Position numbers and translations under genes: made by a program. Source: Betaproteobacteria bacterium (lineage in GTDB: Bacteria > Pseudomonadota > Gammaproteobacteria > Burkholderiales > Burkholderiaceae). Taken from it: a stretch of DNA of 62,684 bases. Positions 1-62,684 of the stretch are shown in pieces. The notes beneath the pieces are model-generated. The model worked only from the letters and a program-made list of their open reading frames with translations. It was not told the DNA's origin and searched no databases. Numbering within the stretch: the stretch's first letter is position 1; each line of letters begins with the position of its first letter. The stretch spans positions 1 to 62,684 of the forward strand of contig RFXC01000003.1 of assembly GCA_009921765.1 (NCBI GenBank). Direction: 5' to 3'.

Positions 1-173
1 CCACCGTGAGCCAGGCGCTGCCGGAGCCGGATCCCGATCGCGAGTGGCGGCTGAAAGGCTCGGCCCGGCTGACGCGCGCGACCCGCCCGGCAGGGTTTGT
101 CCGGGTATTGCCCGCGCCCCTCCCGATCGTGCGACACTTCTGCCCTTCGTCAAGCCCTCACAGGAGATTCGAC

Positions 174-1172
174 ATGATCCGTCGTCTGCTCGGCGCCGCG
201 CTGGCCATCGCGCTCGCAGTGCCCGCTTCAGTTTCGCTCGCCCAGGACAAACTCACCGCACTGCATTCGTTTCCAGCCAACTGGGTGTACTCGCGAAGCT
301 TCCTCAATTTCGTGAAAAAGGTGAATGACGAAGGCAAGGGCATCGTCGAGATCACCGTACGCGGCGGCCCCGAGGCCATGGGCATGTTCGAGCAGCCCAA
401 CGCGGTACGCAACGGCGTGGTCGACATGGTGTATACGCCGTGCGCGTTCTATGCTGCCGCCGTGCCCGAGTGCGATGCCGTGTCGGCCTCCTCCATCGAC
501 GGCCCCACAGCACGCAAGAGCGGCGCCTACGACGCCTTGAACGAAGCCCACATGAAGCGCATGGGCGTGCACTACCTGGGCTGGTTTGACAGCGGCATCC
601 GCTTCCACCTCTGGTCAACCAAGGAAATGAAGACCGACGCGCAGGGCAACCTCGACGTGAAGGGCTTCAAGGTGCGCGGCAACCCCATCTACAACGCCTT
701 CCTCACCAACTTCCTGGGTGCGCAGGTGCTGAACATGCCCTCCACCGACATCTACACCGCGCTCGAGCGCGGCACCATCGAAATCACCGGCTGGACCGAG
801 ATCGGCATCATGGATGCCAACTGGGACAAGCACCTCAAGTTCCGGCTCGACCCGAAGTTTTTCTCCACCGATCTGGGCGTGATCATCAACGCGAAGAAAT
901 GGGCGTCGCTGCAGCCAAAGACGCGCGAGTTCCTCACCAAGATGGCGATTGAGCACGAGGTGGCGAGCATCGCCGACATGCAGCAGATCCGGGATCGCGA
1001 GATCGCCGAACTCGAAAAGCGCGGCGTCAAAACCTTCGCGCTCGGCGCCGAGGCCGGCAAGCGCTTCATCGCCGGTGCAAGCGCCGCAGCGCACGCCCGC
1101 ATGAAAGAGCGGATGGACAAAGCGGGCGTGCCCAACGATTACGACAAGGTCGTCAAGCTGTTTACACCCTGA
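174..1172 (+). CDS. dctP: TRAP transporter solute-binding protein (DctP family)
   Basis: Periplasmic receptor of a tripartite ATP-independent transporter, probably for an organic acid; the ligand cannot be read from sequence. I chose the ATG at 174 because it follows an AGGAG at 162-166 and begins a clear Sec signal peptide (MIRRLLGAALAIALAVPASVSLAQ); the open frame extends further upstream but without leader-like sequence. The mature protein, about 332 aa with the leader, has the usual DctP length and the typical 'KGFKVRG' and 'YTALERGTIE' segments. The small and large membrane subunits follow at 1306 and 1824, so the three form an operon. Confidence 0.9.
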   Translation: MIRRLLGAALAIALAVPASVSLAQDKLTALHSFPANWVYSRSFLNFVKKVNDEGKGIVEITVRGGPEAMGMFEQPNAVRNGVVDMVYTPCAFYAAAVPECDAVSASSIDGPTARKSGAYDALNEAHMKRMGVHYLGWFDSGIRFHLWSTKEMKTDAQGNLDVKGFKVRGNPIYNAFLTNFLGAQVLNMPSTDIYTALERGTIEITGWTEIGIMDANWDKHLKFRLDPKFFSTDLGVIINAKKWASLQPKTREFLTKMAIEHEVASIADMQQIRDREIAELEKRGVKTFALGAEAGKRFIAGASAAAHARMKERMDKAGVPNDYDKVVKLFTP

Positions 1173-1305
1173 GCGCAGCCGCTCCTGCCGGACGATGGCG
1201 CGTGATATGCATCGCGCCGTCGTCGTCCGGGCACCGACCTGAGCTTTGGCCTGTCCCTCACTCTGACCCTGCCCCTAACCGCGCCCCGACCCGCGAAAGC
1301 CGGCC

Positions 1306-1824
1306 GTGAACCTGATCGCCCGACTCCATACGCTGCTCATCCAGACCATGGCGGTCGCGGCCGCACTGCTCATGGTGGCGGTCATGATCACCATCTGTCT
1401 CGATGTCCTGATCCGCAATCTTGACCGCCAGCCCTCTGCCCACTTCTTTACCTTCAGCGAATACGCGCTGCTCCTCATTCCCTGCCTCGGGGCGCCCTGG
1501 CTGGTTCGCGAGAAGGGTCATGTGTACGTGGAACTGCTGCTGATGACCCTGAAGCGGCCCGCGCGAAAATGGTTTCTGCGCGCGATCGGTCTGCTCTGCG
1601 TGGCCATCTGCCTCACCATGGCCTGGTACGGGTTTGAGGTCACGATGCTCGACTGGGTTCAGAACAACAAGGACGTGCGTTCATTCGACGCGCCGCGCTG
1701 GGCCATCGTGATGTGGATCCCGATCTCGTTTCTCTTCATGGGGCTCGAGTTCGTGCGTTATCTGTGGCGTGACGAATCACCGCTCGCAGCCCTGGCAAGC
1801 GAAAGCGGCGGAGCCAACGACTGA
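1306..1824 (+). CDS. dctQ: TRAP transporter small permease (DctQ family)
   Basis: Small membrane subunit of the TRAP transporter, 172 aa with four hydrophobic segments. It is thought to stabilise the large subunit. The start is a GTG at 1306 (MNLIARLHTLLIQTMAVAAALLMVAVMITI), which opens directly into the first membrane helix. The stop codon overlaps the ATG of the large-subunit gene by one base, a sign of translational coupling. It lies 133 bases after dctP, and no gene is visible in that gap. Confidence 0.88.
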   Translation: MNLIARLHTLLIQTMAVAAALLMVAVMITICLDVLIRNLDRQPSAHFFTFSEYALLLIPCLGAPWLVREKGHVYVELLLMTLKRPARKWFLRAIGLLCVAICLTMAWYGFEVTMLDWVQNNKDVRSFDAPRWAIVMWIPISFLFMGLEFVRYLWRDESPLAALASESGGAND

Positions 1825-3137
1825 TGGACTGGATCTGGCCCGCCATCGTGCTGTTCGGCGCATCGGTTGCGCTGATGCTGGTTGGCATACCGGTGGCCAT
1901 CGCGTTTTTCGCGACCAACATCATGGCCGCGGTGTTCTACATGGGCGGATCGGCTGCAATCGGCCAGGTGGTAAACAACGGCTTTGGCGCGATGACCACC
2001 TTCGCGCTGGTGCCCATCCCCATGTTCCTCCTGATGGGCGAACTGTTCTATCACACGGGTCTTGCCACGCGCTGCTTCAACGCCGCCGACAAGCTGTTGG
2101 GCAACGTCCGCGGTCGCCTGTCCTATGTCACGCTCATCGGCGGCACCGCGTTTGCCGGCCCTGCCGGTTCTTCCATGGGCGCGTGTGCGCTCCTCGGCTC
2201 GCTGATGGTCCCCGACATGATGAAGCGGGGCTACAACAAATACCTGTCGATCGGTCCGATCATGGGCGTGGGCGGGTTGGCGGTCATCATCCCGCCGTCG
2301 GCACTGACCGTGCTCCTCGCCACGCTGGGGCAAACCGACGTCACCGACTTGCTGCTTGCCGGCATCATCCCGGGCCTGGTGCTTGCGGTCATGTATGGCG
2401 TGCTGATCTGGGGCTGGACGGTTATCGATCCCAGTGCTGCGCCCTACTACGAAGTCAAGCCCGCGCCGTTCGCCGAGAAAATCCGGCTGATCGTTTTCGA
2501 TGTGCTGCCGATGGTAGGACTGATCGTATTTTCGGTGGTGCTGATGCTGGTGGGCTGGGCCACGCCCACCGAAGCGGCAGCGCTGGGCGCGCTGTCGGTC
2601 GCGGTGCTCGCCGCCTGCTACCGCACGCTCACCTGGCAGGCGATCGTCCGTTCGGTGGAGGGCGCGCTTCGGGTCACGGTGATGTCGTTCCTGATCATCT
2701 TCGGCTCGGCCACGTTTGCCCAGGCGCTCGCCTTCACGGGCGCCTCGAGCGGACTCATGAACTGGGCGCTGTCGTTCGAACTCGCACCGCTTGCCATGCT
2801 GCTCGCCATGATCGGCATTCTGCTGTTCCTGGGCTGTTTCATGGACCAGCTGTCCATGATGCTGCTCACCGCGCCCATCTTTTTCCCGCTGGCCAAGACG
2901 CTGGGCTTTGACCTCACGTGGTTCGGCCTCATCATGCTGCTCGCGCTCGAGATCGGCTACACCACGCCACCCTTCGGGCTGCTGCTCTTTGTGATGAAGG
3001 GCGTGGCACCGCCGGAAACCACCATGCGTGACATCTATCTCGCCGCCGCACCGTTCATCGCCTGCGTGCTGATTCTGATCGCGCTCATCATCATGTTCCC
3101 GCCGCTTGCCACCTGGGTGCCGGCACTGGCGAAATAG
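1824..3137 (+). CDS. dctM: TRAP transporter large permease (DctM family)
   Basis: Large, transport-catalysing membrane subunit of 437 aa with about a dozen hydrophobic segments. It carries family hallmarks such as the glycine/proline-rich 'GGTAFAGPAGSSMGACALLGSLMVPDMMKRGY' region near residue 110 and 'GYTTPPFGLLLFVMKG' near residue 375. It should use a sodium or proton gradient to import the ligand delivered by the upstream DctP. It ends 8 bases before the stop of the convergent CoA-transferase gene. Substrate unknown; an organic acid fits the adjacent CoA-transferase. Confidence 0.92.
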   Translation: MDWIWPAIVLFGASVALMLVGIPVAIAFFATNIMAAVFYMGGSAAIGQVVNNGFGAMTTFALVPIPMFLLMGELFYHTGLATRCFNAADKLLGNVRGRLSYVTLIGGTAFAGPAGSSMGACALLGSLMVPDMMKRGYNKYLSIGPIMGVGGLAVIIPPSALTVLLATLGQTDVTDLLLAGIIPGLVLAVMYGVLIWGWTVIDPSAAPYYEVKPAPFAEKIRLIVFDVLPMVGLIVFSVVLMLVGWATPTEAAALGALSVAVLAACYRTLTWQAIVRSVEGALRVTVMSFLIIFGSATFAQALAFTGASSGLMNWALSFELAPLAMLLAMIGILLFLGCFMDQLSMMLLTAPIFFPLAKTLGFDLTWFGLIMLLALEIGYTTPPFGLLLFVMKGVAPPETTMRDIYLAAAPFIACVLILIALIIMFPPLATWVPALAK

Positions 3138-3145
3138 CGCAGGTC

Positions 3146-5827
3146 TCAGATCACGCCTTCCTCTGCGAGCCTGGCAATGTCCGAGGACGACATACCGAGA
3201 TAGGTGGAGAGGATGAACGCATTGTCTTCGCCATAGCAGGGCGCTCCGCGATCGATCAGCCCGCCGCTCCAGGCAGGCGTTCGTGACAGCTTCACCGGAA
3301 ATTCGCCCACCGGCCAGCGACCAATCTTGCTGCCCGTCACTTCGGACAGCCAGTCAAGCGCGCGCAGTTGCGGGTCGTGATCGCAGCGATCTTCGGCAGT
3401 CTGACAGACGCCCGCCGGCACCCCGGCGCGCTGCAGCCGCTGCATGCAGTCATAGTCGTTCTGCTGGAGCGTCCATGACTGCACAGCCTGGTCGAGCGCA
3501 TCCTGGTTCGCGAGGCGGGCAGCAAGCGTTTCAAAACGCGGGTCCTGCGCCAGCGCAGTCATGCCGCTTTCGCGGATGAAGGCCTGCCATTGGGATTCAT
3601 CGAAGCAGGCGATCGCGATCCAGCGGTCGTCGCCGCGAAGCCGATACGCGCCGTGCGGGGCCGCGGGCTTATAGGGCGAGCGGTTGCCCGTTCGCTGCCA
3701 CACGCGGCCATTGGCCGACCAGTCGAGCACTGCAACACCGGTCTGAAAGATCCCCGCTTCGCACTGCGAGGCATCGATCCACTGCCCTTCCCCCGTGCGC
3801 TCGCGGTGCCAAAGCGCACCCAGCGCTGCGAGCGCAAACCCATAGGCACCAATCCAGTCGAGATACGAATAGCCCCATCCGGCCGGCATCGCAGGCTCGG
3901 GCAGTCCGGACATGTCGGTGGAGCCCACCAGCGACGCTGCAATCGGACCCACGGTGCGAAATCGGCCGTACCGGCCTACCGACCCCATCCCTGACTGCTG
4001 CACATAGATGATGTCGGGCCGGATCGAGCGCATCACGTCATAGCCCAGGCCCAGGCGCTCAAGAACGCCGGGCGAAAAGCCCTCGGCCACAATGTCCGAG
4101 ACCCGGATCAGTTCCTTCGCGATGGCGAGGCCCTTCGGATGCCGGATATTGAGCGAGAGCCCGCGCTTGCCCGAGTTCTTGTTGTTGAACTGCCCGCCCA
4201 TATCGGGGTCGGTGACGCCGACGAGCGGCGCGGTAGCTCGCTCGCGTGCCTCGCGGCCGCCAACCGGCGCCATGGCCGCAAGCCGGGTATCCGGGTTTTC
4301 CTTCCACTCAACCTTGAGGCTCTCTGCGCCGAGGGACGCGAGAATCCGTGTGCCCCCTGCCGACGCAAGAAACCAGGAGAAGTCGAGGATGCGGACGCCC
4401 TGCAGTGCAAACGGCATACCGCGCGCTGACTGCTGCGGGGCGGCGGAGTGCGGGCTGGCGGAGTGCGGTGCGGCCGGAGCCTGCGGGCCAGCCGCAGCGC
4501 ACACCGGCGATTCAGCAGACGATTCGGACGCGCGCGCGGCAACGCCCGGCGCGCCCAGCCACCCGGCGAGCCTTGCCTGATGTTCGCCGAGCGCAGGCGC
4601 CGGCCCGCAGCTCTGCCACGCCGTCGCGGTGCTCAGCCACTTGCTCACCGGGTAGCACAGCGACCGCCCAAGCTCGGGGTGTTCGATGTTGGAAAAGGTT
4701 GCACGCTGCTGCCAGTGCGGATCGGTCGCGTTTTCATGCGGCTTTCGCACCGGCGCCCACAGCAAACCCGCCTCCTGCGCGGCCTGCCAGGGCACAGTCT
4801 CATGGCGCCAGGCCCGCATGAAACGCTGCACAACGTCGAGCGTGTGCATGGTGGCCTCATCGGTACCCGCCGACCCCGGAATCGTTCGCGCCTTGAAGTC
4901 GGCCTCGGCAGCGGGCTGCTCGAGATCAGCAGCCATCTGCCATCGGTCGAGAAAGGGCACGAGCTTTGCCTTGTCGCGCGCCGATACCCCCCAGGTCATG
5001 ACCCAGCGTCCATCCTTGGTGTGGCTCACATTGGGCGAGCGGCTGGGAAATTCGACTGCGTGGCGCGCGGTCTGACGGAAGACCGGGGCGCGCCGCATCA
5101 CCCAGGACATCACGTCGATCTCGGTGTTCTTCGATACCGCCTCATGCACTGCGCAGCACAAATCCTGGCCCTCTCCGGTACGCGCACGGTGAAGAAGCGC
5201 CGCCACGATGGCCGCCGCCAGCTGATCACCGGCAATGTGATACGCGTGCCAGCTCTGCGGGGCGATCGGCGGCGTGTCGTACTGGCCGGTGGGATCGGGG
5301 TCGTAACCGCAATTCATCATCACGCCGCCCAGCGCCAGATGCACCAGATCGCCCGCCTGAAAATCTTTCCACGGGCCGGTGTCACCGAATGGCGTCATGC
5401 GGGCATGAATCAGCCTCGGAAAGCGCTCTGAAAGCAACTTGTCGGGCGAGAGACTTGTGGCAAGGCGCCCGTTGGTGCCATCGACCAGGATGTCCGCGGA
5501 CGCAATGAGCGCGAGCATCTGTTCGCGCTGCTGCGCGTCTGCGGCATCCAGCACCACCGACTGCTTGCCCCGGTTGTAGTTCATGAAGAAAAGCGATCGG
5601 TCGGCACCCGGCTGATCGCCAACAAACGGTCCGATGGTGCGGGTGGGACTACCCGAGGGCGGCTCGATCTTGATCACCTCGGCACCGAGCCCGGCAAGCA
5701 CAAGACCCACGTATTCGGCCGATTCGTCGGCCACTTCAACCACCCTGAGCCCGGCCAGCATGCCGGGCTTGCCGGCGGGCGACAGACGTTGTGCGAGGGA
5801 TTCGGCCGGCGCTGAGGGCGTGGACAT
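3146..5827 (-). CDS. Double-domain CaiB/BaiF-type (family III) CoA-transferase
   Basis: Protein of 893 aa made of two complete family-III CoA-transferase domains, about residues 22-405 and 475-893, joined by an Ala/Ser/Pro-rich linker (about 410-470). Single-domain members are about 400 aa, so this is a fusion or duplication. Both halves keep a candidate catalytic aspartate followed by the 'HR.RTGEGQ' helix: Asp201 in 'IAGDQLAAA' and the Asp in 'YLDWIGAYG' of the second half. Family members move CoA between carboxylic acids. The neighbouring TRAP operon and Bug receptor suggest that an imported acid is activated here. The ATG at 5827 lies just upstream of domain one. Substrate unknown. Confidence 0.88.
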   Translation of the reverse strand: MSTPSAPAESLAQRLSPAGKPGMLAGLRVVEVADESAEYVGLVLAGLGAEVIKIEPPSGSPTRTIGPFVGDQPGADRSLFFMNYNRGKQSVVLDAADAQQREQMLALIASADILVDGTNGRLATSLSPDKLLSERFPRLIHARMTPFGDTGPWKDFQAGDLVHLALGGVMMNCGYDPDPTGQYDTPPIAPQSWHAYHIAGDQLAAAIVAALLHRARTGEGQDLCCAVHEAVSKNTEIDVMSWVMRRAPVFRQTARHAVEFPSRSPNVSHTKDGRWVMTWGVSARDKAKLVPFLDRWQMAADLEQPAAEADFKARTIPGSAGTDEATMHTLDVVQRFMRAWRHETVPWQAAQEAGLLWAPVRKPHENATDPHWQQRATFSNIEHPELGRSLCYPVSKWLSTATAWQSCGPAPALGEHQARLAGWLGAPGVAARASESSAESPVCAAAGPQAPAAPHSASPHSAAPQQSARGMPFALQGVRILDFSWFLASAGGTRILASLGAESLKVEWKENPDTRLAAMAPVGGREARERATAPLVGVTDPDMGGQFNNKNSGKRGLSLNIRHPKGLAIAKELIRVSDIVAEGFSPGVLERLGLGYDVMRSIRPDIIYVQQSGMGSVGRYGRFRTVGPIAASLVGSTDMSGLPEPAMPAGWGYSYLDWIGAYGFALAALGALWHRERTGEGQWIDASQCEAGIFQTGVAVLDWSANGRVWQRTGNRSPYKPAAPHGAYRLRGDDRWIAIACFDESQWQAFIRESGMTALAQDPRFETLAARLANQDALDQAVQSWTLQQNDYDCMQRLQRAGVPAGVCQTAEDRCDHDPQLRALDWLSEVTGSKIGRWPVGEFPVKLSRTPAWSGGLIDRGAPCYGEDNAFILSTYLGMSSSDIARLAEEGVI

Positions 5828-5980
5828 GGCAATCTCGAATTGGATTCAATGAAACATCGGGTCGGCACGCCACGCGATGTGGCCTACCATCGTGCGACAG
5901 CCTTGGAAGTTGGCGCGTGTGCGAGGCCTTCTCGATCGCATGCTCGGGCGCAAGGCATTCTAATCACCGGAGACATCCCC

Positions 5981-6937
5981 ATGAAGCGCAGTTTCGTTGC
6001 GGCATTTCTGTTTATGCTTGCCAGCGCAGTCACCGCACAGCCCTGGCCCAATCAGTCGCTCCGGCTGGTTGTGCCGTTCGCGCCCGGCGGCGGCGTGGAC
6101 ACCATGGCACGCATCCTTGCGCAACCCCTTGCACAGCGCCTCGGGCAATCGGTGGCGGTCGACAACCGCGGCGGCGCGGGCGGCAACATCGGTACCGAAG
6201 TCGCCGCGCGCTCAAAACCCGATGGCTACACCATTCTGATGGCCTCGGTCAGTCCGAATGCTGTGAATGTTCATCTCTATTCCAAGCTGCCGTTTGATCC
6301 CATCCGCGATTTCGAGCCGGTCATCTATTTCTCGCAGGTGCCCAACATCCTGGTGGTCGCAGCCGGTTCGCCATACAACTCGGCGCGTGAACTGATCGAT
6401 TTCGCGCGTGCCAACCCGAACAAGGTGAGCTACGGCTCGGCCGGTGTGGGCTCGTCACACCATCTGGCCGGACAGATGCTTGCAACCCATACCGGCGTGC
6501 AGCTGATGCATGTGCCGTATCGCGGTGCCGGCATGGCGCACTCCGACCTGCTTGCAGGCACGATCACGCTCATGATGGACACCACCGCGCCGGTTTCCTT
6601 CGTGGCAGCAGGCAAGATGAAGGCGCTTGCGGTGGCAGCCGACAAGCGTTCACCTGCTTTTCCGCAGCTCCCCACTTTCTCCGAGCTGGGTATCAAGGGG
6701 GTGTCGATGTCGGCCTGGTACGGTGTGATGGCGCCTGCAGGCACGCCGCGCGAGATTGTCGATCGGCTGAACACCGAGATCAATGCGGTGCTGAAGGATC
6801 CGGCAGTGGTGAAGCGGCTCAATGACCTGGGCGCCGATATCGGCGGCGGCAGCGCGCAAGACTTCGGCCGTTTCGTCGAGGCCGAAATCAAGCGTTATGC
6901 GGAAGTGGTGAAGGCCGCGGGAGCGAAACTCGACTGA
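5981..6937 (+). CDS. Bug family tripartite tricarboxylate receptor
   Basis: Periplasmic binding protein of the Bug/TctC family, 318 aa. The ATG at 5981 is preceded by GGAGA at 5969-5973 and opens a signal peptide ending near 'VTAQPWPNQSLRLVVPFAPGGGVDTMARI'. The 'PFAPGGG.D' loop and 'VVDNRGGAGGNIGTEVAA' are diagnostic ligand-binding elements. No TctA/TctB membrane genes lie alongside, so this is an orphan receptor, as is very common in Bordetella-like genomes. It is transcribed away from the CoA-transferase gene, with 153 bases between the two starts. Ligand unknown. Confidence 0.9.
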   Translation: MKRSFVAAFLFMLASAVTAQPWPNQSLRLVVPFAPGGGVDTMARILAQPLAQRLGQSVAVDNRGGAGGNIGTEVAARSKPDGYTILMASVSPNAVNVHLYSKLPFDPIRDFEPVIYFSQVPNILVVAAGSPYNSARELIDFARANPNKVSYGSAGVGSSHHLAGQMLATHTGVQLMHVPYRGAGMAHSDLLAGTITLMMDTTAPVSFVAAGKMKALAVAADKRSPAFPQLPTFSELGIKGVSMSAWYGVMAPAGTPREIVDRLNTEINAVLKDPAVVKRLNDLGADIGGGSAQDFGRFVEAEIKRYAEVVKAAGAKLD

Positions 6938-6984
6938 GCGGCGAGCGAACCCCAGGCGCCCCCGCGCAAGCGATAGCGCCTGAC

Positions 6985-7395
6985 TTACGCGGGCACGAAA
7001 CGCGGCAGGGTGAGCTCGGGCGATACATCATCGAACACCACGCGAAGCGGCATCCCGGCGCGAGCGCCTTCAGGAATGCCGCCCGCGAAATTGCTGATCA
7101 GAATCGGCCCTTCCTCGAGCTTCACCAGACAGGCATCGTAGGGAACGTCGTCGCGAAAGCTCACCCAGTAGGCGCGGTGAAACAGCACCCAAGAAAGCAG
7201 CGTCGCGCGTCCGCTCACATCCTCCCACGACTGCCGATCGGACAGGCAAGCCGGGCACACCGGACCCGGCGGAAAGTGACGGTCACCGCAAGCATCGCAG
7301 CGCTGCACTGCCAGGCGATGCTCTCGCGCGCGCTGCCAGAACGGGCGGGCGTCGGGATCGTCGGACGGAAGCGGCTTGTCATAGTGTCCAAGCAT
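6985..7395 (-). CDS. Zn-ribbon/OB-fold protein (DUF35 type), thiolase partner
   Basis: Small protein of 136 aa with a rubredoxin-like zinc ribbon, 'CDACGDRHFPPGPVCPACLS' (two CxxC pairs), followed by an OB-fold domain typical of DUF35. I placed the start at the ATG 7395, giving MLGHYDKPLPSDDPDARPFW, which matches the usual N-terminus; the longer frame overlaps the neighbouring thiolase. These proteins form complexes with non-decarboxylating thiolase or lipid-transfer-type proteins and act in acyl-CoA chemistry. The thiolase-like gene ends 11 bases upstream, so the two are very probably co-translated. Confidence 0.85.
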   Translation of the reverse strand: MLGHYDKPLPSDDPDARPFWQRAREHRLAVQRCDACGDRHFPPGPVCPACLSDRQSWEDVSGRATLLSWVLFHRAYWVSFRDDVPYDACLVKLEEGPILISNFAGGIPEGARAGMPLRVVFDDVSPELTLPRFVPA

Positions 7396-7406
7396 GTCGG
7401 GTCTCC

Positions 7407-8540
7407 TCAGCCGCGGGTGTAGATGATCGAACGCGTGCAGGGGGCGGTTGCCACGTACTGCACGATCTCGCAGTCGGGCACCTGGCGCTCGCCGCACTCG
7501 CCACGCAGCTGCCGTACCGCCTCGACGTTGAGCGCCCAGCCCTGCATGTAGGAGTTGGACAGGTGACCGCCGTCAGTGTTGGTGGGCAGCCTGTTGCCCA
7601 GCTGAAGCGTGCCGCCCTCCACGAACGCGCCCGCTTCGCCCCGCTCGCAGAATCCAAGCCCCTCAAGGCTGAAGAGCACGGTGGGACTGAAGTTGTCATA
7701 GCACATGAGCGCATCGACATCAGACGGGCCAACGCCCGCCATCGCGTAGGCCTGTTGCCCCGCGTCCCGTGTTTCGGCATACCAGAAGTCGGGATCGAAG
7801 TTGGGAATGGCGCTTCGGCGAAACGCGTCGCGGGCACCAAAACCGGAGATCAGCACCGGGGGCTTCTTGAGATCGCGCGCGCGATCGGCGGTGGTGAGGA
7901 TGAGGCAGACCGCGCCGTCGTTGATGAGACAGTAATCAAAGAGCCGGAGCGGTTCAACGATCGGGCGCGACGCCTCGTGATCATCGATCGACATGGGCGT
8001 CTTCATCACCGCATCCGGCTGCAGCAGGGCGTGCCGACGAAATGCAACCGACACCTCGGCGAGCTGACGCGTGGTGGTGCCATAGCGCTCCATGTGCATG
8101 CGGAACATCATGGCGTGGGCGGCCCCCGGCGAGGTAAAGCCCCAGGGATCCCAGAACGCGGCGCTTTCCTCCCCGCCGTAGTTCACCCGGCGCGAGCGAC
8201 CGATGTTGGCGTAGATGAGCGCAACATACTTGGCTGCGCCCGTATGGAGCGCAAGCGCGGCCTCAACAATCGACATCCCCGACATTCGGCCGTGCGGCGG
8301 CATTTGCAGGGTCCAGCGCGGATCGAGGCCCAGGATCTCGCCCATCCGCGCGTAGTAGGGCACCCGGCAGCACACCAGACCGTCGATCTGGTTCTTGTCG
8401 AGCCCGCAGTCTTCGATCGCGGAGCGAAACGCCTGCGCGCCCAGCCCGTAGTCGCTCACATCGGGAAAACTGCCGTAGGCGGTGTTGCCAACCCCCACCA
8501 CGGCGATCTGGTTCTTGAGCGCATGTAGCGGACTGCTCAT
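7407..8540 (-). CDS. Thiolase-like / sterol-carrier-X-type acyl-CoA enzyme
   Basis: Thiolase-fold protein of about 377 aa from the ATG at 8540 (MSSPLHALKNQIAVVGVGNTAYG), which has an AGGAG at good spacing; an in-frame start further upstream is less convincing. 'IAVVGVGNTAYG' at the N-terminus and 'MCYDNFSPTVLFSLEGLGFCERGEAGAF' plus 'NTDGGHLSNSYMQGW' are typical of the thiolase subgroup paired with DUF35 proteins. That subgroup carries out retro-Claisen or aldol-type cleavage on acyl-CoA intermediates. The canonical Cys of biosynthetic thiolases is not obvious. Its place after leuB-like and TRAP genes suggests a catabolic role in this cluster. Confidence 0.82.
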   Translation of the reverse strand: MSSPLHALKNQIAVVGVGNTAYGSFPDVSDYGLGAQAFRSAIEDCGLDKNQIDGLVCCRVPYYARMGEILGLDPRWTLQMPPHGRMSGMSIVEAALALHTGAAKYVALIYANIGRSRRVNYGGEESAAFWDPWGFTSPGAAHAMMFRMHMERYGTTTRQLAEVSVAFRRHALLQPDAVMKTPMSIDDHEASRPIVEPLRLFDYCLINDGAVCLILTTADRARDLKKPPVLISGFGARDAFRRSAIPNFDPDFWYAETRDAGQQAYAMAGVGPSDVDALMCYDNFSPTVLFSLEGLGFCERGEAGAFVEGGTLQLGNRLPTNTDGGHLSNSYMQGWALNVEAVRQLRGECGERQVPDCEIVQYVATAPCTRSIIYTRG

Positions 8541-8559
8541 CCTGCGTTCTCCTGGTTGC

Positions 8560-9636
8560 TCAACGGCCGGCTTCGAGTGCCTCGAGCACTGCATCGCCCA
8601 TCTCGCGGGTGCCCACCTGCTTCATGCCCGGTTGCATGATGTCGCCGGTGCGATAGCCGCTCGCGAGTGCCTGCCCGACCGCCCGCTCGATGCGATCCGC
8701 GAGATCGGAACGATCAAACGAGTGCCGCATCATCATCGCGGCCGACAGAATCGCGGCAAGCGGATTGGCGAGGTTGCGTCCGGCAATATCGGGCGCCGTG
8801 CCGTGCACCGGCTCGTAAAGCCCTTTGCGACCCAGCGCGAGCGAGGCCGAGGGCAACATGCCGATTGAGCCCGTGAGCATGGCGGCGGCATCCGAGACGA
8901 TGTCACCAAACACATTGCCCATGACCATCACGTCGAACTGTCTGGGCGCACGCATGAGCTGCATCACCGCGGCATCGACAAACTGGTGCGTGAGCTCGAC
9001 ATCGGGATATTCCCGGCCCACGCGAGTCACCACCTTGCGCCAGAGCTGCATCACCTCCAGCACATTGGCCTTGTCGACCGAACACAGCTTGCGCCGACGG
9101 GTACGCGCGAGCCGAAACGCCACGTGAGCGATACGCTCGATCTCGGGTTCGGTGTAAACCATGGTGTTCACCGCGCGCGCCACCCCATCAGCGGTGGTGT
9201 CAAAGCCGCGCGGTTCACCAAAATAAAGATCACCCGTCAGCTCGCGCAGAATCATGAGGTCCAGGCCCTCGACGACCTCACGCTTGAGCGTGGAGGCGCC
9301 GATCAGCTCGGGAAACAGAAAGGCCGGACGGAAATTCGCAAACAGGTCGAGGTCCTTGCGAAGCCGCAACAGGCTCGCGCCGGGCCGTGTCTCGTAGGGA
9401 ATGTCTTCATCACCGGGCACGCCCACGGCGCCAAACAGGATCGCCTCGGCCTTGCGGGCAAGCGCAAGCGTGTGGGCCGGCAGAGGGTCGCCGTGGGATG
9501 CGAGGGCGTCCGCGCCTATCGATCCGTGGGCAAGCTCGAAGCCCGCCACAGAACCCGCTACCGCCTGCACCACGCGAACCGCCTGCTCGGTGACTTCGGC
9601 GCCGATGCCGTCACCGGCAAGAACCAGAATTTTCAT
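8560..9636 (-). CDS. leuB: 3-isopropylmalate dehydrogenase-like protein
   Basis: NAD-dependent beta-decarboxylating dehydrogenase of 358 aa. The ATG at 9636 gives [18 protein letters not shown]. '[21 protein letters not shown]', '[14 protein letters not shown]' and '[18 protein letters not shown]' are the usual LeuB substrate and metal segments, and '[18 protein letters not shown]' lies in the cofactor region. In leucine synthesis it oxidises 3-isopropylmalate. Here it sits inside a minus-strand run with TRAP transporter and thiolase genes, so a role on a related 2-alkylmalate in catabolism is possible. Sequence alone does not separate the two options. Confidence 0.88.
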
Positions 9637-9653
9637 GCGATGCGCTCCGAGAG

Positions 9654-10253
9654 TCAGAGTCCGTCGGCCGCGTGGCGGCGCTCGAATTCCTGCAACTGCG
9701 CCAGGTGGCTCAGGGTGTAGTCGATTTCGTCCAGTCCTTCCAGGAGGCACCGGCGTGCAAACGGCGCAATGTCGAAGCTGTGCGCGCCCGAATCAGGCAG
9801 CACCACCTGCTGCGCCTCCAGATCAACCGCGATGCGGGCCCCCGGATGGGCTTCCAGATAGGCGAGCGTGGCCACCACCACCGGCTCGGGCAGCACCACC
9901 GGCAGGAAGCCGTTCTTGAGTGAATTGCCTGCAAAAATATCGCCAAAGCTCGGCGCGATCGCAGCCCGGAAGCCATAGTCGTAGAGTGCCCAGACCGCGT
10001 GCTCTCGCGAGGAACCGCAGCCGAAATTGCGTCCCGCAACAATCACCCTGGCATTGCGCCAGGCGGGCTGGTTGAGCGGGAAGTCGGGGTGGTCGGTGCC
10101 GTCCGCGCGTTGGCGCAAATCGCGAAACAGGTAGTTGCCGAAATCGTCGCTACGGGGCTTCTGCAGGTAGCGCGCGGGCACTACCTGATCGGTATCGACA
10201 TTGATCTGGGCGAGCGGCATCGCCACCGCATCAAGCCGGGTAAAGGGCCGCAT
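9654..10253 (-). CDS. leuD: 3-isopropylmalate dehydratase small subunit
   Basis: Small subunit of the isopropylmalate isomerase/aconitase type, 199 aa, normal length. '[44 protein letters not shown]' is the signature swivel-domain motif. It needs LeuC, whose gene stops 2 bases upstream of this ATG, so translation is coupled. LeuB follows 17 bases downstream. The trio leuC-leuD-leuB is complete here, without leuA in the window. Confidence 0.92.
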
Positions 10254-10255
10254 GA

Positions 10256-11680
10256 TCAGCGTCCTCCAAGCAAGGCGCGAACATCGGTGATGCGTCCGGT
10301 GACTGCAGCAGCCGCGGCCATCGCTGGGCTCATCAGGTGGGTGCGCGAACCCGGGCCCTGACGGCCCACAAAATTGCGGTTGGAGGTGGACGCGCAGCGC
10401 GCGCCCGACGCTACCAGATCACCGTTGGTACCGATACACATCGAGCAGCCTGCATAACGCCACTGAAAGCCTGCTTCGGTGAAGATGCGGTCAAGTCCCT
10501 CTGCCTCGGCCTGTGCCTTGACCAGGCCCGAGCCAGGCACCGCCCAGGCCTCGACCCCCGCCGCCACACGCCGCCCGCGCGCGACCGCCGCCGCCGCCCG
10601 CATATCTTCAATGCGGCCATTGGTGCAGGAGCCGATGAACACCCGATCGACCGGCAGTCCGGCGATCGTCTGGCCTGGGGCAAGGCCCATGTAATCGAGC
10701 GTGCGGCGGAGCGCCTCGCGACGCTCGCGATCGGGCTCGGCGGCAGGGTCCGGGATGCGCCCGTCCACGCCCAGGGCCTGCTCAGGGCTGTTGCCCCAGG
10801 TCACCATGGGCGAGATGTCGGCTGCATCGAGCGCCACCTCGCGATCAAACCGCGCATCGGCGTCGGTGGCGAGCGAGCGCCAGCGAGCAAGCGCAGCGTC
10901 CCAGGCCGCACCCTGCGGGGCAAACGGCCGGCCGGCGAGGTATTCGAACGTGGTGTCATCGGGCGAGACCATGCCGGCACGCCCCCCGGCCTCGATCGAC
11001 ATGTTGCAAAGCGTGAGCCGCCCTTCGATCGAGAGGTTGCGAATCGCCGAGCCCGCATATTCGATGACATGCCCCACTGCGCCCGCCGTGCCAATCCGGG
11101 CGATGATCGCAAGAATCACGTCCTTGGCGCTCACCTGCTCCCCCAGTTTCCCCTCCACCCGGATGCGCAGCGTGCGGGGCTTGCGCTGCCAGAGCGCCTG
11201 GGTGGCGAGCACATGTGCCACTTCGCTCGCGCCAATGCCAAACGCCAACGCGCCAAGCGCGCCGTGGGTCGAGGTGTGGCTGTCGCCGCAGACGAGCAGC
11301 ATGCCGGGCTGGGTAATGCCCTGCTCCGGGCCCACCACATGAACAATGCCCTGGCGCGGATCGTCAAGACCGAAAAAGCGGATGCCGGCCGCCCGAGAGT
11401 CATTCTCGAGCGCCTGCGCCATGGCACGCTTTTCGGGGTCTGCAACCGAGGACAGGTCGCGGTTGTTGGTCGGCACGTAGTGGTCGGGGCTCGCAAATGC
11501 CCGCTCGGGCACGCGCGGCGCGCGACCGCTTGCCCTCAGCATCGCAAAGGCCGGCGCCGAGCCGTCCTGTACCAGATGCCGGTCGATGTAGAGGAGCGTC
11601 TGACCGTCTTCGCGCTCCAGCACCGCGTGGCGCGCCCAGATGCGGTCAAACAGAGTCTGCGGAGTAGGGGGCGTGTTCAT
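10256..11680 (-). CDS. leuC: 3-isopropylmalate dehydratase large subunit-like
   Basis: Aconitase-superfamily large subunit of 474 aa. The [4Fe-4S] cysteines are present: '[18 protein letters not shown]' and '[13 protein letters not shown]'. '[31 protein letters not shown]' is the conserved substrate loop. In typical LeuC the second motif reads close to CSMCLGMNPD, so the 'IGTNGD' version is slightly divergent and may indicate a paralogue with another substrate. It follows a TRAP dctM gene by 84 bases on the same strand. Expected reaction: reversible isomerisation of 2- to 3-alkylmalate. Confidence 0.9.
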
Positions 11681-11764
11681 GGCGGGGCAATGTGACAGAG
11701 CGGCGCGTGTCGCGCAAGCGCCCGACAGGCGAGCCGTTCCACAGACCGGGACCGACCCGGCGGC

Positions 11765-13054
11765 TTACTTCAGGAGCCCGGGCAGCCAGAGTGAAAACGC
11801 CGGCACATAGGTCACCAGCAGCAGGCAAAGGCCAAGCGCGCCATAGAAAGGCCAGATGGTGCGCATCACCGCACCCACCGACACCCCACCAATCGCGCAG
11901 CCCACGAACTGCACCGTGCCGACCGGCGGCGTGTTGAGGCCGAGCGCGCAGTTGATCAGCATCAGGATCCCGAACTGCAACGGATCCATGCCGAACTGCT
12001 GCGCGATCGGCAGGAAAATGGGGGTGCAGATGAGGATGGTGGGCGCCATGTCGAGAAAGGTACCGAGCACAAACAGCAACACGTTGATCATGAGAAAGAT
12101 CACCCACGGCTCGCTGCTCACCGCTTTCATCAGTTCGCCGGTGCGCTGGGGCACCTCATAGAGCGCAAGGAAATAGCCAAAGGCTGCTGAAATGCCGATG
12201 AGAAGCAGCACCACCCCGGTGGTCTTGCAGGCCTTGGCGCAGGCCGCGAGAAAGTGGTTCCAGGAAAGCGACCGATAGACGAGCACGGTGATCAGCAGCG
12301 CCCATGCCACGGCAATCGAGGCTGACTCGGTCGCGGTGAAGATGCCGGACAGGATGCCGCCCAGGATGATGAGCACGATCAGAAGCCCCGGCGCGGCCGC
12401 CATGAAGGCCACGCCCACCGCGCGCCAGCCCGGGAAGACGCCGTGCACCGGATAGCCGCGCCGGCGCGCCACCCACCACGCGGCGGTGAGATTGCAGAGC
12501 GTGAGGATAAGGGCCGGCACCAGCCCCGCGAGAATCAGCCCGATCACGCTCACCGAGGCAATCCCCGAGGTGGCGAGTGTGAACAGGATGAGGTTGTGCG
12601 AGGTGGGCATCAGCGCCCCGACCAGCGCGGCGTGGGTGGTGACGTTGACCGCATAGTCGGCGTCATAACCCTCGCGCTTCATGAGCGGAATCATCACGCT
12701 GCCCATCGCCGACACATCGGCCACGGGCGACCCCACGACGCCACCAAAGAGCGTGCAGCCGAGCACATTGCTCATCCCCAGGCCGCCCCGCACATGACCC
12801 ACCAGCGAATTGGCAAACCGCACGATGCGCTCGGCAATGCCGCCGTAGAGCATCAGTTCGCCGGCAAAAATGAAAAAGGGAATGGCAAGAAAGCTGAACA
12901 CCTGCATGCCGCCCACCATTTTCTGGAAGACGACGGCAATCGGCAGCCCGGCCGCAAGGATGGTGGCCACCGACGACAGTCCGATGGCAAACGCCACCGG
13001 CACCCCGAGAAGCAGCAGGATCGCAAAGCTCACACAGAGGACGGTGAGTTCCAT
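11765..13054 (-). CDS. dctM: TRAP transporter large permease (DctM family)
   Basis: Large TRAP membrane subunit of 429 aa with about twelve hydrophobic segments. 'GCTLFGGVVGSPVADVSAMGSVMIPLMKREGY' near residue 100 and 'INCALGLNTPPVGTVQFVGCAIGG' near residue 360 are family signatures. It starts with ATG at 13054, 5 bases after the stop of its dctQ partner. Its DctP gene lies further upstream at 14552. Placement directly before leuC-leuD-leuB suggests that the imported substrate feeds those enzymes. Confidence 0.92.
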   Translation of the reverse strand: MELTVLCVSFAILLLLGVPVAFAIGLSSVATILAAGLPIAVVFQKMVGGMQVFSFLAIPFFIFAGELMLYGGIAERIVRFANSLVGHVRGGLGMSNVLGCTLFGGVVGSPVADVSAMGSVMIPLMKREGYDADYAVNVTTHAALVGALMPTSHNLILFTLATSGIASVSVIGLILAGLVPALILTLCNLTAAWWVARRRGYPVHGVFPGWRAVGVAFMAAAPGLLIVLIILGGILSGIFTATESASIAVAWALLITVLVYRSLSWNHFLAACAKACKTTGVVLLLIGISAAFGYFLALYEVPQRTGELMKAVSSEPWVIFLMINVLLFVLGTFLDMAPTILICTPIFLPIAQQFGMDPLQFGILMLINCALGLNTPPVGTVQFVGCAIGGVSVGAVMRTIWPFYGALGLCLLLVTYVPAFSLWLPGLLK

Positions 13055-13059
13055 GGGGC

Positions 13060-13551
13060 TCAGTGCCAGGCGGGCTTGATCTCGCGACCCTGCAGGTTCG
13101 CGACAATGTGCTCGATGGAAAACAGCACGATGAGGCTTCCGGCGATGACGAGCGGCACATAGTCAATGCCGTCGGGCACTGGCAGCATCGGCTTTTTTTC
13201 ATTCCACTTGGCGCTCGCCCACATCCAGCCGCTTTGCACCATCAGCGCGCCAAATACCGCGATCAGCGCGTGAATCAGCAGCTCGATGCGGCGGCGCCAG
13301 TGATCGGGCAGGAGCGCGACCAGCGACTCGAGCCCGATATGGCCTGCATCCCGCACACCCACCGCGAGCCCGAACGCGGTCACAAACAGCACCAGCAACA
13401 TGGCGAGCGCTTCGGCCCAGGTGGGCGTGTCGTTCAACACGTAACGGCCGAACACCTGCCACTGTACGCAAACCACCACCGCGAGCAGCCCCGCGATCGC
13501 GAGCACGAGGCTCGCGCGCGAGAGCAGCGCGCAGATGCGCGAATAGAGCAC
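13060..13551 (-). CDS. dctQ: TRAP transporter small permease (DctQ family)
   Basis: Small TRAP membrane subunit of 163 aa, four predicted hydrophobic segments, with the typical 'VFGRYVLNDTPTWAEALAMLLVLFVTAFGLAVGVRDAGHIGLE' sequence. It lies between the dctP gene (ending at 13584) and dctM (starting at 13054) in the order P-Q-M. It forms the membrane complex with the adjacent DctM. Substrate unknown. Confidence 0.9.
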   Translation of the reverse strand: MLYSRICALLSRASLVLAIAGLLAVVVCVQWQVFGRYVLNDTPTWAEALAMLLVLFVTAFGLAVGVRDAGHIGLESLVALLPDHWRRRIELLIHALIAVFGALMVQSGWMWASAKWNEKKPMLPVPDGIDYVPLVIAGSLIVLFSIEHIVANLQGREIKPAWH

Positions 13552-13583
13552 GACCGCGCCAGACGCGGGTCAGGCGGCCGCGA

Positions 13584-14552
13584 TCAGCGGACGTCCTGGA
13601 TCGCCTTCACCAGCCGCTTCATGTCGGCCGTGGTCATGAACTTGTCATAGACCGGGCCCATCACCGCCTGGAACGAGGCCTTGTCGACCTCGACGATCTC
13701 GGCGCCGAGTTTCTTCACGTTGGCGAGCGACTTGGCCTCCTGGTCATCCCAGGCACGGCGTTGCACCGCCACCGATGCGCGTGCTGCCTGCCGGACCATG
13801 TCCTGCTCGGCCTTGGGCAGCTTGTCCCAGATGATTTTCGACATGACAAGAATCTCGGGCGCCATCGAGTGTTCGGTCCGCGAATACACCTTCACCGCCT
13901 CGGCATGCTTGGCCGTATCGAACGACGGGATGTTGTTTTCAGCAGCGTCGATCAGGCCGGTTTTCAGGGCGGTGAACACCTCGCCGTAGGGCATCGGCGT
14001 GGCGTTGGCACCCATCGCACTCACCAGCGCCACCCACAGGTCGGACTGCTGCACGCGAATCTTGAGGCCCTTGGCGTCGGCCACGGTGCGGATCGGCTTC
14101 TTGGCATAAATGGAGCGCGCGCCGCTATCGTAGAAGGCAAGACCGATGAAACCCTGTGAGGCACAGCTGGCCAGGATTTCGTCACCCACCGGGCCGTCGA
14201 GCGCCTTTCTCATGTGATCGACCGAGCGGAACAGGAACGGCATGGTCGGCACCTGCGTGAGCGGGCAGATGGCATTCATGGGCGACACGTTGACGCGGGT
14301 GAGGTCGAGCGCGCCAATCTTCACCTGATCGATGGTCTCCTTCTCGCCGCCGAGCGCCCCCTTGTTGAACACCTTGATGCGGTGCTTGCCGCCGGAGAGT
14401 TTGGAGAGTTCGTCGCTCATCGCCCGCACAGCAACGACGGTCGGATAGTCGTCGGCATTGTGGATGTCGGCAGAGCGGAATTCGACGCCGACGGCGAAAC
14501 CCGAGAGGCCTGCAGTCGCCAGCGCAGCAACCAGGGCGCGAAAGATTCTCAT
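13584..14552 (-). CDS. dctP: TRAP transporter solute-binding protein (DctP family)
   Basis: Periplasmic TRAP receptor of 322 aa. The ATG at 14552 opens a short signal peptide ([22 protein letters not shown]) and has GGAGACATCCC just upstream; the longer open frame adds no leader-like sequence. '[46 protein letters not shown]' is the classic DctP core, and the arginine of 'KIRVQ' usually salt-bridges a carboxylate ligand. It heads the minus-strand run of TRAP, leu-like and thiolase genes, implying a carboxylate substrate. Confidence 0.92.
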
Positions 14553-14768
14553 GGGATGTCTCCTCAATTGTCTTGGGGGCCAGAACCCGGGCCTGCCGGG
14601 TGGACTGGGCACGTAGAACGAACCGCCACTCTACCGCGCGCCCATCCGGGCTGCCAGCCCCGTGCGGGTCTTGATCGGGAACCGAGCAAAGGCGCTCGGC
14701 CGCGCGATAATTCGGGCAAGGCGCCCGTTCATCGTGTCGCACCCCTCAACACCGCTCCCGGAGTCCCC

Positions 14769-15188
14769 ATGCAACGCCTCTTCACATCGTCGGCTGCGAG
14801 CCGTCTCTGCCTGCTCGTGCTTACCGCCATGGCTGCTGCCAGCCCTTCCGCGGCAGCCGATGGCTCACAGGTCTATCAGAGCACCTGCGCGGTCTGTCAC
14901 ACGGCTGGTGTGGCAGGAGCACCAAAGCTTGGCGACCGCAAGGCCTGGACACCGCTGATCGAGGAGGGCCAGGCGATTCTCACCGCGCACGGCTACGTCG
15001 GTGTGCGCGGCATGCCTGCCAAGGGTGGGAAACCCGACCTGTCCATTGAAGACTTCGCTGCTGCGGTGGTCCACATGGTCAATGCCTCGGGCGGCAAGTG
15101 GAGCCAGCCCGACGCCAAGGGGTTCGCGGCGATTCGGTCAGAGATCGTCAAGCGCGAAAAAGAGCTGGCCGGGGCCAAGCCGAAATAA
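14769..15188 (+). CDS. Small exported c-type cytochrome (c5-like)
   Basis: Protein of 139 aa with a signal peptide (MQRLFTSSAASRLCLLVLTAMAAASPSAAA) followed by a single heme-binding motif CAVCH near residue 43. A C-terminal 'GVRGMPAKGGKPDLS' probably supplies the axial methionine, as in cytochrome c5. The ATG at 14769 was chosen because it opens the leader. It acts as a periplasmic electron carrier; its partner is unknown. It is divergent from the TRAP gene on its left and convergent with the giant phosphatase on its right. Confidence 0.87.
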   Translation: MQRLFTSSAASRLCLLVLTAMAAASPSAAADGSQVYQSTCAVCHTAGVAGAPKLGDRKAWTPLIEEGQAILTAHGYVGVRGMPAKGGKPDLSIEDFAAAVVHMVNASGGKWSQPDAKGFAAIRSEIVKREKELAGAKPK

Positions 15189-15202
15189 TATTTCGCAGAT
15201 GT

Positions 15203-15249
15203 CGGGGCTGAAGCGGCGAGGGCTACGCACCCGCCCCGCAACAGCCCCG
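15203..15249. terminator. Possible bidirectional terminator (inverted repeat)
   Basis: An 8-bp perfect inverted repeat, CGGGGCTG at 15203-15210 and CAGCCCCG at 15242-15249, lies between two convergent genes. The 31-base loop is long and there is no T-run, so it is a weak intrinsic terminator at best. Confidence 0.3.
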
Positions 15250-15256
15250 CATTGGC

Positions 15257-18200
15257 TTACAGCACGGGCAACGCTGGCACCGCCGGCAAAGCAGACTGCG
15301 GCAGGTTGGAAGCGAGCCAGACCGTCGGATCGGTTTCGTTTGCAGGCAGCGCGGCAACATTGAACAGACCCACGGTACCGCTCACCTCATTGGCCACCGC
15401 AAGCATTGGCAAACCGGTCGGGCTACTCGACGCGGGAATCAGGAGCAGACCCTCTGGGCCAAGGTCTCCCCCGGAGATGGCCTTGGTGGTGGAATCCTGA
15501 GCCGGCGTCTTGGTGAAGTCACGCGTGTTCTCGTAGCTCAGGAAACTGGGGCGATACGGGTCCGAGACATCGTACACCGCCACGCCACCAATCCGCTCGA
15601 GTCCGACAAACGCCAGCACCTTGTCGCCGACCACTGCGGTCGTCACACCCTCGGGCTCGGGGCCCTTGTCGTCGCTACGGTTGTCAATCGAATTGCTGGT
15701 GTGGTTGGCGTTGAAGTTCGAAGGAAGCACTTCAGCAACCAGACGCTCGAGTTGGTCGCCACTGTCGTAGATCCGGTTTCCGTAAGCGTCCAGGATCGAG
15801 AATGAACGCCCCCCAAAGGCCACCAGCTTGTCGAGATCTCCGTCACCGTCAACATCAATCCCATTGGTGATGACCTTCAGATCGCCGTCCAGAAGTGCAG
15901 CACCGGCTGTCGCGTCGGCCACCGGCTTACCGCTCCCTCCGAGATCCTTGACCTGTACCTCGTCCACCGTACGCGAATCGCCCTCGTTGGCCGTGATGTA
16001 GTAAGTCTTCCCATTCGTACTGAATGAGGCGATGGCATCCGGCATGTAGGCGCCATAGAGCTTGGGGCTTGTCAGGCTGACAGCGGGGATCGTGCCGGAC
16101 GGCTGACCGGTCGTGTCGTTATCCGCGTCGATTTTGTTGGCGCCGTTGAAGCCAAAGATTCCGAGGCCGATCGTTTCCGTGCCAACGCCATTGACGCCAA
16201 AGTCGTTGTCGTTGATCACCGCGAGGCCACCATCAGGCAACAGGGCCAGTCCCTCAGCCTTGTCATTCGGTGTGTAACCCAGCGACGGCAGGTTGGCGAC
16301 CCGTTCCTTGTAAACAGGGTTGATGCCTGCGGCGAGCATCTCATCCACGGTCAGCACCTCGAGCGTGGTCTTGCCCGTGGGCAAGGTGGGCGTGGCCGTG
16401 AGCAGGTTCGTCGCGCCGCGAAGATCGATCTCGTAGAGGACCTTCTTCGCTTCGGGCGCCACTGACGAATCACGCTCGAACACAAAGATTGTGCCGGTCG
16501 CGGGGTTGAACACGGCATCACCGATCTTGTCGAGCGCGCCCAGGTTGAGCGCGGGACGCTCCAGCAGGTAGGCGAACTCGGCAATCACCGTTCCCTTGGA
16601 CGCGGCGGCCGCAAGCGTGCCACCCTGGGGGAGCGCCGTGCCGACAGCAAGATCGCGCATCGCCATCACTTCGATCCGCACCAGCGGCCCGCCCGTGTCG
16701 GTGGTGTTGCCCGACACACTATCAAGGGGGCTCTGCACGAATGCGAAGATCAGCCCCTGCGCCTCATTGACCGCCAGCGCTTCGAAACCGCGATTGGCCT
16801 GACGCTTGATGAGATGGGCGGGCAGCGTTTCGGTGCCGAAGGTATCGGTGGTGTCTGGCGTGAGTGCCGCCGTACCTGAGGGGACATAGCGCACCACCAT
16901 CTTGCCGGTGGCGTCGAACTCGTAGATGGCCGGCCGATATTCATCGACCATCCACATATTGCCGGCAGCCGTGCGGTAGACACCCTCCAGATCGGCCCCC
17001 ATGGGATCGTAGGAGAGCGTCTTGTAGCCCAGCGTGACGCCGCCCGACGTGAACGTTCCCGTGCGGGTGGCGTCGGTAGCGGGGACGATCTGAACCGGCT
17101 CTTCATCAGTGCCGGGGATGTTGGGCAGCCCGGTGAGCGGCGTGCCGTCAGCTCGAGTAAGCATCGTCGTGCCGGCAATCGAGACCTGCTTGGTCACCGG
17201 ATCGAATTCGAGCGTGGCAACGCGTGCCTGGTAGCTGGGCAACACGAAGGGCCGCTCGAGCGCAGCATCCGCATCAACATTCACCGGCTCGCCGTTAGGG
17301 CCGCGGTCGCTCACCGTCAGGAAGCGCCACTTGCCGTTGCTGGTCCCGATGTACTGCAGACCCGAAAAGCCGCCGGACGGGACGGACTTGCCGAACGCAT
17401 CCGTACCGATGGACGAAAGGTCTGAGCCCGTCATGGTGTCGTAGGCGGTCATCACCAGATCGCCCCGGGCGTGATTTTTGTAGCCCAGCGGGGCGATATC
17501 AACGATCTTTGCAGTCGCTGCGCTGAGGTCAAGTACAGCAAGCGCGTTGTTTTCCTGAAGCGTGACCATCGCCTGCTTGCCATCGGGCGATACGGCGATG
17601 TACTCGGGTTCGATATCGTTCGATGCGCTGACACCCGCGGCAATCCGGACGCCACGCTCGCGAAGATAGCCCTCCTGCCCGTTGTAGGCGGTGAAATCGA
17701 GTTGCTGGACGGTGGCGTTCGCAATCGCTGTGGCGGGGTCGCTCCCCAGGGTCACCACGGTAATGCCGCCGTTCGCAACGAACGGGCTGCCACCGTTGTA
17801 GTACACATCGGTGGAGCCGCGCTCGTTGATCGACTCGGCCTCGTTGGCAACCAGCACCTTCTTGCCGTCGGGCGTAAAGGTCACCATATCCGGACCAACC
17901 CCGGCATCCAGGGCGCGCGCGCCGGCCGGCGCCGCCGCCGTGGACGACACCGCGACATCGGCTTTAAAGAGCACCAGCTTGCCCGCCGCCGTGGGGTTGG
18001 CATCGGCCAACGCCACAGCGACCGTGCCGTTGGAAACCGCAACCGAGTTCACCTGCGGGGTGCTGCCCGCGGTCGTGGCATAACCCTTGAAGTCAAGCCT
18101 GCCCACCAGCACCGGATTAACGGGATCCGACAGGTTCAGCACCTGGATCTCTGCTGCGACCGCATTTACCATGAACATGCGTTTCGAGGTCGGGTCATAG

Positions 18201-21200
18201 CCGACGATCTCGGCACCACCTGCGTTGTACACATTGGTGCTGAAGGTGCCCACCTTGCTCAGCGCAAGCTGGGAGGGCTGAAGCACCGACTCGGCACGCA
18301 TGTTCAGATTCTGGATTCGCTCGTCAAGCGCGGCTGGCGTGTCAGCCTGATCGAACGCGGTGGAAGCACCGCCAAACACGGCCTTCATGTAGGCCTGGAA
18401 TACGCCCTGCTCAGCCGAGATCGGCGTGCTCGCCGTGGAGTACTGCTGGGTGGTGGCCGCAGCGCTGTAGTCAAGCGTCTCGGGCACCGGTTGGCTAAGC
18501 GTGTAGCCGCCACCCGCCTTGTCGAGCAGATACCGGAAATTCTCGCCATTGGCCTTCGTGGGATAGCTGTCGCCGCCCTGCGCGAGGAAGCTCAAGGTGA
18601 CCATCGAAATTGCCGCCGGCGCGCCCGCCAGCTTGGTTCCGTTGTCGTACAGGCCGATTCGTGAACCGTCATCGGCCACCAGGGCAATATCCATCACCCG
18701 CGAGCCCGCAGCAAAGTCGGGATCCCAGGAAAAGCTCATGCCTCCCACCTGCGGAAACCGTCCCTGAAGCGTACCGGCCGCAACACCGTGCTCAAGAATC
18801 GCCTTGAGGCCTTCCGGCGTGGTGTCAAACATCATCAGCTGGTTATTGAAGCGCAGCGAATTCTCCAGATCGAGCTGCGACACGCTGCCGTCGGACGGCG
18901 GAAGCTTGTCAACCGTACCGTCCGCCTTGGGATCAGAAATTGTGCCGATCTGAGCCCGGATGCCGCCACCGTTCTTGAGCGACACCACGCGGGTGCTTGA
19001 TGCCGCAGTCCCGAGTGCAAGTTTGGCCGCATAGGTATTCGCATCGGCCGACAGGTTGCCGAGATTGGTTTCCTCGGATCGCACCAGCGTGCGTTCGCCC
19101 TCAAGGTAAACCGACGCGTATCCCGCGACATTTCCGTCTTTTACCGTGATGACGGACTGCACCGCATCGGTCAGTGTCTTCACTTTGCCGCCGCGGGTAC
19201 CGCTGGCAAATGCGGTGGTTGCAAGCGCGGACTCAGCCACGCCCCATGCCGCAGCGACATTGGCATCGGTCGCCGCGTAGGCACCATTGACCGCAGCATT
19301 GGCCGTGATGCTGGTTGCGATGAGTTTGCCGGCTTCGTCGAAGTCGACAACCATCCGGCCGAGATAGGTGTATTCGTTGTCGGTACTCACGACCAGCGTC
19401 GTCGTGCCGTCCTTGTCTTTCGCGACGAACGGATAGGTCTCGGCAAAAGCGGCCGAATGCCCGCCCATCGCAACCGCCTTGTCGTTTGCATCGCCCATCC
19501 GGGTGTTGGAGCCCGCTGCAATGACGATGTCGACGCCGGAGAGTTTGGTTGCGAGCAGCTTTTCGTTGCCAACGATTTGAAGGTGCGACAGCAGCACGAT
19601 CTTGTTGACGCCCTGCGCGGTAAGGTCATCGACCACCGGCTGAAGTTGCGCGGCGAGGAGCGTCATGTCGTCGGCTTCGCCATTCGCACCGGGGCCAGTG
19701 GGAAAGCCCTTCACCTCGGTTCCGGAAGGCGACGAGATCGCCTCCAGTATCTGCGTGGTCACGCCGACCAGTCCGATCTTCGCGCCGTTTTCGATCAGAA
19801 TGGCTGAAGGAACGATCTTGCCCTTCTGCGCGGAAGCGAGTTCGAGTCCTGAGGTGGCCGTCGTATCGACGTAAATCGACTTCAGGTCGGTGTCGCCGGA
19901 AAAATCCAGATTGGCGCTGATGTGGGGAAATTGCGCGCCCAGCGCGCCGCTGGACCCTTTGATCGCGTCGCTCAGTACACGCGAGCCCAGATCAAACTCG
20001 TGATTGCCGATCGCCGAGGCTTCAACGCCGATCGCGTTGTGAATCGCGATATCAACGGCTGCAATCGGCACGGTTGCGGTGGCTGCGAGTGCGCCGCCGC
20101 CGGCGCTATTGAGCGCAGCAATCACAGAAGCATCGGTTCCCGCAGCCAGGAAGGGCCCGGGGATGAAGTTGTCTCCACCCACCAGCGTAATGCTGTTCGG
20201 GTAAGCATCCTCGAACTTGTCGACCAGAGCTGCGAGTCGGGGCGCGGTCGTAGGCGCGAGCGTACCCGCTTCTCCGTCAGAAAAATGAAGCAGTTGCAGG
20301 GTAAAGGTCTTCTGCGTCAACGCGGTTTTCTGCCCCGCTGCAACGGAGTCCACCGATGTGGCTGCGTCGATTTTCGAGGACATCGCAGCCAGGTTTTCCA
20401 ACGCGCTCACTGCCGCGGCTTTCAGATTGGCGCTATTGACGCTAATGCCGGCAACCTTGGCCTGCGTGGCAACCGAGTTGATGAGCGTCTCAGCTGTAGC
20501 CGTAATCTTGTCGGCGGCAAGCGCACCCGCCGTCATCGCCTTCGCAACTTCGGAAAAGATGCCTGCTGCGATCTCGTCGTGCTTGTCGGCGGCCACGCCT
20601 GCAACCTGCTGAACCTTGACGGTGAGGCTGTTGACCATCGTGGCAACGATCACACCCGCCTTCTGCACCGCGAGCGCGCCGGCCTGTCCGGCGGCTGCCC
20701 CCGCAACGGGATCCAGCGTGGTCAGATTCACCGTACCCTTCAGCGCAGCAAGCCCCACTGCGTCAAGCACCTGATCCTGGGCGGCTGCCAGGCTCAAGCC
20801 CTTGCTCTGCATCACCTCGGTCACCAGCGTGGTGAGCGGCGTGACTGCAGTGGATCCGGCCGGGGCCTTGAGAATGCCGGTGAAGTCCACACCGGTGGTA
20901 ACGTCGCGTCCGCCGAACGCGACCACCGGGCCGTCGACCCCCTGGGGCAAAGTGAAATTCCCCTGAGCATCCGACTGCGTAATCGGCTCGCCGGCATCGG
21001 GCTGGCCGTTGCGGTTCGTATCGATGAAGACTGTTGCGCCAGCGATGTAGCCATCGACCACCTTGCCGGTATTGGTGGGTGGGCTGTTCTTATCGCGGGT
21101 GGCGGCGATGAGTCCGAGTGCGCCCACGCCAACCAGCACGCCGCCGATCGCCGGCGTTACACCGGCCGCCCCTGCGGCGGGTGCAGCAGCATCGGTCGCA

Positions 21201-21520
21201 GCGGCCGCGCTGGCAGCCTGCGCCTGCGCGAGATCAGCCACAGGCACTGCGGATACAGCAGCGCTCGCCTCGATGGCGGCGTCCTCCGCATGGATGTCCA
21301 GCTCTTCTGCAAGTCGGTCGGCGTCTTTGGACTTCGCACGTACGTTCACGGCCGCCGAAACAGGCGCCGCTCCGGTGTCGACCGAGACCTCCAGCGCGTC
21401 AGCGTTCACAGGTACCGCTCGCGCAGGGGCGTTATTGGATGGGGTTTTCCTGGCAGCAGTCCGTGCCTGAAACGGGGCAGCGACAGTGGCGGGAGTGGTC
21501 GGCGACGTGGACTTGGTCAT
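15257..21520 (-). CDS. Giant exported 5'-nucleotidase / phytase-like multidomain phosphatase
   Basis: Protein of 2087 aa. Order: Ala-rich N-terminus (1-120) with no standard signal peptide; one hydrophobic helix ('AIGGVLVGVGALGLIAA', about 123-140); a carboxypeptidase-like/Ca-binding stretch ('VFIDTNRNGQPDAGEP', about 165); a 5'-nucleotidase-type metallophosphatase (about 405-735) with 'HFSDGEAG', 'GGDNFIPGPF' and 'IGNHEFDLG'; a 5'-nucleotidase C-terminal domain (about 800-1035); then a choice-of-anchor-I-like beta-propeller from about 1085, interrupted by an esterase-like phytase domain (about 1370-1700) and resuming to the C-terminus. The first metal motif reads DGE instead of DxH, a variant I recall from this subfamily. 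It should release phosphate from nucleotides or phytate outside the cytoplasm. The ATG at 21520 is preferred over a TTG 12 bases upstream. A Pho-box-like site lies 45 bases upstream. Confidence 0.85.
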   Translation of the reverse strand: MTKSTSPTTPATVAAPFQARTAARKTPSNNAPARAVPVNADALEVSVDTGAAPVSAAVNVRAKSKDADRLAEELDIHAEDAAIEASAAVSAVPVADLAQAQAASAAAATDAAAPAAGAAGVTPAIGGVLVGVGALGLIAATRDKNSPPTNTGKVVDGYIAGATVFIDTNRNGQPDAGEPITQSDAQGNFTLPQGVDGPVVAFGGRDVTTGVDFTGILKAPAGSTAVTPLTTLVTEVMQSKGLSLAAAQDQVLDAVGLAALKGTVNLTTLDPVAGAAAGQAGALAVQKAGVIVATMVNSLTVKVQQVAGVAADKHDEIAAGIFSEVAKAMTAGALAADKITATAETLINSVATQAKVAGISVNSANLKAAAVSALENLAAMSSKIDAATSVDSVAAGQKTALTQKTFTLQLLHFSDGEAGTLAPTTAPRLAALVDKFEDAYPNSITLVGGDNFIPGPFLAAGTDASVIAALNSAGGGALAATATVPIAAVDIAIHNAIGVEASAIGNHEFDLGSRVLSDAIKGSSGALGAQFPHISANLDFSGDTDLKSIYVDTTATSGLELASAQKGKIVPSAILIENGAKIGLVGVTTQILEAISSPSGTEVKGFPTGPGANGEADDMTLLAAQLQPVVDDLTAQGVNKIVLLSHLQIVGNEKLLATKLSGVDIVIAAGSNTRMGDANDKAVAMGGHSAAFAETYPFVAKDKDGTTTLVVSTDNEYTYLGRMVVDFDEAGKLIATSITANAAVNGAYAATDANVAAAWGVAESALATTAFASGTRGGKVKTLTDAVQSVITVKDGNVAGYASVYLEGERTLVRSEETNLGNLSADANTYAAKLALGTAASSTRVVSLKNGGGIRAQIGTISDPKADGTVDKLPPSDGSVSQLDLENSLRFNNQLMMFDTTPEGLKAILEHGVAAGTLQGRFPQVGGMSFSWDPDFAAGSRVMDIALVADDGSRIGLYDNGTKLAGAPAAISMVTLSFLAQGGDSYPTKANGENFRYLLDKAGGGYTLSQPVPETLDYSAAATTQQYSTASTPISAEQGVFQAYMKAVFGGASTAFDQADTPAALDERIQNLNMRAESVLQPSQLALSKVGTFSTNVYNAGGAEIVGYDPTSKRMFMVNAVAAEIQVLNLSDPVNPVLVGRLDFKGYATTAGSTPQVNSVAVSNGTVAVALADANPTAAGKLVLFKADVAVSSTAAAPAGARALDAGVGPDMVTFTPDGKKVLVANEAESINERGSTDVYYNGGSPFVANGGITVVTLGSDPATAIANATVQQLDFTAYNGQEGYLRERGVRIAAGVSASNDIEPEYIAVSPDGKQAMVTLQENNALAVLDLSAATAKIVDIAPLGYKNHARGDLVMTAYDTMTGSDLSSIGTDAFGKSVPSGGFSGLQYIGTSNGKWRFLTVSDRGPNGEPVNVDADAALERPFVLPSYQARVATLEFDPVTKQVSIAGTTMLTRADGTPLTGLPNIPGTDEEPVQIVPATDATRTGTFTSGGVTLGYKTLSYDPMGADLEGVYRTAAGNMWMVDEYRPAIYEFDATGKMVVRYVPSGTAALTPDTTDTFGTETLPAHLIKRQANRGFEALAVNEAQGLIFAFVQSPLDSVSGNTTDTGGPLVRIEVMAMRDLAVGTALPQGGTLAAAASKGTVIAEFAYLLERPALNLGALDKIGDAVFNPATGTIFVFERDSSVAPEAKKVLYEIDLRGATNLLTATPTLPTGKTTLEVLTVDEMLAAGINPVYKERVANLPSLGYTPNDKAEGLALLPDGGLAVINDNDFGVNGVGTETIGLGIFGFNGANKIDADNDTTGQPSGTIPAVSLTSPKLYGAYMPDAIASFSTNGKTYYITANEGDSRTVDEVQVKDLGGSGKPVADATAGAALLDGDLKVITNGIDVDGDGDLDKLVAFGGRSFSILDAYGNRIYDSGDQLERLVAEVLPSNFNANHTSNSIDNRSDDKGPEPEGVTTAVVGDKVLAFVGLERIGGVAVYDVSDPYRPSFLSYENTRDFTKTPAQDSTTKAISGGDLGPEGLLLIPASSSPTGLPMLAVANEVSGTVGLFNVAALPANETDPTVWLASNLPQSALPAVPALPVL

Positions 21521-21564
21521 GGCGGGCCTCAAACAATGGAAGCCCTGAACGCTAGTGACTGCTT

Positions 21565-21582
21565 ATGACAGTTTTGTGTCGG
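21565..21582 (-). promoter_or_regulatory. Candidate PhoB box upstream of the giant phosphatase gene
   Basis: Read on the minus strand: CCGACACAAAACTGTCAT. The second half-site is a perfect CTGTCAT; the first matches 4 of 7; the spacer AAAA gives the exact 11-bp period of the classical CTGTCAT-N4-CTGTCAT box. It points toward the gene starting at 21520, 45 bases away. A weak -10-like TAGCGT follows after about ten bases. Regulation is inferred. Confidence 0.55.
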
Positions 21583-21615
21583 TCGAGTACTCGCGTGCGG
21601 GCGATCTGCTGCGAG

Positions 21616-22299
21616 TCAAAGTAAGTCGTCGCTTGAGATCTCCATCCAGGTCGCAAATCTTGCACTGACCTCCATAGCACGGTCACCGTAGCCCCCCTCG
21701 AAGAGGGCGCAGTCGACGCCAGCGGCGAAGGCGCAGGCGACATCGATATGGCTGTCGCCGGTGAAGAGCGCATCCACTGCATTGCCTCGCAGCCGCGAGA
21801 TGGCGGCGAGGAGCGGCTCCGGGGCTGGCTTCCTGACGCCACAGGTATCAGCCCCGACTACCACATCGAAGTACCCGTCTAGGTTCTTCCTGGCCAGCAA
21901 CTCCCGGGCCTCAGCCTCGGCCTTGTTGGAACAGATCGCGAGCCGGGCGCCCCGCGCATGAAGGGCAGCCAGTACCGACGGAACTCCCCGATACACGCGG
22001 GCGAATTTTCCCGATATCGAGCGATAGTGGACGCGGTAGGATTCGAGAAGTGGTTCGAACCTGTCTTCGGAGGCGCTCGCGGCAACGAGGGCCGCCCTGG
22101 CGCTCGCCTCGACTCCGCCATGAAGCGAAGCTCGTACTAGTTCACGTCCGACAGGCGGGAGCCGATGGTCGTACAGTGCAAGGTTAAGCGCTACGGTCAG
22201 ATCCACAATTGTATCGATCAGCGTTCCGTCCAGATCGAAGACCTGAAGTGGCCGTGCATAGAGCTCTGCGAGAGCACGGCTCTGTGGCTGCGCGTTCAA
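21616..22299 (-). CDS. HAD-superfamily phosphatase (phosphoglycolate-phosphatase-like)
   Basis: HAD hydrolase of 227 aa with motif I 'VFDLDGTLIDT', motif II 'ICSNK', a lysine in 'RKPAPEPLLAA' and motif IV 'FTGDSHIDVACAFAAG'; the helical cap sits between motifs I and II. The start appears to be a TTG that overlaps the phnC stop as TTGA, so it is translationally coupled to the phosphonate-type ABC genes. Substrate unknown; the context suggests a small organic phosphate brought in by this operon. I see no specific evidence for phosphonoacetaldehyde hydrolase (PhnX), though it belongs to the same superfamily. Confidence 0.82.
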   Translation of the reverse strand: MNAQPQSRALAELYARPLQVFDLDGTLIDTIVDLTVALNLALYDHRLPPVGRELVRASLHGGVEASARAALVAASASEDRFEPLLESYRVHYRSISGKFARVYRGVPSVLAALHARGARLAICSNKAEAEARELLARKNLDGYFDVVVGADTCGVRKPAPEPLLAAISRLRGNAVDALFTGDSHIDVACAFAAGVDCALFEGGYGDRAMEVSARFATWMEISSDDLL

Positions 22300-23060
22300 G
22301 CAACGTCACCATTGTGAGGGCGATAGAGCGCCGACTCCAGCGCTTCATCAAGATCGGCCACAGGCCGATCAAACATCACACGACCGCTGCGCAGACCCAC
22401 CACCCGGTCGGCAAACTGTCTGGCCCACTCCACCTGATGCAAGCTGCAGAGCACCGCAAGCCCTTCATCGCGCGCAACCCGGCGCAAGTCCGAAAGTACG
22501 CCGCGCGCCGACTCGGGATCGAGACTCGCCACCGGCTCGTCCGCGAGCAGCACCCGGCAGTCCTGCGCGAGCACGCGCGCAATCGCAACCCGTTGCTGCT
22601 GCCCACCTGAGAGCAGATCGCTTCGCTGATATGCCTTGTCAAGGAGGCCAACACGATCAAGGCTTGCAAGCGCCGCCTGTCGGTCCACGCTCGCAAATCG
22701 GCGCACCAGCACCCGCCAAAGCGGCGTCGTTCCGAGGCGTCCGGTGAGCACGTTGTCGATCGCGCTCAGGCGCCCAACCAAATTGTGTTGCTGGAACACA
22801 AGGCCCACCGAGCGCCTGTGTTGCCGTAGCGCTTTACCCTCGAGCCGGTTGATCGCCGCACCCAGCAACCGGACCTCGCCGGAGTCAGGGCGGACCAAAC
22901 CTGTCAGGCAACGGAACAGGGTGGACTTGCCAGCACCGCTCGGCCCGAGCAGCACCACCAACTCGCCAGGGGCCACCGAGATCGATACGTTGTCGAGCGC
23001 ACAGACGTCGCCGTAGCGTTTGCTGAGCGTATCAACCCGCAGCGTGTCATTGCCAGCCAT
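22296..23060 (-). CDS. phnC: Phosphonate/phosphate-type ABC transporter ATPase (PhnC family)
   Basis: ATP-binding subunit of about 254 aa with Walker A 'LLGPSGAGKSTLFRCLTGL', Q-loop 'GLVFQQHNLVGRLS', signature 'LLSGGQQQRVAIARVL' and Walker B 'VLLADEPVASLDPES'. The 'FQQHNLV' and 'ADEPVASLDP' forms are typical of PhnC. The ATG at 23060 comes right after the phnE stop, so I prefer it to the start 27 bases upstream that overlaps phnE. It works with the adjacent PhnE and PhnD. This is the first of two PhnCDE systems in the window. Confidence 0.9.
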   Translation of the reverse strand: MAGNDTLRVDTLSKRYGDVCALDNVSISVAPGELVVLLGPSGAGKSTLFRCLTGLVRPDSGEVRLLGAAINRLEGKALRQHRRSVGLVFQQHNLVGRLSAIDNVLTGRLGTTPLWRVLVRRFASVDRQAALASLDRVGLLDKAYQRSDLLSGGQQQRVAIARVLAQDCRVLLADEPVASLDPESARGVLSDLRRVARDEGLAVLCSLHQVEWARQFADRVVGLRSGRVMFDRPVADLDEALESALYRPHNGDVA

Positions 23061-23062
23061 GT

Positions 23063-23890
23063 TCAGACCAGCCGCCGCCGCAACCATGCGCTCAACTGAT
23101 CAATCAGCGTCACCATAATCAGCACCGCGACTGTCAGCGTCAAAAGACGCTGAAAATCCAGGAGATCGATCGCAGCCTTGATCTCGATTCCAATCCCCCC
23201 CGCGCCAACGATGCCCAGCACCGTTGACGTGCGAACGTTGGCTTCCCAGACATAAAGCGACACTGAACTCAGGTTGGGGAGTACAGCAGGAAAGACGATA
23301 TGACCCATGATCGAACCGGTTCCGGCGCCGGTCATTGCAGCCGCCTCAAGCGGTGCCTTGGGGAGCGTTTCAATCGCCTCGGCGTTCAGCTTGGTGATCA
23401 CCCCAATCGAGTGGATGAACATGCCCAGCACGCCAGCAAACGGCCCCAGGCCAACTGCTGCAACGAAGAGGATCGCAAAGACCACTGTGTCGATCCCCCT
23501 GCAACCGTTGGCAAAACCCCGAATCAGCCGCGATGCGAACGGACTGGGCGTCACATTAGCCGCTGCGAACATCGACAGCGGCGCCGATACGATGGCCGCA
23601 GCAAGCGTTCCGATGGTGGCAATTGCCACCGTTTCGGCAGCACGCAGCGCCACCGCATCCAGCTCGGACAGGTTGGGCGGCCAGGCGGTCGCCGCCCACT
23701 TCAGAAGCCGCGGCAAGCCCTCAATCAACTTGCCGGGCTCCACCTTCGCGATCCAGGCGCAGCCGACCACGAAAGCAAACGCGACAAGCACCGACGCGGC
23801 ACGGATCAGTCCTGCTCGGGATCGCCAGGAGAATAGCTGCTCCGCATAGCCACCCGCGGCAAGCCGACGCGCCGGTGCACGCAGGGTCAT
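23063..23890 (-). CDS. phnE: Phosphonate-type ABC transporter permease (PhnE family)
   Basis: Integral membrane subunit of 275 aa with about six hydrophobic segments and the binding-protein-dependent permease loop 'AIETLPKAPLEAAAMTGAGTGSIMGHIVFPAVLPN' for ATPase contact, then 'VRTSTVLGIVGAGGIGIEIKAAIDLLDFQRL', a PhnE hallmark. Order PhnD-PhnE-PhnC with gaps of 2-16 bases shows a tight operon. It probably imports a phosphonate, phosphite or phosphate ester. Confidence 0.9.
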   Translation of the reverse strand: MTLRAPARRLAAGGYAEQLFSWRSRAGLIRAASVLVAFAFVVGCAWIAKVEPGKLIEGLPRLLKWAATAWPPNLSELDAVALRAAETVAIATIGTLAAAIVSAPLSMFAAANVTPSPFASRLIRGFANGCRGIDTVVFAILFVAAVGLGPFAGVLGMFIHSIGVITKLNAEAIETLPKAPLEAAAMTGAGTGSIMGHIVFPAVLPNLSSVSLYVWEANVRTSTVLGIVGAGGIGIEIKAAIDLLDFQRLLTLTVAVLIMVTLIDQLSAWLRRRLV

Positions 23891-23906
23891 GATGGTGTCC
23901 TGCTAC

Positions 23907-24782
23907 TCAACCCTTGAGCACGCCGACTTCGCGACCCATGACCTCAAGCTTGGCGTAGGGCTCATGCCCCACCGCAACGAAGCCAGAGTAAGGCCACGGC
24001 ATCATCCTGGCGGCGTCATCCTTGGGTAGCGAAGCAAACGCGCTTTGCAAGCGTTTCGCAAGATCCGGATCAAAGCCTCGCCGTACAACCACCGGCTCAT
24101 TAGGCAAGGGCTCCGACTCCCAGACCACTCGGTTGGAGTCAGGCTTGATCTGCCCGTTTCGGATCATGGTGTTGCGGTGGGTGTCCCAGCCTGTCGCGAG
24201 GTCAACCTGCCCGCCAATGGTCGCCATCTGAGCGGCAGCGGCCGACGCACCTTCCGCGTAACGCCCGAAGTAGGTACGGGGGTTGATGCCGCGCGAGCGC
24301 AGGAAGTGGGTGGGAACCAGCCAGCCCGACGTGGACCCGACGTCCAGCATCTGCATCGACATCCCTTTGGCGTCATCTGGAAAACTCTTCACCTCGAGCC
24401 CGGGCCGGCCCACTACAATCGCCTTGTAGTAATCGCGACCTTCGATCAGCAGCATGGCAATTGCCTGCGCCTCGCCCTTTTGCTTGGCGAGCACGTATCC
24501 CCAGGGCCCCATCTGCGCGACATCGATCTGCTGGTTGGCAAGCGCAACCGCGATGCCTGCCCAGTCGTTGGCAACTGTCAGGTCAAGATCGCAGCCAACC
24601 TGATCGCACACGCTGCGATATAGCGGCTCCCACACCCGGCGCGTATCGGCCTGTGTGGGCTGCTGCGGGCCCAAGCCTACCTTCAGGACCGGACGCTTCT
24701 GCGCATGCACAAAAGGGGCGGGCAGGGCTGACACCGTTGCCACAGCAAGCGGTGCGGAAATCAGTTGTCGACGCGTCGTCAT
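23907..24782 (-). CDS. phnD: Phosphonate-type ABC transporter substrate-binding protein (PhnD family)
   Basis: Periplasmic binding protein of 291 aa. The leader (MTTRRQLISAPLAVATVSALPAPFVHAQ) looks Tat-like (TRRQL). 'LKVGLGPQQPTQADTRRVWEPLY' and 'DVAQMGPWGYVLAKQKG' match the PhnD/phosphate-binding type 2 fold. It is only distantly similar to the second PhnD at 37201-38166, so the two transporters probably have different ligands. It lies 97 bases after the fused TRAP permease gene on the same strand, likely in the same transcript. Confidence 0.88.
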   Translation of the reverse strand: MTTRRQLISAPLAVATVSALPAPFVHAQKRPVLKVGLGPQQPTQADTRRVWEPLYRSVCDQVGCDLDLTVANDWAGIAVALANQQIDVAQMGPWGYVLAKQKGEAQAIAMLLIEGRDYYKAIVVGRPGLEVKSFPDDAKGMSMQMLDVGSTSGWLVPTHFLRSRGINPRTYFGRYAEGASAAAAQMATIGGQVDLATGWDTHRNTMIRNGQIKPDSNRVVWESEPLPNEPVVVRRGFDPDLAKRLQSAFASLPKDDAARMMPWPYSGFVAVGHEPYAKLEVMGREVGVLKG

Positions 24783-24879
24783 TGCGCTCTCCAGGTTTGA
24801 GGGAAGAAGAATGCTGGAGAGGTTAAGCGGGGCAGATGACAGGGCCGTGAATCGCGCTCAAGATGAGGACACCGAATCC

Positions 24880-26772
24880 CTAGCTGACTACGAACGCAAC
24901 CACCAGCGTGCCAAGCATGATCGCCACAAGGGAAGGTAGCGCCGCGCGCGCGGTCCAGAGAAGCGGCTTAGCGAACATGGCCGAGGCAAAGTACAGATTC
25001 ATCCCCGCAGGCGGGCAGATGAATCCCACCTCCATCGCCGCCATGAACACCACGCCAAAGTGCACCGGGTCAATGCCATAGCTTTGCGCAAGCGGCAGGA
25101 GGAGCGGAACCAGCACCACGATCGCGGCGTAGATCTCGAGCAACGCGGCGGCCACAAACAGCGTGGCAAGTAGCGCGAGCATGAAAAGGTGCGGGCTGTC
25201 GACCCGCTCCCGGACCCAGTCAACCAACGCGGCTGGCGCCCCGACATCAGTCAGCCAATTCGTGAGCGCAAGCGCCATGCCAAGGATCAGCATCACCCCG
25301 CCGATGAGTCGCGCGCTGTCGGCGAGGCACAGCCCCAACCGCCCAGGGGTCAGTTCCCTGTGCACCAGACCTTGGGACAGCACGACAAATGCCGCCGTGA
25401 GTGCGGCACTTTCAGTGGGTGTGGCAATGCCCACCGCAATCGACCCGACGGCAATGACTGGAATCAACAGCTCCCACCCCGCCGCCTTCGCCGCGAGATA
25501 GATATCGGCCTTACGATCAGGCCTCTGCAGCGGCAGATCGGCTCCGCCGAGCATCGGCGCGGGCCGTGGCATCTTCCTGAAATAGCCACCAATGCCCAAC
25601 AGGCAGACGATCATGATCGCGGCGGGCAGAAGCCCGGCAACGAACATCTCTTGAATCGGCACCCGGGCAATCACGGCATACAGCACCAGCGGAACCGATG
25701 GTGCGATCAATACGCCGAGGGCACTCGCACCGGTCAGCAGACCGATCGCCCGACGCTCTGGATAGCCGGCACGGGTGAGCATCGGATAGAGGAGCCCTCC
25801 CAGCGCAAGAATCGTTACGCCACTTCCGCCCGTGAGCGCAGTGAAGCCTGAACAGAGCAGTGCCGCGGCGATCGCAACCGCCCGCGGTCCGTCGCCAAAT
25901 AGCGCCTGCAAGAGCCTCCCCACCCGCGCGGCTGCACCGGTTCGCGCCACCACAATACCGGCAAGCGTAAAGAGCGGTAGCGCGGGGAGCGACGGATTGA
26001 CGGTGATCTGATAGTGAGAAAGCGGAACTGACGCAAGCGGCAGCCCTTCCCCCGCCATCAGCACCACAGCGAGCGCACCGAGACAGGCAAAGATCGGCGC
26101 GCCTGCAAGTAGCATGGCAACGATCATCGCTACCGCTACAACAGTTCCGATGGGGCTCGTGCCCTCAAAGGCCTCCGCGCCCAACCATCCTGCGCCAAGC
26201 AGTGCCAACGCAAGTGCCCAGCCCTGGGCGGCCCGTCGCGACAGGCGCCTGCCCAGAAAGACCGAAATCAGCGCAAATCCCGCGGGTAGCGCAAACTGGA
26301 TCGCCCAGACCGGAATGCCATAGGCGAGCCGAGTGCCTGCGTCCATCTCGGTCATGACGAAGGTCCAGCTCGCCCGCGCAAGCACCGCGGCCGCGAACGC
26401 CGACCCGCTAAGCGCAACCGCATGCAGTACCCACAACGGATCGACCGGCTGCCCCAGCCCCTGATCTGCTCGCTCGGGCAGATGCAGCACAGTGCTCAAC
26501 TCGTTTCGGCGCGCGGCCGCTACCGCACCGGCCATCGCCATCAATAGCCCGAGATGCTGGACTACCACCGAGGCGTTATCAATGCCTTGACCCATCAGGG
26601 GCCGGGCAGCGATCTCCACCACCGGAATCGCCACCATCAGCGCGAGCGCGAGCGCGGCCAACCAGCCGAACAGGTCAGTCCGCGATTCCGATGATGCGAG
26701 GGTACTCAACGCAGCCGGCCGCTCAACCGCCCCGGGTTGAACGATAAGCCTTAAGGTGCAAAAACACTTCAT
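24880..26772 (-). CDS. Fused TRAP transporter permease (DctQ-DctM)
   Basis: A single polypeptide of about 630 aa: an N-terminal DctQ-like part (about 190 aa, four hydrophobic segments) fused to a DctM part (about 430 aa) with 'SGFTALTGGSGVTILALGGLLYPMLTRAGYPERRAIGLLTGASALG' and 'EVGFICPPAGMNLYFASAMFA'. Fused QM permeases are known in the TRAP-T family, often together with a TAtT lipoprotein, as here. The start is uncertain: ATG 26772 overlaps dctP by about 50 bases, and a TTG at 26709 lies 13 bases beyond the dctP stop. Sandwiched between a DctP and PhnDEC in a run with an apparent Pho box, it may carry a phosphorus-containing or phosphate-starvation-related substrate. Confidence 0.85.
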   Translation of the reverse strand: MKCFCTLRLIVQPGAVERPAALSTLASSESRTDLFGWLAALALALMVAIPVVEIAARPLMGQGIDNASVVVQHLGLLMAMAGAVAAARRNELSTVLHLPERADQGLGQPVDPLWVLHAVALSGSAFAAAVLARASWTFVMTEMDAGTRLAYGIPVWAIQFALPAGFALISVFLGRRLSRRAAQGWALALALLGAGWLGAEAFEGTSPIGTVVAVAMIVAMLLAGAPIFACLGALAVVLMAGEGLPLASVPLSHYQITVNPSLPALPLFTLAGIVVARTGAAARVGRLLQALFGDGPRAVAIAAALLCSGFTALTGGSGVTILALGGLLYPMLTRAGYPERRAIGLLTGASALGVLIAPSVPLVLYAVIARVPIQEMFVAGLLPAAIMIVCLLGIGGYFRKMPRPAPMLGGADLPLQRPDRKADIYLAAKAAGWELLIPVIAVGSIAVGIATPTESAALTAAFVVLSQGLVHRELTPGRLGLCLADSARLIGGVMLILGMALALTNWLTDVGAPAALVDWVRERVDSPHLFMLALLATLFVAAALLEIYAAIVVLVPLLLPLAQSYGIDPVHFGVVFMAAMEVGFICPPAGMNLYFASAMFAKPLLWTARAALPSLVAIMLGTLVVAFVVS

Positions 26773-27754
26773 CGAAGGCGTCAGCAGGCACCAGGGTGCC
26801 GCGAAGCCTCGGATAAAGGCCCTGGGCGAGGTCCTCCCACGCCTTGCGTTGCAAGTCATCGGGTTGGTTAACGGTGAGTCCGCGCTTCTTCATGGCCTCA
26901 ACCGCCTCGTCGACCTCAGCTCGGGCGCGATTCCGCATGGCGATGCCCGCTGATTCGCCCGCAGTGCGGAGCGATGCGCGAGCCGTATCCGACATCGAGT
27001 CCCAGGATTTTTGGGTCACCACCAGAGCGCCAACCATCGGGGCCCAATTGATCTCGAGCATATGCGATGCGGCAGAGAAAATTTGTGCGGCCAACGCGAA
27101 ATAGGGCGTCGACGGCACCACGCTGATCATCCCAGTTTGAATCGCCGCCAGCGCATCCCCCGTCTCAAGCGGAACCGGTGTGTAACCCAGGCTCTTCATG
27201 ATGGACTGTTGCTCGGGCTCGGATCCCCAGGCGAAAAATCTCATCCGCTTGAAGTCATCCGGATGCACGGCCCGCTCGCGAGAGAAAAACCGAATCCAGC
27301 CCGCATCGCCCCAGCCGAGTACCACAAAGCCACGCTCGCTGAATCGCCGTTCGATCGAGGGTCGCAGGCGCTCTCGGACATAGTCGATTTCCTCCCAGCT
27401 GCGAAAAAGCAGTGGCAAATTTTGCAGCGCCGAGATGGTGGGTTCGATTTCACGCAGACCCACGACCGACATCAGTGCGCCCTGAAGCTGGCCGATCCGC
27501 ATGCGCCGGACCATCTCGGCTTCGCCGCCCTGCGAACCATCTGTAAACGCAGCAAAGCGTGCGTTGCCACCCTGAGCGGCCCGCCACGCCTCACCAAGCT
27601 TCATCAGTTCCTGGTGGTACACCGAGTTCCTCGGGACCACCGAGCCGATTCTCAGCTGCGCGGCGGGCTGTGCACTCGTCGTACCCGCAACGATCAAGGT
27701 GTTCAAAGCGAGCACGCAGGCATTGACGCTAAAGTAGCGGCGGGACGATGACAT
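26723..27754 (-). CDS. dctP: TRAP transporter solute-binding protein (DctP family)
   Basis: Periplasmic receptor of 343 aa with an N-terminal leader (MSSSRRYFSVNACVLALNTLIVAGTTSAQ). 'LRIGSVVPRNSVYHQELMKLGEAWRAAQGG' and 'GDALAAIQTGMISVVPSTPYFALAAQIF' match DctP proteins of the TAtT-associated TRAP subgroup rather than the two classical DctPs near the window start. The usual carboxylate-binding 'GLKIR' core reads 'DDFKRMRFFAW', which suggests a different ligand. It lies between the TAtT lipoprotein gene (26 bases upstream) and the QM permease. Confidence 0.85.
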   Translation of the reverse strand: MSSSRRYFSVNACVLALNTLIVAGTTSAQPAAQLRIGSVVPRNSVYHQELMKLGEAWRAAQGGNARFAAFTDGSQGGEAEMVRRMRIGQLQGALMSVVGLREIEPTISALQNLPLLFRSWEEIDYVRERLRPSIERRFSERGFVVLGWGDAGWIRFFSRERAVHPDDFKRMRFFAWGSEPEQQSIMKSLGYTPVPLETGDALAAIQTGMISVVPSTPYFALAAQIFSAASHMLEINWAPMVGALVVTQKSWDSMSDTARASLRTAGESAGIAMRNRARAEVDEAVEAMKKRGLTVNQPDDLQRKAWEDLAQGLYPRLRGTLVPADAFDEVFLHLKAYRSTRGG

Positions 27755-27780
27755 GAGTTGATCTCTACAGGTCTGGAGAA

Positions 27781-28728
27781 TCAGAAGCGGTCGTCGATCG
27801 TATCGAGCAGCCAGAGCGCCCGCTCGAGCATGATGCGGTTATCCGCTCCTGGGTTTTGGGTTGCGATCGTGATGGCCTCGCGCACGAGCCGGGTAAACTC
27901 ATCGCGATCGCCAGCCGCAAGCGGCAGCGCTTCGGCGCGCGCAAGCGCAACCGCTGCCATGCGACCGCCCGATAGCCGCGCCGCTTCGTCAAACCAGCGT
28001 TGCGCGTCGCTCAAACGCCCGCCAGGTCGACCCGCTTCAAACGTACCCGCGAGCGAAGCCACAGCGCCGTCACCCCAGGTCACACAGCAGGCGGTGAGCA
28101 GGCTGGTGAGGCGAACTGCAGCTGGGAGTTGCGCGATAGCTTCTGCATTACTTTTCGAGAGTGCGATCCGGGCCCCCCACGCGGCTGCCGCCCAATAGGC
28201 GACGCCCGCATGCCGCGGATCGAGCACCATGGGATCACCGCCAGGCAGAGGATTGGCAAGCCACCTTTCAAGGCCGGGGTAATGTTGCTCGAGCGCGCGC
28301 ATAGCATGGCGCTCGGCCCGCGCATATAAGCGAACGGCTCGCTGTCGCAGGCGGGTGGCAGCGGCCGAATCCCGCGATTCGACCCGATCCGCTTCAAAGG
28401 CAACAAATGCCCACGCGTAGCGAACGAACCCGGCCGCGATCACTTCGGCCAGCCCCTCGTGATCGGGCGTTCGGGCAAGCACTGACTCGCCAAATTTCAG
28501 AAAGAATGGTGCGGCGTCCCGCACCAGCTCCAGATCGTCATCTTGATCTTCAGCCTGCGCGGTAAGCTGATCAGCCACCGCGCGCGCAAGCATGCGGTTA
28601 ATCGAACAGCCGGAGATCTGCGCCGCGACAACGGTCACGAACAGCAGGATGAGCGTCAAACGAATGAGCGAACCGCACTCGACTTGAGCGCGACCAGGCC
28701 GACCGGGGGCGAGAGTCTGAAAGGGCAT
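27781..28728 (-). CDS. TRAP-transporter-associated TatT/TAtT-family lipoprotein
   Basis: Protein of 315 aa with a hydrophobic N-terminus ending in a lipobox-like 'AAQISGC', so it is probably an exported lipoprotein. The helical remainder ('AEDQDDDLELVRDAAPFFLKFGESVLARTPDHEGLAEVIAAGFVRYAWAFV', 'LYARAERHAMRALEQHYPG', 'YWAAAAWGARIALSKSN') matches the TPR-like TRAP-associated TatT family, described in Treponema as the periplasmic partner of a DctP. It is the first gene of the TRAP/Phn run. Its start lies 43 bases downstream of a triple Pho-type half-site array. Confidence 0.82.
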   Translation of the reverse strand: MPFQTLAPGRPGRAQVECGSLIRLTLILLFVTVVAAQISGCSINRMLARAVADQLTAQAEDQDDDLELVRDAAPFFLKFGESVLARTPDHEGLAEVIAAGFVRYAWAFVAFEADRVESRDSAAATRLRQRAVRLYARAERHAMRALEQHYPGLERWLANPLPGGDPMVLDPRHAGVAYWAAAAWGARIALSKSNAEAIAQLPAAVRLTSLLTACCVTWGDGAVASLAGTFEAGRPGGRLSDAQRWFDEAARLSGGRMAAVALARAEALPLAAGDRDEFTRLVREAITIATQNPGADNRIMLERALWLLDTIDDRF

Positions 28729-28770
28729 GGCGGATGTGTTGCCTCAACCCGCGCAAATTGCCCGCCAATT

Positions 28771-28799
28771 ATGACGCCCGCGTGACGGGCTCATGACGG
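28771..28799 (-). promoter_or_regulatory. Candidate PhoB box with three 11-bp-spaced half-sites
   Basis: On the minus strand three half-sites, CCGTCAT, CCGTCAC and GCGTCAT, occupy 28799-28793, 28788-28782 and 28777-28771, each exactly 11 bp apart. They match the CTGTCAT half-site at 6, 5 and 5 of 7 positions. A CATAAT hexamer (28773-28768) could be the -10. The array points to the TatT-DctP-QM-PhnDEC-HAD run starting at 28728. Confidence 0.6.
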
Positions 28800-28897
28800 G
28801 AACACCCGAAGGGCTCAGGGCACTCAACAGGGCAACCGCATGCCCACACGATCATCGCCTGCGGCTCTCCTCGCCCGCTACCTTTCTCGCCCGTCCT

Positions 28898-28915
28898 CCG
28901 TCACGCCCATGTCAT
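28898..28915 (+). promoter_or_regulatory. Candidate PhoB box upstream of phoD
   Basis: CCGTCACGCCCATGTCAT on the plus strand: half-sites match CTGTCAT at 5 and 6 of 7 positions with exact 11-bp spacing. It lies 39 bases before the phoD ATG at 28954 and points toward it. With the minus-strand array 100 bases to the left, this intergenic region would be a divergent Pho promoter. Confidence 0.55.
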
Positions 28916-28953
28916 CACGCCATGCGCCAATCAAGCCCTTTGCTGGAGTATCG

Positions 28954-30477
28954 ATGGACCCCCGATCAACTTCTCTTCTCTCGCCCGCCCGCCGCGACCT
29001 CCTGCTTGGAAGCGCTGGCGCCTTGGCCTTTGCGATGCCCACTGCCGCAGCACGCGCGGACTCGTCCAATCTCTTTGCGCTAGGTGTTGCCTCCGGCCAG
29101 CCTCGGCCGGACAGCGTTGTGCTCTGGACTCGACTGATGGTCGAACCATCCCTTGGCCCCGTACGCGTGCGCTGGGAAGTCGCGGCCGATGAGGCGTTTC
29201 GAACGGTCGTGGCAAACGGAACGGAAATCGCTATCGCTCGCGACGCATTCTGCGTTCACGCCGAGCCGTCCGGTCTTGAGTCGGGGCGGCCTTACTGGTA
29301 CCGGTTCGAAGCCCAGGGCGTGCTCAGCCCCACCGGCCGAACCCGAACCGCGCCAGGAGCAGATCAGTTGGCGCCGCTGCGTCTGGCGATCGCGAGTTGC
29401 CAACGCTTTGACACCGGGCACTACGCGGCCTGGGCAAACGTGGCTGAGCGACCACTTGATCTGGTGGTATTCCTGGGCGACTACATCTATGAATACGCCA
29501 CGCGAGCCGGCGCCATCCGGGAGGTGGGGCCGCGCGTGGAGACACTCGAGGATTTCCGCGCGCGCTATGCGATACATCGCAGTGACCCAGCCCTTCAGGC
29601 CGCGCACGCCGCGCACCCGTGGCTCGTCGTCTGGGACGACCATGAGGTGGATAACGACTATGCTGGCCTTACGGGGCAGAGCCTTCAGCCCGATTTCGCG
29701 CGCTACCGCGCCGACGCTTACCAAGCCTGGTGGGAGCATATGCCAGTGCCCAAGGCCTGGCGTCCACGCGATGGCGTGCTTCGAATCTACGATCGGTTTG
29801 ATTGGGGGCGCCTCGCGCGGATTCATCTGCTCGACACCAGGCAGTATCGTGATGTCCAGGCCTGTCCCCGCCCGGGACGTGCCGGATCGAATTCGGTCAC
29901 GCTCGCAGACTGCCCCGAATTGTCTGACCCGAATCGATCGCTGCTCGGCGCGCAGCAGGAGCGCTGGCTCGCCGCCGGACTGGCTTCCGATCACCGCTGG
30001 AATCTGATCGCGCAGAGCACCCTGATGGCAAAAGCGGCCTCTGGCCCTCCAGGTTCCGAGCGCCACTGGACCGACGGCTGGGACGGCTATCCTGCCGCGC
30101 GCAGGCGTCTGCTGGAATCTATCGCAGGACGTCCTGGCCCTCTGGTCCTGGGGGGCGACATACATACCCATGTAGCTGCGGACCTGCGGCTTGATTTCGA
30201 AGACCTCTCGAAACCAGTCGTAGCAAGCGAGTTCTGCTGCACATCGATAAGCAGCCTCGGACCACCGCAGTCACGGGTGGACGCGAGTCGCGCGGCCAAC
30301 CCTCATATCCGGTATGCGCAGTCTGACCGAAGAGGCTACATCGAGCTCGCGATCGACGGTAATTTCACTCGCGCCGACCTGGTCACAGTCGATAACCCAG
30401 TCGACCCGAAGAGCGCGTGCCGGGTTGCCGCCGGGTTTGTGGTTGATGCCGAGCGGCCAGGTGTGCAGCCCGCCTGA
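28954..30477 (+). CDS. phoD: PhoD-family alkaline phosphatase/phosphodiesterase, Tat-exported
   Basis: Exported phosphatase of 507 aa. I placed the start at ATG 28954, preceded by GGAG at 28945-28948, because it gives a short twin-arginine leader, 'SPARRDLLLGSAGALAFAMPTAAARA'; earlier ATGs lie within or before the apparent promoter. Domain order is a PhoD N-terminal beta domain ('LGVASGQPRPDSVVLWTRL') and the metallophosphatase domain with 'VFLGDYIYEYA', 'VVWDDHEVDNDYAG' and 'LVLGGDIHTHVAADL'. PhoD enzymes use Ca and Fe to hydrolyse phosphate mono- and diesters outside the cytoplasm. Convergent with a second PhoD gene. Confidence 0.92.
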   Translation: MDPRSTSLLSPARRDLLLGSAGALAFAMPTAAARADSSNLFALGVASGQPRPDSVVLWTRLMVEPSLGPVRVRWEVAADEAFRTVVANGTEIAIARDAFCVHAEPSGLESGRPYWYRFEAQGVLSPTGRTRTAPGADQLAPLRLAIASCQRFDTGHYAAWANVAERPLDLVVFLGDYIYEYATRAGAIREVGPRVETLEDFRARYAIHRSDPALQAAHAAHPWLVVWDDHEVDNDYAGLTGQSLQPDFARYRADAYQAWWEHMPVPKAWRPRDGVLRIYDRFDWGRLARIHLLDTRQYRDVQACPRPGRAGSNSVTLADCPELSDPNRSLLGAQQERWLAAGLASDHRWNLIAQSTLMAKAASGPPGSERHWTDGWDGYPAARRRLLESIAGRPGPLVLGGDIHTHVAADLRLDFEDLSKPVVASEFCCTSISSLGPPQSRVDASRAANPHIRYAQSDRRGYIELAIDGNFTRADLVTVDNPVDPKSACRVAAGFVVDAERPGVQPA

Positions 30478-30498
30478 CCCCCAACCGGAACGGTCAGG
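30473..30498. terminator. Possible bidirectional terminator between the two phoD genes
   Basis: CCTGACC (30473-30479) and GGTCAGG (30492-30498) form a perfect 7-bp stem with a 12-base loop. The stem overlaps the stop codons of both convergent phoD genes. No T-run is visible. Confidence 0.4.
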
Positions 30499-32227
30499 TC
30501 ACTTTCACGCTGTTGCCGATCGACGCGGTGAAGCTTGTCTTGGTGACATCACTTACAAAAACCCAATCCGCCTGCAATTCGGCCCGGGTGACCGTGAGCA
30601 GCAGGTAGCCGCGCTGCGACGCATCCATCCAGCGAAGATCGTCGACAACACCGCGGAAGATCTGGGTGATTTGTGCAGGCGGAATCGTCAGGTAAGACTC
30701 CAGCCCTGGCGAACTGACACCCGGAGTTGCCAATTCAACTCCGACTGCGGTGTTCGCCGCGAGTCCACCCTGTGCAGCAAGAAAACCTGCAGCGGTGATC
30801 TGTGCGTGCCAGGCATTGTGCGTATCGCCCGCAAGACTCACCAGCTTGCGGTCGCGACCGGCAAAGGCCTGCACGGCCGTATTTAGCAAGATTTCGCGCG
30901 CGACCGGATAGCCATCCCACGCATCGAGGTTATATCCAAGCTTGGGATTCTTGGTGGTGTCGAGCAGGTCGGTTTCCTGCGGCGTGAGCGGCTGATTGGC
31001 TGCCCGCTTGGCTTTCGCAGTGAGGTAAGCATTGATCGCGGCCTGCCCTGCAGCCTGCGCCGCCGCAGAGGTGTCGGTGGGGTTGAGCGCCTGAAGCACA
31101 CTCACCGGAAACTCCATCCTGGCCATCAGCACCTGCTGCCCCAGGATCTGCCATCTCCCGGGAGAGGCCGCGAGCCGCCCCTGCAACCAGGTTGACTGCG
31201 TACCACCCAGCATCTGGCGGGTGGCCGAAGCAAGGGTCTGCTGCGCGGCAACCTGCGTAGCGGGATTGAGCAACTCAGTAAACCCCACCTGTTTGTCGCG
31301 GCCGATCAAGCGCGTGTCCAGCATGTGGAGCGAAGCGAGGTCACCGAAGTCGAAGCTACGATAAATGACCTCCCTCGAGGACCCTGTTCGAATCGGCATC
31401 CACTCGTGGTAGGCCTGGAGCGCCGCCGCCCTGCGCGCCTGCCAGGCGCCCTCGCGGGTCGGGTCATGGTTCTCGGCGCCGTCGCGCCACGCATCATTGG
31501 CTGTCTCGTGATCGTCCCAGACCGCGATCATCGGCATCGCCGCGTGCATCACCTTCGCATCAGGATCGGACTTGTACTGCGCGTGGCGCTTGCGATAGTC
31601 CTCGAGCGTGATCAACTCATTGACCGGATCTGACTGCCGACCCAGTGCAGCGGCCTGCGCCGAGGCGTAACCATTGGAAGCATATTCGTAGATGTAATCG
31701 CCCAGATGCAGCGCGACCTGCGCCCCGCGCGCGGCAGCATCCGAGTAGGCGTGAAAGCGCCCCGCCGGATAATTGGAGCACGAGAACACGGCGAGCTTCA
31801 CCTGGGTCGCGCCGGCCTCCGGCAGCGTTCGCGTCCGCCCGACAGGCGAGCGGAAATTTTCCTGCCGGAAGCGGTACCAGTACTCGGTCCCGGCCCGCAA
31901 CCCGGTTGCGTCCACCTTGGCGGTATACCCGGTGTCAGGCTCTGCGGTGACTTTGCCAGATGCAACGATCGACTGGAACCCCGCGTCGGTTGCCACCTCC
32001 CAGGTGAGGGGTACCGGTACCGCCGACATATCGGAGCGACGCGCATGCGTCCAGAGAATGACCGCGGTTGCGAGCGGGTCACCGCTTGCCACGCCGTATT
32101 CAAACTGCGGCCCCCAGTCGCGGTCCGACGCACACCCCGACATGCTGCCCCCGGCGGCGACGGTCGCAGTGACCGAGACGACTTTGATCAGGAAATCACG
32201 GCGACCATTCGTTGCGAGAGGATTCAT
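30494..32227 (-). CDS. phoD: Second PhoD-family alkaline phosphatase, Tat-exported
   Basis: PhoD homologue of 577 aa with a clear twin-arginine leader, 'NGRRDFLIKVVSVTATVAAGGSMSGCA', whose 'MSGC' could also be a lipobox. It has the same core ('LHLGDYIYEYASNGYASAQ', 'AVWDDHETANDAWRDGAENHD', 'LVSLAGDTHNAWHAQI') and a long insertion (about residues 350-430) not found in the neighbouring PhoD. The two are clearly divergent, so they are not a recent duplication. A perfect single half-site CTGTCAT (32297-32291, minus) lies 64 bases upstream of the start, without a good second half-site. Confidence 0.92.
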   Translation of the reverse strand: MNPLATNGRRDFLIKVVSVTATVAAGGSMSGCASDRDWGPQFEYGVASGDPLATAVILWTHARRSDMSAVPVPLTWEVATDAGFQSIVASGKVTAEPDTGYTAKVDATGLRAGTEYWYRFRQENFRSPVGRTRTLPEAGATQVKLAVFSCSNYPAGRFHAYSDAAARGAQVALHLGDYIYEYASNGYASAQAAALGRQSDPVNELITLEDYRKRHAQYKSDPDAKVMHAAMPMIAVWDDHETANDAWRDGAENHDPTREGAWQARRAAALQAYHEWMPIRTGSSREVIYRSFDFGDLASLHMLDTRLIGRDKQVGFTELLNPATQVAAQQTLASATRQMLGGTQSTWLQGRLAASPGRWQILGQQVLMARMEFPVSVLQALNPTDTSAAAQAAGQAAINAYLTAKAKRAANQPLTPQETDLLDTTKNPKLGYNLDAWDGYPVAREILLNTAVQAFAGRDRKLVSLAGDTHNAWHAQITAAGFLAAQGGLAANTAVGVELATPGVSSPGLESYLTIPPAQITQIFRGVVDDLRWMDASQRGYLLLTVTRAELQADWVFVSDVTKTSFTASIGNSVKVT

Positions 32228-32305
32228 TGCGTTGGCCTCGGTTCGTCACGGTTCGGGAAATCAATCTTCAATCCCAATTGCAACGATTCGATGACAGCGA
32301 GACCC

Positions 32306-32866
32306 TTAGCGTCGCATACAGCTACGAATCGACGCGACGAATTCCTCAAAGCCGGGCGCTGTCACCGCTGGATCTTTCGCGCATTCATCGATGCGCCGAA
32401 GCGCAACCGCGTCCTTCCACCCCGGTGTCATGCGAAAGGCAGCCACTTCCGTATCGGACATGCCCCCGCCCTGCAGGACAAGACTCTCCACCGAGTCCGG
32501 CGAAAGGCCTTGAAAATACCCGGGCTCGACAGAGCAAAGGTATCGCTTGGCCTGCACGTGCAGCCGGATAGGTTCCGTCACCTCCTGGCCGAACCAGGGC
32601 TCGAGCCAATCGGCGCCGATGACCTCGTGGCGATCGTCAACACCGTGTGAGGCGGGATGCTCGCCCAGGCTGTGGACCATGTGGCCGATGTCGTGGAGGA
32701 GAGCAGCTACCACTATCGCCTCGCCCATTCCTGCCTTGCGCGCGAGATCAGCGGCCTGCAGGCCGTGGGCGCGCTGACTAATGGACGCGAGCCCATATCG
32801 CTTGCCCGCGCGAAGTTCGAACAGGGAAGCCAGCTCCTCAATGATTCGAGCGCCAGAAAGCTTCAT
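32306..32866 (-). CDS. Phosphonate-operon HD-domain protein, PhnZ-like diiron oxygenase
   Basis: HD-superfamily protein of 186 aa from ATG 32866, which overlaps the phnW stop by 4 bases (ATGA). It keeps the metal-ligand pattern of PhnZ-type mixed-valence diiron oxygenases: His in 'SQRAHGLQ', His-Asp in 'LLHDIGH', His in '[12 protein letters not shown]', His in '[10 protein letters not shown]' and Asp in 'RRIDEC'. PhnZ cleaves 1-hydroxy-2-aminoethylphosphonate to glycine and phosphate; TmpB and PhnHD-type relatives act on other alpha-hydroxyphosphonates. The tyrosine ten residues before the first ligand His is present, but the glutamate I recall three residues later is alanine. It is the last gene of the phosphonate operon. 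Confidence 0.82.
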
Positions 32867-33972
32867 GCTGCGGCCCCAAGCTGAATGCCCATCGCATCGA
32901 GCGCATCGCTGACCGCCACGACCGCACGCGAGATGTCGTTGACGGTGATGGCGCCGATACACCCGATTCTGAACGTGTCAATCTTTGTGAGCTTTCCCGG
33001 ATAGAGAATGAAGCCCGAGTCGCGTACCCGCCGATAAAGTTCGGGAAAGCTATAGGCGGGATGATCGGGCGCCAGAAAGGTCACGATGATGGGTGACTGA
33101 ACATCGTCGGGCAGCAGCGTCTTGAATCCCAGCCTGCGCATTCCACTGACCAGCTCCATGCACTGCATCCGGTACCGCCTGCCCCGAGCGGGCTGGCCGC
33201 CCTCTTCCACAAACTGGTCGATCGCACTTCGCAGCGCAGCAACAACATGAGTCGGCGGCGTATACCGCCACTGACCAGTGCGCTGCAGATAACTCCACTG
33301 GTCATGGAGATCGAGCGCAAGAGAATGACAGTTCCCCGAAGCGTGCGACAGGCTGGCTGTACTTGCGATGACAAAGCCCATGCCCGGGACGCCCTCCAGG
33401 CACTTCCCTGAGGCCGCAATAAGGACGTCGATCGGCGTGTTGGATACGTCGATGGCGAGCGCCGCGAATGAACTCATCGCGTCGACAACCAGCGCACGCC
33501 CGTGGTCGGCCACGACCCGCGCCAACTCGTCCAGCGAATTGAGCACACCGGTTCCGGTCTCGCAGTGCACCAGCGCAACATGGGTAATGTCAGGATCAGA
33601 GATCAGCGCAGCCGCCACCCTGCCCACGTCAACTGGCTCATCTTCGCGGTGCTCGATGACGCTGGCTTCACGATCCAAAGCCTGCAGTATCCGAATGATA
33701 CGGTCGGCATAGGCGCCATTGCTGGGAACCAGCACCTTGCCGTCTCGCGGCACAAAGGTACCGAGCGCCGCCTCGACGGCGAAGGTACCGCTTCCCTGAA
33801 GCGGTACGCAGGCATGGGTCCTGCCGCCGCCTGCGATCTCTAATAGGTCTGCGCAGACCGAAGCCGTCAGACGATTGAATTCACTGTCCCACGAACCCCA
33901 GTCGGACAGCATCGCGCTCCGCGTCCGCTCGCTGGTGGTGAGGGGGCCAGGCGTGAGAAGAATGGGCTGCAC
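32863..33972 (-). CDS. phnW: 2-aminoethylphosphonate:pyruvate aminotransferase
   Basis: Class-V PLP aminotransferase of 369 aa, the usual PhnW length. '[29 protein letters not shown]' is the characteristic start, '[15 protein letters not shown]' supplies the cofactor aspartate and '[17 protein letters not shown]' the PLP lysine. It converts 2-aminoethylphosphonate and pyruvate to phosphonoacetaldehyde and alanine. The start codon is a GTG. PhnX is absent; the product is instead handled by PhnY and PhnA encoded nearby. Confidence 0.94.
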
Positions 33973-33987
33973 ACCGCGCCTCGTCGA

Positions 33988-35091
33988 TCAAGGAACGATC
34001 GCCGCGCGGAGAACGCGACGGGATGCCGCATCACGCATCGCTCGGGTCGCCTGCTCCAGGGGGTAGCGCGCATCGACCAGCTCGGAAAACGGGAAGCGCG
34101 ACCGGTTGGCGACTACGAAATCGAGGGCCTCGATCAGGTGCCGCGGATGATAGTTGTGTATGCCGCGGATCGACACCATCTTGCGCACGATCTTGTGGGC
34201 GTCGATGGTGGTGATCGCACCGGGGCTGACAAGCCCGGCCAGAACAAAGGTGCCACCGGTACGAACCAGATCAAGCCCCACAGCCACCGCTTCAGCGGCA
34301 CCACACACCTCGATGACCGCATCAGGACCGGCCGGCAGGCAGTGCGAAGCAATCGCAGTCTGGAGCGCCTCTGTTTCGGTCGCTGCATCCAGCGCAACAT
34401 CGACCCCGAAGCGCCCCGCAAGTTCGCGCCGCCCTGGATGCGCGTCGATGCCTACCACCAACCGCGCGCCGCGCGACTTGGCGAGCGCCGCACCATATAG
34501 CCCGAGCAGGCCAAGCCCCTGAATCACCACCGTGCTGCCGAGTCGGATGTCGGCCGCCTCGGTCACCGCTACCATCGTGGCAACACCACAATTGAGTGGT
34601 GCAGCCTCGGCGTCGCTCAGTTCATCGGGAAGACGCAGGATCCATGACTTCGGCAGGATGTAGCAGTATTCGGCAAAGCCGCCGTGGTGATGCGGCGGAG
34701 TCGTGGCTGCCATGTGGCCGTATTTTTCGACCCCGCGCGATTTTTGCGGCATGCCGAGCACGTCGGAATAATAGTCATCCCCTGGGATGAAGTACTCGCT
34801 CCAGGTCACGCGATCGCCCGGCTTCAGCGGTTCGCCGCGCATGTCGTGGGTCAGGCCCTCGCCGAGGGCGGTAATGGCCCCCACGATTTCGTGGCCGGGC
34901 AGAGCCGGACAAGGGCTGGGACGGTGCCCTTCGTAGGAATGGATATCGGAGCGGCATATCGTTGACATGCTTACCCTGACCAGCGCTTCGCCCATCGCAA
35001 GCGGCCGCAACGGGTAGTAAGCGATTTCAAATTCGGCGTTGGGCGCGCTGTAGCTTGCCAAACGGGACGAAGCGGGGATCGACACGATCAC
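33988..35091 (-). CDS. Phosphonate-catabolism-associated zinc alcohol dehydrogenase
   Basis: Medium-chain dehydrogenase of 367 aa. Catalytic-zinc ligands are visible: Cys in 'TICRSDIH', 'LPGHEIVG' and Cys in 'PLNCGVATM'; the Rossmann motif is 'GLGLLGLYGAALAKSRGARLVVGIDAH'. The four-cysteine structural zinc site is missing. It resembles the subgroup repeatedly found in phosphonate-degradation operons. GTG start overlapping the phnA stop (GTGA). Plausible roles are oxidation of 2-hydroxyethylphosphonate to phosphonoacetaldehyde or the reverse; neither can be proved from sequence. Confidence 0.85.
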   Translation of the reverse strand: MIVSIPASSRLASYSAPNAEFEIAYYPLRPLAMGEALVRVSMSTICRSDIHSYEGHRPSPCPALPGHEIVGAITALGEGLTHDMRGEPLKPGDRVTWSEYFIPGDDYYSDVLGMPQKSRGVEKYGHMAATTPPHHHGGFAEYCYILPKSWILRLPDELSDAEAAPLNCGVATMVAVTEAADIRLGSTVVIQGLGLLGLYGAALAKSRGARLVVGIDAHPGRRELAGRFGVDVALDAATETEALQTAIASHCLPAGPDAVIEVCGAAEAVAVGLDLVRTGGTFVLAGLVSPGAITTIDAHKIVRKMVSIRGIHNYHPRHLIEALDFVVANRSRFPFSELVDARYPLEQATRAMRDAASRRVLRAAIVP

Positions 35092-36359
35092 GCCGTCCCG
35101 TTGATCGCAAAGTCGAAAATCATGTGGCTCTTGAGTGGCCAGCGGGCGGCGCGCTCACGGTATTCCCGATTTAGCGGACGGCTCAAAATGAACGGGACCC
35201 GGGCTTCGGCAACCGCACCGTGACTTCTCAGCCTGGCATCGACAAGCTGCGACAGATCATGGTCGGCACTGCTTGCTCCAATCACCGTGCCGGCATCGCC
35301 GATCACCACGACATCGGCTTCACGGTCTTCGGGCAACTCGAATCGGGCACAGGCCTGCTCGCGGGAAAGCGCCAGTTCGACGCCTGGAATCGCAGCAGCC
35401 GCCTCAATCACCGACTGCGCAGAGACCGCACCCGACCGCAGCCATACGCGCACAAACCCACCTAGCGCACCGTGATGCCGGACAAACGCATCGGTGATCG
35501 GGCAGATCACGCGGGTCGCCCCGCTGCCCAAGGCGCGATCAAGCACATCCTGTAGGAAAACAACATTCGGACTGCCATCGGCGCGCGACTTGTCGTTCAT
35601 GCCGTGATCAGCGGTGAGAGCGAGGGTAACCCCCTGGGCTTCAAGCCGCCCAAACGCGTCATCAATGCGGCGGTAAAACTCGTTGGCGACCGGATCGCCG
35701 GGCGCATGCTTGTGCTGAATGTAGTCGGTCAGGGACAGATACATGAGGTCGGGGCGCCTCTGCTGCAGCAATATGACCCCCGCCTCAAGCACGAAGAGTG
35801 ACAGATCCATGGAGTACATGTCGGGCTGCGCCATGCCAACCAGATCCAGAACACGGTCAATCCCGTTTTCCTCAAGAGTGCAGCGGTCCGCCAGCTCAGA
35901 CGAGAAGCTGATGTTGCCTCGGGTCACGTCGAGGTCCTTGCCGAGTTGCCGCCGAAGCTTGTCCTTGGCAGTGATGGACACCACCTTCGCGCCGGCGTCG
36001 GCAAAGGTCGCAAGGATCGTTCGGCTTCTGAGGAGCTCTGGCCCGGTCATCACCACCGCTTCGTCGTGCTCATTTAGGTAGAAATTTCCGGAAATTCCGT
36101 GAACTGAGGCGGGCGCACCCGTGATCAGCGACATGTTGTTCGGACAGGTGAAGCTCGGCACCGTACCGTCCGCGATCTGGTAATGCCCTTCATCGATGAA
36201 GCGGCTGATATGGGGGATGATTCCTTCGCGGCGCGCCTGATCGATGTAGGCGGGATCACCGCCGTCGATACACACCACAACGACCGGCCGATCGGGCCAG
36301 CGATATCGGATTCCGTTCAGTTCGATGGACATGTTCTGGCTTGTGCCGCCCTTGGTCAT
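35088..36359 (-). CDS. phnA: Phosphonoacetate hydrolase
   Basis: Alkaline-phosphatase-superfamily enzyme of 423 aa that hydrolyses phosphonoacetate to acetate and phosphate. Metal and nucleophile residues fit the family: 'VVVCIDGGDPAYI', Thr in 'PSFTCPNNMSLITGAPASVHGISGNF', 'YLSLTDYIQHKHAPGD', 'LTADHGMND' and the final His in 'LKSHMIFDFAINGT'. The ATG at 36332 (MSIELNGIRYRWPDRPV) is an equally good start and gives the more usual N-terminus. It completes the route PhnW-PhnY-PhnA. The stop overlaps the next gene's GTG. Confidence 0.93.
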   Translation of the reverse strand: MTKGGTSQNMSIELNGIRYRWPDRPVVVVCIDGGDPAYIDQARREGIIPHISRFIDEGHYQIADGTVPSFTCPNNMSLITGAPASVHGISGNFYLNEHDEAVVMTGPELLRSRTILATFADAGAKVVSITAKDKLRRQLGKDLDVTRGNISFSSELADRCTLEENGIDRVLDLVGMAQPDMYSMDLSLFVLEAGVILLQQRRPDLMYLSLTDYIQHKHAPGDPVANEFYRRIDDAFGRLEAQGVTLALTADHGMNDKSRADGSPNVVFLQDVLDRALGSGATRVICPITDAFVRHHGALGGFVRVWLRSGAVSAQSVIEAAAAIPGVELALSREQACARFELPEDREADVVVIGDAGTVIGASSADHDLSQLVDARLRSHGAVAEARVPFILSRPLNREYRERAARWPLKSHMIFDFAINGTA

Positions 36360-36377
36360 GAGTCTGTCGCGTGTAAG

Positions 36378-37175
36378 TCAAACCGCCCAGCGTCGAACGC
36401 TCGCCGAAGCAAGATCGATCAGGGTCACTGAAACAATGATGATCAACAAAATGGCAGACGTCTGCGCGTATTCGAATCCACGGATCGCTTCATGGAGAAC
36501 GACTCCGATTCCGCCAGCACCCACCATGCCAACCACCGATGCCGAGCGGACATTCGACTCGAAGCGGTAAAGCGAATACGACACCCAGTGTGGCAATACC
36601 TGGGGAATCACCCCATACAAAATGCCTTCGAGCGCATTCGCGCCGGTCGACCGAACCCCTTCCACCGGGCGCGGATCGATCGCCTCCACCGCCTCGGCAA
36701 ACAGTTTCGCCAGCACACCGGTCGTGTGCACCCACAACGCCAGCACACCGGCAAATGGCCCGAGACCGACCGCGACGATGAACAGCATCGCGAACACCAT
36801 CTCGTTGATGGCGCGCGCGGCATCCATCAGGCGTCGGACGGGCTGATAGATCCAAACAGGCGAGATATTCTCGGCGCACAAGAGCCCAAGCGGTACGGCG
36901 CACACCACGGCCAGAAAAGTACCCCATACGGCGATGTGCACCGTGATGATCATTTCCTGCAGATAGATTGGCCACTCGTAGAAGTCAGGCGGAAAGAATT
37001 CCCGGCTGAAAACAGCCATGTTCGCCGAGTCTTCGATCAGCGCCATCGGCCGGATTTCTGCCCCCTGCCAGGACCAGATCAAAAGCATCAGAAATAGCCC
37101 CCACCCCAGCTGGGTGAGCAGCCCGGAAGAGGGGGGCTTGAGCGGCACTCGGTCGAGCGATACCCGGTCTGTCAT
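36378..37175 (-). CDS. phnE: Phosphonate ABC transporter permease (PhnE)
   Basis: Integral membrane protein of 265 aa from the ATG at 37175 ([15 protein letters not shown]); earlier starts would overlap phnD. About six hydrophobic segments, with '[36 protein letters not shown]' as the ATPase-contact loop and '[31 protein letters not shown]' typical of PhnE. Lies between phnD and phnA in the phosphonate operon. Partner of the PhnC and PhnD immediately upstream. Confidence 0.92.
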
Positions 37176-37200
37176 GGTCGGCGTCTGGTCGCCTGGCGGA

Positions 37201-38166
37201 TCACTTCTGGGAAGCGAGCGCAGCCAGCTGCGCATCAATGTCGGCGAGCTTGGCCTTCTTGTCGGCCGCGGGCATGCGCTCATCCGACTCGATCTTTGTG
37301 CGGTCCTTGAACAACTCCAGCTGGCGAATCGGAATCAGTTGCGCATCGGTCGACACCTTGAAGCCTGCAAGCCGGTACATGTTCTTCAGGATTTCCTTCT
37401 CGCGATCATCACGGCCGTAGCTCACGACGAAGTCCTGAACCTTTTTCTTCACATCTGCCGGCAGATCCTTGCGCCAGACCAGCGGATCGCGCGGAATCAG
37501 CGGGGAGGTCCAGAGAATCCGGATCTGCTCGAGCTTCTCGGGCGACTTCTCCTTCATCTTGTCGGTCATTTCGCTGTTGCTGGTCGCCAGATCCACCTGC
37601 TTGTTCAACACAGCAAGGAAATTGCCCTCGTGGTTCGAAGACCGCGTCACCCTGAAGTGAGTGCGGGGATCGAGCTTGTTGAGCGTGAATACATAATAAG
37701 TGGGCACCAGCGTGCCGGAAGTCGACGAGGGGTCACCAATCCCGAACGAGTAGCTCTTGCCATTCTTCAGCACATCGTCGAGGCTCTTGATCGGCGAATC
37801 CCGGTGCGTGATGAGATAGGAATAGTAGCCAGGCGTTCCGTCGAGATCGACAAACTGCGCGAACACCTCGCCGTTGGAGCGATCGACCGCTTCGATGGCC
37901 GACTTGTTGCCGTACCACGCGATCTGGACTTTGTTGAAGCGTTGCGCTTCGATAATTCCCGCATATTCCGTTGCATAGAAGCCATTGACCTTCATTCCGA
38001 TGGCTTTGCTCATGTCGGTGAGGAAGGGCTCCCACATCTGGCGAAGCGCTCCCGCCTTCTCGGTTGCAATGACACCGAAGTTGATCTCCTTCAGCTCAGA
38101 GGCATGCGCCATGCAGGCCACAGACAGGGCGAATGCCCCGACAAGCGATTTGAGAGGGTTCTTCAT
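37201..38166 (-). CDS. phnD: Phosphonate ABC transporter substrate-binding protein (PhnD)
   Basis: Periplasmic binding protein of 321 aa. The ATG at 38166 follows GGAGA and opens a signal peptide ([23 protein letters not shown]). '[77 protein letters not shown]' closely fits PhnD proteins that bind 2-aminoethylphosphonate. The catabolic genes in the same operon support that ligand. Confidence 0.93.
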
Positions 38167-38198
38167 GAATTCTCCATTCGGGTTGCTCGATTGGGACA

Positions 38199-39044
38199 TC
38201 AGGAACGAAAAGCCGATGCGAGCGTCCGCTGCCGGAACGCCATCTCGGGCGCGCCTTCCGACCGGGGTGCGAACAGTTCCCACGCGCTGCTGCCATACAG
38301 GGTCGCCAGCAACTCCGGGGTGAGCGCCGAGGACGGCCCGTCAAAGACAACCTTCCCCGCATTGAGCGCGATGGTTCGCTCGCAGTAACGGATGGCGAAA
38401 TCCACTTGGTGAAGGGACACCAAAACGGTGCAACCGTGCTGACGATTCAGGGACTGGAGCAACTCCATCACGCGTCGGGACGATTCCGGGTCGAGCGAGG
38501 CGATTGGCTCGTCGGCGAGAATGAGCCGCGCGCCCTGTACGAGGCAGCGGGCCAGCGCCGCGCGCTGCTGCTGACCTCCCGACAGGGTGCTGGCGCGACG
38601 CCAGGCGGTATCCTCGATTCCCATCGCTGCCAACGCCTCGATTGCCTGGCGCCGTTGCCCTGGCGTAAAGCGCATCAGCAGGCTTCGCCACCATGGCGTG
38701 CGGTGCAGCTGCCCGACCAGCACGTTGACGATCACCGGAAGTCGATTGACGAGATTGAACTGCTGGAAGACGAACCCCACACGACTTCGGACCTCGTTGG
38801 CACTACAAACCAGCTTGCCGGCAACCTGCACCGGAGTGCCGAGGACCTCTACGTCACCACCTGTCGCAGTAATGAATCCAGGAATGTGTCTCAGCAGGGT
38901 CGATTTACCCGACCCAGACGCGCCCAGTAGCGCAACCATCTCGCCTTCGCGGACGCGAATCGACACGCCGTCCAGCGCCAGGCAGCCGTCGAAGGACTTG
39001 CTGAGGTCGCGTGTCACCAGGGCATCAGGCACGGTGGCTTCCAT
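38199..39044 (-). CDS. phnC: Phosphonate ABC transporter ATPase (PhnC)
   Basis: ATPase subunit of 281 aa from the ATG at 39044. Walker A 'LLGASGSGKSTLLRHIPG', Q-loop 'VGFVFQQFNLVNRLPV', signature 'TLSGGQQQRAALARCL', Walker B 'LILADEPIASLDPES' and the switch histidine in 'VSLHQVDFA'. First gene of the seven-gene minus-strand phosphonate operon (phnC-D-E-A-adh-W-HD). The C-terminus has about 30 residues more than usual. Confidence 0.92.
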   Translation of the reverse strand: MEATVPDALVTRDLSKSFDGCLALDGVSIRVREGEMVALLGASGSGKSTLLRHIPGFITATGGDVEVLGTPVQVAGKLVCSANEVRSRVGFVFQQFNLVNRLPVIVNVLVGQLHRTPWWRSLLMRFTPGQRRQAIEALAAMGIEDTAWRRASTLSGGQQQRAALARCLVQGARLILADEPIASLDPESSRRVMELLQSLNRQHGCTVLVSLHQVDFAIRYCERTIALNAGKVVFDGPSSALTPELLATLYGSSAWELFAPRSEGAPEMAFRQRTLASAFRS

Positions 39045-39147
39045 GTCACACGATTGCAATGAACGAGATCTAAAAAGGGCTGGTGGACAGGCGCGGGATC
39101 TGTTCCGGGCGATTTTCCAGCTCACCTGACAAGCATCGTGTACCGAC

Positions 39148-39165
39148 ATGACGGTTTGTTTACGG
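39148..39165 (-). promoter_or_regulatory. Candidate PhoB box upstream of the phnC operon
   Basis: Minus strand: CCGTAAACAAACCGTCAT. Half-sites match CTGTCAT at 4 and 6 of 7 with exact 11-bp spacing and an A-rich spacer (CAAA). A further TTGTCAG lies 22 bp downstream of the second half-site. It points to phnC (start 39044). No comparable plus-strand site is seen for phnY. Confidence 0.4.
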
Positions 39166-39217
39166 CTCCGCGAACCGAGGGCGTCGGGTCAGATGAGCGC
39201 CGTCTCAACGGAGAACC

Positions 39218-40648
39218 ATGAGAATCTTCGACGAAGCAATGAGAATCAATGGCGAGCGCCGGCGACGCTCATCCGTGATCGAGGTGTTCGATCCGTTCAG
39301 CGCTCGATGCATCGGTACCGTACCGCGAGCCGAAATCCGGGATGTCAGAGAGGCCATCGATGCTGCAGCCGCGTATCGGCCGCGTCTTAGCCGCTACCAG
39401 CGCTCGGAGATCCTCGGCCAGGCCGCCGCCAAAGTCGTGGCCAGAACCCGGGAAATCGCCGAGCTGATCACGCTTGAGTCGGGCCTGAGCCTTCAGGACA
39501 GCCTGTATGAGGCAGGCCGGGTACGGGACGTGCTGCTATTTGGATCCCGCGCCGCGCTCGTCGATGACGGCGAGATCTTCTCTTGCGACATCACGCCACA
39601 CGGCCGGGAGCGACGGGTCTACACGCAGCGCAGTCCGCTTCTTGGTGTGATCACCGCGATCACGCCCTTCAACCATCCGATGAATCAGGTCGCGCACAAA
39701 GTGGTTCCTTCGATCGCAACCAACAACCGGCTTGTGCTGAAGCCATCGGAGAAGGTACCGCTGTCGGCACTCCTCTTTGCGGACATTCTTTACGAGGTGG
39801 GCCTGCCACCGCCCATGTTCCAGGTGGTGACCGGCGAGCCCGCGGAAATCGCGCTCGAACTCCTCACCCACCCATCGGTTGAGTTGATCACCTTCACCGG
39901 CGGCGCATCAATTGGCAAGCAGATCGCTCAGGTGGCGGGCTATCGCCGCATGGTGCTTGAGCTTGGTGGCAACGATCCGCTGATCGTAATGGACGATGCC
40001 GATCTGGAGGAAGCAGCGACGCTCGCCGCTTCCGGGTCGTACAAGAACTCGGGTCAGCGCTGCACGGCGGTCAAGCGAATCCTTGCACACGAGTCGATCG
40101 CTGATGACTTTGTCGATCGCCTGGTGGCAAAGACGCGGGCATGGAGCTTTGGCAATCCCGGCGATCCGTCAATCGAGATGGGGACGGTCATCAGTGAACG
40201 GGCTGCGATGCTTTTCGAGTCACGCGTCAACACCGCTATGCAGCAAGGCGCAAAGCTTCTGGTTGGAAACGACAGGGATGGCGCCCTGTATTCACCGACC
40301 GTGCTCGATCATGTTCGACCCGAGATGGAACTGGTTCGCGAGGAGACATTCGGCCCGGTCTCGCCAGTCATCCGCTTCAGCGACCTGGACGAAGCGATCC
40401 GGATTGCGAATGGAACCGCGTTCGGGCTGTCGTCGTCGGTGTGCACCAATCGACTCGATGTGGTCACGAAGCTCGTCAACGAACTGCACGTCGGCACGAT
40501 CAATGTTCGCGAGGTTCCGGGCTTTCGCCTTGAGCTGACGCCCTTTGGCGGTATCAAGGACTCAGGCCTTGGCTACAAGGAGGGCGTTGTCGAAGCAATG
40601 AAGAGCTTCACAACGATCAAGACCTACTCGCTTCCGTGGCCGACCTGA
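39218..40648 (+). CDS. phnY: Phosphonoacetaldehyde dehydrogenase
   Basis: NAD-dependent aldehyde dehydrogenase of 476 aa. The active cysteine is in 'NSGQRCTAVKR' and the general-base glutamate in 'MVLELGGNDPLIV'. The N-terminal 'RSPLLGVITAITPFNHPMNQVAHKVVPSIATNNRLVLKPSEKVPLSAL' and C-terminal 'VREVPGFRLELTPFGGIKDSGLGYKEGVVEAMKSFT' are characteristic of the phosphonoacetaldehyde-specific group known from Sinorhizobium. It converts phosphonoacetaldehyde to phosphonoacetate, the PhnA substrate. The ATG at 39218 has GGAGA upstream. Divergent from the phnC operon. Confidence 0.9.
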   Translation: MRIFDEAMRINGERRRRSSVIEVFDPFSARCIGTVPRAEIRDVREAIDAAAAYRPRLSRYQRSEILGQAAAKVVARTREIAELITLESGLSLQDSLYEAGRVRDVLLFGSRAALVDDGEIFSCDITPHGRERRVYTQRSPLLGVITAITPFNHPMNQVAHKVVPSIATNNRLVLKPSEKVPLSALLFADILYEVGLPPPMFQVVTGEPAEIALELLTHPSVELITFTGGASIGKQIAQVAGYRRMVLELGGNDPLIVMDDADLEEAATLAASGSYKNSGQRCTAVKRILAHESIADDFVDRLVAKTRAWSFGNPGDPSIEMGTVISERAAMLFESRVNTAMQQGAKLLVGNDRDGALYSPTVLDHVRPEMELVREETFGPVSPVIRFSDLDEAIRIANGTAFGLSSSVCTNRLDVVTKLVNELHVGTINVREVPGFRLELTPFGGIKDSGLGYKEGVVEAMKSFTTIKTYSLPWPT

Positions 40649-40664
40649 TCCGCGGGAGACAAGA

Positions 40665-41495
40665 TTGAATTTCAGTGGCGAAGCACGTGACTATCTGAGT
40701 GTGATCCTTGCCCGGGCGCAACATAGTCCGGTTGATTCCTGGACGTCATGGTGGCTGGACGGATGTCCATTTCGCCTGGGCCGGCTGTCCGTCGAGCGCG
40801 CAGAGCGCCTGTCTGTCGCATTGCCGGCAGACGCACCCCTTGCAAGGGTGGGCGGGCACTACCTCTGGCACGCAGCTCACCTGTCGGCGAGCGAGCGAAG
40901 CGAAATGCTGCAATCGATTGCCGAGGAGCTCCGCAACCACGGACTTATCACGGGCTGGCGGGGCGAGGCGTTTTCAACCTGGGGTCACCGGCAGGACAGC
41001 TGGCCTTATGAACAGCCGGAGCTCTTCCGGCTCGAACGAGCTGCCTTCAGATATTTCGGCTTGCGCAGTCACGCTGTGCATGTCCACGGCCTCGGTCACG
41101 ATGGCCGGATGTGGTGCGGACGACGCTCGCTCAGCAAGGCAATCGACCCAGACCGCCTGGACAACCTTGCCGCGGGCGGCATTCCCGCAGGAGAGTGTCT
41201 GGAGGAATGCGCCATCCGGGAGGTATTCGAGGAGGCGGGCCTCACACGAACGGCCTCCGATCTGATCGGTCCGCAGCGTGAAGTCCTGACCGAAAGGCTG
41301 GCGCCCGAGGGTTGGCACAGCGAACGACTGTTTGTGTTCTCGCTTGCGCTCGGACCCGACGACCACCCTGTCAATCAGGACGGCGAGGTGAGCCGGTTTC
41401 ACGCGCTCGAGGCGGCAGAAGTAATCGATCTGATACGGACTGGCTCGTTTACCGAAGACGCGGCATGCGCCATCGCTGCAACTTTCTGCCGCTAG
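40665..41495 (+). CDS. DUF4743/Nudix hydrolase
   Basis: Protein of 276 aa with an N-terminal DUF4743-like region (about 1-120, 'WTSWWLDGCPFRLGRLSVERAERL') and a C-terminal Nudix domain whose box reads 'GGIPAGECLEECAIREVFEEAGL', with all catalytic glutamates. Relatives include fungal thiamine-pyrophosphokinase-associated Nudix proteins; the bacterial substrate is unknown. The start is a TTG at 40665 with GGGAG 7-10 bases upstream. It follows phnY by 16 bases, so the two are probably one operon, but no role in phosphonate use is established. Confidence 0.8.
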   Translation: MNFSGEARDYLSVILARAQHSPVDSWTSWWLDGCPFRLGRLSVERAERLSVALPADAPLARVGGHYLWHAAHLSASERSEMLQSIAEELRNHGLITGWRGEAFSTWGHRQDSWPYEQPELFRLERAAFRYFGLRSHAVHVHGLGHDGRMWCGRRSLSKAIDPDRLDNLAAGGIPAGECLEECAIREVFEEAGLTRTASDLIGPQREVLTERLAPEGWHSERLFVFSLALGPDDHPVNQDGEVSRFHALEAAEVIDLIRTGSFTEDAACAIAATFCR

Positions 41496-41680
41496 CGCCG
41501 CCAGCCACCGCCAGTGTTGTGCCGTTGATCACTGCGCTCGTCGGGATGCAACCTCAAGCGGTGTCAGAAGCAAACGTATCGAATCCTTCGTCGGCCGATC
41601 TGCAGGATCATCCAAAGACGTTCGGCCAACCATTTTCGATGATGCAATGCTGAGGTGCGCTGATCAATCGAAAGCCTGAT

Positions 41681-41698
41681 CCGTCATCAATTCTTCAT
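41681..41698 (+). promoter_or_regulatory. Candidate PhoB box upstream of the ABC importer operon
   Basis: CCGTCATCAATTCTTCAT: half-sites match CTGTCAT at 6 and 4 of 7, exact 11-bp spacing, spacer CAAT. It is on the coding strand in the 256-base gap 41496-41751, ending 54 bases before the ATG at 41752. The rest of that gap holds no gene that I can see. Confidence 0.45.
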
Positions 41699-41751
41699 GC
41701 AGCCCCCTGACACTGTTCGCAACACGTTGTCATCTCAACCCGGAGGGGTTC

Positions 41752-42765
41752 ATGAAGCGCAGAACATTTGTCAATGCGGCCGGCGCGGCTGCTGTCATCG
41801 GGCCCGCCCTGCCTGCGCGGGCGCAAGCCGCCCGGGCCATTTGCTACAACTGCCCGCCCGAATGGGCAGACTGGGGCGGCATGCTCAAGCTGATCGGACA
41901 GTCGACCAGCATCGTCGTTCCACCCGACAACAAGAACTCGGGCCAGTCGCTGGCTGCTCTCATCGCCGAGCGTGCCAAGCCGGTGGCCGACGTGGTCTAC
42001 CTGGGCGGACAGGTCGGGCCACAGGCCCGCGCCGCCGATGTGCTGGCACCGTACAAACCAGCGCGTTGGGATCAGATTCCAGCTGGAATGAAGGACCCCG
42101 ACGGCTACTGGTTCACGATCCACTCTGGAACGCTCGGTCTGTTCGTCAATCGTGCAGCGCTTCGCGGCAAGCCGGTTCCTGCGAGCTGGGCCGATCTTCT
42201 AAAACCCGACTACCGCGGTCTGGTTGGATACCTCAACCCCGCCAGCGCCGCGGTCGGGCAGGTTGGCGTGATCGCGGTAAACCTTGCGCTTGGCGGTGAT
42301 TACGCGAACCTCGGACCCGGGATCGATTTCTTCCGGCGCCTGCAGGCCAACCAACCCGTTGTTCCGACCCAGACGTCCTATGCTCGTGTTCTGTCCGGCG
42401 AGATTCCCATTCTTCTCGACTACGACTTCAACGCCTATCGCGGCAGGTACGCAGACAAGGCGCCCGTAGAGTTTGTGATCCCCCGCGAGGGAACCCAGCA
42501 GCTCCCTTACGTAATGGGTCTTGTGGCGCGCGGCCCCAATCCGGACAATGCCCGAAGAGTGCTCGATTTCGTTCTGAGTGACCAGGGCCAGCGTCACTGG
42601 GCGGGCGCGTACCTGAGACCGGTCCTGTCATCGGCAATGAGCGATGAGGTGCGTTCACGGTTTCTCCCCGACGCGGACTACGCACGTGCCCGTCCGCTGG
42701 ACGTGTTCCAGCTTGCCGCCGCCTCGCGCGCGATCGCGGATCGCTACCAGAAGGAAATCGGCTGA
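41752..42765 (+). CDS. ABC transporter substrate-binding protein (iron/AEP/polyamine-type, family 1)
   Basis: Periplasmic binding protein of 337 aa. The leader (MKRRTFVNAAGAAAVIGPALPARAQA) looks Tat-like (KRRTF) and an AGGGG precedes the ATG. 'ADVVYLGGQVGPQARAADVLAPYKP' and 'YWFTIHSGTLGLFVNRAALRGKPVPASWADLLKPDYRGLVGYLNPASAA' match the FbpA/PotD-like group that includes the PhnS 2-aminoethylphosphonate receptors. No iron-ligand tyrosine pair is evident. The phosphonate genes upstream and a GpdQ-like diesterase downstream suggest an organophosphonate or phosphodiester ligand. Confidence 0.85.
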   Translation: MKRRTFVNAAGAAAVIGPALPARAQAARAICYNCPPEWADWGGMLKLIGQSTSIVVPPDNKNSGQSLAALIAERAKPVADVVYLGGQVGPQARAADVLAPYKPARWDQIPAGMKDPDGYWFTIHSGTLGLFVNRAALRGKPVPASWADLLKPDYRGLVGYLNPASAAVGQVGVIAVNLALGGDYANLGPGIDFFRRLQANQPVVPTQTSYARVLSGEIPILLDYDFNAYRGRYADKAPVEFVIPREGTQQLPYVMGLVARGPNPDNARRVLDFVLSDQGQRHWAGAYLRPVLSSAMSDEVRSRFLPDADYARARPLDVFQLAAASRAIADRYQKEIG

Positions 42766-42782
42766 GTCGCGAGAACAAGCGG

Positions 42783-43634
42783 ATGCGGGCGCGAGCAAAC
42801 AGCATCCCTGCGCGTATTCCGCCTGGATGGGTTGAGTCACCGCTGTTGCTCCTGCCGGCAGCGGTGGTCTTTTGCGCGTTCTTCCTTTTTCCGATGGGTC
42901 GCTTGGCGCTGATCGGAGGTTCCGGCCCGCTAGGCTGGGGGGCTTATGGCGCCGCATTGAGTGACCCAAGGTACCTGGCGAGTCTTGCTTCGACGATCCT
43001 CCTTGCAGCCGCCACCACGCTGGTCACCTTGATCGTATCGACAGTCAGCGGCGTGTTTCTGACCCGTCACCGGTTTTCAGGGCGGAGCCTGGTTGTATCA
43101 ATGCTGACCCTGCCCCTCGCCTTCCCCGGTGTGGTGATCGGCTTCATGGTGATCATGCTGGGCGGCAGGCAGGGGCTGATACCTTCGATGACCGACGCCC
43201 TGTTTGGTGAGCGCTGGGTGTTCGCCTATTCCATGACGGGTCTTTTTATTGGCTACCTCTATTTTTCGATTCCCCGAACGATTCTCACGATCATGGCAAG
43301 CGCCGAGAAGCTCGACCCGCGAATCGAAGAGGCCGCTCGTTCGCTGGGCGCCGGCCCGATGCGGGTCGCCCTCGATGTGATCGTCCCGGCGCTCAAGCCG
43401 GCGCTTGTTGCCGCGGGCGCTATCTGCTTTGCCACAGCGATGGGCGCATTCGGTACCGCCTTCACGCTCGCCACTCGAATCAACGTCCTCCCGATGGTGA
43501 TCTACACCGAGTTCACCCTGCAGGCCAATATCGCAATGGCTGCGGCGCTGTCGTTCGTCCTTGGCGCGATCACGTGGGCCGCGCTTGCGCTGGCCCGAAG
43601 CGTCTCGGGCACCAGCGTTGCCGCGGCGGGCTGA
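42783..43634 (+). CDS. ABC transporter permease 1 (PotB/PhnU-like)
   Basis: Membrane subunit of 283 aa with six hydrophobic segments and the ATPase-contact sequence 'EEAARSLGAGPMRVALDVIVPALKPALVAA' near residue 180. It follows the receptor gene by 17 bases, with the second permease 4 bases downstream. Forms a heterodimeric channel with it. The PotB/FbpB-like type is shared by iron, polyamine and 2-aminoethylphosphonate importers. Confidence 0.87.
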   Translation: MRARANSIPARIPPGWVESPLLLLPAAVVFCAFFLFPMGRLALIGGSGPLGWGAYGAALSDPRYLASLASTILLAAATTLVTLIVSTVSGVFLTRHRFSGRSLVVSMLTLPLAFPGVVIGFMVIMLGGRQGLIPSMTDALFGERWVFAYSMTGLFIGYLYFSIPRTILTIMASAEKLDPRIEEAARSLGAGPMRVALDVIVPALKPALVAAGAICFATAMGAFGTAFTLATRINVLPMVIYTEFTLQANIAMAAALSFVLGAITWAALALARSVSGTSVAAAG

Positions 43635-43638
43635 GACC

Positions 43639-44457
43639 ATGACACAGGAACCGGCGGACCGGAGCATCCAGCGGGGGCCTGGACGTGGGATCACCTTTTG
43701 GCTGCAGCTCCTGATCACCGTGCTTCTGTGTGTCTTCCTGATTCTCCCGGTCATGATGTCGCTTCTTGCCGGATTCACCGCGAACTATCTTGAGGGCTGG
43801 TCGAGCGGGCTCACGACAGCCTGGCTGATCAAGGTTCTTGCTGAGTACCATGCCTCCATCGCACTGTCGATGCAGGTTGCCTTCGCCTGCCTCGCCTGCA
43901 ATCTGCTGATCGGGGTACCAGCCGCCTACGCCCTGTTCCGAAGTCCATCGCGCGCGAGCCGCGTGATCGAGGAATTGCTGGTCATGCCAGTCGCAGTGCC
44001 AGGGCTCGCTACCGCGCTTGCGCTCATCGTGACATTCGGCGGCTGGGGCGAGTGGCGACAGAGCTGGCTCTTCATCTTGATCGGTCATGTGCTGTTCACG
44101 CTGCCTTTCATGGTCCGGAGCGTGCTCGCCGTGATGAGTTCAATCGATCTGGCCGCGCTCGAGGAGGCCGCACGAAGCCTGGGCGCGAACTTCTGGCAGC
44201 GGATGGTTTATGTCGTGCTGCCCAACAGCGCAGGCGGCATCGTCGCTGGCTCGCTGATGGTGGTGACGCTATCGCTCGGCGAATTCAATATGACTCTGCT
44301 TCTGCACACCCCGCTCACGAAGACGCTACCCGTCGGCCTCGCCGATGCCTATGCATCGCTGCGACTAGAGGTCGGCAGCGCTTACACCGTGATTTTCTTC
44401 GTGCTGATCGTCCCGCTTCTGATCGCGCTTCAACGGGTCAATGGGAGATTCCGATGA
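43639..44457 (+). CDS. ABC transporter permease 2 (PotC/PhnV-like)
   Basis: Membrane subunit of 272 aa. The ATG at 43639, just after the stop of permease 1, was preferred to an overlapping longer frame. The 'EEAARSLGANFWQRMVYVVLPNSAGGIVAGSLMV' loop contacts the ATPase. The stop overlaps the ATPase start as ATGA. Partner of the preceding permease. Confidence 0.87.
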   Translation: MTQEPADRSIQRGPGRGITFWLQLLITVLLCVFLILPVMMSLLAGFTANYLEGWSSGLTTAWLIKVLAEYHASIALSMQVAFACLACNLLIGVPAAYALFRSPSRASRVIEELLVMPVAVPGLATALALIVTFGGWGEWRQSWLFILIGHVLFTLPFMVRSVLAVMSSIDLAALEEAARSLGANFWQRMVYVVLPNSAGGIVAGSLMVVTLSLGEFNMTLLLHTPLTKTLPVGLADAYASLRLEVGSAYTVIFFVLIVPLLIALQRVNGRFR

Positions 44458-45509
44458 CCTCTGATGGTGTCTCAGTTCGCCTCGCAAACTGTGCCCGCAC
44501 GTTTACCGACGGCACCCGGGCACTCAAGGGCTGCGATCTCGTCATTGAGTCAGGCGAGACGATCGTACTGCTGGGTCCCTCGGGCTGCGGCAAGACGACA
44601 CTGCTCAGAATCATCGCTGGCCTGGATTTTCCAGATCCGGGCGGACACGTCTGCTTCGATGAACGCGACGTCACCGAACTCCCCGTCGAGAAGCGGGGCG
44701 TCGGAATGGTGTTCCAGAGCTACGCCCTGTTCCCGAACATGGATGTGGCACAGAACATTGCGTACGGACTCACGGTACGCCGAATCGCCGGCGCCGAGCG
44801 CGACCGCAGGGTGACCGAAATGCTCGCGATGATGCGGATCGAAGAGTTGCGACACCGGCGGATCGACCAGCTCTCCGGCGGGCAACGCCAGCGGGTGGCA
44901 CTCGCGCGTGCAATCGCAGCCCGACCAAAGGTGTTGCTGCTCGATGAACCGCTCACTGCCCTCGATGCCAGGCTTCGTGATGAGCTTCGGCTCGAGATCG
45001 ATCAGTTGCTTCGGACGCTCGGTATCACTGCAATATACGTCACGCACGATCAGACCGAGGCGATGGCACTTGCCGACCGGGTAGTGGTCATGAACCAGGG
45101 TCAAATCGAACAGACAGGTACGCCCAGACAGATCTACGAGACCCCAGCGACAGCCTTTGTGACCGCCTTCATTGGCACCATGAACCAGCTGTCAGGTAAT
45201 GTGTCTGCCGGGTTTCTGACCGTCGGTTCAAGCCGCATTGCAGTCGATGCGCCGGATGGTCCGGCCGCCCTGCTCTTCAGACCGGAGGACCTTCGCCTGT
45301 CTGCCGAGGCGGATGCGCACTTCACCGCGACGGTCACAAGCTGCTTGTATTTTGGCGATCATCTTCGCCTGACTTTGAATGTCGGTTCGGAACAGTCGCT
45401 TATCGCCCGGCTTGCGCCGCGCGAGCAGATTGCCATCGGTCAGCGGGTTGGCTGCGTGATTACCTCCAGCCAGATCCAGACGGACATCCGGCCCAGGTCG
45501 GGTGTCTAA
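44454..45509 (+). CDS. ABC transporter ATPase (PotA/FbpC/PhnT-like, with TOBE domain)
   Basis: ATPase of 351 aa: nucleotide-binding domain (1-240) with Walker A 'LLGPSGCGKTTLLRIIAGL', signature 'LSGGQRQRVALARAIA', Walker B 'LLLDEPLTALD' and switch 'VTHDQTEAM', then a C-terminal TOBE-type domain (about 270-350). It energises the two preceding permeases. Four genes (41752-45509) are spaced by -4 to 17 bases, a clear operon. A diesterase gene follows 15 bases later. Confidence 0.88.
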   Translation: MTSDGVSVRLANCARTFTDGTRALKGCDLVIESGETIVLLGPSGCGKTTLLRIIAGLDFPDPGGHVCFDERDVTELPVEKRGVGMVFQSYALFPNMDVAQNIAYGLTVRRIAGAERDRRVTEMLAMMRIEELRHRRIDQLSGGQRQRVALARAIAARPKVLLLDEPLTALDARLRDELRLEIDQLLRTLGITAIYVTHDQTEAMALADRVVVMNQGQIEQTGTPRQIYETPATAFVTAFIGTMNQLSGNVSAGFLTVGSSRIAVDAPDGPAALLFRPEDLRLSAEADAHFTATVTSCLYFGDHLRLTLNVGSEQSLIARLAPREQIAIGQRVGCVITSSQIQTDIRPRSGV

Positions 45510-45524
45510 CTCCGGAGTTGCATC

Positions 45525-46343
45525 ATGCTCATCTGTCAGATCAGCGATCTACACATTCGACGCGAGGGCAGCCTCGCCTACGGCATCGTGGACACGTCGG
45601 CGATGCTCGAGCGCTGCGTGAGCCAGATCCTGGCGCTTGCGCAACGCCCGGTGGCCGTGATCGCGACTGGCGACCTCGTCGACTTTGGACGTCCCGAGGA
45701 GTATCGCCGGCTTCGCAACCTGCTCGAGCCACTCCCGATGCCGGTCTATCTTCTACCCGGAAACCATGACGACCGGCAGGAATTGCGACGAGCCTTCCCG
45801 ACACATCACTACCTGGGTCAGTCGACCGAACATATCCAGTTCGTCATCGAAACGCTTCCGGTACGAGTGATCGCGCTGGACACCGTTGTGCCCGGCGAGA
45901 GCGGCGGCTCACTCTGCGGCGACCGGCTCGCCTGGCTGGACCGTACCCTTTCCACAGCACCAAAGCGGCCCACCATCATTGCGATGCATCACCCTCCGTT
46001 CCTGACCGGCATCGGTCACATGGATCGCATTGGCTTTTCCGACCGCGACGCGTTTGCCGGCGTCGTTGCGCGACACCCGCAGGTCGAGCGCATCATCTGC
46101 GGCCATTTGCATCGCTCGATCACAACCCGATTTGCTGGGACAGTCGCCAGCACCTGTCCCAGCCCCGCGCACCAGGTGGCGCTTGATATCGACAGCGAGG
46201 CCGCCGACTGCTTCGTGATGGAGCCGCCAGGCTTTCACCTCCACTGGTGGAGCGGCGGACGACTGGTCTCACATGTTGCAGTGATCGGCGACTACCCCGG
46301 CCCGTATCCCTTCCGGAAGAAGGGCGAGCTGATTGACGGTTGA
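45525..46343 (+). CDS. GpdQ-like metallophosphodiesterase
   Basis: Cytoplasmic calcineurin-fold enzyme of 272 aa. The complete dimetal set is visible: 'QISDLHIRREG' (Asp, His), 'VIATGDLVDFGRPEEYRRL' (Asp), 'LLPGNHDDR' (Asn-His), 'IIAMHHPPF' (His) and 'IICGHLHRSI' (His-x-His). Sequence and length resemble Enterobacter glycerophosphodiesterase GpdQ, including 'GRPEEY', 'YLIPGNHDD' type sequence and 'HQV'. Likely role: hydrolysis of a phosphodiester imported by the preceding ABC system, e.g. a glycerophosphodiester or phosphonate monoester. It ends one base before the convergent OlsB-like gene. Confidence 0.87.
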   Translation: MLICQISDLHIRREGSLAYGIVDTSAMLERCVSQILALAQRPVAVIATGDLVDFGRPEEYRRLRNLLEPLPMPVYLLPGNHDDRQELRRAFPTHHYLGQSTEHIQFVIETLPVRVIALDTVVPGESGGSLCGDRLAWLDRTLSTAPKRPTIIAMHHPPFLTGIGHMDRIGFSDRDAFAGVVARHPQVERIICGHLHRSITTRFAGTVASTCPSPAHQVALDIDSEAADCFVMEPPGFHLHWWSGGRLVSHVAVIGDYPGPYPFRKKGELIDG

Positions 46344-46344
46344 C

Positions 46345-47148
46345 TCAGGCCGCGAGCGCCTCTGCGGCACCGGTCCGCGCGGCCGCCTCAAAGCGGCGCG
46401 CGAACCGAGTCGAGATCGATTCGATGTCCAGCAGCATAAGAAAATCTGCGGTGTTGAAATCCGCATCCACCGCGGGCAGGCCACAGATCCTGGCCCCGAT
46501 GCGCAGATAGCCACGAATCAGGGTCGGCGCCCTCGCAGGTTCCCCGGTCGCAAGCCGGTGCACATCAAGCCCGACACGAGGCTGAACGCGTAGTGCAGGC
46601 TCGACCATGTTTGGCCTCATCGCATCGTAGAGATTGGCCGCGTAGACGCCGCCATCGGTCATCGACACCGATGCACAGCCCATCAGGTAAGACAACCCGC
46701 GCTCGCGTGCGTAATCGATCAACGCAGACCACATGAGCGCAAGGACCGCGCTTCCCCGCCATGCGGGATCGACACAGGACCGGCCAATCTCGGCCGCCCG
46801 CGGCCTGAGCACTGAAAGCGGACTGAGATCAAATTCGCGCTCCGAATAGCATGCACCCAGCCGGGCAGCGCCCTCGGGCGTGAGAATCCTGTAGGTGCCG
46901 ATCACCCGCCCCTGCTCGGCCTCGAAGGCAAGCAGGTGGTCGCAGTGGTCATCAAAGATATCCCAGTCGATGCCGGGTCTGCCGCTCCCAAGGCGGGCGC
47001 CCATCTCGTCGGCGAATACGCGCCACCGCAGGCGCTGCGCCGCCTCGACCTCGGACCAGCTGCGGGCAAGCCGCACGTAGAAGCGGCGTCCCGCGGCCAG
47101 TTCAGCAGGGCGGGTCACGTCAATCCCTCGATCGATACGAATCAGCAT
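46345..47148 (-). CDS. olsB: OlsB-like acyl-ACP N-acyltransferase (GNAT), ornithine-lipid type
   Basis: GNAT-fold acyltransferase of 267 aa. 'YVRLARSWSEVEAAQRLRWRVFADEMGA', 'DDHCDHLLAFEAEQGRVIGTYRILTPEGA', 'AEIGRSCVDPAWRGSAVLALMWSALIDYARERGLSYLMGCASVSM' and the C-terminal 'PTLIRGYLRIGARICGLPAVDADFNTADFLMLLDIESISTRF' match OlsB, which makes 3-hydroxyacyl-ornithine, the first step to ornithine lipid. An OlsA O-acyltransferase is not in the window, and a related amino-acid lipid (e.g. glutamine lipid) cannot be excluded. Phosphorus-free lipids of this type commonly rise under phosphate limitation. Confidence 0.82.
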   Translation of the reverse strand: MLIRIDRGIDVTRPAELAAGRRFYVRLARSWSEVEAAQRLRWRVFADEMGARLGSGRPGIDWDIFDDHCDHLLAFEAEQGRVIGTYRILTPEGAARLGACYSEREFDLSPLSVLRPRAAEIGRSCVDPAWRGSAVLALMWSALIDYARERGLSYLMGCASVSMTDGGVYAANLYDAMRPNMVEPALRVQPRVGLDVHRLATGEPARAPTLIRGYLRIGARICGLPAVDADFNTADFLMLLDIESISTRFARRFEAAARTGAAEALAA

Positions 47149-47277
47149 TGCGAACCTCCGGTCAACCTCCGTGATCGTCGCGTTTCAACATTGCAGCAAT
47201 GTGTCTGATTCGTTGCGGAATTGTTTCGGTTGGCGCTGGTCTTCGATTCGTCATCGCACAGCGCGATACTCGATCGC

Positions 47278-47871
47278 ATGATCAACCCGAGACCAAAGTC
47301 CGTCATGAGCGTCTGCCCCATCAACGAATTGCGCTCGCTCTTCTTCGAACGAGGCGATCTCAGCTATCTGGACACCACCCGACATGTCGAGCACGCACTT
47401 CAGTGCGCCACCCTTGCCGAACGCGAGGGCTCACCCGCGTGGCTGGTGACCGCTGCCCTTGCGCATGACATTGGTTATCTGCTGGTCTCGAATACCGAAC
47501 CGGAAGACGCCCAGGCCGAGTCTGACCAGCACCATGAGACCGGCGCACGTTGGCTGGACGCGCGTTTCGATCGGCGCGTTGGCCTACTGGTCGCAGCACA
47601 CGTCGATGCAAAACGTTACCTGTGTACGACCGAGCCGGGCTATATGCGTGCGCTTCCCATGACCTGTCTGCGATCGCTCGCGCTTCAGGGTGGTCCGATG
47701 TCTTCGGCGGAAGTGGAGAGATTTGACACCGGACCGCTTGCGAAGGAAGCGCTGCGACTTTGCCGGTGGGATGACCGGGCGCGCCGAGGCGGGGCCGACG
47801 GCACACGCCTCGAGCACTTCCTGAGCATCGCCCGCCTGGCGATCCGACCGGCGCTACGCGGCTGGTCTTGA
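47278..47871 (+). CDS. Second PhnZ-like HD-domain diiron oxygenase
   Basis: HD-domain protein of about 197 aa, clearly paralogous to 32306-32866. Ligand pattern: His in 'VEHALQCATLAE', His-Asp in 'ALAHDIGY', His in 'QHHETGARWLD', His in 'AHVDAKRYLCTTEPGYMRAL' and Asp in 'CRWDDRA'. The shared 'H...AKRYLC..EPGY' and 'SL.LQGG.MS..E' segments mark the PhnZ/phosphonate HD subgroup. The start is uncertain: ATG 47278 or 47305 (MSVCPINELRSLFFERG), neither with a strong ribosome site. It sits between lipid genes, divergent from olsB and separated from the phosphonate operon. Confidence 0.78.
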   Translation: MINPRPKSVMSVCPINELRSLFFERGDLSYLDTTRHVEHALQCATLAEREGSPAWLVTAALAHDIGYLLVSNTEPEDAQAESDQHHETGARWLDARFDRRVGLLVAAHVDAKRYLCTTEPGYMRALPMTCLRSLALQGGPMSSAEVERFDTGPLAKEALRLCRWDDRARRGGADGTRLEHFLSIARLAIRPALRGWS

Positions 47872-47897
47872 CGGGGCGGCCTCGACCTCTTCGCGAC

Positions 47898-49124
47898 TTA
47901 CACCGGCCGCGTTTCAGAGGCGCGCAGCCGCGTCACTCCGGACGATACCTGCAACGGACGTTCACCTTCGATCAGCGCCTGCACCATGACCTCGAACTGC
48001 GAAGCAATTGCCGGCCAGTCAAGCTGAGATACCGCTTCGCGAGCGCCTTGGCCCATGGATCGCCGTCTTTGAGGGTCGGCCGCCAGGGCACGCGCAGAGT
48101 TGACAAAGCCCCGTGCGTCCTCCGGATCGCTCAGCCATCCGGTCGACCCGCTTTCGATCAGCTCGGCAGCCGCGGCATGACGAAACGCAACCGTCGCCAG
48201 TCCACTTGCCATCGACTCAGTGACAACGTTTCCAAAGGTCTCTGAGAGGCTGGGAAACAGGAACACGTCGGCGCTCGCGTAGTGCCGCGCAAGTTCGGTC
48301 CCGGTCTGTCGCCCGGCGAAGATCGCATCCGGACAGGCCCGGGCGAGCATCTCGCGCATTGGACCATCACCGACAAACACAAGCTTTGAGTCCGGTGCGA
48401 AGTCGCACATGCCCCTGAACGCTTCGAGCGCAAGCTCCAGATTTTTCTCTGGAGCAAGCCTTCCTACGCAGAGGGCAACCGGCGTATTGGGATGCGCACC
48501 CCAGCTCGCGCGAAGCGCATCACAACGCTTCGCGGGATCGAACAGCCGTGCATCGACGCCGCGGCCGAGTACACGCAGTTTTCGGAAGCCCCGGTTGCCG
48601 AGCTCCTGTCTGAGGGTCGCCGTCGGTACTGTCGTCAGATCGGTCCGGTTGTGAAACGCTCGAAGATACGCGCCAACCGGCGCCGCGAGCCAGGCGAGTC
48701 CGTAGTGCGCCGAGTATTGGTCGAACTGCGTTCGGAAGTCAGAGGAGACCGGGATACCCAGGCGACGCGCAGCCCGCAGCGCCGACCAGCCAAGCGGGCC
48801 CTCGGTCGCAATGTGCACAAGATCAGGTCGCTCCGACCGCCAGCGTCGGACGAGCAGCCGCCCCGCCGGCAAGCCCATCATCATCTCCGGATAGAACGGA
48901 ATCGGTACGCCCTTGAGCTCGGTGACGTGCAGTCGCGATGGATCCACCTCCACCCCCTCCGCTCGGCCGGCTGCATCCCTCGGGCGCAGGCGATACAAAT
49001 CGATACAGTGTCCCCGTTCGAGGAGTCCGCCAATGAGCCTGGACAGACTCATTGCGACGCCGTTGATGTCCGGCGGGTAGGTTTCGGTGACCATCGCGAG
49101 GCGAATGGGCTTCAACGCGCGCAT
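47898..49124 (-). CDS. GT4-family glycosyltransferase (Agt/PimB-like), probable glycolipid synthase
   Basis: Glycosyltransferase of 408 aa with a GT-B fold: N-terminal 'AMVTETYPPDINGVAMSLSRLIGGLLERGHCIDLYRLRP', C-terminal 'CVGRLAPEKNLELALEAF', 'FVGDGPMREML' and the E-x7-E motif 'SETFGNVVTESMASG'. AGGAG precedes the ATG at 49124. Family members make mono-glycosyldiacylglycerol (Agt) or mannosyl lipids. With a PlcP homologue 3.5 kb away, which would supply diacylglycerol, and its own Pho-box-like site, glycolipid synthesis in place of phospholipid is the best guess. Cell-envelope mannosylation is the alternative. Confidence 0.85.
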   Translation of the reverse strand: MRALKPIRLAMVTETYPPDINGVAMSLSRLIGGLLERGHCIDLYRLRPRDAAGRAEGVEVDPSRLHVTELKGVPIPFYPEMMMGLPAGRLLVRRWRSERPDLVHIATEGPLGWSALRAARRLGIPVSSDFRTQFDQYSAHYGLAWLAAPVGAYLRAFHNRTDLTTVPTATLRQELGNRGFRKLRVLGRGVDARLFDPAKRCDALRASWGAHPNTPVALCVGRLAPEKNLELALEAFRGMCDFAPDSKLVFVGDGPMREMLARACPDAIFAGRQTGTELARHYASADVFLFPSLSETFGNVVTESMASGLATVAFRHAAAAELIESGSTGWLSDPEDARGFVNSARALAADPQRRRSMGQGAREAVSQLDWPAIASQFEVMVQALIEGERPLQVSSGVTRLRASETRPV

Positions 49125-49181
49125 CGACTGCTCCTGTGCTTGGCTCGTGTCTCGACTTCAACAGGACCTTAGCCGCGCGAT

Positions 49182-49199
49182 ACAACAAATCGATGACAG
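49182..49199 (-). promoter_or_regulatory. Candidate PhoB box upstream of the glycosyltransferase gene
   Basis: Minus strand: CTGTCATCGATTTGTTGT. The first half-site is a perfect CTGTCAT; the second matches 4 of 7 with exact 11-bp spacing. It lies 58 bases before the ATG at 49124, in the coding direction, within the 168-base divergent gap to the Mpo1-like gene. Confidence 0.45.
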
Positions 49200-49292
49200 C
49201 GCAATCGCGAGCGGCCGATGGTCACGCAGTCTTCACAAACCGGGCTCACAGTGTTTACGTCAAGCAACAATCGTCCGTTGACAGGAGACCCG

Positions 49293-49901
49293 ATGAACGC
49301 TTTTTTTGATGAGCTCAACCGGCAGCGCTGGGATGATCACCGCTTCTATCACCACTGCCGGATCAACCAGTCGCTGCACCTCTTCAGCGCCTGTTGCTTC
49401 GTGATCGCCTATTTGCTGCTGCCGTTTGAGCCTGCGTGGTCGGCAATCATCGCCTGGTGCCTGTCGATGACCAGCCGGCAGGCAGGTCACTTTTTCTTCG
49501 AGCCGCGCGGCTTTGACGAGGTCAATCAGGTGACCGACGAGTACAAGGAGGCCGTCAAGGTCGGCTACAACATCCGTCGCAAAATTGTGCTGATGGCAAT
49601 CTGGGTTGCGTGTCCGGTTGCGCTGATCGTCAACCCTTCGCTGGGTGGCCTGATCGAGCCGGCTGCAAGCTTCGCAGAAACAATTCACGACACCGGTATC
49701 GCGTGGCTGTCTCTGGGTGTCGCAGGACTCGTTTTCCGGGTGATGCAGCTAAGCCTCCAGCAATCGCCATTGGTCGGATTTGCCTGGGGTACGAAGATCC
49801 TCACCGATCCGTTTCACGACATCGTGCTCTACCACCGTGCGCCGCTTGCGCTTCTGCGCGGCGAGCGCTACGACCCGATGCATGACGTGACTCAGCGCTG
49901 A
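49293..49901 (+). CDS. Mpo1/DUF962-like membrane protein
   Basis: Membrane protein of 202 aa with about four hydrophobic segments. The ATG at 49293 has AGGAG at 49282-49286. 'FYHHCRINQSLHLFSACCFVIAYLLL' and 'SRQAGHFFFEPRGFDEVNQ' resemble the two His-containing helices of Mpo1-like proteins. Yeast Mpo1 is an Fe-dependent dioxygenase that alpha-oxidises 2-hydroxy fatty acids from sphingoid bases. The match is judged by eye and not strong. Lipid-gene neighbours make a fatty-acyl or sphingoid-like role plausible. It ends at a strong hairpin facing the aminotransferase gene. Confidence 0.6.
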   Translation: MNAFFDELNRQRWDDHRFYHHCRINQSLHLFSACCFVIAYLLLPFEPAWSAIIAWCLSMTSRQAGHFFFEPRGFDEVNQVTDEYKEAVKVGYNIRRKIVLMAIWVACPVALIVNPSLGGLIEPAASFAETIHDTGIAWLSLGVAGLVFRVMQLSLQQSPLVGFAWGTKILTDPFHDIVLYHRAPLALLRGERYDPMHDVTQR

Positions 49902-49906
49902 TTCCG

Positions 49907-49935
49907 GGGTGCGCCACCCGCCCGGTGGCGCACCC
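49907..49935. terminator. Strong bidirectional hairpin terminator
   Basis: GGGTGCGCCACC (49907-49918) and GGTGGCGCACCC (49924-49935) form a perfect 12-bp stem with a 5-base loop between two convergent genes. No T-run follows, but position and stability make it a good transcription barrier for both strands. Confidence 0.7.
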
Positions 49936-49949
49936 GCTTGTGTATGGCC

Positions 49950-51614
49950 TCAGGCTTTCACGCGCCGCATCACCCCGCGCCGCAGCACTTCCGAGAGAAT
50001 CGATTTACGGATAGCACGGTTGGTGGTTTCAGGGCCCTGCCACCAGCCGTCGGCCTGCATCCGCTTGCAGGCAATAACAAAGCGATCGCAGACTTCGCTG
50101 AAATCCGCTTCGGTGAAGTCGAGACTGAAGATCAGGCGGCCGCTTCCGACCCAGCTAAGTGCCAATCCCTCCGACCGGAGGTAGAACTGCAGCATCCAGT
50201 TGTAGCGCGAAGGGGTGGTGTAGGTGATGGTCCAGACGGTCGACAGGTTGGCGACACGAACCGGCAGGCCTTGCTCACTGAGCCTCTGATTGAGATGAGA
50301 AGCACGACCGTCCCAGAGGTGATCGAGATTGGCATAAAGCGCGCGGATCGGCTGGGTCTGGAGCGCATCGAGAAACGCCTTCATGCTGCCCATGACATAG
50401 GGGTGCGCATTGAACGTGCCGCGCGCAAAGCAGATATCGGCGGGCCGCTCGTCACGGAAACGCTTCATCAGCGCCGCTCTGCCGCACACGACGCCGACGG
50501 GCAAGCCGCCACCGAGCGTCTTGCCGTAAGTGACCATGTCGGCACGAACGCCGAAATACTCCTGCGCCCCACCCGGTGCCAGACGGAAGCCCAGAAACAC
50601 TTCATCAAAGATCAGAACAATGCCGCGCTCGCTGCACACGTCGCGAAGTTGCTCAAGCCAGCGGGTATAGGCGGCACGGTCAAAACCCGCGCGTCTGCCA
50701 CTGTCGACCAGCGACGAGTCGCCCGGGGCCGGCGAGTTGGGGTGCAGCGCCTGCAACGGATTCACCAGCACGCAGGCAATGTCGCGACGCGACCTGAGCA
50801 CCTCGAGGCTGCGCGCATCCATGTCGCGCAGCGTGTAGGTGTCCCGGGGCGGAACCGGGTTGCCCGGTCCGGGCTGAACATCCTCCCACCAGCCGTGGTA
50901 GGCCCCGCAGAAGCGAACCAGATGCGAGCGACCGGTGTGATACCGGGCGAGCCGCACGGCCTGCATCACGGCCTCGGTGCCGCTCATATGAAAAGACACT
51001 TCGTCCAGGCCAGAGATTTCCCGCAGCCGCGCTGCGTTTTCGAGCACGCAGGGGTGATAGGACCCCAGCACACAGCCAAGGCCTCGAACACTCGCGACAC
51101 CAGCCTCGATCGTCGCCTTGTAAAAGTCGTTACCCAGCAGGTTGACGCCATAGGAACCGGTGAGGTCAATCAGCGGATTGCCGTCGAGATCGATCAGATG
51201 AATGCCCTCGCTGCGATCCACGAAGCTGCTTGTCCGAAGGGTTGCAGCAACCCGCTCGGAAAATTGGAAGGGAACGCGGTAGCGCGAGATGAACTGCAGG
51301 TCGGAGATCAGTTCGCGCGCAGCCCGCGTCATGGCAATGCCGTCGGCATAGCGCGCGTTGAACTCGGCTGCCAGGTTCTTGAACGCAGCCTCCCGTCTGG
51401 CGGCCACCTCCGGACCTGCACCGTCACAGGCGAAAAACTCAGCCTCTTCGTAGCGGTAGCCCGGAAGCAGCTTTGCAATTCGCCGCGCGATGCGGGCATG
51501 GCCCGCCAGCGAACGATGTTTGGCGCGCGACAACTGCAGTCTGCGCCACGCAGCCGGCGCGGCCGCTGCCGCAACACCCGCGGCGAGCGCGGAAAGGACA
51601 AAGGTCTCTTGCAT
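49950..51614 (-). CDS. Class-III PLP aminotransferase with N-terminal membrane extension
   Basis: Protein of 554 aa. Residues 1-110 are unusual: a hydrophobic segment (MQETFVLSALAAGVAAAAAPAAW) and a basic helical stretch. Residues 110-550 form a class-III aminotransferase resembling glutamate-1-semialdehyde aminomutase: 'DLDGNPLIDLTGSYGVNLLGND', 'SGTEAVMQAVRLAR', 'GAYHGWWEDVQPG', 'GIVLIFDEVFLGFR' and the PLP lysine in 'MVTYGKTLGGGLPVG'. About 100 residues longer than normal GSAM, and not adjacent to heme genes, so heme synthesis is unlikely. The membrane-anchor-like start and the neighbouring Psd/PlcP/OlsB genes suggest an amino-lipid role. Substrate unknown. Confidence 0.8.
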   Translation of the reverse strand: MQETFVLSALAAGVAAAAAPAAWRRLQLSRAKHRSLAGHARIARRIAKLLPGYRYEEAEFFACDGAGPEVAARREAAFKNLAAEFNARYADGIAMTRAARELISDLQFISRYRVPFQFSERVAATLRTSSFVDRSEGIHLIDLDGNPLIDLTGSYGVNLLGNDFYKATIEAGVASVRGLGCVLGSYHPCVLENAARLREISGLDEVSFHMSGTEAVMQAVRLARYHTGRSHLVRFCGAYHGWWEDVQPGPGNPVPPRDTYTLRDMDARSLEVLRSRRDIACVLVNPLQALHPNSPAPGDSSLVDSGRRAGFDRAAYTRWLEQLRDVCSERGIVLIFDEVFLGFRLAPGGAQEYFGVRADMVTYGKTLGGGLPVGVVCGRAALMKRFRDERPADICFARGTFNAHPYVMGSMKAFLDALQTQPIRALYANLDHLWDGRASHLNQRLSEQGLPVRVANLSTVWTITYTTPSRYNWMLQFYLRSEGLALSWVGSGRLIFSLDFTEADFSEVCDRFVIACKRMQADGWWQGPETTNRAIRKSILSEVLRRGVMRRVKA

Positions 51615-51674
51615 GGGGTCAGGCCTCGGCTTGGCTCTTTTCAGAGCGGAATCTCACCGTTCTAGCGCGCGCGC

Positions 51675-51692
51675 TTGACAATCCGATGAAGG
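51675..51692 (-). promoter_or_regulatory. Weak candidate PhoB box upstream of the aminotransferase gene
   Basis: Minus strand: CCTTCATCGGATTGTCAA. Both half-sites match CTGTCAT at 5 of 7, exact 11-bp spacing, 61 bases upstream of the ATG at 51614. It lies in the 85-base divergent gap to psd and is weaker than the other sites, so it may be chance. Confidence 0.28.
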
Positions 51693-51699
51693 CCCCACG

Positions 51700-52554
51700 A
51701 TGCGAAACCCGCTTTCTTACCCGTCGATCAATTTTGCGCTGACCAACCGACTGCCCAGGGCGCTCTGCACGATTGCCTTCGGCCGGCTGAGCCGTATCCG
51801 CAGTCGGTGGCTTGCAGCGGCCCTGATATCTGTCTGGAAACGCTTCTCCGACCTCGACCTGTCTGACTCGCTGCGCAGTGACTTCGACAGTCTCCATGCC
51901 TGTTTCACCCGCGAGCTTCGCCCGGGCGCACGACCCATCAGCCAGGAAGCGGGCACGCTCTCGAGTCCGTGCGATGCCATCATCGGCGCGCACGGCGTGG
52001 TGGACGACATGACCATGCTGCAGGCGAAGGGCATGCCCTACCGCCTCGATGAACTGCTGGGAAGCGCCGCGAGCGCCGAACAGTACCGCGGCGCGACCTA
52101 CGTGACGCTCAGACTGACCGCGCAGATGTATCACCGCTTTCACAGTCCCGCCGACTGCGAGATCGGCCAGGTCGATTATGTGAGCGGTGACTGCTGGAAC
52201 GTGAACCCGCCCGCGCTCGAGCGGGTGTCGCGATTGTTCTGCAGAAATGAGCGGGCAATTCTTCACTGCCGGCTGTCGGGCACCGGTGAGCCGGTCGCGC
52301 TAGTGGCCGTCGCCGCGATTCTTGTCGCGAGCATCCGGCTCCGTTTTGCCGATGTACTGCTCCACCTGCGCTATCAGGGCACGAACCCGATCATCTGCAA
52401 CCATCAGGCCTGCCGGGGCGAGGAACTCGGCTGGTTTGAGCACGGATCGACGATCATCGTCCTCGCCCCGCCAGGCTCGCAGCTTGCCGACCCGCTCGGC
52501 ACGGGCGTACGGGTTCGGATGGGAGAGGTGTTGCTGACGGCGCCGGGGCCCTAG
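51700..52554 (+). CDS. psd: Phosphatidylserine decarboxylase-family protein
   Basis: Protein of 284 aa, normal length for the proenzyme. The Asp-His-Ser processing triad is present: Asp in 'LSSPCDAIIGAHG', His in 'AQMYHRFHSPADCEIG' and Ser in 'WFEHGSTIIVLAPPG', where self-cleavage before the serine would create the pyruvoyl group. The usual LGST reads HGST, so it may be a divergent paralogue with another amino-lipid substrate. It should decarboxylate phosphatidylserine to phosphatidylethanolamine. Its TAG stop overlaps the plcP stop in a shared palindromic CTAG. Divergent from the aminotransferase gene. Confidence 0.85.
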   Translation: MRNPLSYPSINFALTNRLPRALCTIAFGRLSRIRSRWLAAALISVWKRFSDLDLSDSLRSDFDSLHACFTRELRPGARPISQEAGTLSSPCDAIIGAHGVVDDMTMLQAKGMPYRLDELLGSAASAEQYRGATYVTLRLTAQMYHRFHSPADCEIGQVDYVSGDCWNVNPPALERVSRLFCRNERAILHCRLSGTGEPVALVAVAAILVASIRLRFADVLLHLRYQGTNPIICNHQACRGEELGWFEHGSTIIVLAPPGSQLADPLGTGVRVRMGEVLLTAPGP

Positions 52555-53393
52555 TCAACCGACCCGAGCGCGGGCGCGCCTTCCATAAGCGGCTGGCTCG
52601 TTGTCAAAGGCTTGACGCGAAGCCGGTCGGACCAGTCGACGATCTCCAGCCTGCCGTCGTGATGTTCGACCAGCGCTGTGAGGCTCTCCACCCAGTCGCC
52701 GTCGTTGCAATAGAGGACGCCACCGATATCGCGAATCTCGGCCTGGTGAATATGTCCGCAGACCACACCATCAAGGCCGCGGCGACGCACCTCGCGGGCC
52801 ACCGCTTCCTCGAATGCGCACACATAGCTCACCGCACGCTTTACTTTCAACTTGAGATAGCGCGACAAGCTCCAGTAGGGCAGTCCGAGTCGGGCTCGGA
52901 ATCGATTGAGGTGCCGGTTGAATCGCAGCGTGGTCTCGTAGGCGATGTCGCCTGCGACCGCCAGCCAGCGCGCGCACTGGATCACGCCATCGAACAGATC
53001 GCCGTGGGTGACCCAGAGGCGGCGTCCGTCCAGCGTGGTGTGCACACAGTCTTCGTGAACATCGACGCCACCGAAGTTGTGTTCGACGTAGCGTCGGGCG
53101 AACTCATCGTGATTGCCCGGGACGAACACCACGCGCGTCCCTTTTCGGGCCTTGCGCAGGATTTTCTGGACGACATCGTTATGCTCCTGCGGCCAGTACC
53201 ATGATCGGCGCAACTGCCAGCCATCGATGATGTCGCCAACCAGATACAGTGTGCGACACTCATACTGGCGCAGAAAGTCGAGCAGCGGGCCCGCCTGGCA
53301 GCCAGGCGTACCCAGATGAAGGTCGGAGATCCAGACCGTCCGGACCGAGGTGGTTACCTCCGGATCGGCAATCGGGATCAGACCAGGGCTCAT
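52551..53393 (-). CDS. plcP: PlcP-like phospholipase C (UDP-diacylglucosamine-diphosphatase-type metallophosphoesterase)
   Basis: Calcineurin-fold enzyme of 280 aa from the ATG at 53393, which has GAGG nine bases upstream; an ATG 6 bases earlier is too close to it. Metal motifs: 'WISDLHLGTPG', 'LVGDIIDGWQLRRSWYWPQEHNDV', 'FVPGNHDEFARRYV', 'WVTHGDLFD' and 'VVCGHIHQAEI', followed by 'NDGDWVESLTALVEH'. These segments are characteristic of PlcP, which in rhizobia and marine bacteria hydrolyses phosphatidylcholine and phosphatidylethanolamine to diacylglycerol under phosphate starvation, rather than of LpxH. The best Pho-box-like site of the window lies just upstream. Confidence 0.88.
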   Translation of the reverse strand: MSPGLIPIADPEVTTSVRTVWISDLHLGTPGCQAGPLLDFLRQYECRTLYLVGDIIDGWQLRRSWYWPQEHNDVVQKILRKARKGTRVVFVPGNHDEFARRYVEHNFGGVDVHEDCVHTTLDGRRLWVTHGDLFDGVIQCARWLAVAGDIAYETTLRFNRHLNRFRARLGLPYWSLSRYLKLKVKRAVSYVCAFEEAVAREVRRRGLDGVVCGHIHQAEIRDIGGVLYCNDGDWVESLTALVEHHDGRLEIVDWSDRLRVKPLTTSQPLMEGAPALGSVD

Positions 53394-53423
53394 GTCCATG
53401 GGCCTCGATGGTGGAGGAGCCAC

Positions 53424-55070
53424 ATGACCGGTTCGTTAAGGACGAATGACAACGCCGTGACAGAGGTCGAGCTCAAGTTGCAGCTCGACGAATCCGCGGC
53501 CAAAGCGGTCCACGATTGGGTTGTTTCGCGCGGCGGTCGTCGCGAACGGCTTCGGGCGCGCTACTTCGATACCTCCGGGCTCAGCCTCGCTGAATCGGGT
53601 ATGGCGCTGCGACTGCGTTACGAGCGGGGGCGTTGGGTACAAACGCTCAAGGCAGCCCTGCCCGGTGCAATCACCCGGTTTGAACATGAAGTCATTGTCC
53701 AGCGCGGGCGGCCCGACATGCCGCCGTCGCTCGATCCTGCCCGTCACCAGGGCACCGAAGCGGCGCCACTTCTCATGCGCGCGCTCGAGCGCGCCGGCCC
53801 CGAAGGTCTGATCAATCACTTCGAAACCGATATCCGCCGCACTGCGGTCCGGTTTCGCAGCCGACGCGGCGAGGTCGAGGTGTGCCTAGACTCAGGCATC
53901 ATCGCCGCACCGGGCCGTCACCCGCTCCCGGTCTGCGAGATCGAGGTCGAACTCGTAAAGGGCTCACCGCTAGCCGTCACCGACGTTGCGCGCCAGGTCA
54001 TTCGCGGTCATCCCTGCTGGGTTGATCTCGTCAGCAAGGCCGAACGCGGTCATCGGCTTGCCGCGGGCCAGGGGCAGTCGGGTGCGGCAAAGGCCAGGTC
54101 GGTGAGCATTGACCCTCAGGCTGACTCGCTCGCGGCCGCCCGGCTGGTTACCCATGAATGCCGGCGGCAGTTGCTCGCCAACCTCGCGAGCATCGCCTCG
54201 GGCACAAGCGACGATCCTGAATACGTCCACCAGGCTCGGGTGGCAGTCCGACGGCTGCGAACCGCCATCCGGCTGTTCGACGTCGACCCCCTGCGAAACC
54301 TGGACGAGCCGGCCAGGGCGCTCGCCCGGGCACTCGGACTGACTCGCGAGCGCGATGTGCTGCTCGAATCGGTGGCGCCCGCCCTCGCTCTGGCCGGGGC
54401 TCCGACCACCGATCTGGCCGCGCTTGCGAATGCTGGCGATGCGAGGAGCGTGGTCCGCAGTCGGGACAGCCAGGTGTTCGTGGTCGACCTGCTCGCCGGC
54501 GAACTGACCCTCGCAAGGTCGGCGGCCCCCGTTCTGGCCCCGGCCGGCCCTCAGCTCGTCGCCCGACTCTCGCAGTGGCATCGCCAGGTTCGGCGCGACT
54601 CAAAACTGTTTTCCACGCTCGATGACGAACGCAGACATCGCCTGCGTCGGCGAATGAAACGGCTGCGCTACGGCATCGAATTCTGCCGCGCCCTGTGCTC
54701 TGACAAGCGATACCGGCGGTACCTGCAGGAACTCTCCGAAGCACAGGAGGCACTCGGCCGTTACAACGACCTCATCGAGGCGCTCGCGAGCTATCGGGCG
54801 CAGATCGAATCCGATCCGCGGGCCTGGTTCGCGGTCGGCTGGCTCACCGCCGAGGCCAAGGCGCAGTCGTTGCGCTGCGAGACCGCGCTTTCCGCGCTTC
54901 GCAATTTGAAGGCACCCTGGAAAAACCGCTACCTCGCTCCGCAAGCTGTCACAGCCCACCCGGCCGGGATGGCCGATGCCGCCGCTGACCTCGCTCCGAT
55001 AGCCGCACCCGCAACCGCTGCGGGCGCGCCGGCCGAGCATCCTGCGCGCGAGCCCGTCAAGCCAACCTGA
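53424..55070 (+). CDS. CYTH-CHAD protein (triphosphate tunnel metalloenzyme with polyphosphate-binding domain)
   Basis: Protein of 548 aa. The N-terminal CYTH domain (about 10-215) carries the hallmark ExExK as 'TEVELKLQL' and 'RARYFDTSGLSLAESGMALRLRYERGRWVQTLK', an inorganic-triphosphatase-like tunnel. The C-terminal CHAD domain (about 230-510) has 'EYVHQARVAVRRLRTAIRLF' and 'RLRRRMKRLRYGIEFCRAL', basic helices that bind polyphosphate. The tail is Ala/Pro-rich. Likely acts on triphosphate or polyphosphate, which fits a phosphorus-economy neighbourhood. The ATG at 53424 has GGAGG upstream; a GTG at 53457, just before ExExK, is an alternative. Its 5' end overlaps the plcP control region. Confidence 0.88.
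   Translation: MTGSLRTNDNAVTEVELKLQLDESAAKAVHDWVVSRGGRRERLRARYFDTSGLSLAESGMALRLRYERGRWVQTLKAALPGAITRFEHEVIVQRGRPDMPPSLDPARHQGTEAAPLLMRALERAGPEGLINHFETDIRRTAVRFRSRRGEVEVCLDSGIIAAPGRHPLPVCEIEVELVKGSPLAVTDVARQVIRGHPCWVDLVSKAERGHRLAAGQGQSGAAKARSVSIDPQADSLAAARLVTHECRRQLLANLASIASGTSDDPEYVHQARVAVRRLRTAIRLFDVDPLRNLDEPARALARALGLTRERDVLLESVAPALALAGAPTTDLAALANAGDARSVVRSRDSQVFVVDLLAGELTLARSAAPVLAPAGPQLVARLSQWHRQVRRDSKLFSTLDDERRHRLRRRMKRLRYGIEFCRALCSDKRYRRYLQELSEAQEALGRYNDLIEALASYRAQIESDPRAWFAVGWLTAEAKAQSLRCETALSALRNLKAPWKNRYLAPQAVTAHPAGMADAAADLAPIAAPATAAGAPAEHPAREPVKPT
53446..53463 (-). promoter_or_regulatory. Candidate PhoB box upstream of plcP, within the CYTH-CHAD coding start
   Basis: Minus strand: CTGTCACGGCGTTGTCAT. 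Both half-sites match CTGTCAT at 6 of 7 with exact 11-bp spacing, the best site in the window. Another half-site, CGGTCAT (53430-53424), lies 22 bp further on, again in phase. The site ends 52 bases before the plcP ATG at 53393. It overlaps the first codons of the divergent CYTH-CHAD gene. Confidence 0.6.
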
Positions 55071-55079
55071 TCATCCTTC

Positions 55080-57149
55080 ATGAATCCGACCGACTCTCCC
55101 GCCGGGTCCGCGCCCGCCGCCCTCACCCCGCTCTGGTACCCCAGCCCCGAGCGCGCGGGCCAGGCCCGTATAACCGCCTACCGGCACGACATCGAACGCA
55201 CGCTCGGACTCACCCTTCCCGACAGCACAGCGCTCTGGCACTGGTCGGTCTCACAGCTGGGGCCGTTCTGGGATTCGATCTGGCGCCACTTCGATGTCGC
55301 GGGTACGCGCGGCCATGGCCCTGCGCTCGCAAAAGCCACGATGCCGGGCGCAGTCTGGTTCCCCGGCGCAACCCTCAACTTCGCGGCGCAGGCGCTGCGC
55401 CATGCGCCCTCCGAATTACCGGCAATTATTGCCTGCAATGAAGCCGGCGGCCAGATCGAGATTTCCTGGACCGAACTCGCAGCGCGGGTCGCATCGCTCG
55501 CCGCCACACTGCGCGCGCACGGCATCGCACGCGGCGATCGAGTTGCAGCGCTTCTGCCCAACGCGGCTGAATCGGTGATTGCCTTTCTCGCCTGCGCCGC
55601 GGTCGGTGCCATCTGGTCCCAATGCTCACCCGACATGGGCGCGGCGAGCATCCTCGACCGCTTCCGGCAGATCACCCCCAAGGCACTGATTGCCGTAAGC
55701 GCCTACCGCTACGGCGGACGCATCCATGACCGGCAAGCAGTCACCGCACAGCTCCTCGACACCCTTGCAAGCCTCACGCTTTTTGTCGCGGTCCCCGGAC
55801 CACCAGAGGCAGCTGAGACCGCGAGCGGCCCGCACGACACTTCGGGGCTTCCGCGCAGCCACCCACGGCCAGATCTCGTGGCGCTCACCTGGGCGGCCGC
55901 CATCACCGACCCCGCTCCGCTTCTCATCGATCAGGTTCCCTTCGAGCACCCGCTCTGGATCGTCTACTCATCGGGCACCACGGGTCTGCCCAAGCCGATC
56001 GTCAATGGGCACGGCGGGGTCACGCTTGAAATGCTCAAGGTGATGGCGCTTCACAACGATCTTCGCGCGGGCGACCGCTTTCACTGGTTCACCACCACCG
56101 GCTGGATCATGTGGAACTGCCAGGTCAGCGCACTCCTTGTGGGCGCCACGATCTGCCTCTATGACGGCAATCCGGGCTGGCCCGATGCCGGCGCGCTCTG
56201 GCGATTCGCCGATCGCATGGGTCTCCACTTCTTCGGTGCCGGCGCGGCCTTCCACACAGGCTGCATGAAGGCCGGCATCAGACCCGCGGGCGAGCGCCTT
56301 CGTCACACCCTTCGGACGGTCGGGTCCACCGGCTCACCGCTGTCGGCCGACGCCTACCGTTGGCTGCAGGCCGAACTCGGGCACGAGGTCTGGATCGCAC
56401 CGATCTCCGGCGGCACCGATCTTTCAAGCGCCTTCATCGCCGGAGACTGCACACAGCCCGTGATCGCCGGCGAAATGCAGGCCCGCTGCCTGGGCGCGGC
56501 CGTGGCCGCATGGAATGCGCAGGGACAGCCGGTGGTGGGCGAAGTGGGCGAACTGGTATGCACCACGCCCATGCCCTCCATGCCGCTTTATTTCTGGGGT
56601 GATGACGAGCAGCAGAGTCGCTACCGCGACAGCTATTTCGACATGTTCCCGGGCGTGTGGCGGCACGGCGACTGGATCGAGATCACCCCGCGCGGGGGCG
56701 CGATCGTCTACGGCCGCTCCGACGCCACCATCAATCGCCACGGCGTACGCATGGGTACGAGCGAGCTCTATGCAGCGGTCGAGGCCCTGCCCGAGGTACT
56801 CGACAGCCTGGTGGTCGACCTCGAGTATCTGGGGCGCGAGTCGTACATGCCACTCTTTGTGGTGTTGCGGGCTGGCGTCATGCTCGATCAGGCCTTGCGC
56901 GCCCGGATCGTGCTCGCCATTCGCCAGGCGCTCACGCCACGCCATGTCCCCAACGACATCTTTCAGGTCGAGGCCGTCCCCAGAACGCTCACCGGCAAGA
57001 AGCTCGAGGTGCCGATCAAGCGTCTGTTGCTCGGAGAAGCCCCCGAGCGCGTCTTCAACCGTGATGCCATCGCCAACCCGGACTGCCTGGCTTGGTATCT
57101 GCGCTTTGCCGACTCGCGCAACTCGCGCGGGCCCGCGCCGCGGGGCTGA
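55080..57149 (+). CDS. aacS: Acetoacetate-CoA ligase
   Basis: Adenylate-forming enzyme of 689 aa, the full length of acetoacetyl-CoA synthetases. 'PLWYPSPERAGQARITAYRHDIE' and 'PGAVWFPGATLNFAAQALRH' are typical of this ligase N-terminus; AMP-binding motif 'IVYSSGTTGLPKPIVNGHGG' near residue 296, 'GRSDATINRHGVRMGTSELY' near 550 and the catalytic lysine in 'RTLTGKKLEVPIKRLL'. It activates acetoacetate with ATP for ketone-body or polyhydroxybutyrate metabolism. It begins 9 bases after the CYTH-CHAD stop on the same strand, though functionally it looks like the start of a new region. Confidence 0.92.
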   Translation: MNPTDSPAGSAPAALTPLWYPSPERAGQARITAYRHDIERTLGLTLPDSTALWHWSVSQLGPFWDSIWRHFDVAGTRGHGPALAKATMPGAVWFPGATLNFAAQALRHAPSELPAIIACNEAGGQIEISWTELAARVASLAATLRAHGIARGDRVAALLPNAAESVIAFLACAAVGAIWSQCSPDMGAASILDRFRQITPKALIAVSAYRYGGRIHDRQAVTAQLLDTLASLTLFVAVPGPPEAAETASGPHDTSGLPRSHPRPDLVALTWAAAITDPAPLLIDQVPFEHPLWIVYSSGTTGLPKPIVNGHGGVTLEMLKVMALHNDLRAGDRFHWFTTTGWIMWNCQVSALLVGATICLYDGNPGWPDAGALWRFADRMGLHFFGAGAAFHTGCMKAGIRPAGERLRHTLRTVGSTGSPLSADAYRWLQAELGHEVWIAPISGGTDLSSAFIAGDCTQPVIAGEMQARCLGAAVAAWNAQGQPVVGEVGELVCTTPMPSMPLYFWGDDEQQSRYRDSYFDMFPGVWRHGDWIEITPRGGAIVYGRSDATINRHGVRMGTSELYAAVEALPEVLDSLVVDLEYLGRESYMPLFVVLRAGVMLDQALRARIVLAIRQALTPRHVPNDIFQVEAVPRTLTGKKLEVPIKRLLLGEAPERVFNRDAIANPDCLAWYLRFADSRNSRGPAPRG

Positions 57150-57265
57150 GGCGCGGGTCCGGTCGGCTCGCCGGTGCTGCGTCAAGCCGGCGGCGCCGGC
57201 CCTCGCGCCTTGAGTCTGTCCGCCCACTCAAGCAAACTCGCGGTTTTTCCTCTTCGGGGACTCTG

Positions 57266-58189
57266 ATGAGCAATTCAATTGGCTGGATCGGCCTGGGCCG
57301 CATGGGCGAAGCGATGGTCGCGCTTCTGCTGAAGGCGGGCCACCGCGTAAGCGTCTGGAACCGCACGGCCTCCAAGGCCCAGCATCTGGCTGACTATGGC
57401 GCAACCGTGGTCGAGAACAAGCTCGACCTGGTCGGATGCGATGCAGTGTTCACCATGGTCTCGACCACCGACGATCTGATCGAGGTGCTGTTTGGCGACG
57501 GCGGTCTGGTCACCGGCGCCCGCAAGCCCCGCGTCGTGATCGACAGTTCGTCCATCTCGCAAGAGGGCTCGGCCGACATCCGCGCGCGCCTCGAGGCGCT
57601 TGGCGTGGCCTATCTGAGCGCCCCCGTCTCGGGGAACGCCAAGGTGGCCAAGGCCGGCAAGCTCCTGATCGTGGCCTCCGGCCCCAAGGCGCTTTACGAC
57701 GAGGCGGCGCCCTGGTTGTCGGCCCTGGGCCGCAAGCTCATGTGGGTGGGCGAGGGCGAACTCGCCCGGGTCTGGAAGATTGCTCACAACACCATGTTTG
57801 GCGTCGTCATCCAGAGCCTCTGCGAAATCACCGTGCTCGCCGAGAAGGCGGGCATTCCCCGCCATGTGTTTCTCGAAAGCATCAATGACTCGGTACTGGG
57901 TTCGATGTACACCCGCTACAAATCTCCGGTGCTCACCAACCTCACGTTCGAACAGGTCACCTTCACCCCGAAGCTGCTGCTGAAGGACATGGATCTGGGG
58001 ATGGGCGCGGCCAAGGCCAACGGCGTTGCGATGCCGGCTGCCGCGGCAACCCGTGAATCCGTCGCAAGGCTGGTGGGCCGCGGCTATGACGACGTTGACT
58101 TCGCGATTCTGCTCAAAGAGATCGCGAGCGACGCAGGCCTAGAAATCAAACCCGAGAATGTCGCGGTGAGCGACGGACTTCAGAAATAA
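57266..58189 (+). CDS. NAD(P)-dependent beta-hydroxyacid dehydrogenase (3-hydroxyisobutyrate dehydrogenase family)
   Basis: Oxidoreductase of 307 aa. The ATG at 57266 gives MSNSIGWIGLGRMGEAMVALLLKAGHRVSVWNR, whose GxGxMG binds NAD(P). 'YLSAPVSGNAKVAKAGKL' is the substrate-binding loop and 'RVWKIAHNTMFGVVIQSL' holds the catalytic lysine. Substrate probably a 3-hydroxy acid or tartronate semialdehyde. A Bug receptor gene follows after 15 bases, so uptake and oxidation of one acid may be linked. Confidence 0.9.
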   Translation: MSNSIGWIGLGRMGEAMVALLLKAGHRVSVWNRTASKAQHLADYGATVVENKLDLVGCDAVFTMVSTTDDLIEVLFGDGGLVTGARKPRVVIDSSSISQEGSADIRARLEALGVAYLSAPVSGNAKVAKAGKLLIVASGPKALYDEAAPWLSALGRKLMWVGEGELARVWKIAHNTMFGVVIQSLCEITVLAEKAGIPRHVFLESINDSVLGSMYTRYKSPVLTNLTFEQVTFTPKLLLKDMDLGMGAAKANGVAMPAAAATRESVARLVGRGYDDVDFAILLKEIASDAGLEIKPENVAVSDGLQK

Positions 58190-58204
58190 TCCACGGAGAT
58201 AGTC

Positions 58205-59176
58205 ATGCATCGCTCGCTTTCACGATTGCTTGCCGCACTCGCCGGTGCGTTCATGGTGGCAGGCGCATCCGCGCAGGCGCAGTTCCCCTCCAAACCCATC
58301 CGCTTCATGGTGCCCTTTACGGCCGGCAGTGGCACCGACATCATCGCGCGCACCGTGGGTGAAGCGATGAGCAAGAGCCTGGGTCAGCCGGTGGTGGTCG
58401 AAAATCGGCCCGGTGCCGGCGGCACGATCGCCGCCGCCCAGGTGGCCAAGGGCGAGGCTGATGGTCATCTGCTGCTGATCCACTCCTCGGGCCATGCCCT
58501 GAACCCGGCCATCTATCCCAATTTGTCCTACGACACGCTGAAGGACCTCACCGGCATTACCGCGCTCGCGTCGCTTCCGAACGTGATGATCGTCTCGCCC
58601 GCGCGCGGCTGGAAGACCATCAACGATGCGATTGCAGCGGCCAAGGCCAAGCCCGGCGCCCTCAACTACGCGTCGGCGGGCACGGGCAGCGCAACGCATC
58701 TCAACGCAGAGAAGTTCAAGCTGCGCGCGGGCATCGATGCGGTTCATGTCCCTTTCAAGGGCACGCCCGAGGCGCTCACCGAGATCATCGGCGGCCGGAT
58801 CGACTGGTTCTTCGCGCCGCTCGCTTCCTCAATCGCCATGATCCGCGAGGGCAAGCTCCAGGCACTCGCGGTCAGCACGCCGGCCCGCGCGCCCGCGCTG
58901 CCGGATGTACCGACCACGGTCGAGGCGGGGCTCGCCGATTCATCGTATGTGTTCTGGGTGGGCATGATCGCGCCCGCGGGTGTGCCAGCTGCCGTGCAAC
59001 AGAAACTGAATGAAGAAGCTCGCAAGGCGCTCGCCAGCGCCGACGTACGCGAGCGCATGGCGCGGGCAGGCGCTGATCCGCTACCCATGTCGATCGCCGA
59101 TTTCAATGCCTTCATCCGCGCCGAAATGGACTCGGCTGCGCAAATCGCCAAGGCAGCCAACCTCAAGGGCCAGTGA
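58205..59176 (+). CDS. Bug family tripartite tricarboxylate receptor
   Basis: Periplasmic binding protein of 323 aa with signal peptide MHRSLSRLLAALAGAFMVAGASAQA. Ligand loop 'FMVPFTAGSGTDIIARTVGEAMSKSLGQPVVVENRPGAGGTIAAAQVAKGEADGHLLLIHSSGH' is diagnostic. Starts 15 bases after the dehydrogenase gene and is followed 13 bases later by a SnoaL-like gene, making a three-gene operon. No TctAB partner nearby. Ligand unknown. Confidence 0.9.
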   Translation: MHRSLSRLLAALAGAFMVAGASAQAQFPSKPIRFMVPFTAGSGTDIIARTVGEAMSKSLGQPVVVENRPGAGGTIAAAQVAKGEADGHLLLIHSSGHALNPAIYPNLSYDTLKDLTGITALASLPNVMIVSPARGWKTINDAIAAAKAKPGALNYASAGTGSATHLNAEKFKLRAGIDAVHVPFKGTPEALTEIIGGRIDWFFAPLASSIAMIREGKLQALAVSTPARAPALPDVPTTVEAGLADSSYVFWVGMIAPAGVPAAVQQKLNEEARKALASADVRERMARAGADPLPMSIADFNAFIRAEMDSAAQIAKAANLKGQ

Positions 59177-59189
59177 GCCGGAGCACAGC

Positions 59190-59807
59190 ATGACTGACAC
59201 AATGCATGACGAACTGTTGATCCGGCGCATGGTCGAGCGCTGGGCGGTCTGGCGCGACGCCGGTGACTGGGAGCGCTTTGCCACTGTCTGGCATCCCGAC
59301 GGAATGATGATGGCGACCTGGTTTCAGGGGCCCTACAAGGACTTCATCCGGGTCACGCAGGAAGGCTGGGCGAAGGGCGTCAGCATCCTGCACTTCCTGG
59401 GCGGCTCGGCCATCCAGGTGGCGGGCGACCGCGCCATCGCACAAACCAAGATGACGATCTCGCAGCGCGGCATGGTCGAGGGCAGCAACGGCCCGGTGCT
59501 CTGCGATGTGGTGTGCACCGGCCGCTTCCACGATTTCGTTGAAAAGCACGAAGGCGAATGGAAACTCCTGCACCGCCAGCCGATCTATGAAAAAGATCGT
59601 ATCGACCCGCTGGACCCCACCGCCGTGCTGCAACTCGACCAGGCGCTGCTCGCCACCTTCCCCGAGGGCTATCGCCATCTCGCCTACATCCAGACCCGCA
59701 TCGGCTATAAGGTCAAGATGGACATGCCGATGCTGAAGGGCGACGCTGTGCAGGCGCTCTACGCGCGCGCCGGCCGGTGGCTCGCGGGCGGACCGCTCGA
59801 GCGTTAG
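59190..59807 (+). CDS. SnoaL/NTF2-like fold protein
   Basis: Protein of 205 aa from the ATG at 59190; the longer frame overlaps the Bug gene. 'DELLIRRMVERWAVWRDAGDWERFATVWHPDGMMMATWFQGPYKDFIRVTQEGWAKGVSILHFLGGSAIQVAGDRAIAQTKMTISQRGMVEG' follows the SnoaL-like cone-shaped fold used by ring-cleavage-related hydratases, isomerases and dioxygenase subunits. Catalytic role unknown. Probably acts on the compound imported or oxidised by its operon neighbours. Confidence 0.78.
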   Translation: MTDTMHDELLIRRMVERWAVWRDAGDWERFATVWHPDGMMMATWFQGPYKDFIRVTQEGWAKGVSILHFLGGSAIQVAGDRAIAQTKMTISQRGMVEGSNGPVLCDVVCTGRFHDFVEKHEGEWKLLHRQPIYEKDRIDPLDPTAVLQLDQALLATFPEGYRHLAYIQTRIGYKVKMDMPMLKGDAVQALYARAGRWLAGGPLER

Positions 59808-59822
59808 CGGCCGACGCAGGCA

Positions 59823-59846
59823 CGGGGCCCCGGAAGGCTGGCCCCG
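59823..59846 (+). terminator. Possible terminator hairpin after the SnoaL-like gene
   Basis: CGGGGCC (59823-59829) and GGCCCCG (59840-59846) form a perfect 7-bp stem with a 10-base loop, 16 bases after the SnoaL-like stop. There is no T-run. Confidence 0.35.
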
Positions 59847-59903
59847 CGCCGCGACGTCCGCAGCCACCCAATTTCTACCGCTTCAGACGAAGGACCCCGG
59901 CTC

Positions 59904-60905
59904 ATGACCTCGAAGACTGTTGCCACGCGCCGCGCGAGCATCGTGCAGATGGCTGCGCTTGCCGGTGCGGCTGCCCTGGGCGCGCCTCTGAGTGCACGCG
60001 CCCAATCCGATTTTCCCAATCGGGCGCTCCGCGTGATCGTGCCCCAGCCCCCTGGCGGCGGCTTTGATTTCGTTGCACGCCAGCTTGCCGAGCGGCTGTC
60101 ACGCCGCCTCGGACAGAGCGTGGTGGTGGAAAACCGGCCGGGCTCGGGCACCCTGGTCGGAACCGATGCGGCAGCGCGCGCCACCCCCGACGGCTACACG
60201 CTTCTCATGGGCTCGGTCTCCAATATCGCGCTGAACATGGGGCTTTACCAGAAGCTCTCCTATGACAGCCTGCGCGACTTCGAATCGGTAGGACTCGCGG
60301 TCAGTTACGGCTACACGCTGGTTGCACGGCGCGACCTGCCGTTCGGGTCACTTCGTGAACTGATCGCATATGCGCGCGCCAACCCCGACAAACTCACCTA
60401 TGCCTCGGCCGGCAACGGCTCGGGTCAGCATGTGCTCGCGGCCGCGCTCTGGCATCTGGCCGGAGTGAAGGTGGTGCATGTGCCCTACAAGGGCGCCCAG
60501 GCTGTCTACCCTGACCTGATCGGTGGCCGGGTCGATGTGTTCATCGATCTGTCGTCCACCGCACGCACCCAGATCACGGCGGGCGCAGTCAAACCGCTCG
60601 CCACCTCCGGGGCCGACCGGAGCGCCCTTCATCCCGATGTTCCAACCTTCATCGAGAGCGGTGTTTCGCTTGATCTCGAGTCATGGTTTGGCTACTTCGC
60701 GCCGGCAAAAACCCCAGGCGACATCCAGGAAAGGCTGCGCCGGGAGCTGGCAGCGGTCATCGCAGACAGCGAGCTTCGCGAGGCCTTCACCAAGGCTGGC
60801 GGCAAACCGCTGTCGCTTGATGCGGGCGCCGAGCGGGCACTGGTGAGGCGCGACGTCGAGCGTTGGACCAAACTGGTTCGCGAAATCGGCATCAAGGCCG
60901 ACTGA
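59904..60905 (+). CDS. Bug family tripartite tricarboxylate receptor (Tat-type leader)
   Basis: Periplasmic binding protein of 333 aa. The leader (MTSKTVATRRASIVQMAALAGAAALGAPLSARAQ) contains a twin-arginine-like TRRAS. 'RVIVPQPPGGGFDFVARQLAERLSRRLGQSVVVENRPGSGTLVGTDAAARATPDGYTLLMGS' is the Bug signature. It is separated from the previous gene by 96 bases with a hairpin, so it is probably its own unit. Orphan receptor, ligand unknown. Confidence 0.9.
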   Translation: MTSKTVATRRASIVQMAALAGAAALGAPLSARAQSDFPNRALRVIVPQPPGGGFDFVARQLAERLSRRLGQSVVVENRPGSGTLVGTDAAARATPDGYTLLMGSVSNIALNMGLYQKLSYDSLRDFESVGLAVSYGYTLVARRDLPFGSLRELIAYARANPDKLTYASAGNGSGQHVLAAALWHLAGVKVVHVPYKGAQAVYPDLIGGRVDVFIDLSSTARTQITAGAVKPLATSGADRSALHPDVPTFIESGVSLDLESWFGYFAPAKTPGDIQERLRRELAAVIADSELREAFTKAGGKPLSLDAGAERALVRRDVERWTKLVREIGIKAD

Positions 60906-61026
60906 GCCCACGCAGCCCCAGCGCACGAAAATAAGCCCTGCAAAGCGCTGCGGGTGCTGCCAGACTGCCGGGGTTTTCGTGTAGGGTTGTTTCTCGTAAC
61001 CGTTTTGCCACCCATCGACACCCAGC

Positions 61027-61818
61027 ATGCCCGCGCCCGGTAACGCATCCGACACCCTCCTGCAGACCACCGGTCTGGTCAAGGAGTTCAAGGGCTTTGT
61101 CGCCGTCGCCGACGTGAATCTGAGCGTTCGTCGCGGACACATCCATGCCTTGATCGGTCCCAACGGCGCCGGCAAAACCACCGTCTTCAACCTGCTCACT
61201 AAATTTCTGCCGCCCACCCGCGGCACGATCGTGTTCAACGGCCACGACATCACCCGCGAGAAGCCCGCGCAAATCGCCCGTCGCGGCATCATCCGGTCCT
61301 TTCAGATTTCGGCGACATTTCCGCATCTGACCGTCCGCGAGAATGTGCGGATCGGTCTGCAACGCCAGCTCGGCAACTCCTTCCACTTCTGGCGCTCGGA
61401 GCGCGTGCTCGATGCCCTGAATGGCCGCGCCATGGAACTTCTCGATACGGTCGGTCTCACCGACTTCGCCGATACCGTCACGGTGGAGCTCTCCTACGGG
61501 CGCAAACGTGCGCTTGAAATCGCCACCACGCTCGCGATGGATCCCGAACTCATGCTGCTTGATGAACCCACGCAGGGCATGGGGCATGAGGACGTCGATC
61601 GTGTCACCGAACTGATCCGCAAGGTGAGCGCCAACCGCACCATCCTGATGGTGGAGCACAACATGGGCGTGGTCTCGCGCATTGCCGACACGATCTCGGT
61701 GTTGCAACGCGGACAGATCATCGCTGAAGGACCCTACGAACAGGTCTCGCGCGACCCCCAGGTGCTCGAGGCCTACATGGGAAGCGCCGAAACCGAATTG
61801 CAGGGCGCACATGGCTGA
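61027..61818 (+). CDS. livG: Branched-chain amino acid-type ABC transporter ATPase (LivG)
   Basis: ATPase of 263 aa. Walker A 'LIGPNGAGKTTVFNLLTKF', signature 'ELSYGRKRALEIATTLAMDPELMLLDEPTQGMGHEDVDRVTELI', and 'VEHNMGVVSRIADTISVLQRGQIIAEGPYEQV' are LivG-like. Its end overlaps livF by 8 bases. It imports an amino acid or a carboxylate; many members in this lineage carry aromatic or dicarboxylic acids. The LivHM permease genes are not in the window. Confidence 0.9.
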   Translation: MPAPGNASDTLLQTTGLVKEFKGFVAVADVNLSVRRGHIHALIGPNGAGKTTVFNLLTKFLPPTRGTIVFNGHDITREKPAQIARRGIIRSFQISATFPHLTVRENVRIGLQRQLGNSFHFWRSERVLDALNGRAMELLDTVGLTDFADTVTVELSYGRKRALEIATTLAMDPELMLLDEPTQGMGHEDVDRVTELIRKVSANRTILMVEHNMGVVSRIADTISVLQRGQIIAEGPYEQVSRDPQVLEAYMGSAETELQGAHG

Positions 61819-62524
61819 GTCAGGGCGCGAACTGCTTCGGCTCACCGACGTGCATGCCTGGTACGGCGAATCGCACATCCTGCACGGCATCAACCTGCAT
61901 GTGAATCAGGGCGAGGTGGTGACGCTTCTGGGCCGAAACGGTGCAGGCCGAACCACCACGCTCAAATCCATTCTCGGGCTGGTCGGTCGCCGCGCCGGTT
62001 CCATCATGGTAAATGGCACCGAAACGGTGGCCATGCCGCCGCATTCGGTGGCGCGCCTGGGAATCGGCTACTGCCCGGAAGAGCGGGGCATCTTCGCCAG
62101 TCTCTCGTGTGAGGAAAATCTGCTGCTGCCCCCAGTCATCGCACAGGGCGGCATGTCGGTCGAAGAGATCTATGCCCTGTTCCCGAACCTGAAAGAGCGG
62201 CGGGCAAGCCCCGGAACCCGCCTCTCGGGTGGCGAGCAGCAGATGCTGTCGGTGGCCCGCATCCTGCGCACCGGCGCCAATCTGCTGCTGCTCGATGAAA
62301 TCTCCGAGGGTCTGGCGCCGGTCATCGTGCAGGCGCTTGGTCGAGCCATCCGCATGCTGCGCGACAAGGGCTTCACCACGGTGATGGTGGAACAGAACTT
62401 CCGCTTTGCAGCACCACTTGCCGACCGGTTCTACATCATCGAGCACGGGCGGGTGGTTGAAACCTTCGCCGCGGCCGAGCTGGAAGCCAAGTCGGAAACA
62501 CTGAAAACATTCCTGGGCGTCTGA
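61811..62524 (+). CDS. livF: Branched-chain amino acid-type ABC transporter ATPase (LivF), Walker A Arg variant
   Basis: ATPase of 237 aa from the ATG at 61811. Signature 'RLSGGEQQMLSVARILRTGANLLLLDEISEGLAPVI' and 'VMVEQNFRFAAPLADRFYIIEHGRVVETF' fit LivF. Walker A reads 'LLGRNGAGRTTTLKSILGL', with Arg replacing the normally essential Lys; I recall such Arg variants in some LivF proteins, so this is not clearly inactivating. Pairs with LivG, which keeps the Lys. Confidence 0.88.
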   Translation: MAESGRELLRLTDVHAWYGESHILHGINLHVNQGEVVTLLGRNGAGRTTTLKSILGLVGRRAGSIMVNGTETVAMPPHSVARLGIGYCPEERGIFASLSCEENLLLPPVIAQGGMSVEEIYALFPNLKERRASPGTRLSGGEQQMLSVARILRTGANLLLLDEISEGLAPVIVQALGRAIRMLRDKGFTTVMVEQNFRFAAPLADRFYIIEHGRVVETFAAAELEAKSETLKTFLGV

Positions 62525-62578
62525 TCAACAGGCAGCAGCTTTCACTTCACTCACGATTTCATTCCAAGGAGACACACC

Positions 62579-62684
62579 ATGACTATTCGAAAGGCGCTGC
62601 GCACTTCCCTCGCAGCCGCTGCAGTCGCTCTCGCTTTTGGCGGCGCGCAGGCGCAGATTTCCGACGGCGTGATCAAGATCGGCG
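62579..62684 (+). CDS. ABC transporter substrate-binding protein, LivK-like (cut by window end)
   Basis: The first 35 codons are present: a signal peptide (MTIRKALRTSLAAAAVALAFGGAQAQ) followed by 'ISDGVIKIG', the usual start of LivK/type-1 periplasmic binding proteins. CAAGGAG precedes the ATG. Follows livF by 54 bases, so it is the receptor of the same transporter. The rest lies outside the window. Confidence 0.75.
   Translation, partial: MTIRKALRTSLAAAAVALAFGGAQAQISDGVIKIG

What the first reader, a model, noticed from the sequence alone, without database searches (positions are those of the whole stretch)
15257..55070. A roughly 40-kb phosphate-starvation island
Continuous run of phosphorus-related functions: giant nucleotidase/phytase-like protein, two PhoD enzymes, two PhnCDE importers, a PhnW-PhnY-PhnA phosphonate route, a GpdQ-like diesterase, OlsB-like, PlcP and glycolipid-type genes, and a CYTH-CHAD protein. 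Each is recognisable on its own. Seeing acquisition and lipid-remodelling genes in one block is unusual, since they are normally scattered. The common theme is inferred from family knowledge plus the Pho-box pattern.
Basis: partly seen in the sequence, partly recalled or inferred. Interest (0 to 1): 0.72.

Follow-up and report, generated by a model that had tools for sequence, protein, structure and literature searches.

The report
Phosphate-starvation supercluster with unstudied lipid cassette
A lake bacterium keeps its tools for scavenging phosphorus next to its tools for rebuilding membranes without phosphorus, and among them is a widely conserved set of four genes, probably under phosphate-starvation control, whose lipid product seems not to be known.

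Summary
The gene run is real. Curated families confirm two PhoD enzymes, two PhnCDE-type importers and PhnW-PhnY-PhnA; OlsB, GpdQ-like and PlcP are family-level only, and no nucleotidase catalytic domain was found in the giant protein. An independent assembly (G005) keeps about 35 kb in the same order; another congener (G004) keeps much of it, rearranged. The full block is genus-level: outside the genus phnA and plcP were near each other in 0 of 13 genomes (9 have them on separate contigs). Nothing suggests a mobile island.

The most interesting part was not singled out: psd, an anchored class-III aminotransferase, an Mpo1-like membrane protein and a GT4 glycosyltransferase (47898-52554). All four occur in 69 of 80 related Burkholderiales loci; ten of the other eleven end at a contig edge. 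The first three recur outside the order, including Sphingomonas, some beside a PmtA-like methyltransferase. Pho boxes sit in the divergent promoters (u227/gt4: 54 of 70 at the 11-bp period, 0-7 at others). PlcP lies within 12 kb in 24 of 37 genomes. The TRAP genes are TPAT-type, proposed elsewhere to carry hydrophobic molecules.

Best reading: a Pho-regulated acquisition plus lipid-remodelling supercluster, with a cassette not found described in ten searches. Its product is unproven.

The parts
15257..21532 (-). Giant 2091-aa protein: 5_nucleotid_C, Phytase-like, choice_anch_I domains; Pho-box-like site at 21565-21582 (15.2) just upstream
   Evidence: Pfam; no family for residues 300-820
21616..22299 (-). 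HAD phosphatase, phosphoglycolate-phosphatase-like (below equivalog cut-off)
22296..24782 (-). phnC1, phnE1, phnD1: first PhnCDE-type importer (PhnC and PhnE over cut-off; PhnD only over the broader TIGR01098)
24880..28728 (-). TRAP system of TPAT type: fused DctQM, DctP, TatT (TAtT domain)
   Evidence: literature passages on TPAT
28771..28799 (-). Three Pho-like half-sites 11 bp apart between tatT and phoD1; the best pair is identical in G005
28840..30477 (+). PhoD-type phosphatase 1
30494..32227 (-). PhoD-type phosphatase 2
32306..32962 (-). Phn-HD oxygenase 1 (TIGR03276 best; 203 vs cut-off 215)
32863..33972 (-). PhnW 2-aminoethylphosphonate transaminase
33988..35091 (-). HpnZ-like phosphonate-associated alcohol dehydrogenase (below cut-off)
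35088..36359 (-). PhnA phosphonoacetate hydrolase
36378..39149 (-). phnE2, phnD2, phnC2: second PhnCDE importer; the model matches phnC2 only from residue 45, so its real start is probably downstream of 39149, which would put the Pho-like site 39043-39060 (13.1) upstream of it
   Evidence: similar site in G005 and G004
39218..40648 (+). PhnY phosphonoacetaldehyde dehydrogenase
40665..41495 (+). Nudix hydrolase with DUF4743
41752..45509 (+). SBP_bac_6 ABC importer (binding protein, two permeases, ATPase), PhnSTUV-like below cut-off
45525..46343 (+). SpdA/CpdA/GpdQ-class metallophosphodiesterase (below cut-off)
46345..47148 (-). OlsB-like N-acyltransferase (below equivalog cut-off)
47221..47871 (+). 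Phn-HD oxygenase 2 (168 vs cut-off 215)
47898..49124 (-). gt4: GT4 glycosyltransferase; best NCBIfam model is GlcNAc-phosphatidylglycerol synthase (140 vs 480), MGlcDAG synthase third
   Evidence: neighbours
49182..49199 (-). Pho box in the divergent u227/gt4 promoter (score 15.4)
49293..49901 (+). u227: Mpo1-like (PF06127, sub-threshold) membrane protein, possibly a non-heme iron fatty-acyl oxygenase (inference)
49950..51614 (-). AT3: class-III PLP enzyme with a likely N-terminal membrane helix; nearest solved relative the aminotransferase domain of mycosubtilin synthase
51675..51692 (-). Weak Pho-box-like site (12.8) in the divergent AT3/psd promoter; better in many relatives
51700..52554 (+). 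psd2: additional phosphatidylserine decarboxylase, HGST motif and D92/H145/H148 kept
52551..53423 (-). plcP-like metallophosphoesterase
53446..53463 (-). Strong Pho box upstream of plcP (19.3), overlapping the 5' end of the CYTH-CHAD ORF as called; a 19.8 site upstream of plcP in G001 and G005
53316..55070 (+). CYTH-CHAD protein (start uncertain; CYTH match begins at residue 50)

Best explanation
The block is a chromosomal Pho-regulon supercluster of a freshwater Burkholderiales genus. Under phosphate shortage PhoB would switch on organophosphorus capture (PhoD enzymes, PhnCDE importers, an aminoethylphosphonate-type ABC importer) and phosphonate catabolism (PhnW, PhnY, PhnA). At the same time it would switch on membrane remodelling: PlcP releases diacylglycerol from phospholipids, the GT4 enzyme puts a sugar on it, the OlsB-like protein contributes ornithine lipid, and the TPAT-type TRAP handles a hydrophobic substrate. 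Within it lies a conserved lipid cassette: an additional phosphatidylserine decarboxylase, a membrane-anchored transaminase nearest to a beta-ketoacyl transaminase, an Mpo1-like protein, and a glycosyltransferase (in Sphingomonas and in six loci outside the order, a PmtA-like N-methyltransferase beside the first three). I think the cassette makes or tailors an amine-bearing membrane lipid during phosphate limitation. Shown by sequence: gene content, synteny, Pho boxes, co-occurrence with plcP. Inferred: PhoB control in vivo, the order of steps, the lipid product.
For: Gene families. Collinear independent assembly G005; rearranged G004. All four cassette genes in 69 of 80 loci, canonical order and strand in 66 of those 69; 10 of the 11 incomplete loci end at a contig edge. 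Pho boxes: u227/gt4 57 of 73 regions at >=15 vs mean 0.8 shuffled; after removing identical regions 54 of 70 at 11-bp period vs 0-7 at seven other periods; 40 of 56 vs 11 of 103 other divergent promoters. psd/AT3 45 of 75 at >=13 vs 1-9, 26 of 47 vs 24 of 103. plcP upstream 15 of 24 at >=13 vs 1-6. In Sphingomonas parapaucimobilis the two best Pho-like sites of a 31.6-kb stretch are exactly the two cassette promoters. plcP in 27 of 29 AT3+ vs 105 of 221 AT3- genomes (Fisher p 1.5e-6, species not independent); within 12 kb of AT3 in 24 of 37 AT3 genomes that have it (39 examined). Neighbours: LplT in 34 of 80, UDP-glucose-dehydrogenase type 18, PhoB type 8, PhoU 8, PhoR type 6, PstC 6 of 80. 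At least two Psd genes in 38 of 39 genomes.
Against: No expression or lipid data. Window-wide Pho-box excess is small. The window's own psd/AT3 site is weak (12.8); against natural control promoters the psd/AT3 excess is moderate (>=15: 11 of 47 vs 11 of 103). At the laxer score >=13 the u227/gt4 test is less clean: 66 of 70 at period 11, but 36 and 29 of 70 at periods 13 and 14. Of the six loci outside the order that have the PmtA-like gene, only L102 and L121 (one genus) show a clear box between AT3 and psd. The whole block is not conserved beyond the genus; phnA lies within the fetched 10-kb flank in only 1 of the 80 named loci (L013, the G004 contig) and, in the 250-genome sample, near AT3 in 1 of 8 genomes holding both (G169). 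gt4 was not found within the fetched stretch in 6 of 20 further loci. GT4, OlsB-like, SpdA-like and PmtA-like assignments are below equivalog cut-offs. The Mpo1 match is weak (17.6 bits vs cut-off 24 for the window protein) and the model has no PDB counterpart.
Confidence: 0.72

Rival explanations
1. Funnel model: the cassette makes no new lipid. Psd2 (and the PmtA-like enzyme where present) turns phosphatidylserine into PE and PC, the substrates PlcP cuts to diacylglycerol for glycolipids; the PLP enzyme and Mpo1-like protein only recycle headgroup or acyl by-products.
For: Conserved Psd active-site residues; PlcP-GT4 pathway known, with PG and PE as PlcP substrates (passages of PMC8231724); plcP linkage; PmtA-like neighbour.
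Against: 38 of 39 genomes already have at least one further Psd. The PLP enzyme's closest solved relative is the mycosubtilin synthase transaminase, not a phospho-lyase; 116 positions invariant in 27 sequences from inside and outside the order argue for a definite reaction of its own.
Confidence: 0.3
2. The block is an accidental neighbourhood: a conserved lipid cassette and separate phosphonate and phosphatase operons that drifted together in one genus, with no joint function.
For: Full block seen only in one genus; phnA and plcP not found near each other in 13 of 13 genomes outside the genus that hold both (9 of them on separate contigs).
Against: G005 (window order) and G004 (another order) both keep phosphonate, plcP, OlsB-like, cassette and TPAT genes on single contigs of 35.4 and 33.6 kb; Pho-like sites at several operons, four of them seen again in congeners (plcP, u227/gt4, tatT/phoD1, phnC2).
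Confidence: 0.15
3. The 40 kb is a horizontally acquired genomic island.
For: Patchy distribution of AT3 (29 of 250 Burkholderiales; 21 of 299 Pseudomonadota) and 53-65% identity outside the order suggest transfer of the cassette at some time; one copy is on a Sphingomonas replicon listed as a plasmid.
Against: No tRNA, GC 58-65% inside the block against 63-68% around it, no integrase or transposase family among the 50 proteins scanned, internal rearrangement in G004.
Confidence: 0.08
4. The Pho-box-like sites at psd/AT3 are -35 elements (TTGACA read on the other strand), not PhoB sites.
For: Many sites end TTGTCAA, the complement of TTGACAA.
Against: The second half-site at exactly 11 bp is kept: 45 of 75 vs 1-9 at other periods; clean CTGTCAT/CTGTCAG in L102 and L121 and TTGTCAT/CCGTCAT in Sphingomonas. 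Boxes at u227/gt4 do not have this ambiguity.
Confidence: 0.12

Closest known systems
PlcP-Agt glycolipid remodelling (P. aeruginosa PA3219-PA3218, PA0842; SAR11; Agrobacterium)
   Same: PlcP-like phosphoesterase, GT4 glycosyltransferase, Pho boxes with the same period, a UDP-glucose-dehydrogenase-type gene nearby in 18 of 80 loci
   Different: In what I read on plcP neighbourhoods (PMC4796936 section 13; passages of PMC8528852 and PMC8231724) partners are agt, other glycosyltransferases and btaBA; no second Psd, class-III aminotransferase or Mpo1-like protein appears there
Pho-boxed OlsB in Burkholderia sensu lato (passages of PMC7814305)
   Same: OlsB-like gene in a phosphate context; that paper predicts Pho boxes before olsB in 21 of 43 species
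   Different: Here olsB lies inside the supercluster; its own upstream test was 6 of 12 loci
PhnW-PhnY-PhnA phosphonate route (Sinorhizobium type, recalled)
   Same: All three enzymes over curated cut-offs, beside a PhnCDE importer
   Different: Accompanied by an HpnZ-like dehydrogenase and two Phn-HD proteins with no 2-oxoglutarate hydroxylase family among the 50 proteins scanned
TPAT system TatT-TatP-TatQM (Treponema, passages of PMC5812351)
   Same: Three-gene TatT, DctP, fused DctQM set
   Different: Here beside a Pho-like site and near lipid genes in several loci
Mycosubtilin synthase aminotransferase domain (6kfm) and GSA aminomutase
   Same: Best sequence (2.1e-46), profile (1.3e-68) and fold match (TM 0.83 by target length, 0.68 by query) for AT3
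   Different: Stand-alone, with about 125 extra N-terminal residues that begin with a likely membrane helix; no NRPS or ACP fused
Mpo1 2-hydroxy-fatty-acid dioxygenase (PF06127)
   Same: All 32 members of the alignment (one sequence entered twice) match at E<=1, best 8.7e-6; conserved histidines
   Different: Below the gathering score in the window protein; the C-terminal part with invariant D172 and D176 lies outside the Pfam match; no solved relative

Membership tests
PhoB (Pho) regulon cluster | Pho boxes, two CTGTCAT-like half-sites with 11-bp period, at its promoters | tested here: met
   strong for u227/gt4 and plcP, moderate for psd/AT3, inconclusive for tatT (2 loci)
PhoB (Pho) regulon cluster | PhoB-dependent induction at low phosphate | not testable with these tools
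   needs RNA-seq
Genomic island (mobile) | tRNA, integrase or composition border | tested here: not met
PhnW-PhnY-PhnA pathway | all three enzymes over curated cut-offs | tested here: met
PlcP-Agt remodelling | PlcP-like phosphoesterase linked to a GT4 glycosyltransferase | tested here: met
   PlcP identity by family and context only
PlcP-Agt remodelling | GT4 uses diacylglycerol and UDP-sugar | not testable with these tools
   sub-cut-off similarity only
5'-nucleotidase | N-terminal metallophosphatase catalytic domain | tested here: not met
   no Pfam family in residues 300-820 at E<=1; only the C-terminal domain
Phosphatidylserine decarboxylase | GST autocleavage motif and Asp/His residues | tested here: met
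   invariant in 15 of 15; roles of the residues recalled
Class-III PLP aminotransferase | PLP lysine and Asp | tested here: met
   K365 and D337 invariant in 27 of 27, (assignment by motif, recalled)
Glutamate-1-semialdehyde aminomutase | over the HemL equivalog cut-off | tested here: not met
   172.5 vs 527.3
Mpo1-like (PF06127) | over Pfam gathering score | tested here: not met
   17.6 vs 24 for the window protein, 20.6 for the Sphingomonas one; best member E 8.7e-6, score not shown
PmtA phospholipid N-methyltransferase | over the PmtA equivalog cut-off | tested here: not met
   132 and 136 vs 390, though it is the best model
TPAT TRAP system | TatT, DctP and DctQM genes together | tested here: met
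LpxH | over LpxH cut-off (for the PlcP-like protein) | tested here: not met
   38-40 vs 134-190

The most novel reading that the evidence does not exclude
The cassette builds a phosphorus-free amino lipid not yet described: the membrane-anchored transaminase puts an amino group on a keto lipid or beta-ketoacyl chain, the Mpo1-like protein and the additional decarboxylase tailor it, and the product is glycosylated in Burkholderiales or N-methylated in Sphingomonas and its like. It would stand in for PE or PC during phosphate starvation across at least two proteobacterial classes.
Probability: 0.28. Interest if true: 0.82.

Novelty: new variant of a known kind. Interest (0 to 1): 0.6.

Why it matters
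Phosphate-driven lipid remodelling has mostly been explained with a short list of genes (plcP, agt, btaAB, olsAB). It is testable in relatives listed as isolates (Variovorax, Limnohabitans, Curvibacter). It also suggests what TPAT transporters may be for. The genus-level gathering of these systems is a convenient natural catalogue of one organism's phosphorus economy.

Tried and rejected
Mobile island: no supporting feature. LpxH for the PlcP-like protein: far below cut-off. HemL for AT3: far below cut-off; sequence, profile and fold searches prefer the mycosubtilin transaminase. Nucleotidase catalytic domain in the giant protein: no Pfam match. Solved relative of the Mpo1-like protein: none by fold at E<=0.001 and only a chance-level hit by profile (0.75). 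Sphingolipid link: in S. parapaucimobilis the cassette lies about 8 kb from serine palmitoyltransferase (907 bits to 2jg2), but none of seven neighbouring genes tested by tblastn occurs in any other locus held, so I treat it as a lead only. Plasmid DNA search for the block: 9 records with scattered 2-5% matches. Plasmid protein search with AT3: one record. Literature: ten searches; no listed title or abstract start pointed to this cassette. That is a statement about an open-access library and these terms only. Read: PMC4796936 passages and section 13, passages of PMC8231724, PMC8528852, PMC7814305 and PMC5812351; all other papers only as listings. Pho-box scores use hand-set weights around the half-site, recalled first and later seen printed as the consensus CTGTCATNNNNCTGTCAT in PMC8528852. 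The upstream test for tatT had only 2 loci and was uninformative: other spacings scored higher.

Full report
What was checked. Pfam scans of 50 gene products over the window and NCBIfam scans of 30 of the block confirm the list, with corrections: PhnD1, the OlsB-like protein, the diesterase and the Phn-HD proteins are matches under their equivalog cut-offs; the giant protein shows phytase-like and nucleotidase C-terminal domains but no recognisable metallophosphatase domain. Flanks are carboxylate catabolism and transport. The window belongs to Burkholderiales by its closest named loci, lake MAGs of that order (one bears the odd label 'Bordetella parapertussis'); its own assembly is not held, and the nearest held genome shares 33% of sampled words.

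Is the block real and conserved? G005, an independent assembly, carries an acetyl-CoA-synthetase-type gene through PhnD1 in the same order on one 35.4-kb contig, with one extra phn-type transporter inserted. G004, about 70% identical at AT3, has plcP, phnY, phnCDE2, phnA, hpnZ, one Phn-HD, the whole lipid cassette, an OlsB-like fragment at the contig end, an SpdA-like gene (48%) and the TRAP genes on one 33.6-kb contig in another order; phnW was not found on it. G001 has the pieces on several contigs; G002 (78% complete) and G003 lack phnA and the AT3 orthologue. Beyond the genus the block was not seen: of 250 Burkholderiales genomes, 21 have phnA and 132 plcP; 14 have both, G001 among them. 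In the 13 others the two are never on one contig within 30 kb: four have both on one contig more than 1.3 Mb apart, nine have them on different contigs. AT3 and phnA co-occur in 8 of those 250 (G001 included) and are about 8 kb apart in one, G169.

The cassette. Psd, AT3, the Mpo1-like gene (u227) and gt4 all occur in 69 of these 80, with psd(-) AT3(+) u227(-) gt4(+) in 66; 10 of the 11 incomplete loci have at most 1.3 kb of contig on the side of the missing gene, the exception being L062, which lacks gt4 with 10 kb in hand. AT3 at E<=1e-100 is found in 29 of 250 Burkholderiales genomes, 18 of 121 genera, and in 21 of 299 Pseudomonadota genomes, 17 of them outside the order and labelled only 'same phylum'. 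In 20 fetched neighbourhoods from both groups psd and u227 lie beside AT3 in 20 of 20 and a gt4 relative (26-52% identical) in 14 of 20 by tblastn. In six, all outside the order, a PmtA-like methyltransferase (132 bits for L108, cut-off 390) adjoins u227. In L105 and L106 the four functions lie on one strand, with the GT4 part in an 893-residue protein. One named alphaproteobacterium, Sphingomonas parapaucimobilis, has psd, AT3, the Mpo1-like protein and the methyltransferase (136 bits) on a 385-kb replicon listed as a plasmid.

Pho boxes. I scored pairs of 7-bp half-sites 11 bp apart. In the window alone the excess is modest. Comparative tests are stronger. u227/gt4: 57 of 73 regions >=15 against a mean of 0.8 in shuffles; after removing identical regions, 54 of 70 at period 11 against 0-7 at periods 8-10 and 12-15; 40 of 56 against 11 of 103 other divergent promoters of the same loci, some of which may be true Pho promoters. 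At the laxer >=13, 66 of 70 against 6-36. psd/AT3: 45 of 75 at >=13 against 1-9, 18 of 75 at >=15 against 0-4; 26 of 47 against 24 of 103 at >=13 and 11 of 47 against 11 of 103 at >=15: real but weaker. plcP: 15 of 24 at >=13 against 1-6, with a 19.3 site in the window and 19.8 in G001 and G005. olsB: 6 of 12 against 0-3. tatT: 2 loci only, uninformative. A stretch inside the AT3 gene gave 4 of 80 at >=13. Among loci outside the order, L102 and L121 (one genus) have CTGTCATGAATCTGTCAG between AT3 and psd, while L103, L104, L107 and L108 have no clear site there. In S. parapaucimobilis the two best sites of the whole 31.6 kb are the two cassette promoters. Related loci are not independent, so the counts measure conservation, not probability.

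Link to phosphorus and lipids. plcP occurs in 27 of 29 AT3-carrying and 105 of 221 other genomes, and within 12 kb of AT3 in 24 of the 37 AT3 genomes (of 39 examined) that have it. Of the 80 loci, an LplT relative lies in 34, a UDP-glucose-dehydrogenase type in 18, PhoB and PhoU types in 8 each, PhoR, PstC and exopolyphosphatase types in 6 each, polyphosphate kinase in 5 (at 40% identity, so response-regulator and kinase counts may include paralogues; one representative of each identified, PhoU). Of 39 AT3 genomes 38 have at least two Psd genes. The TRAP genes of the block are TatT, DctP and fused DctQM; a close DctP relative was found in 6 of 39 AT3 genomes, in 4 of them on the AT3 contig, and in 5 of the 80 loci. 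A review reports that the Treponema TPAT proteins have hydrophobic pores and may move lipids (passages).

What the proteins are. AT3 has a likely N-terminal membrane helix (helix 2-31 in the model); its best solved relative by sequence, profile and fold is the aminotransferase domain of mycosubtilin synthase (E 2e-46, 1.3e-68; TM 0.83 by target length), ahead of GSA aminomutase; the model is fair to good (pLDDT 84, with weak loops at 238-252 and 292-298). That this domain aminates a beta-ketoacyl thioester is recalled knowledge. u227 matches Mpo1-like in 32 of 32 alignment members (one entered twice; best 8.7e-6, window protein 0.0043 and under the cut-off), has histidines 16, 20, 29 and 66 invariant and 175 nearly so, and is predicted helical (pLDDT 89) with no solved counterpart. 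Psd keeps its HGST motif and D92, H145, H148 in 15 of 15.

Mechanism and verdict. I judge a Pho-controlled lipid function of the cassette very likely, the supercluster reading likely, and the identity of the product open. Two models compete: a new amine-bearing lipid, or a funnel that feeds PE and PC to PlcP. Known PlcP neighbourhoods in the paper section I read hold agt, other glycosyltransferases or btaBA. I found no description of this cassette in ten searches of an open-access library, which is not proof of absence.

Noticed in passing
L122:14039-29026 (NZ_CP155753.1, Sphingomonas parapaucimobilis): The psd/AT3/Mpo1-like/methyltransferase cassette lies about 8 kb from serine palmitoyltransferase, with an ACP, an NAD(P)H-binding protein, a GNAT protein, a desaturase and LptFG-type genes around; not seen in other loci held.
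   Followed up: partly
window 32306-32962 and 47221-47871: Two Phn-HD proteins (TIGR03276 best match, both below cut-off) without a 2-oxoglutarate hydroxylase family among the 50 window proteins scanned.
   Followed up: no
window 15257-21532: 2091-aa protein joining nucleotidase C-terminal, phytase-like and choice-of-anchor I domains; its first ~800 residues matched no Pfam family at E<=0.001.
   Followed up: partly
L084:15250-17982 (Comamonadaceae MAG) and loci L055, L071, L079: The cassette lies near phoR-phoB-phoU in L084, and near pstC (L071), polyphosphate kinase (L079) or an exopolyphosphatase type (L055) in others.
   Followed up: partly
L105:1905-8058, L106:496-6659: One-strand run AT3 - 893-residue protein with a GT4 part - psd - u227 in genomes outside the order; in L106 the first ~540 residues of that protein matched no Pfam family.
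   Followed up: no
L011, L023, L024: MAGs titled 'Bordetella parapertussis' in the public records; the label looks wrong for what appear to be environmental Burkholderiales.
   Followed up: no
G005 (L092:10800-14600): An extra phosphonate-type ABC transporter lies between the TRAP genes and phnD1 in the collinear relative.
   Followed up: no
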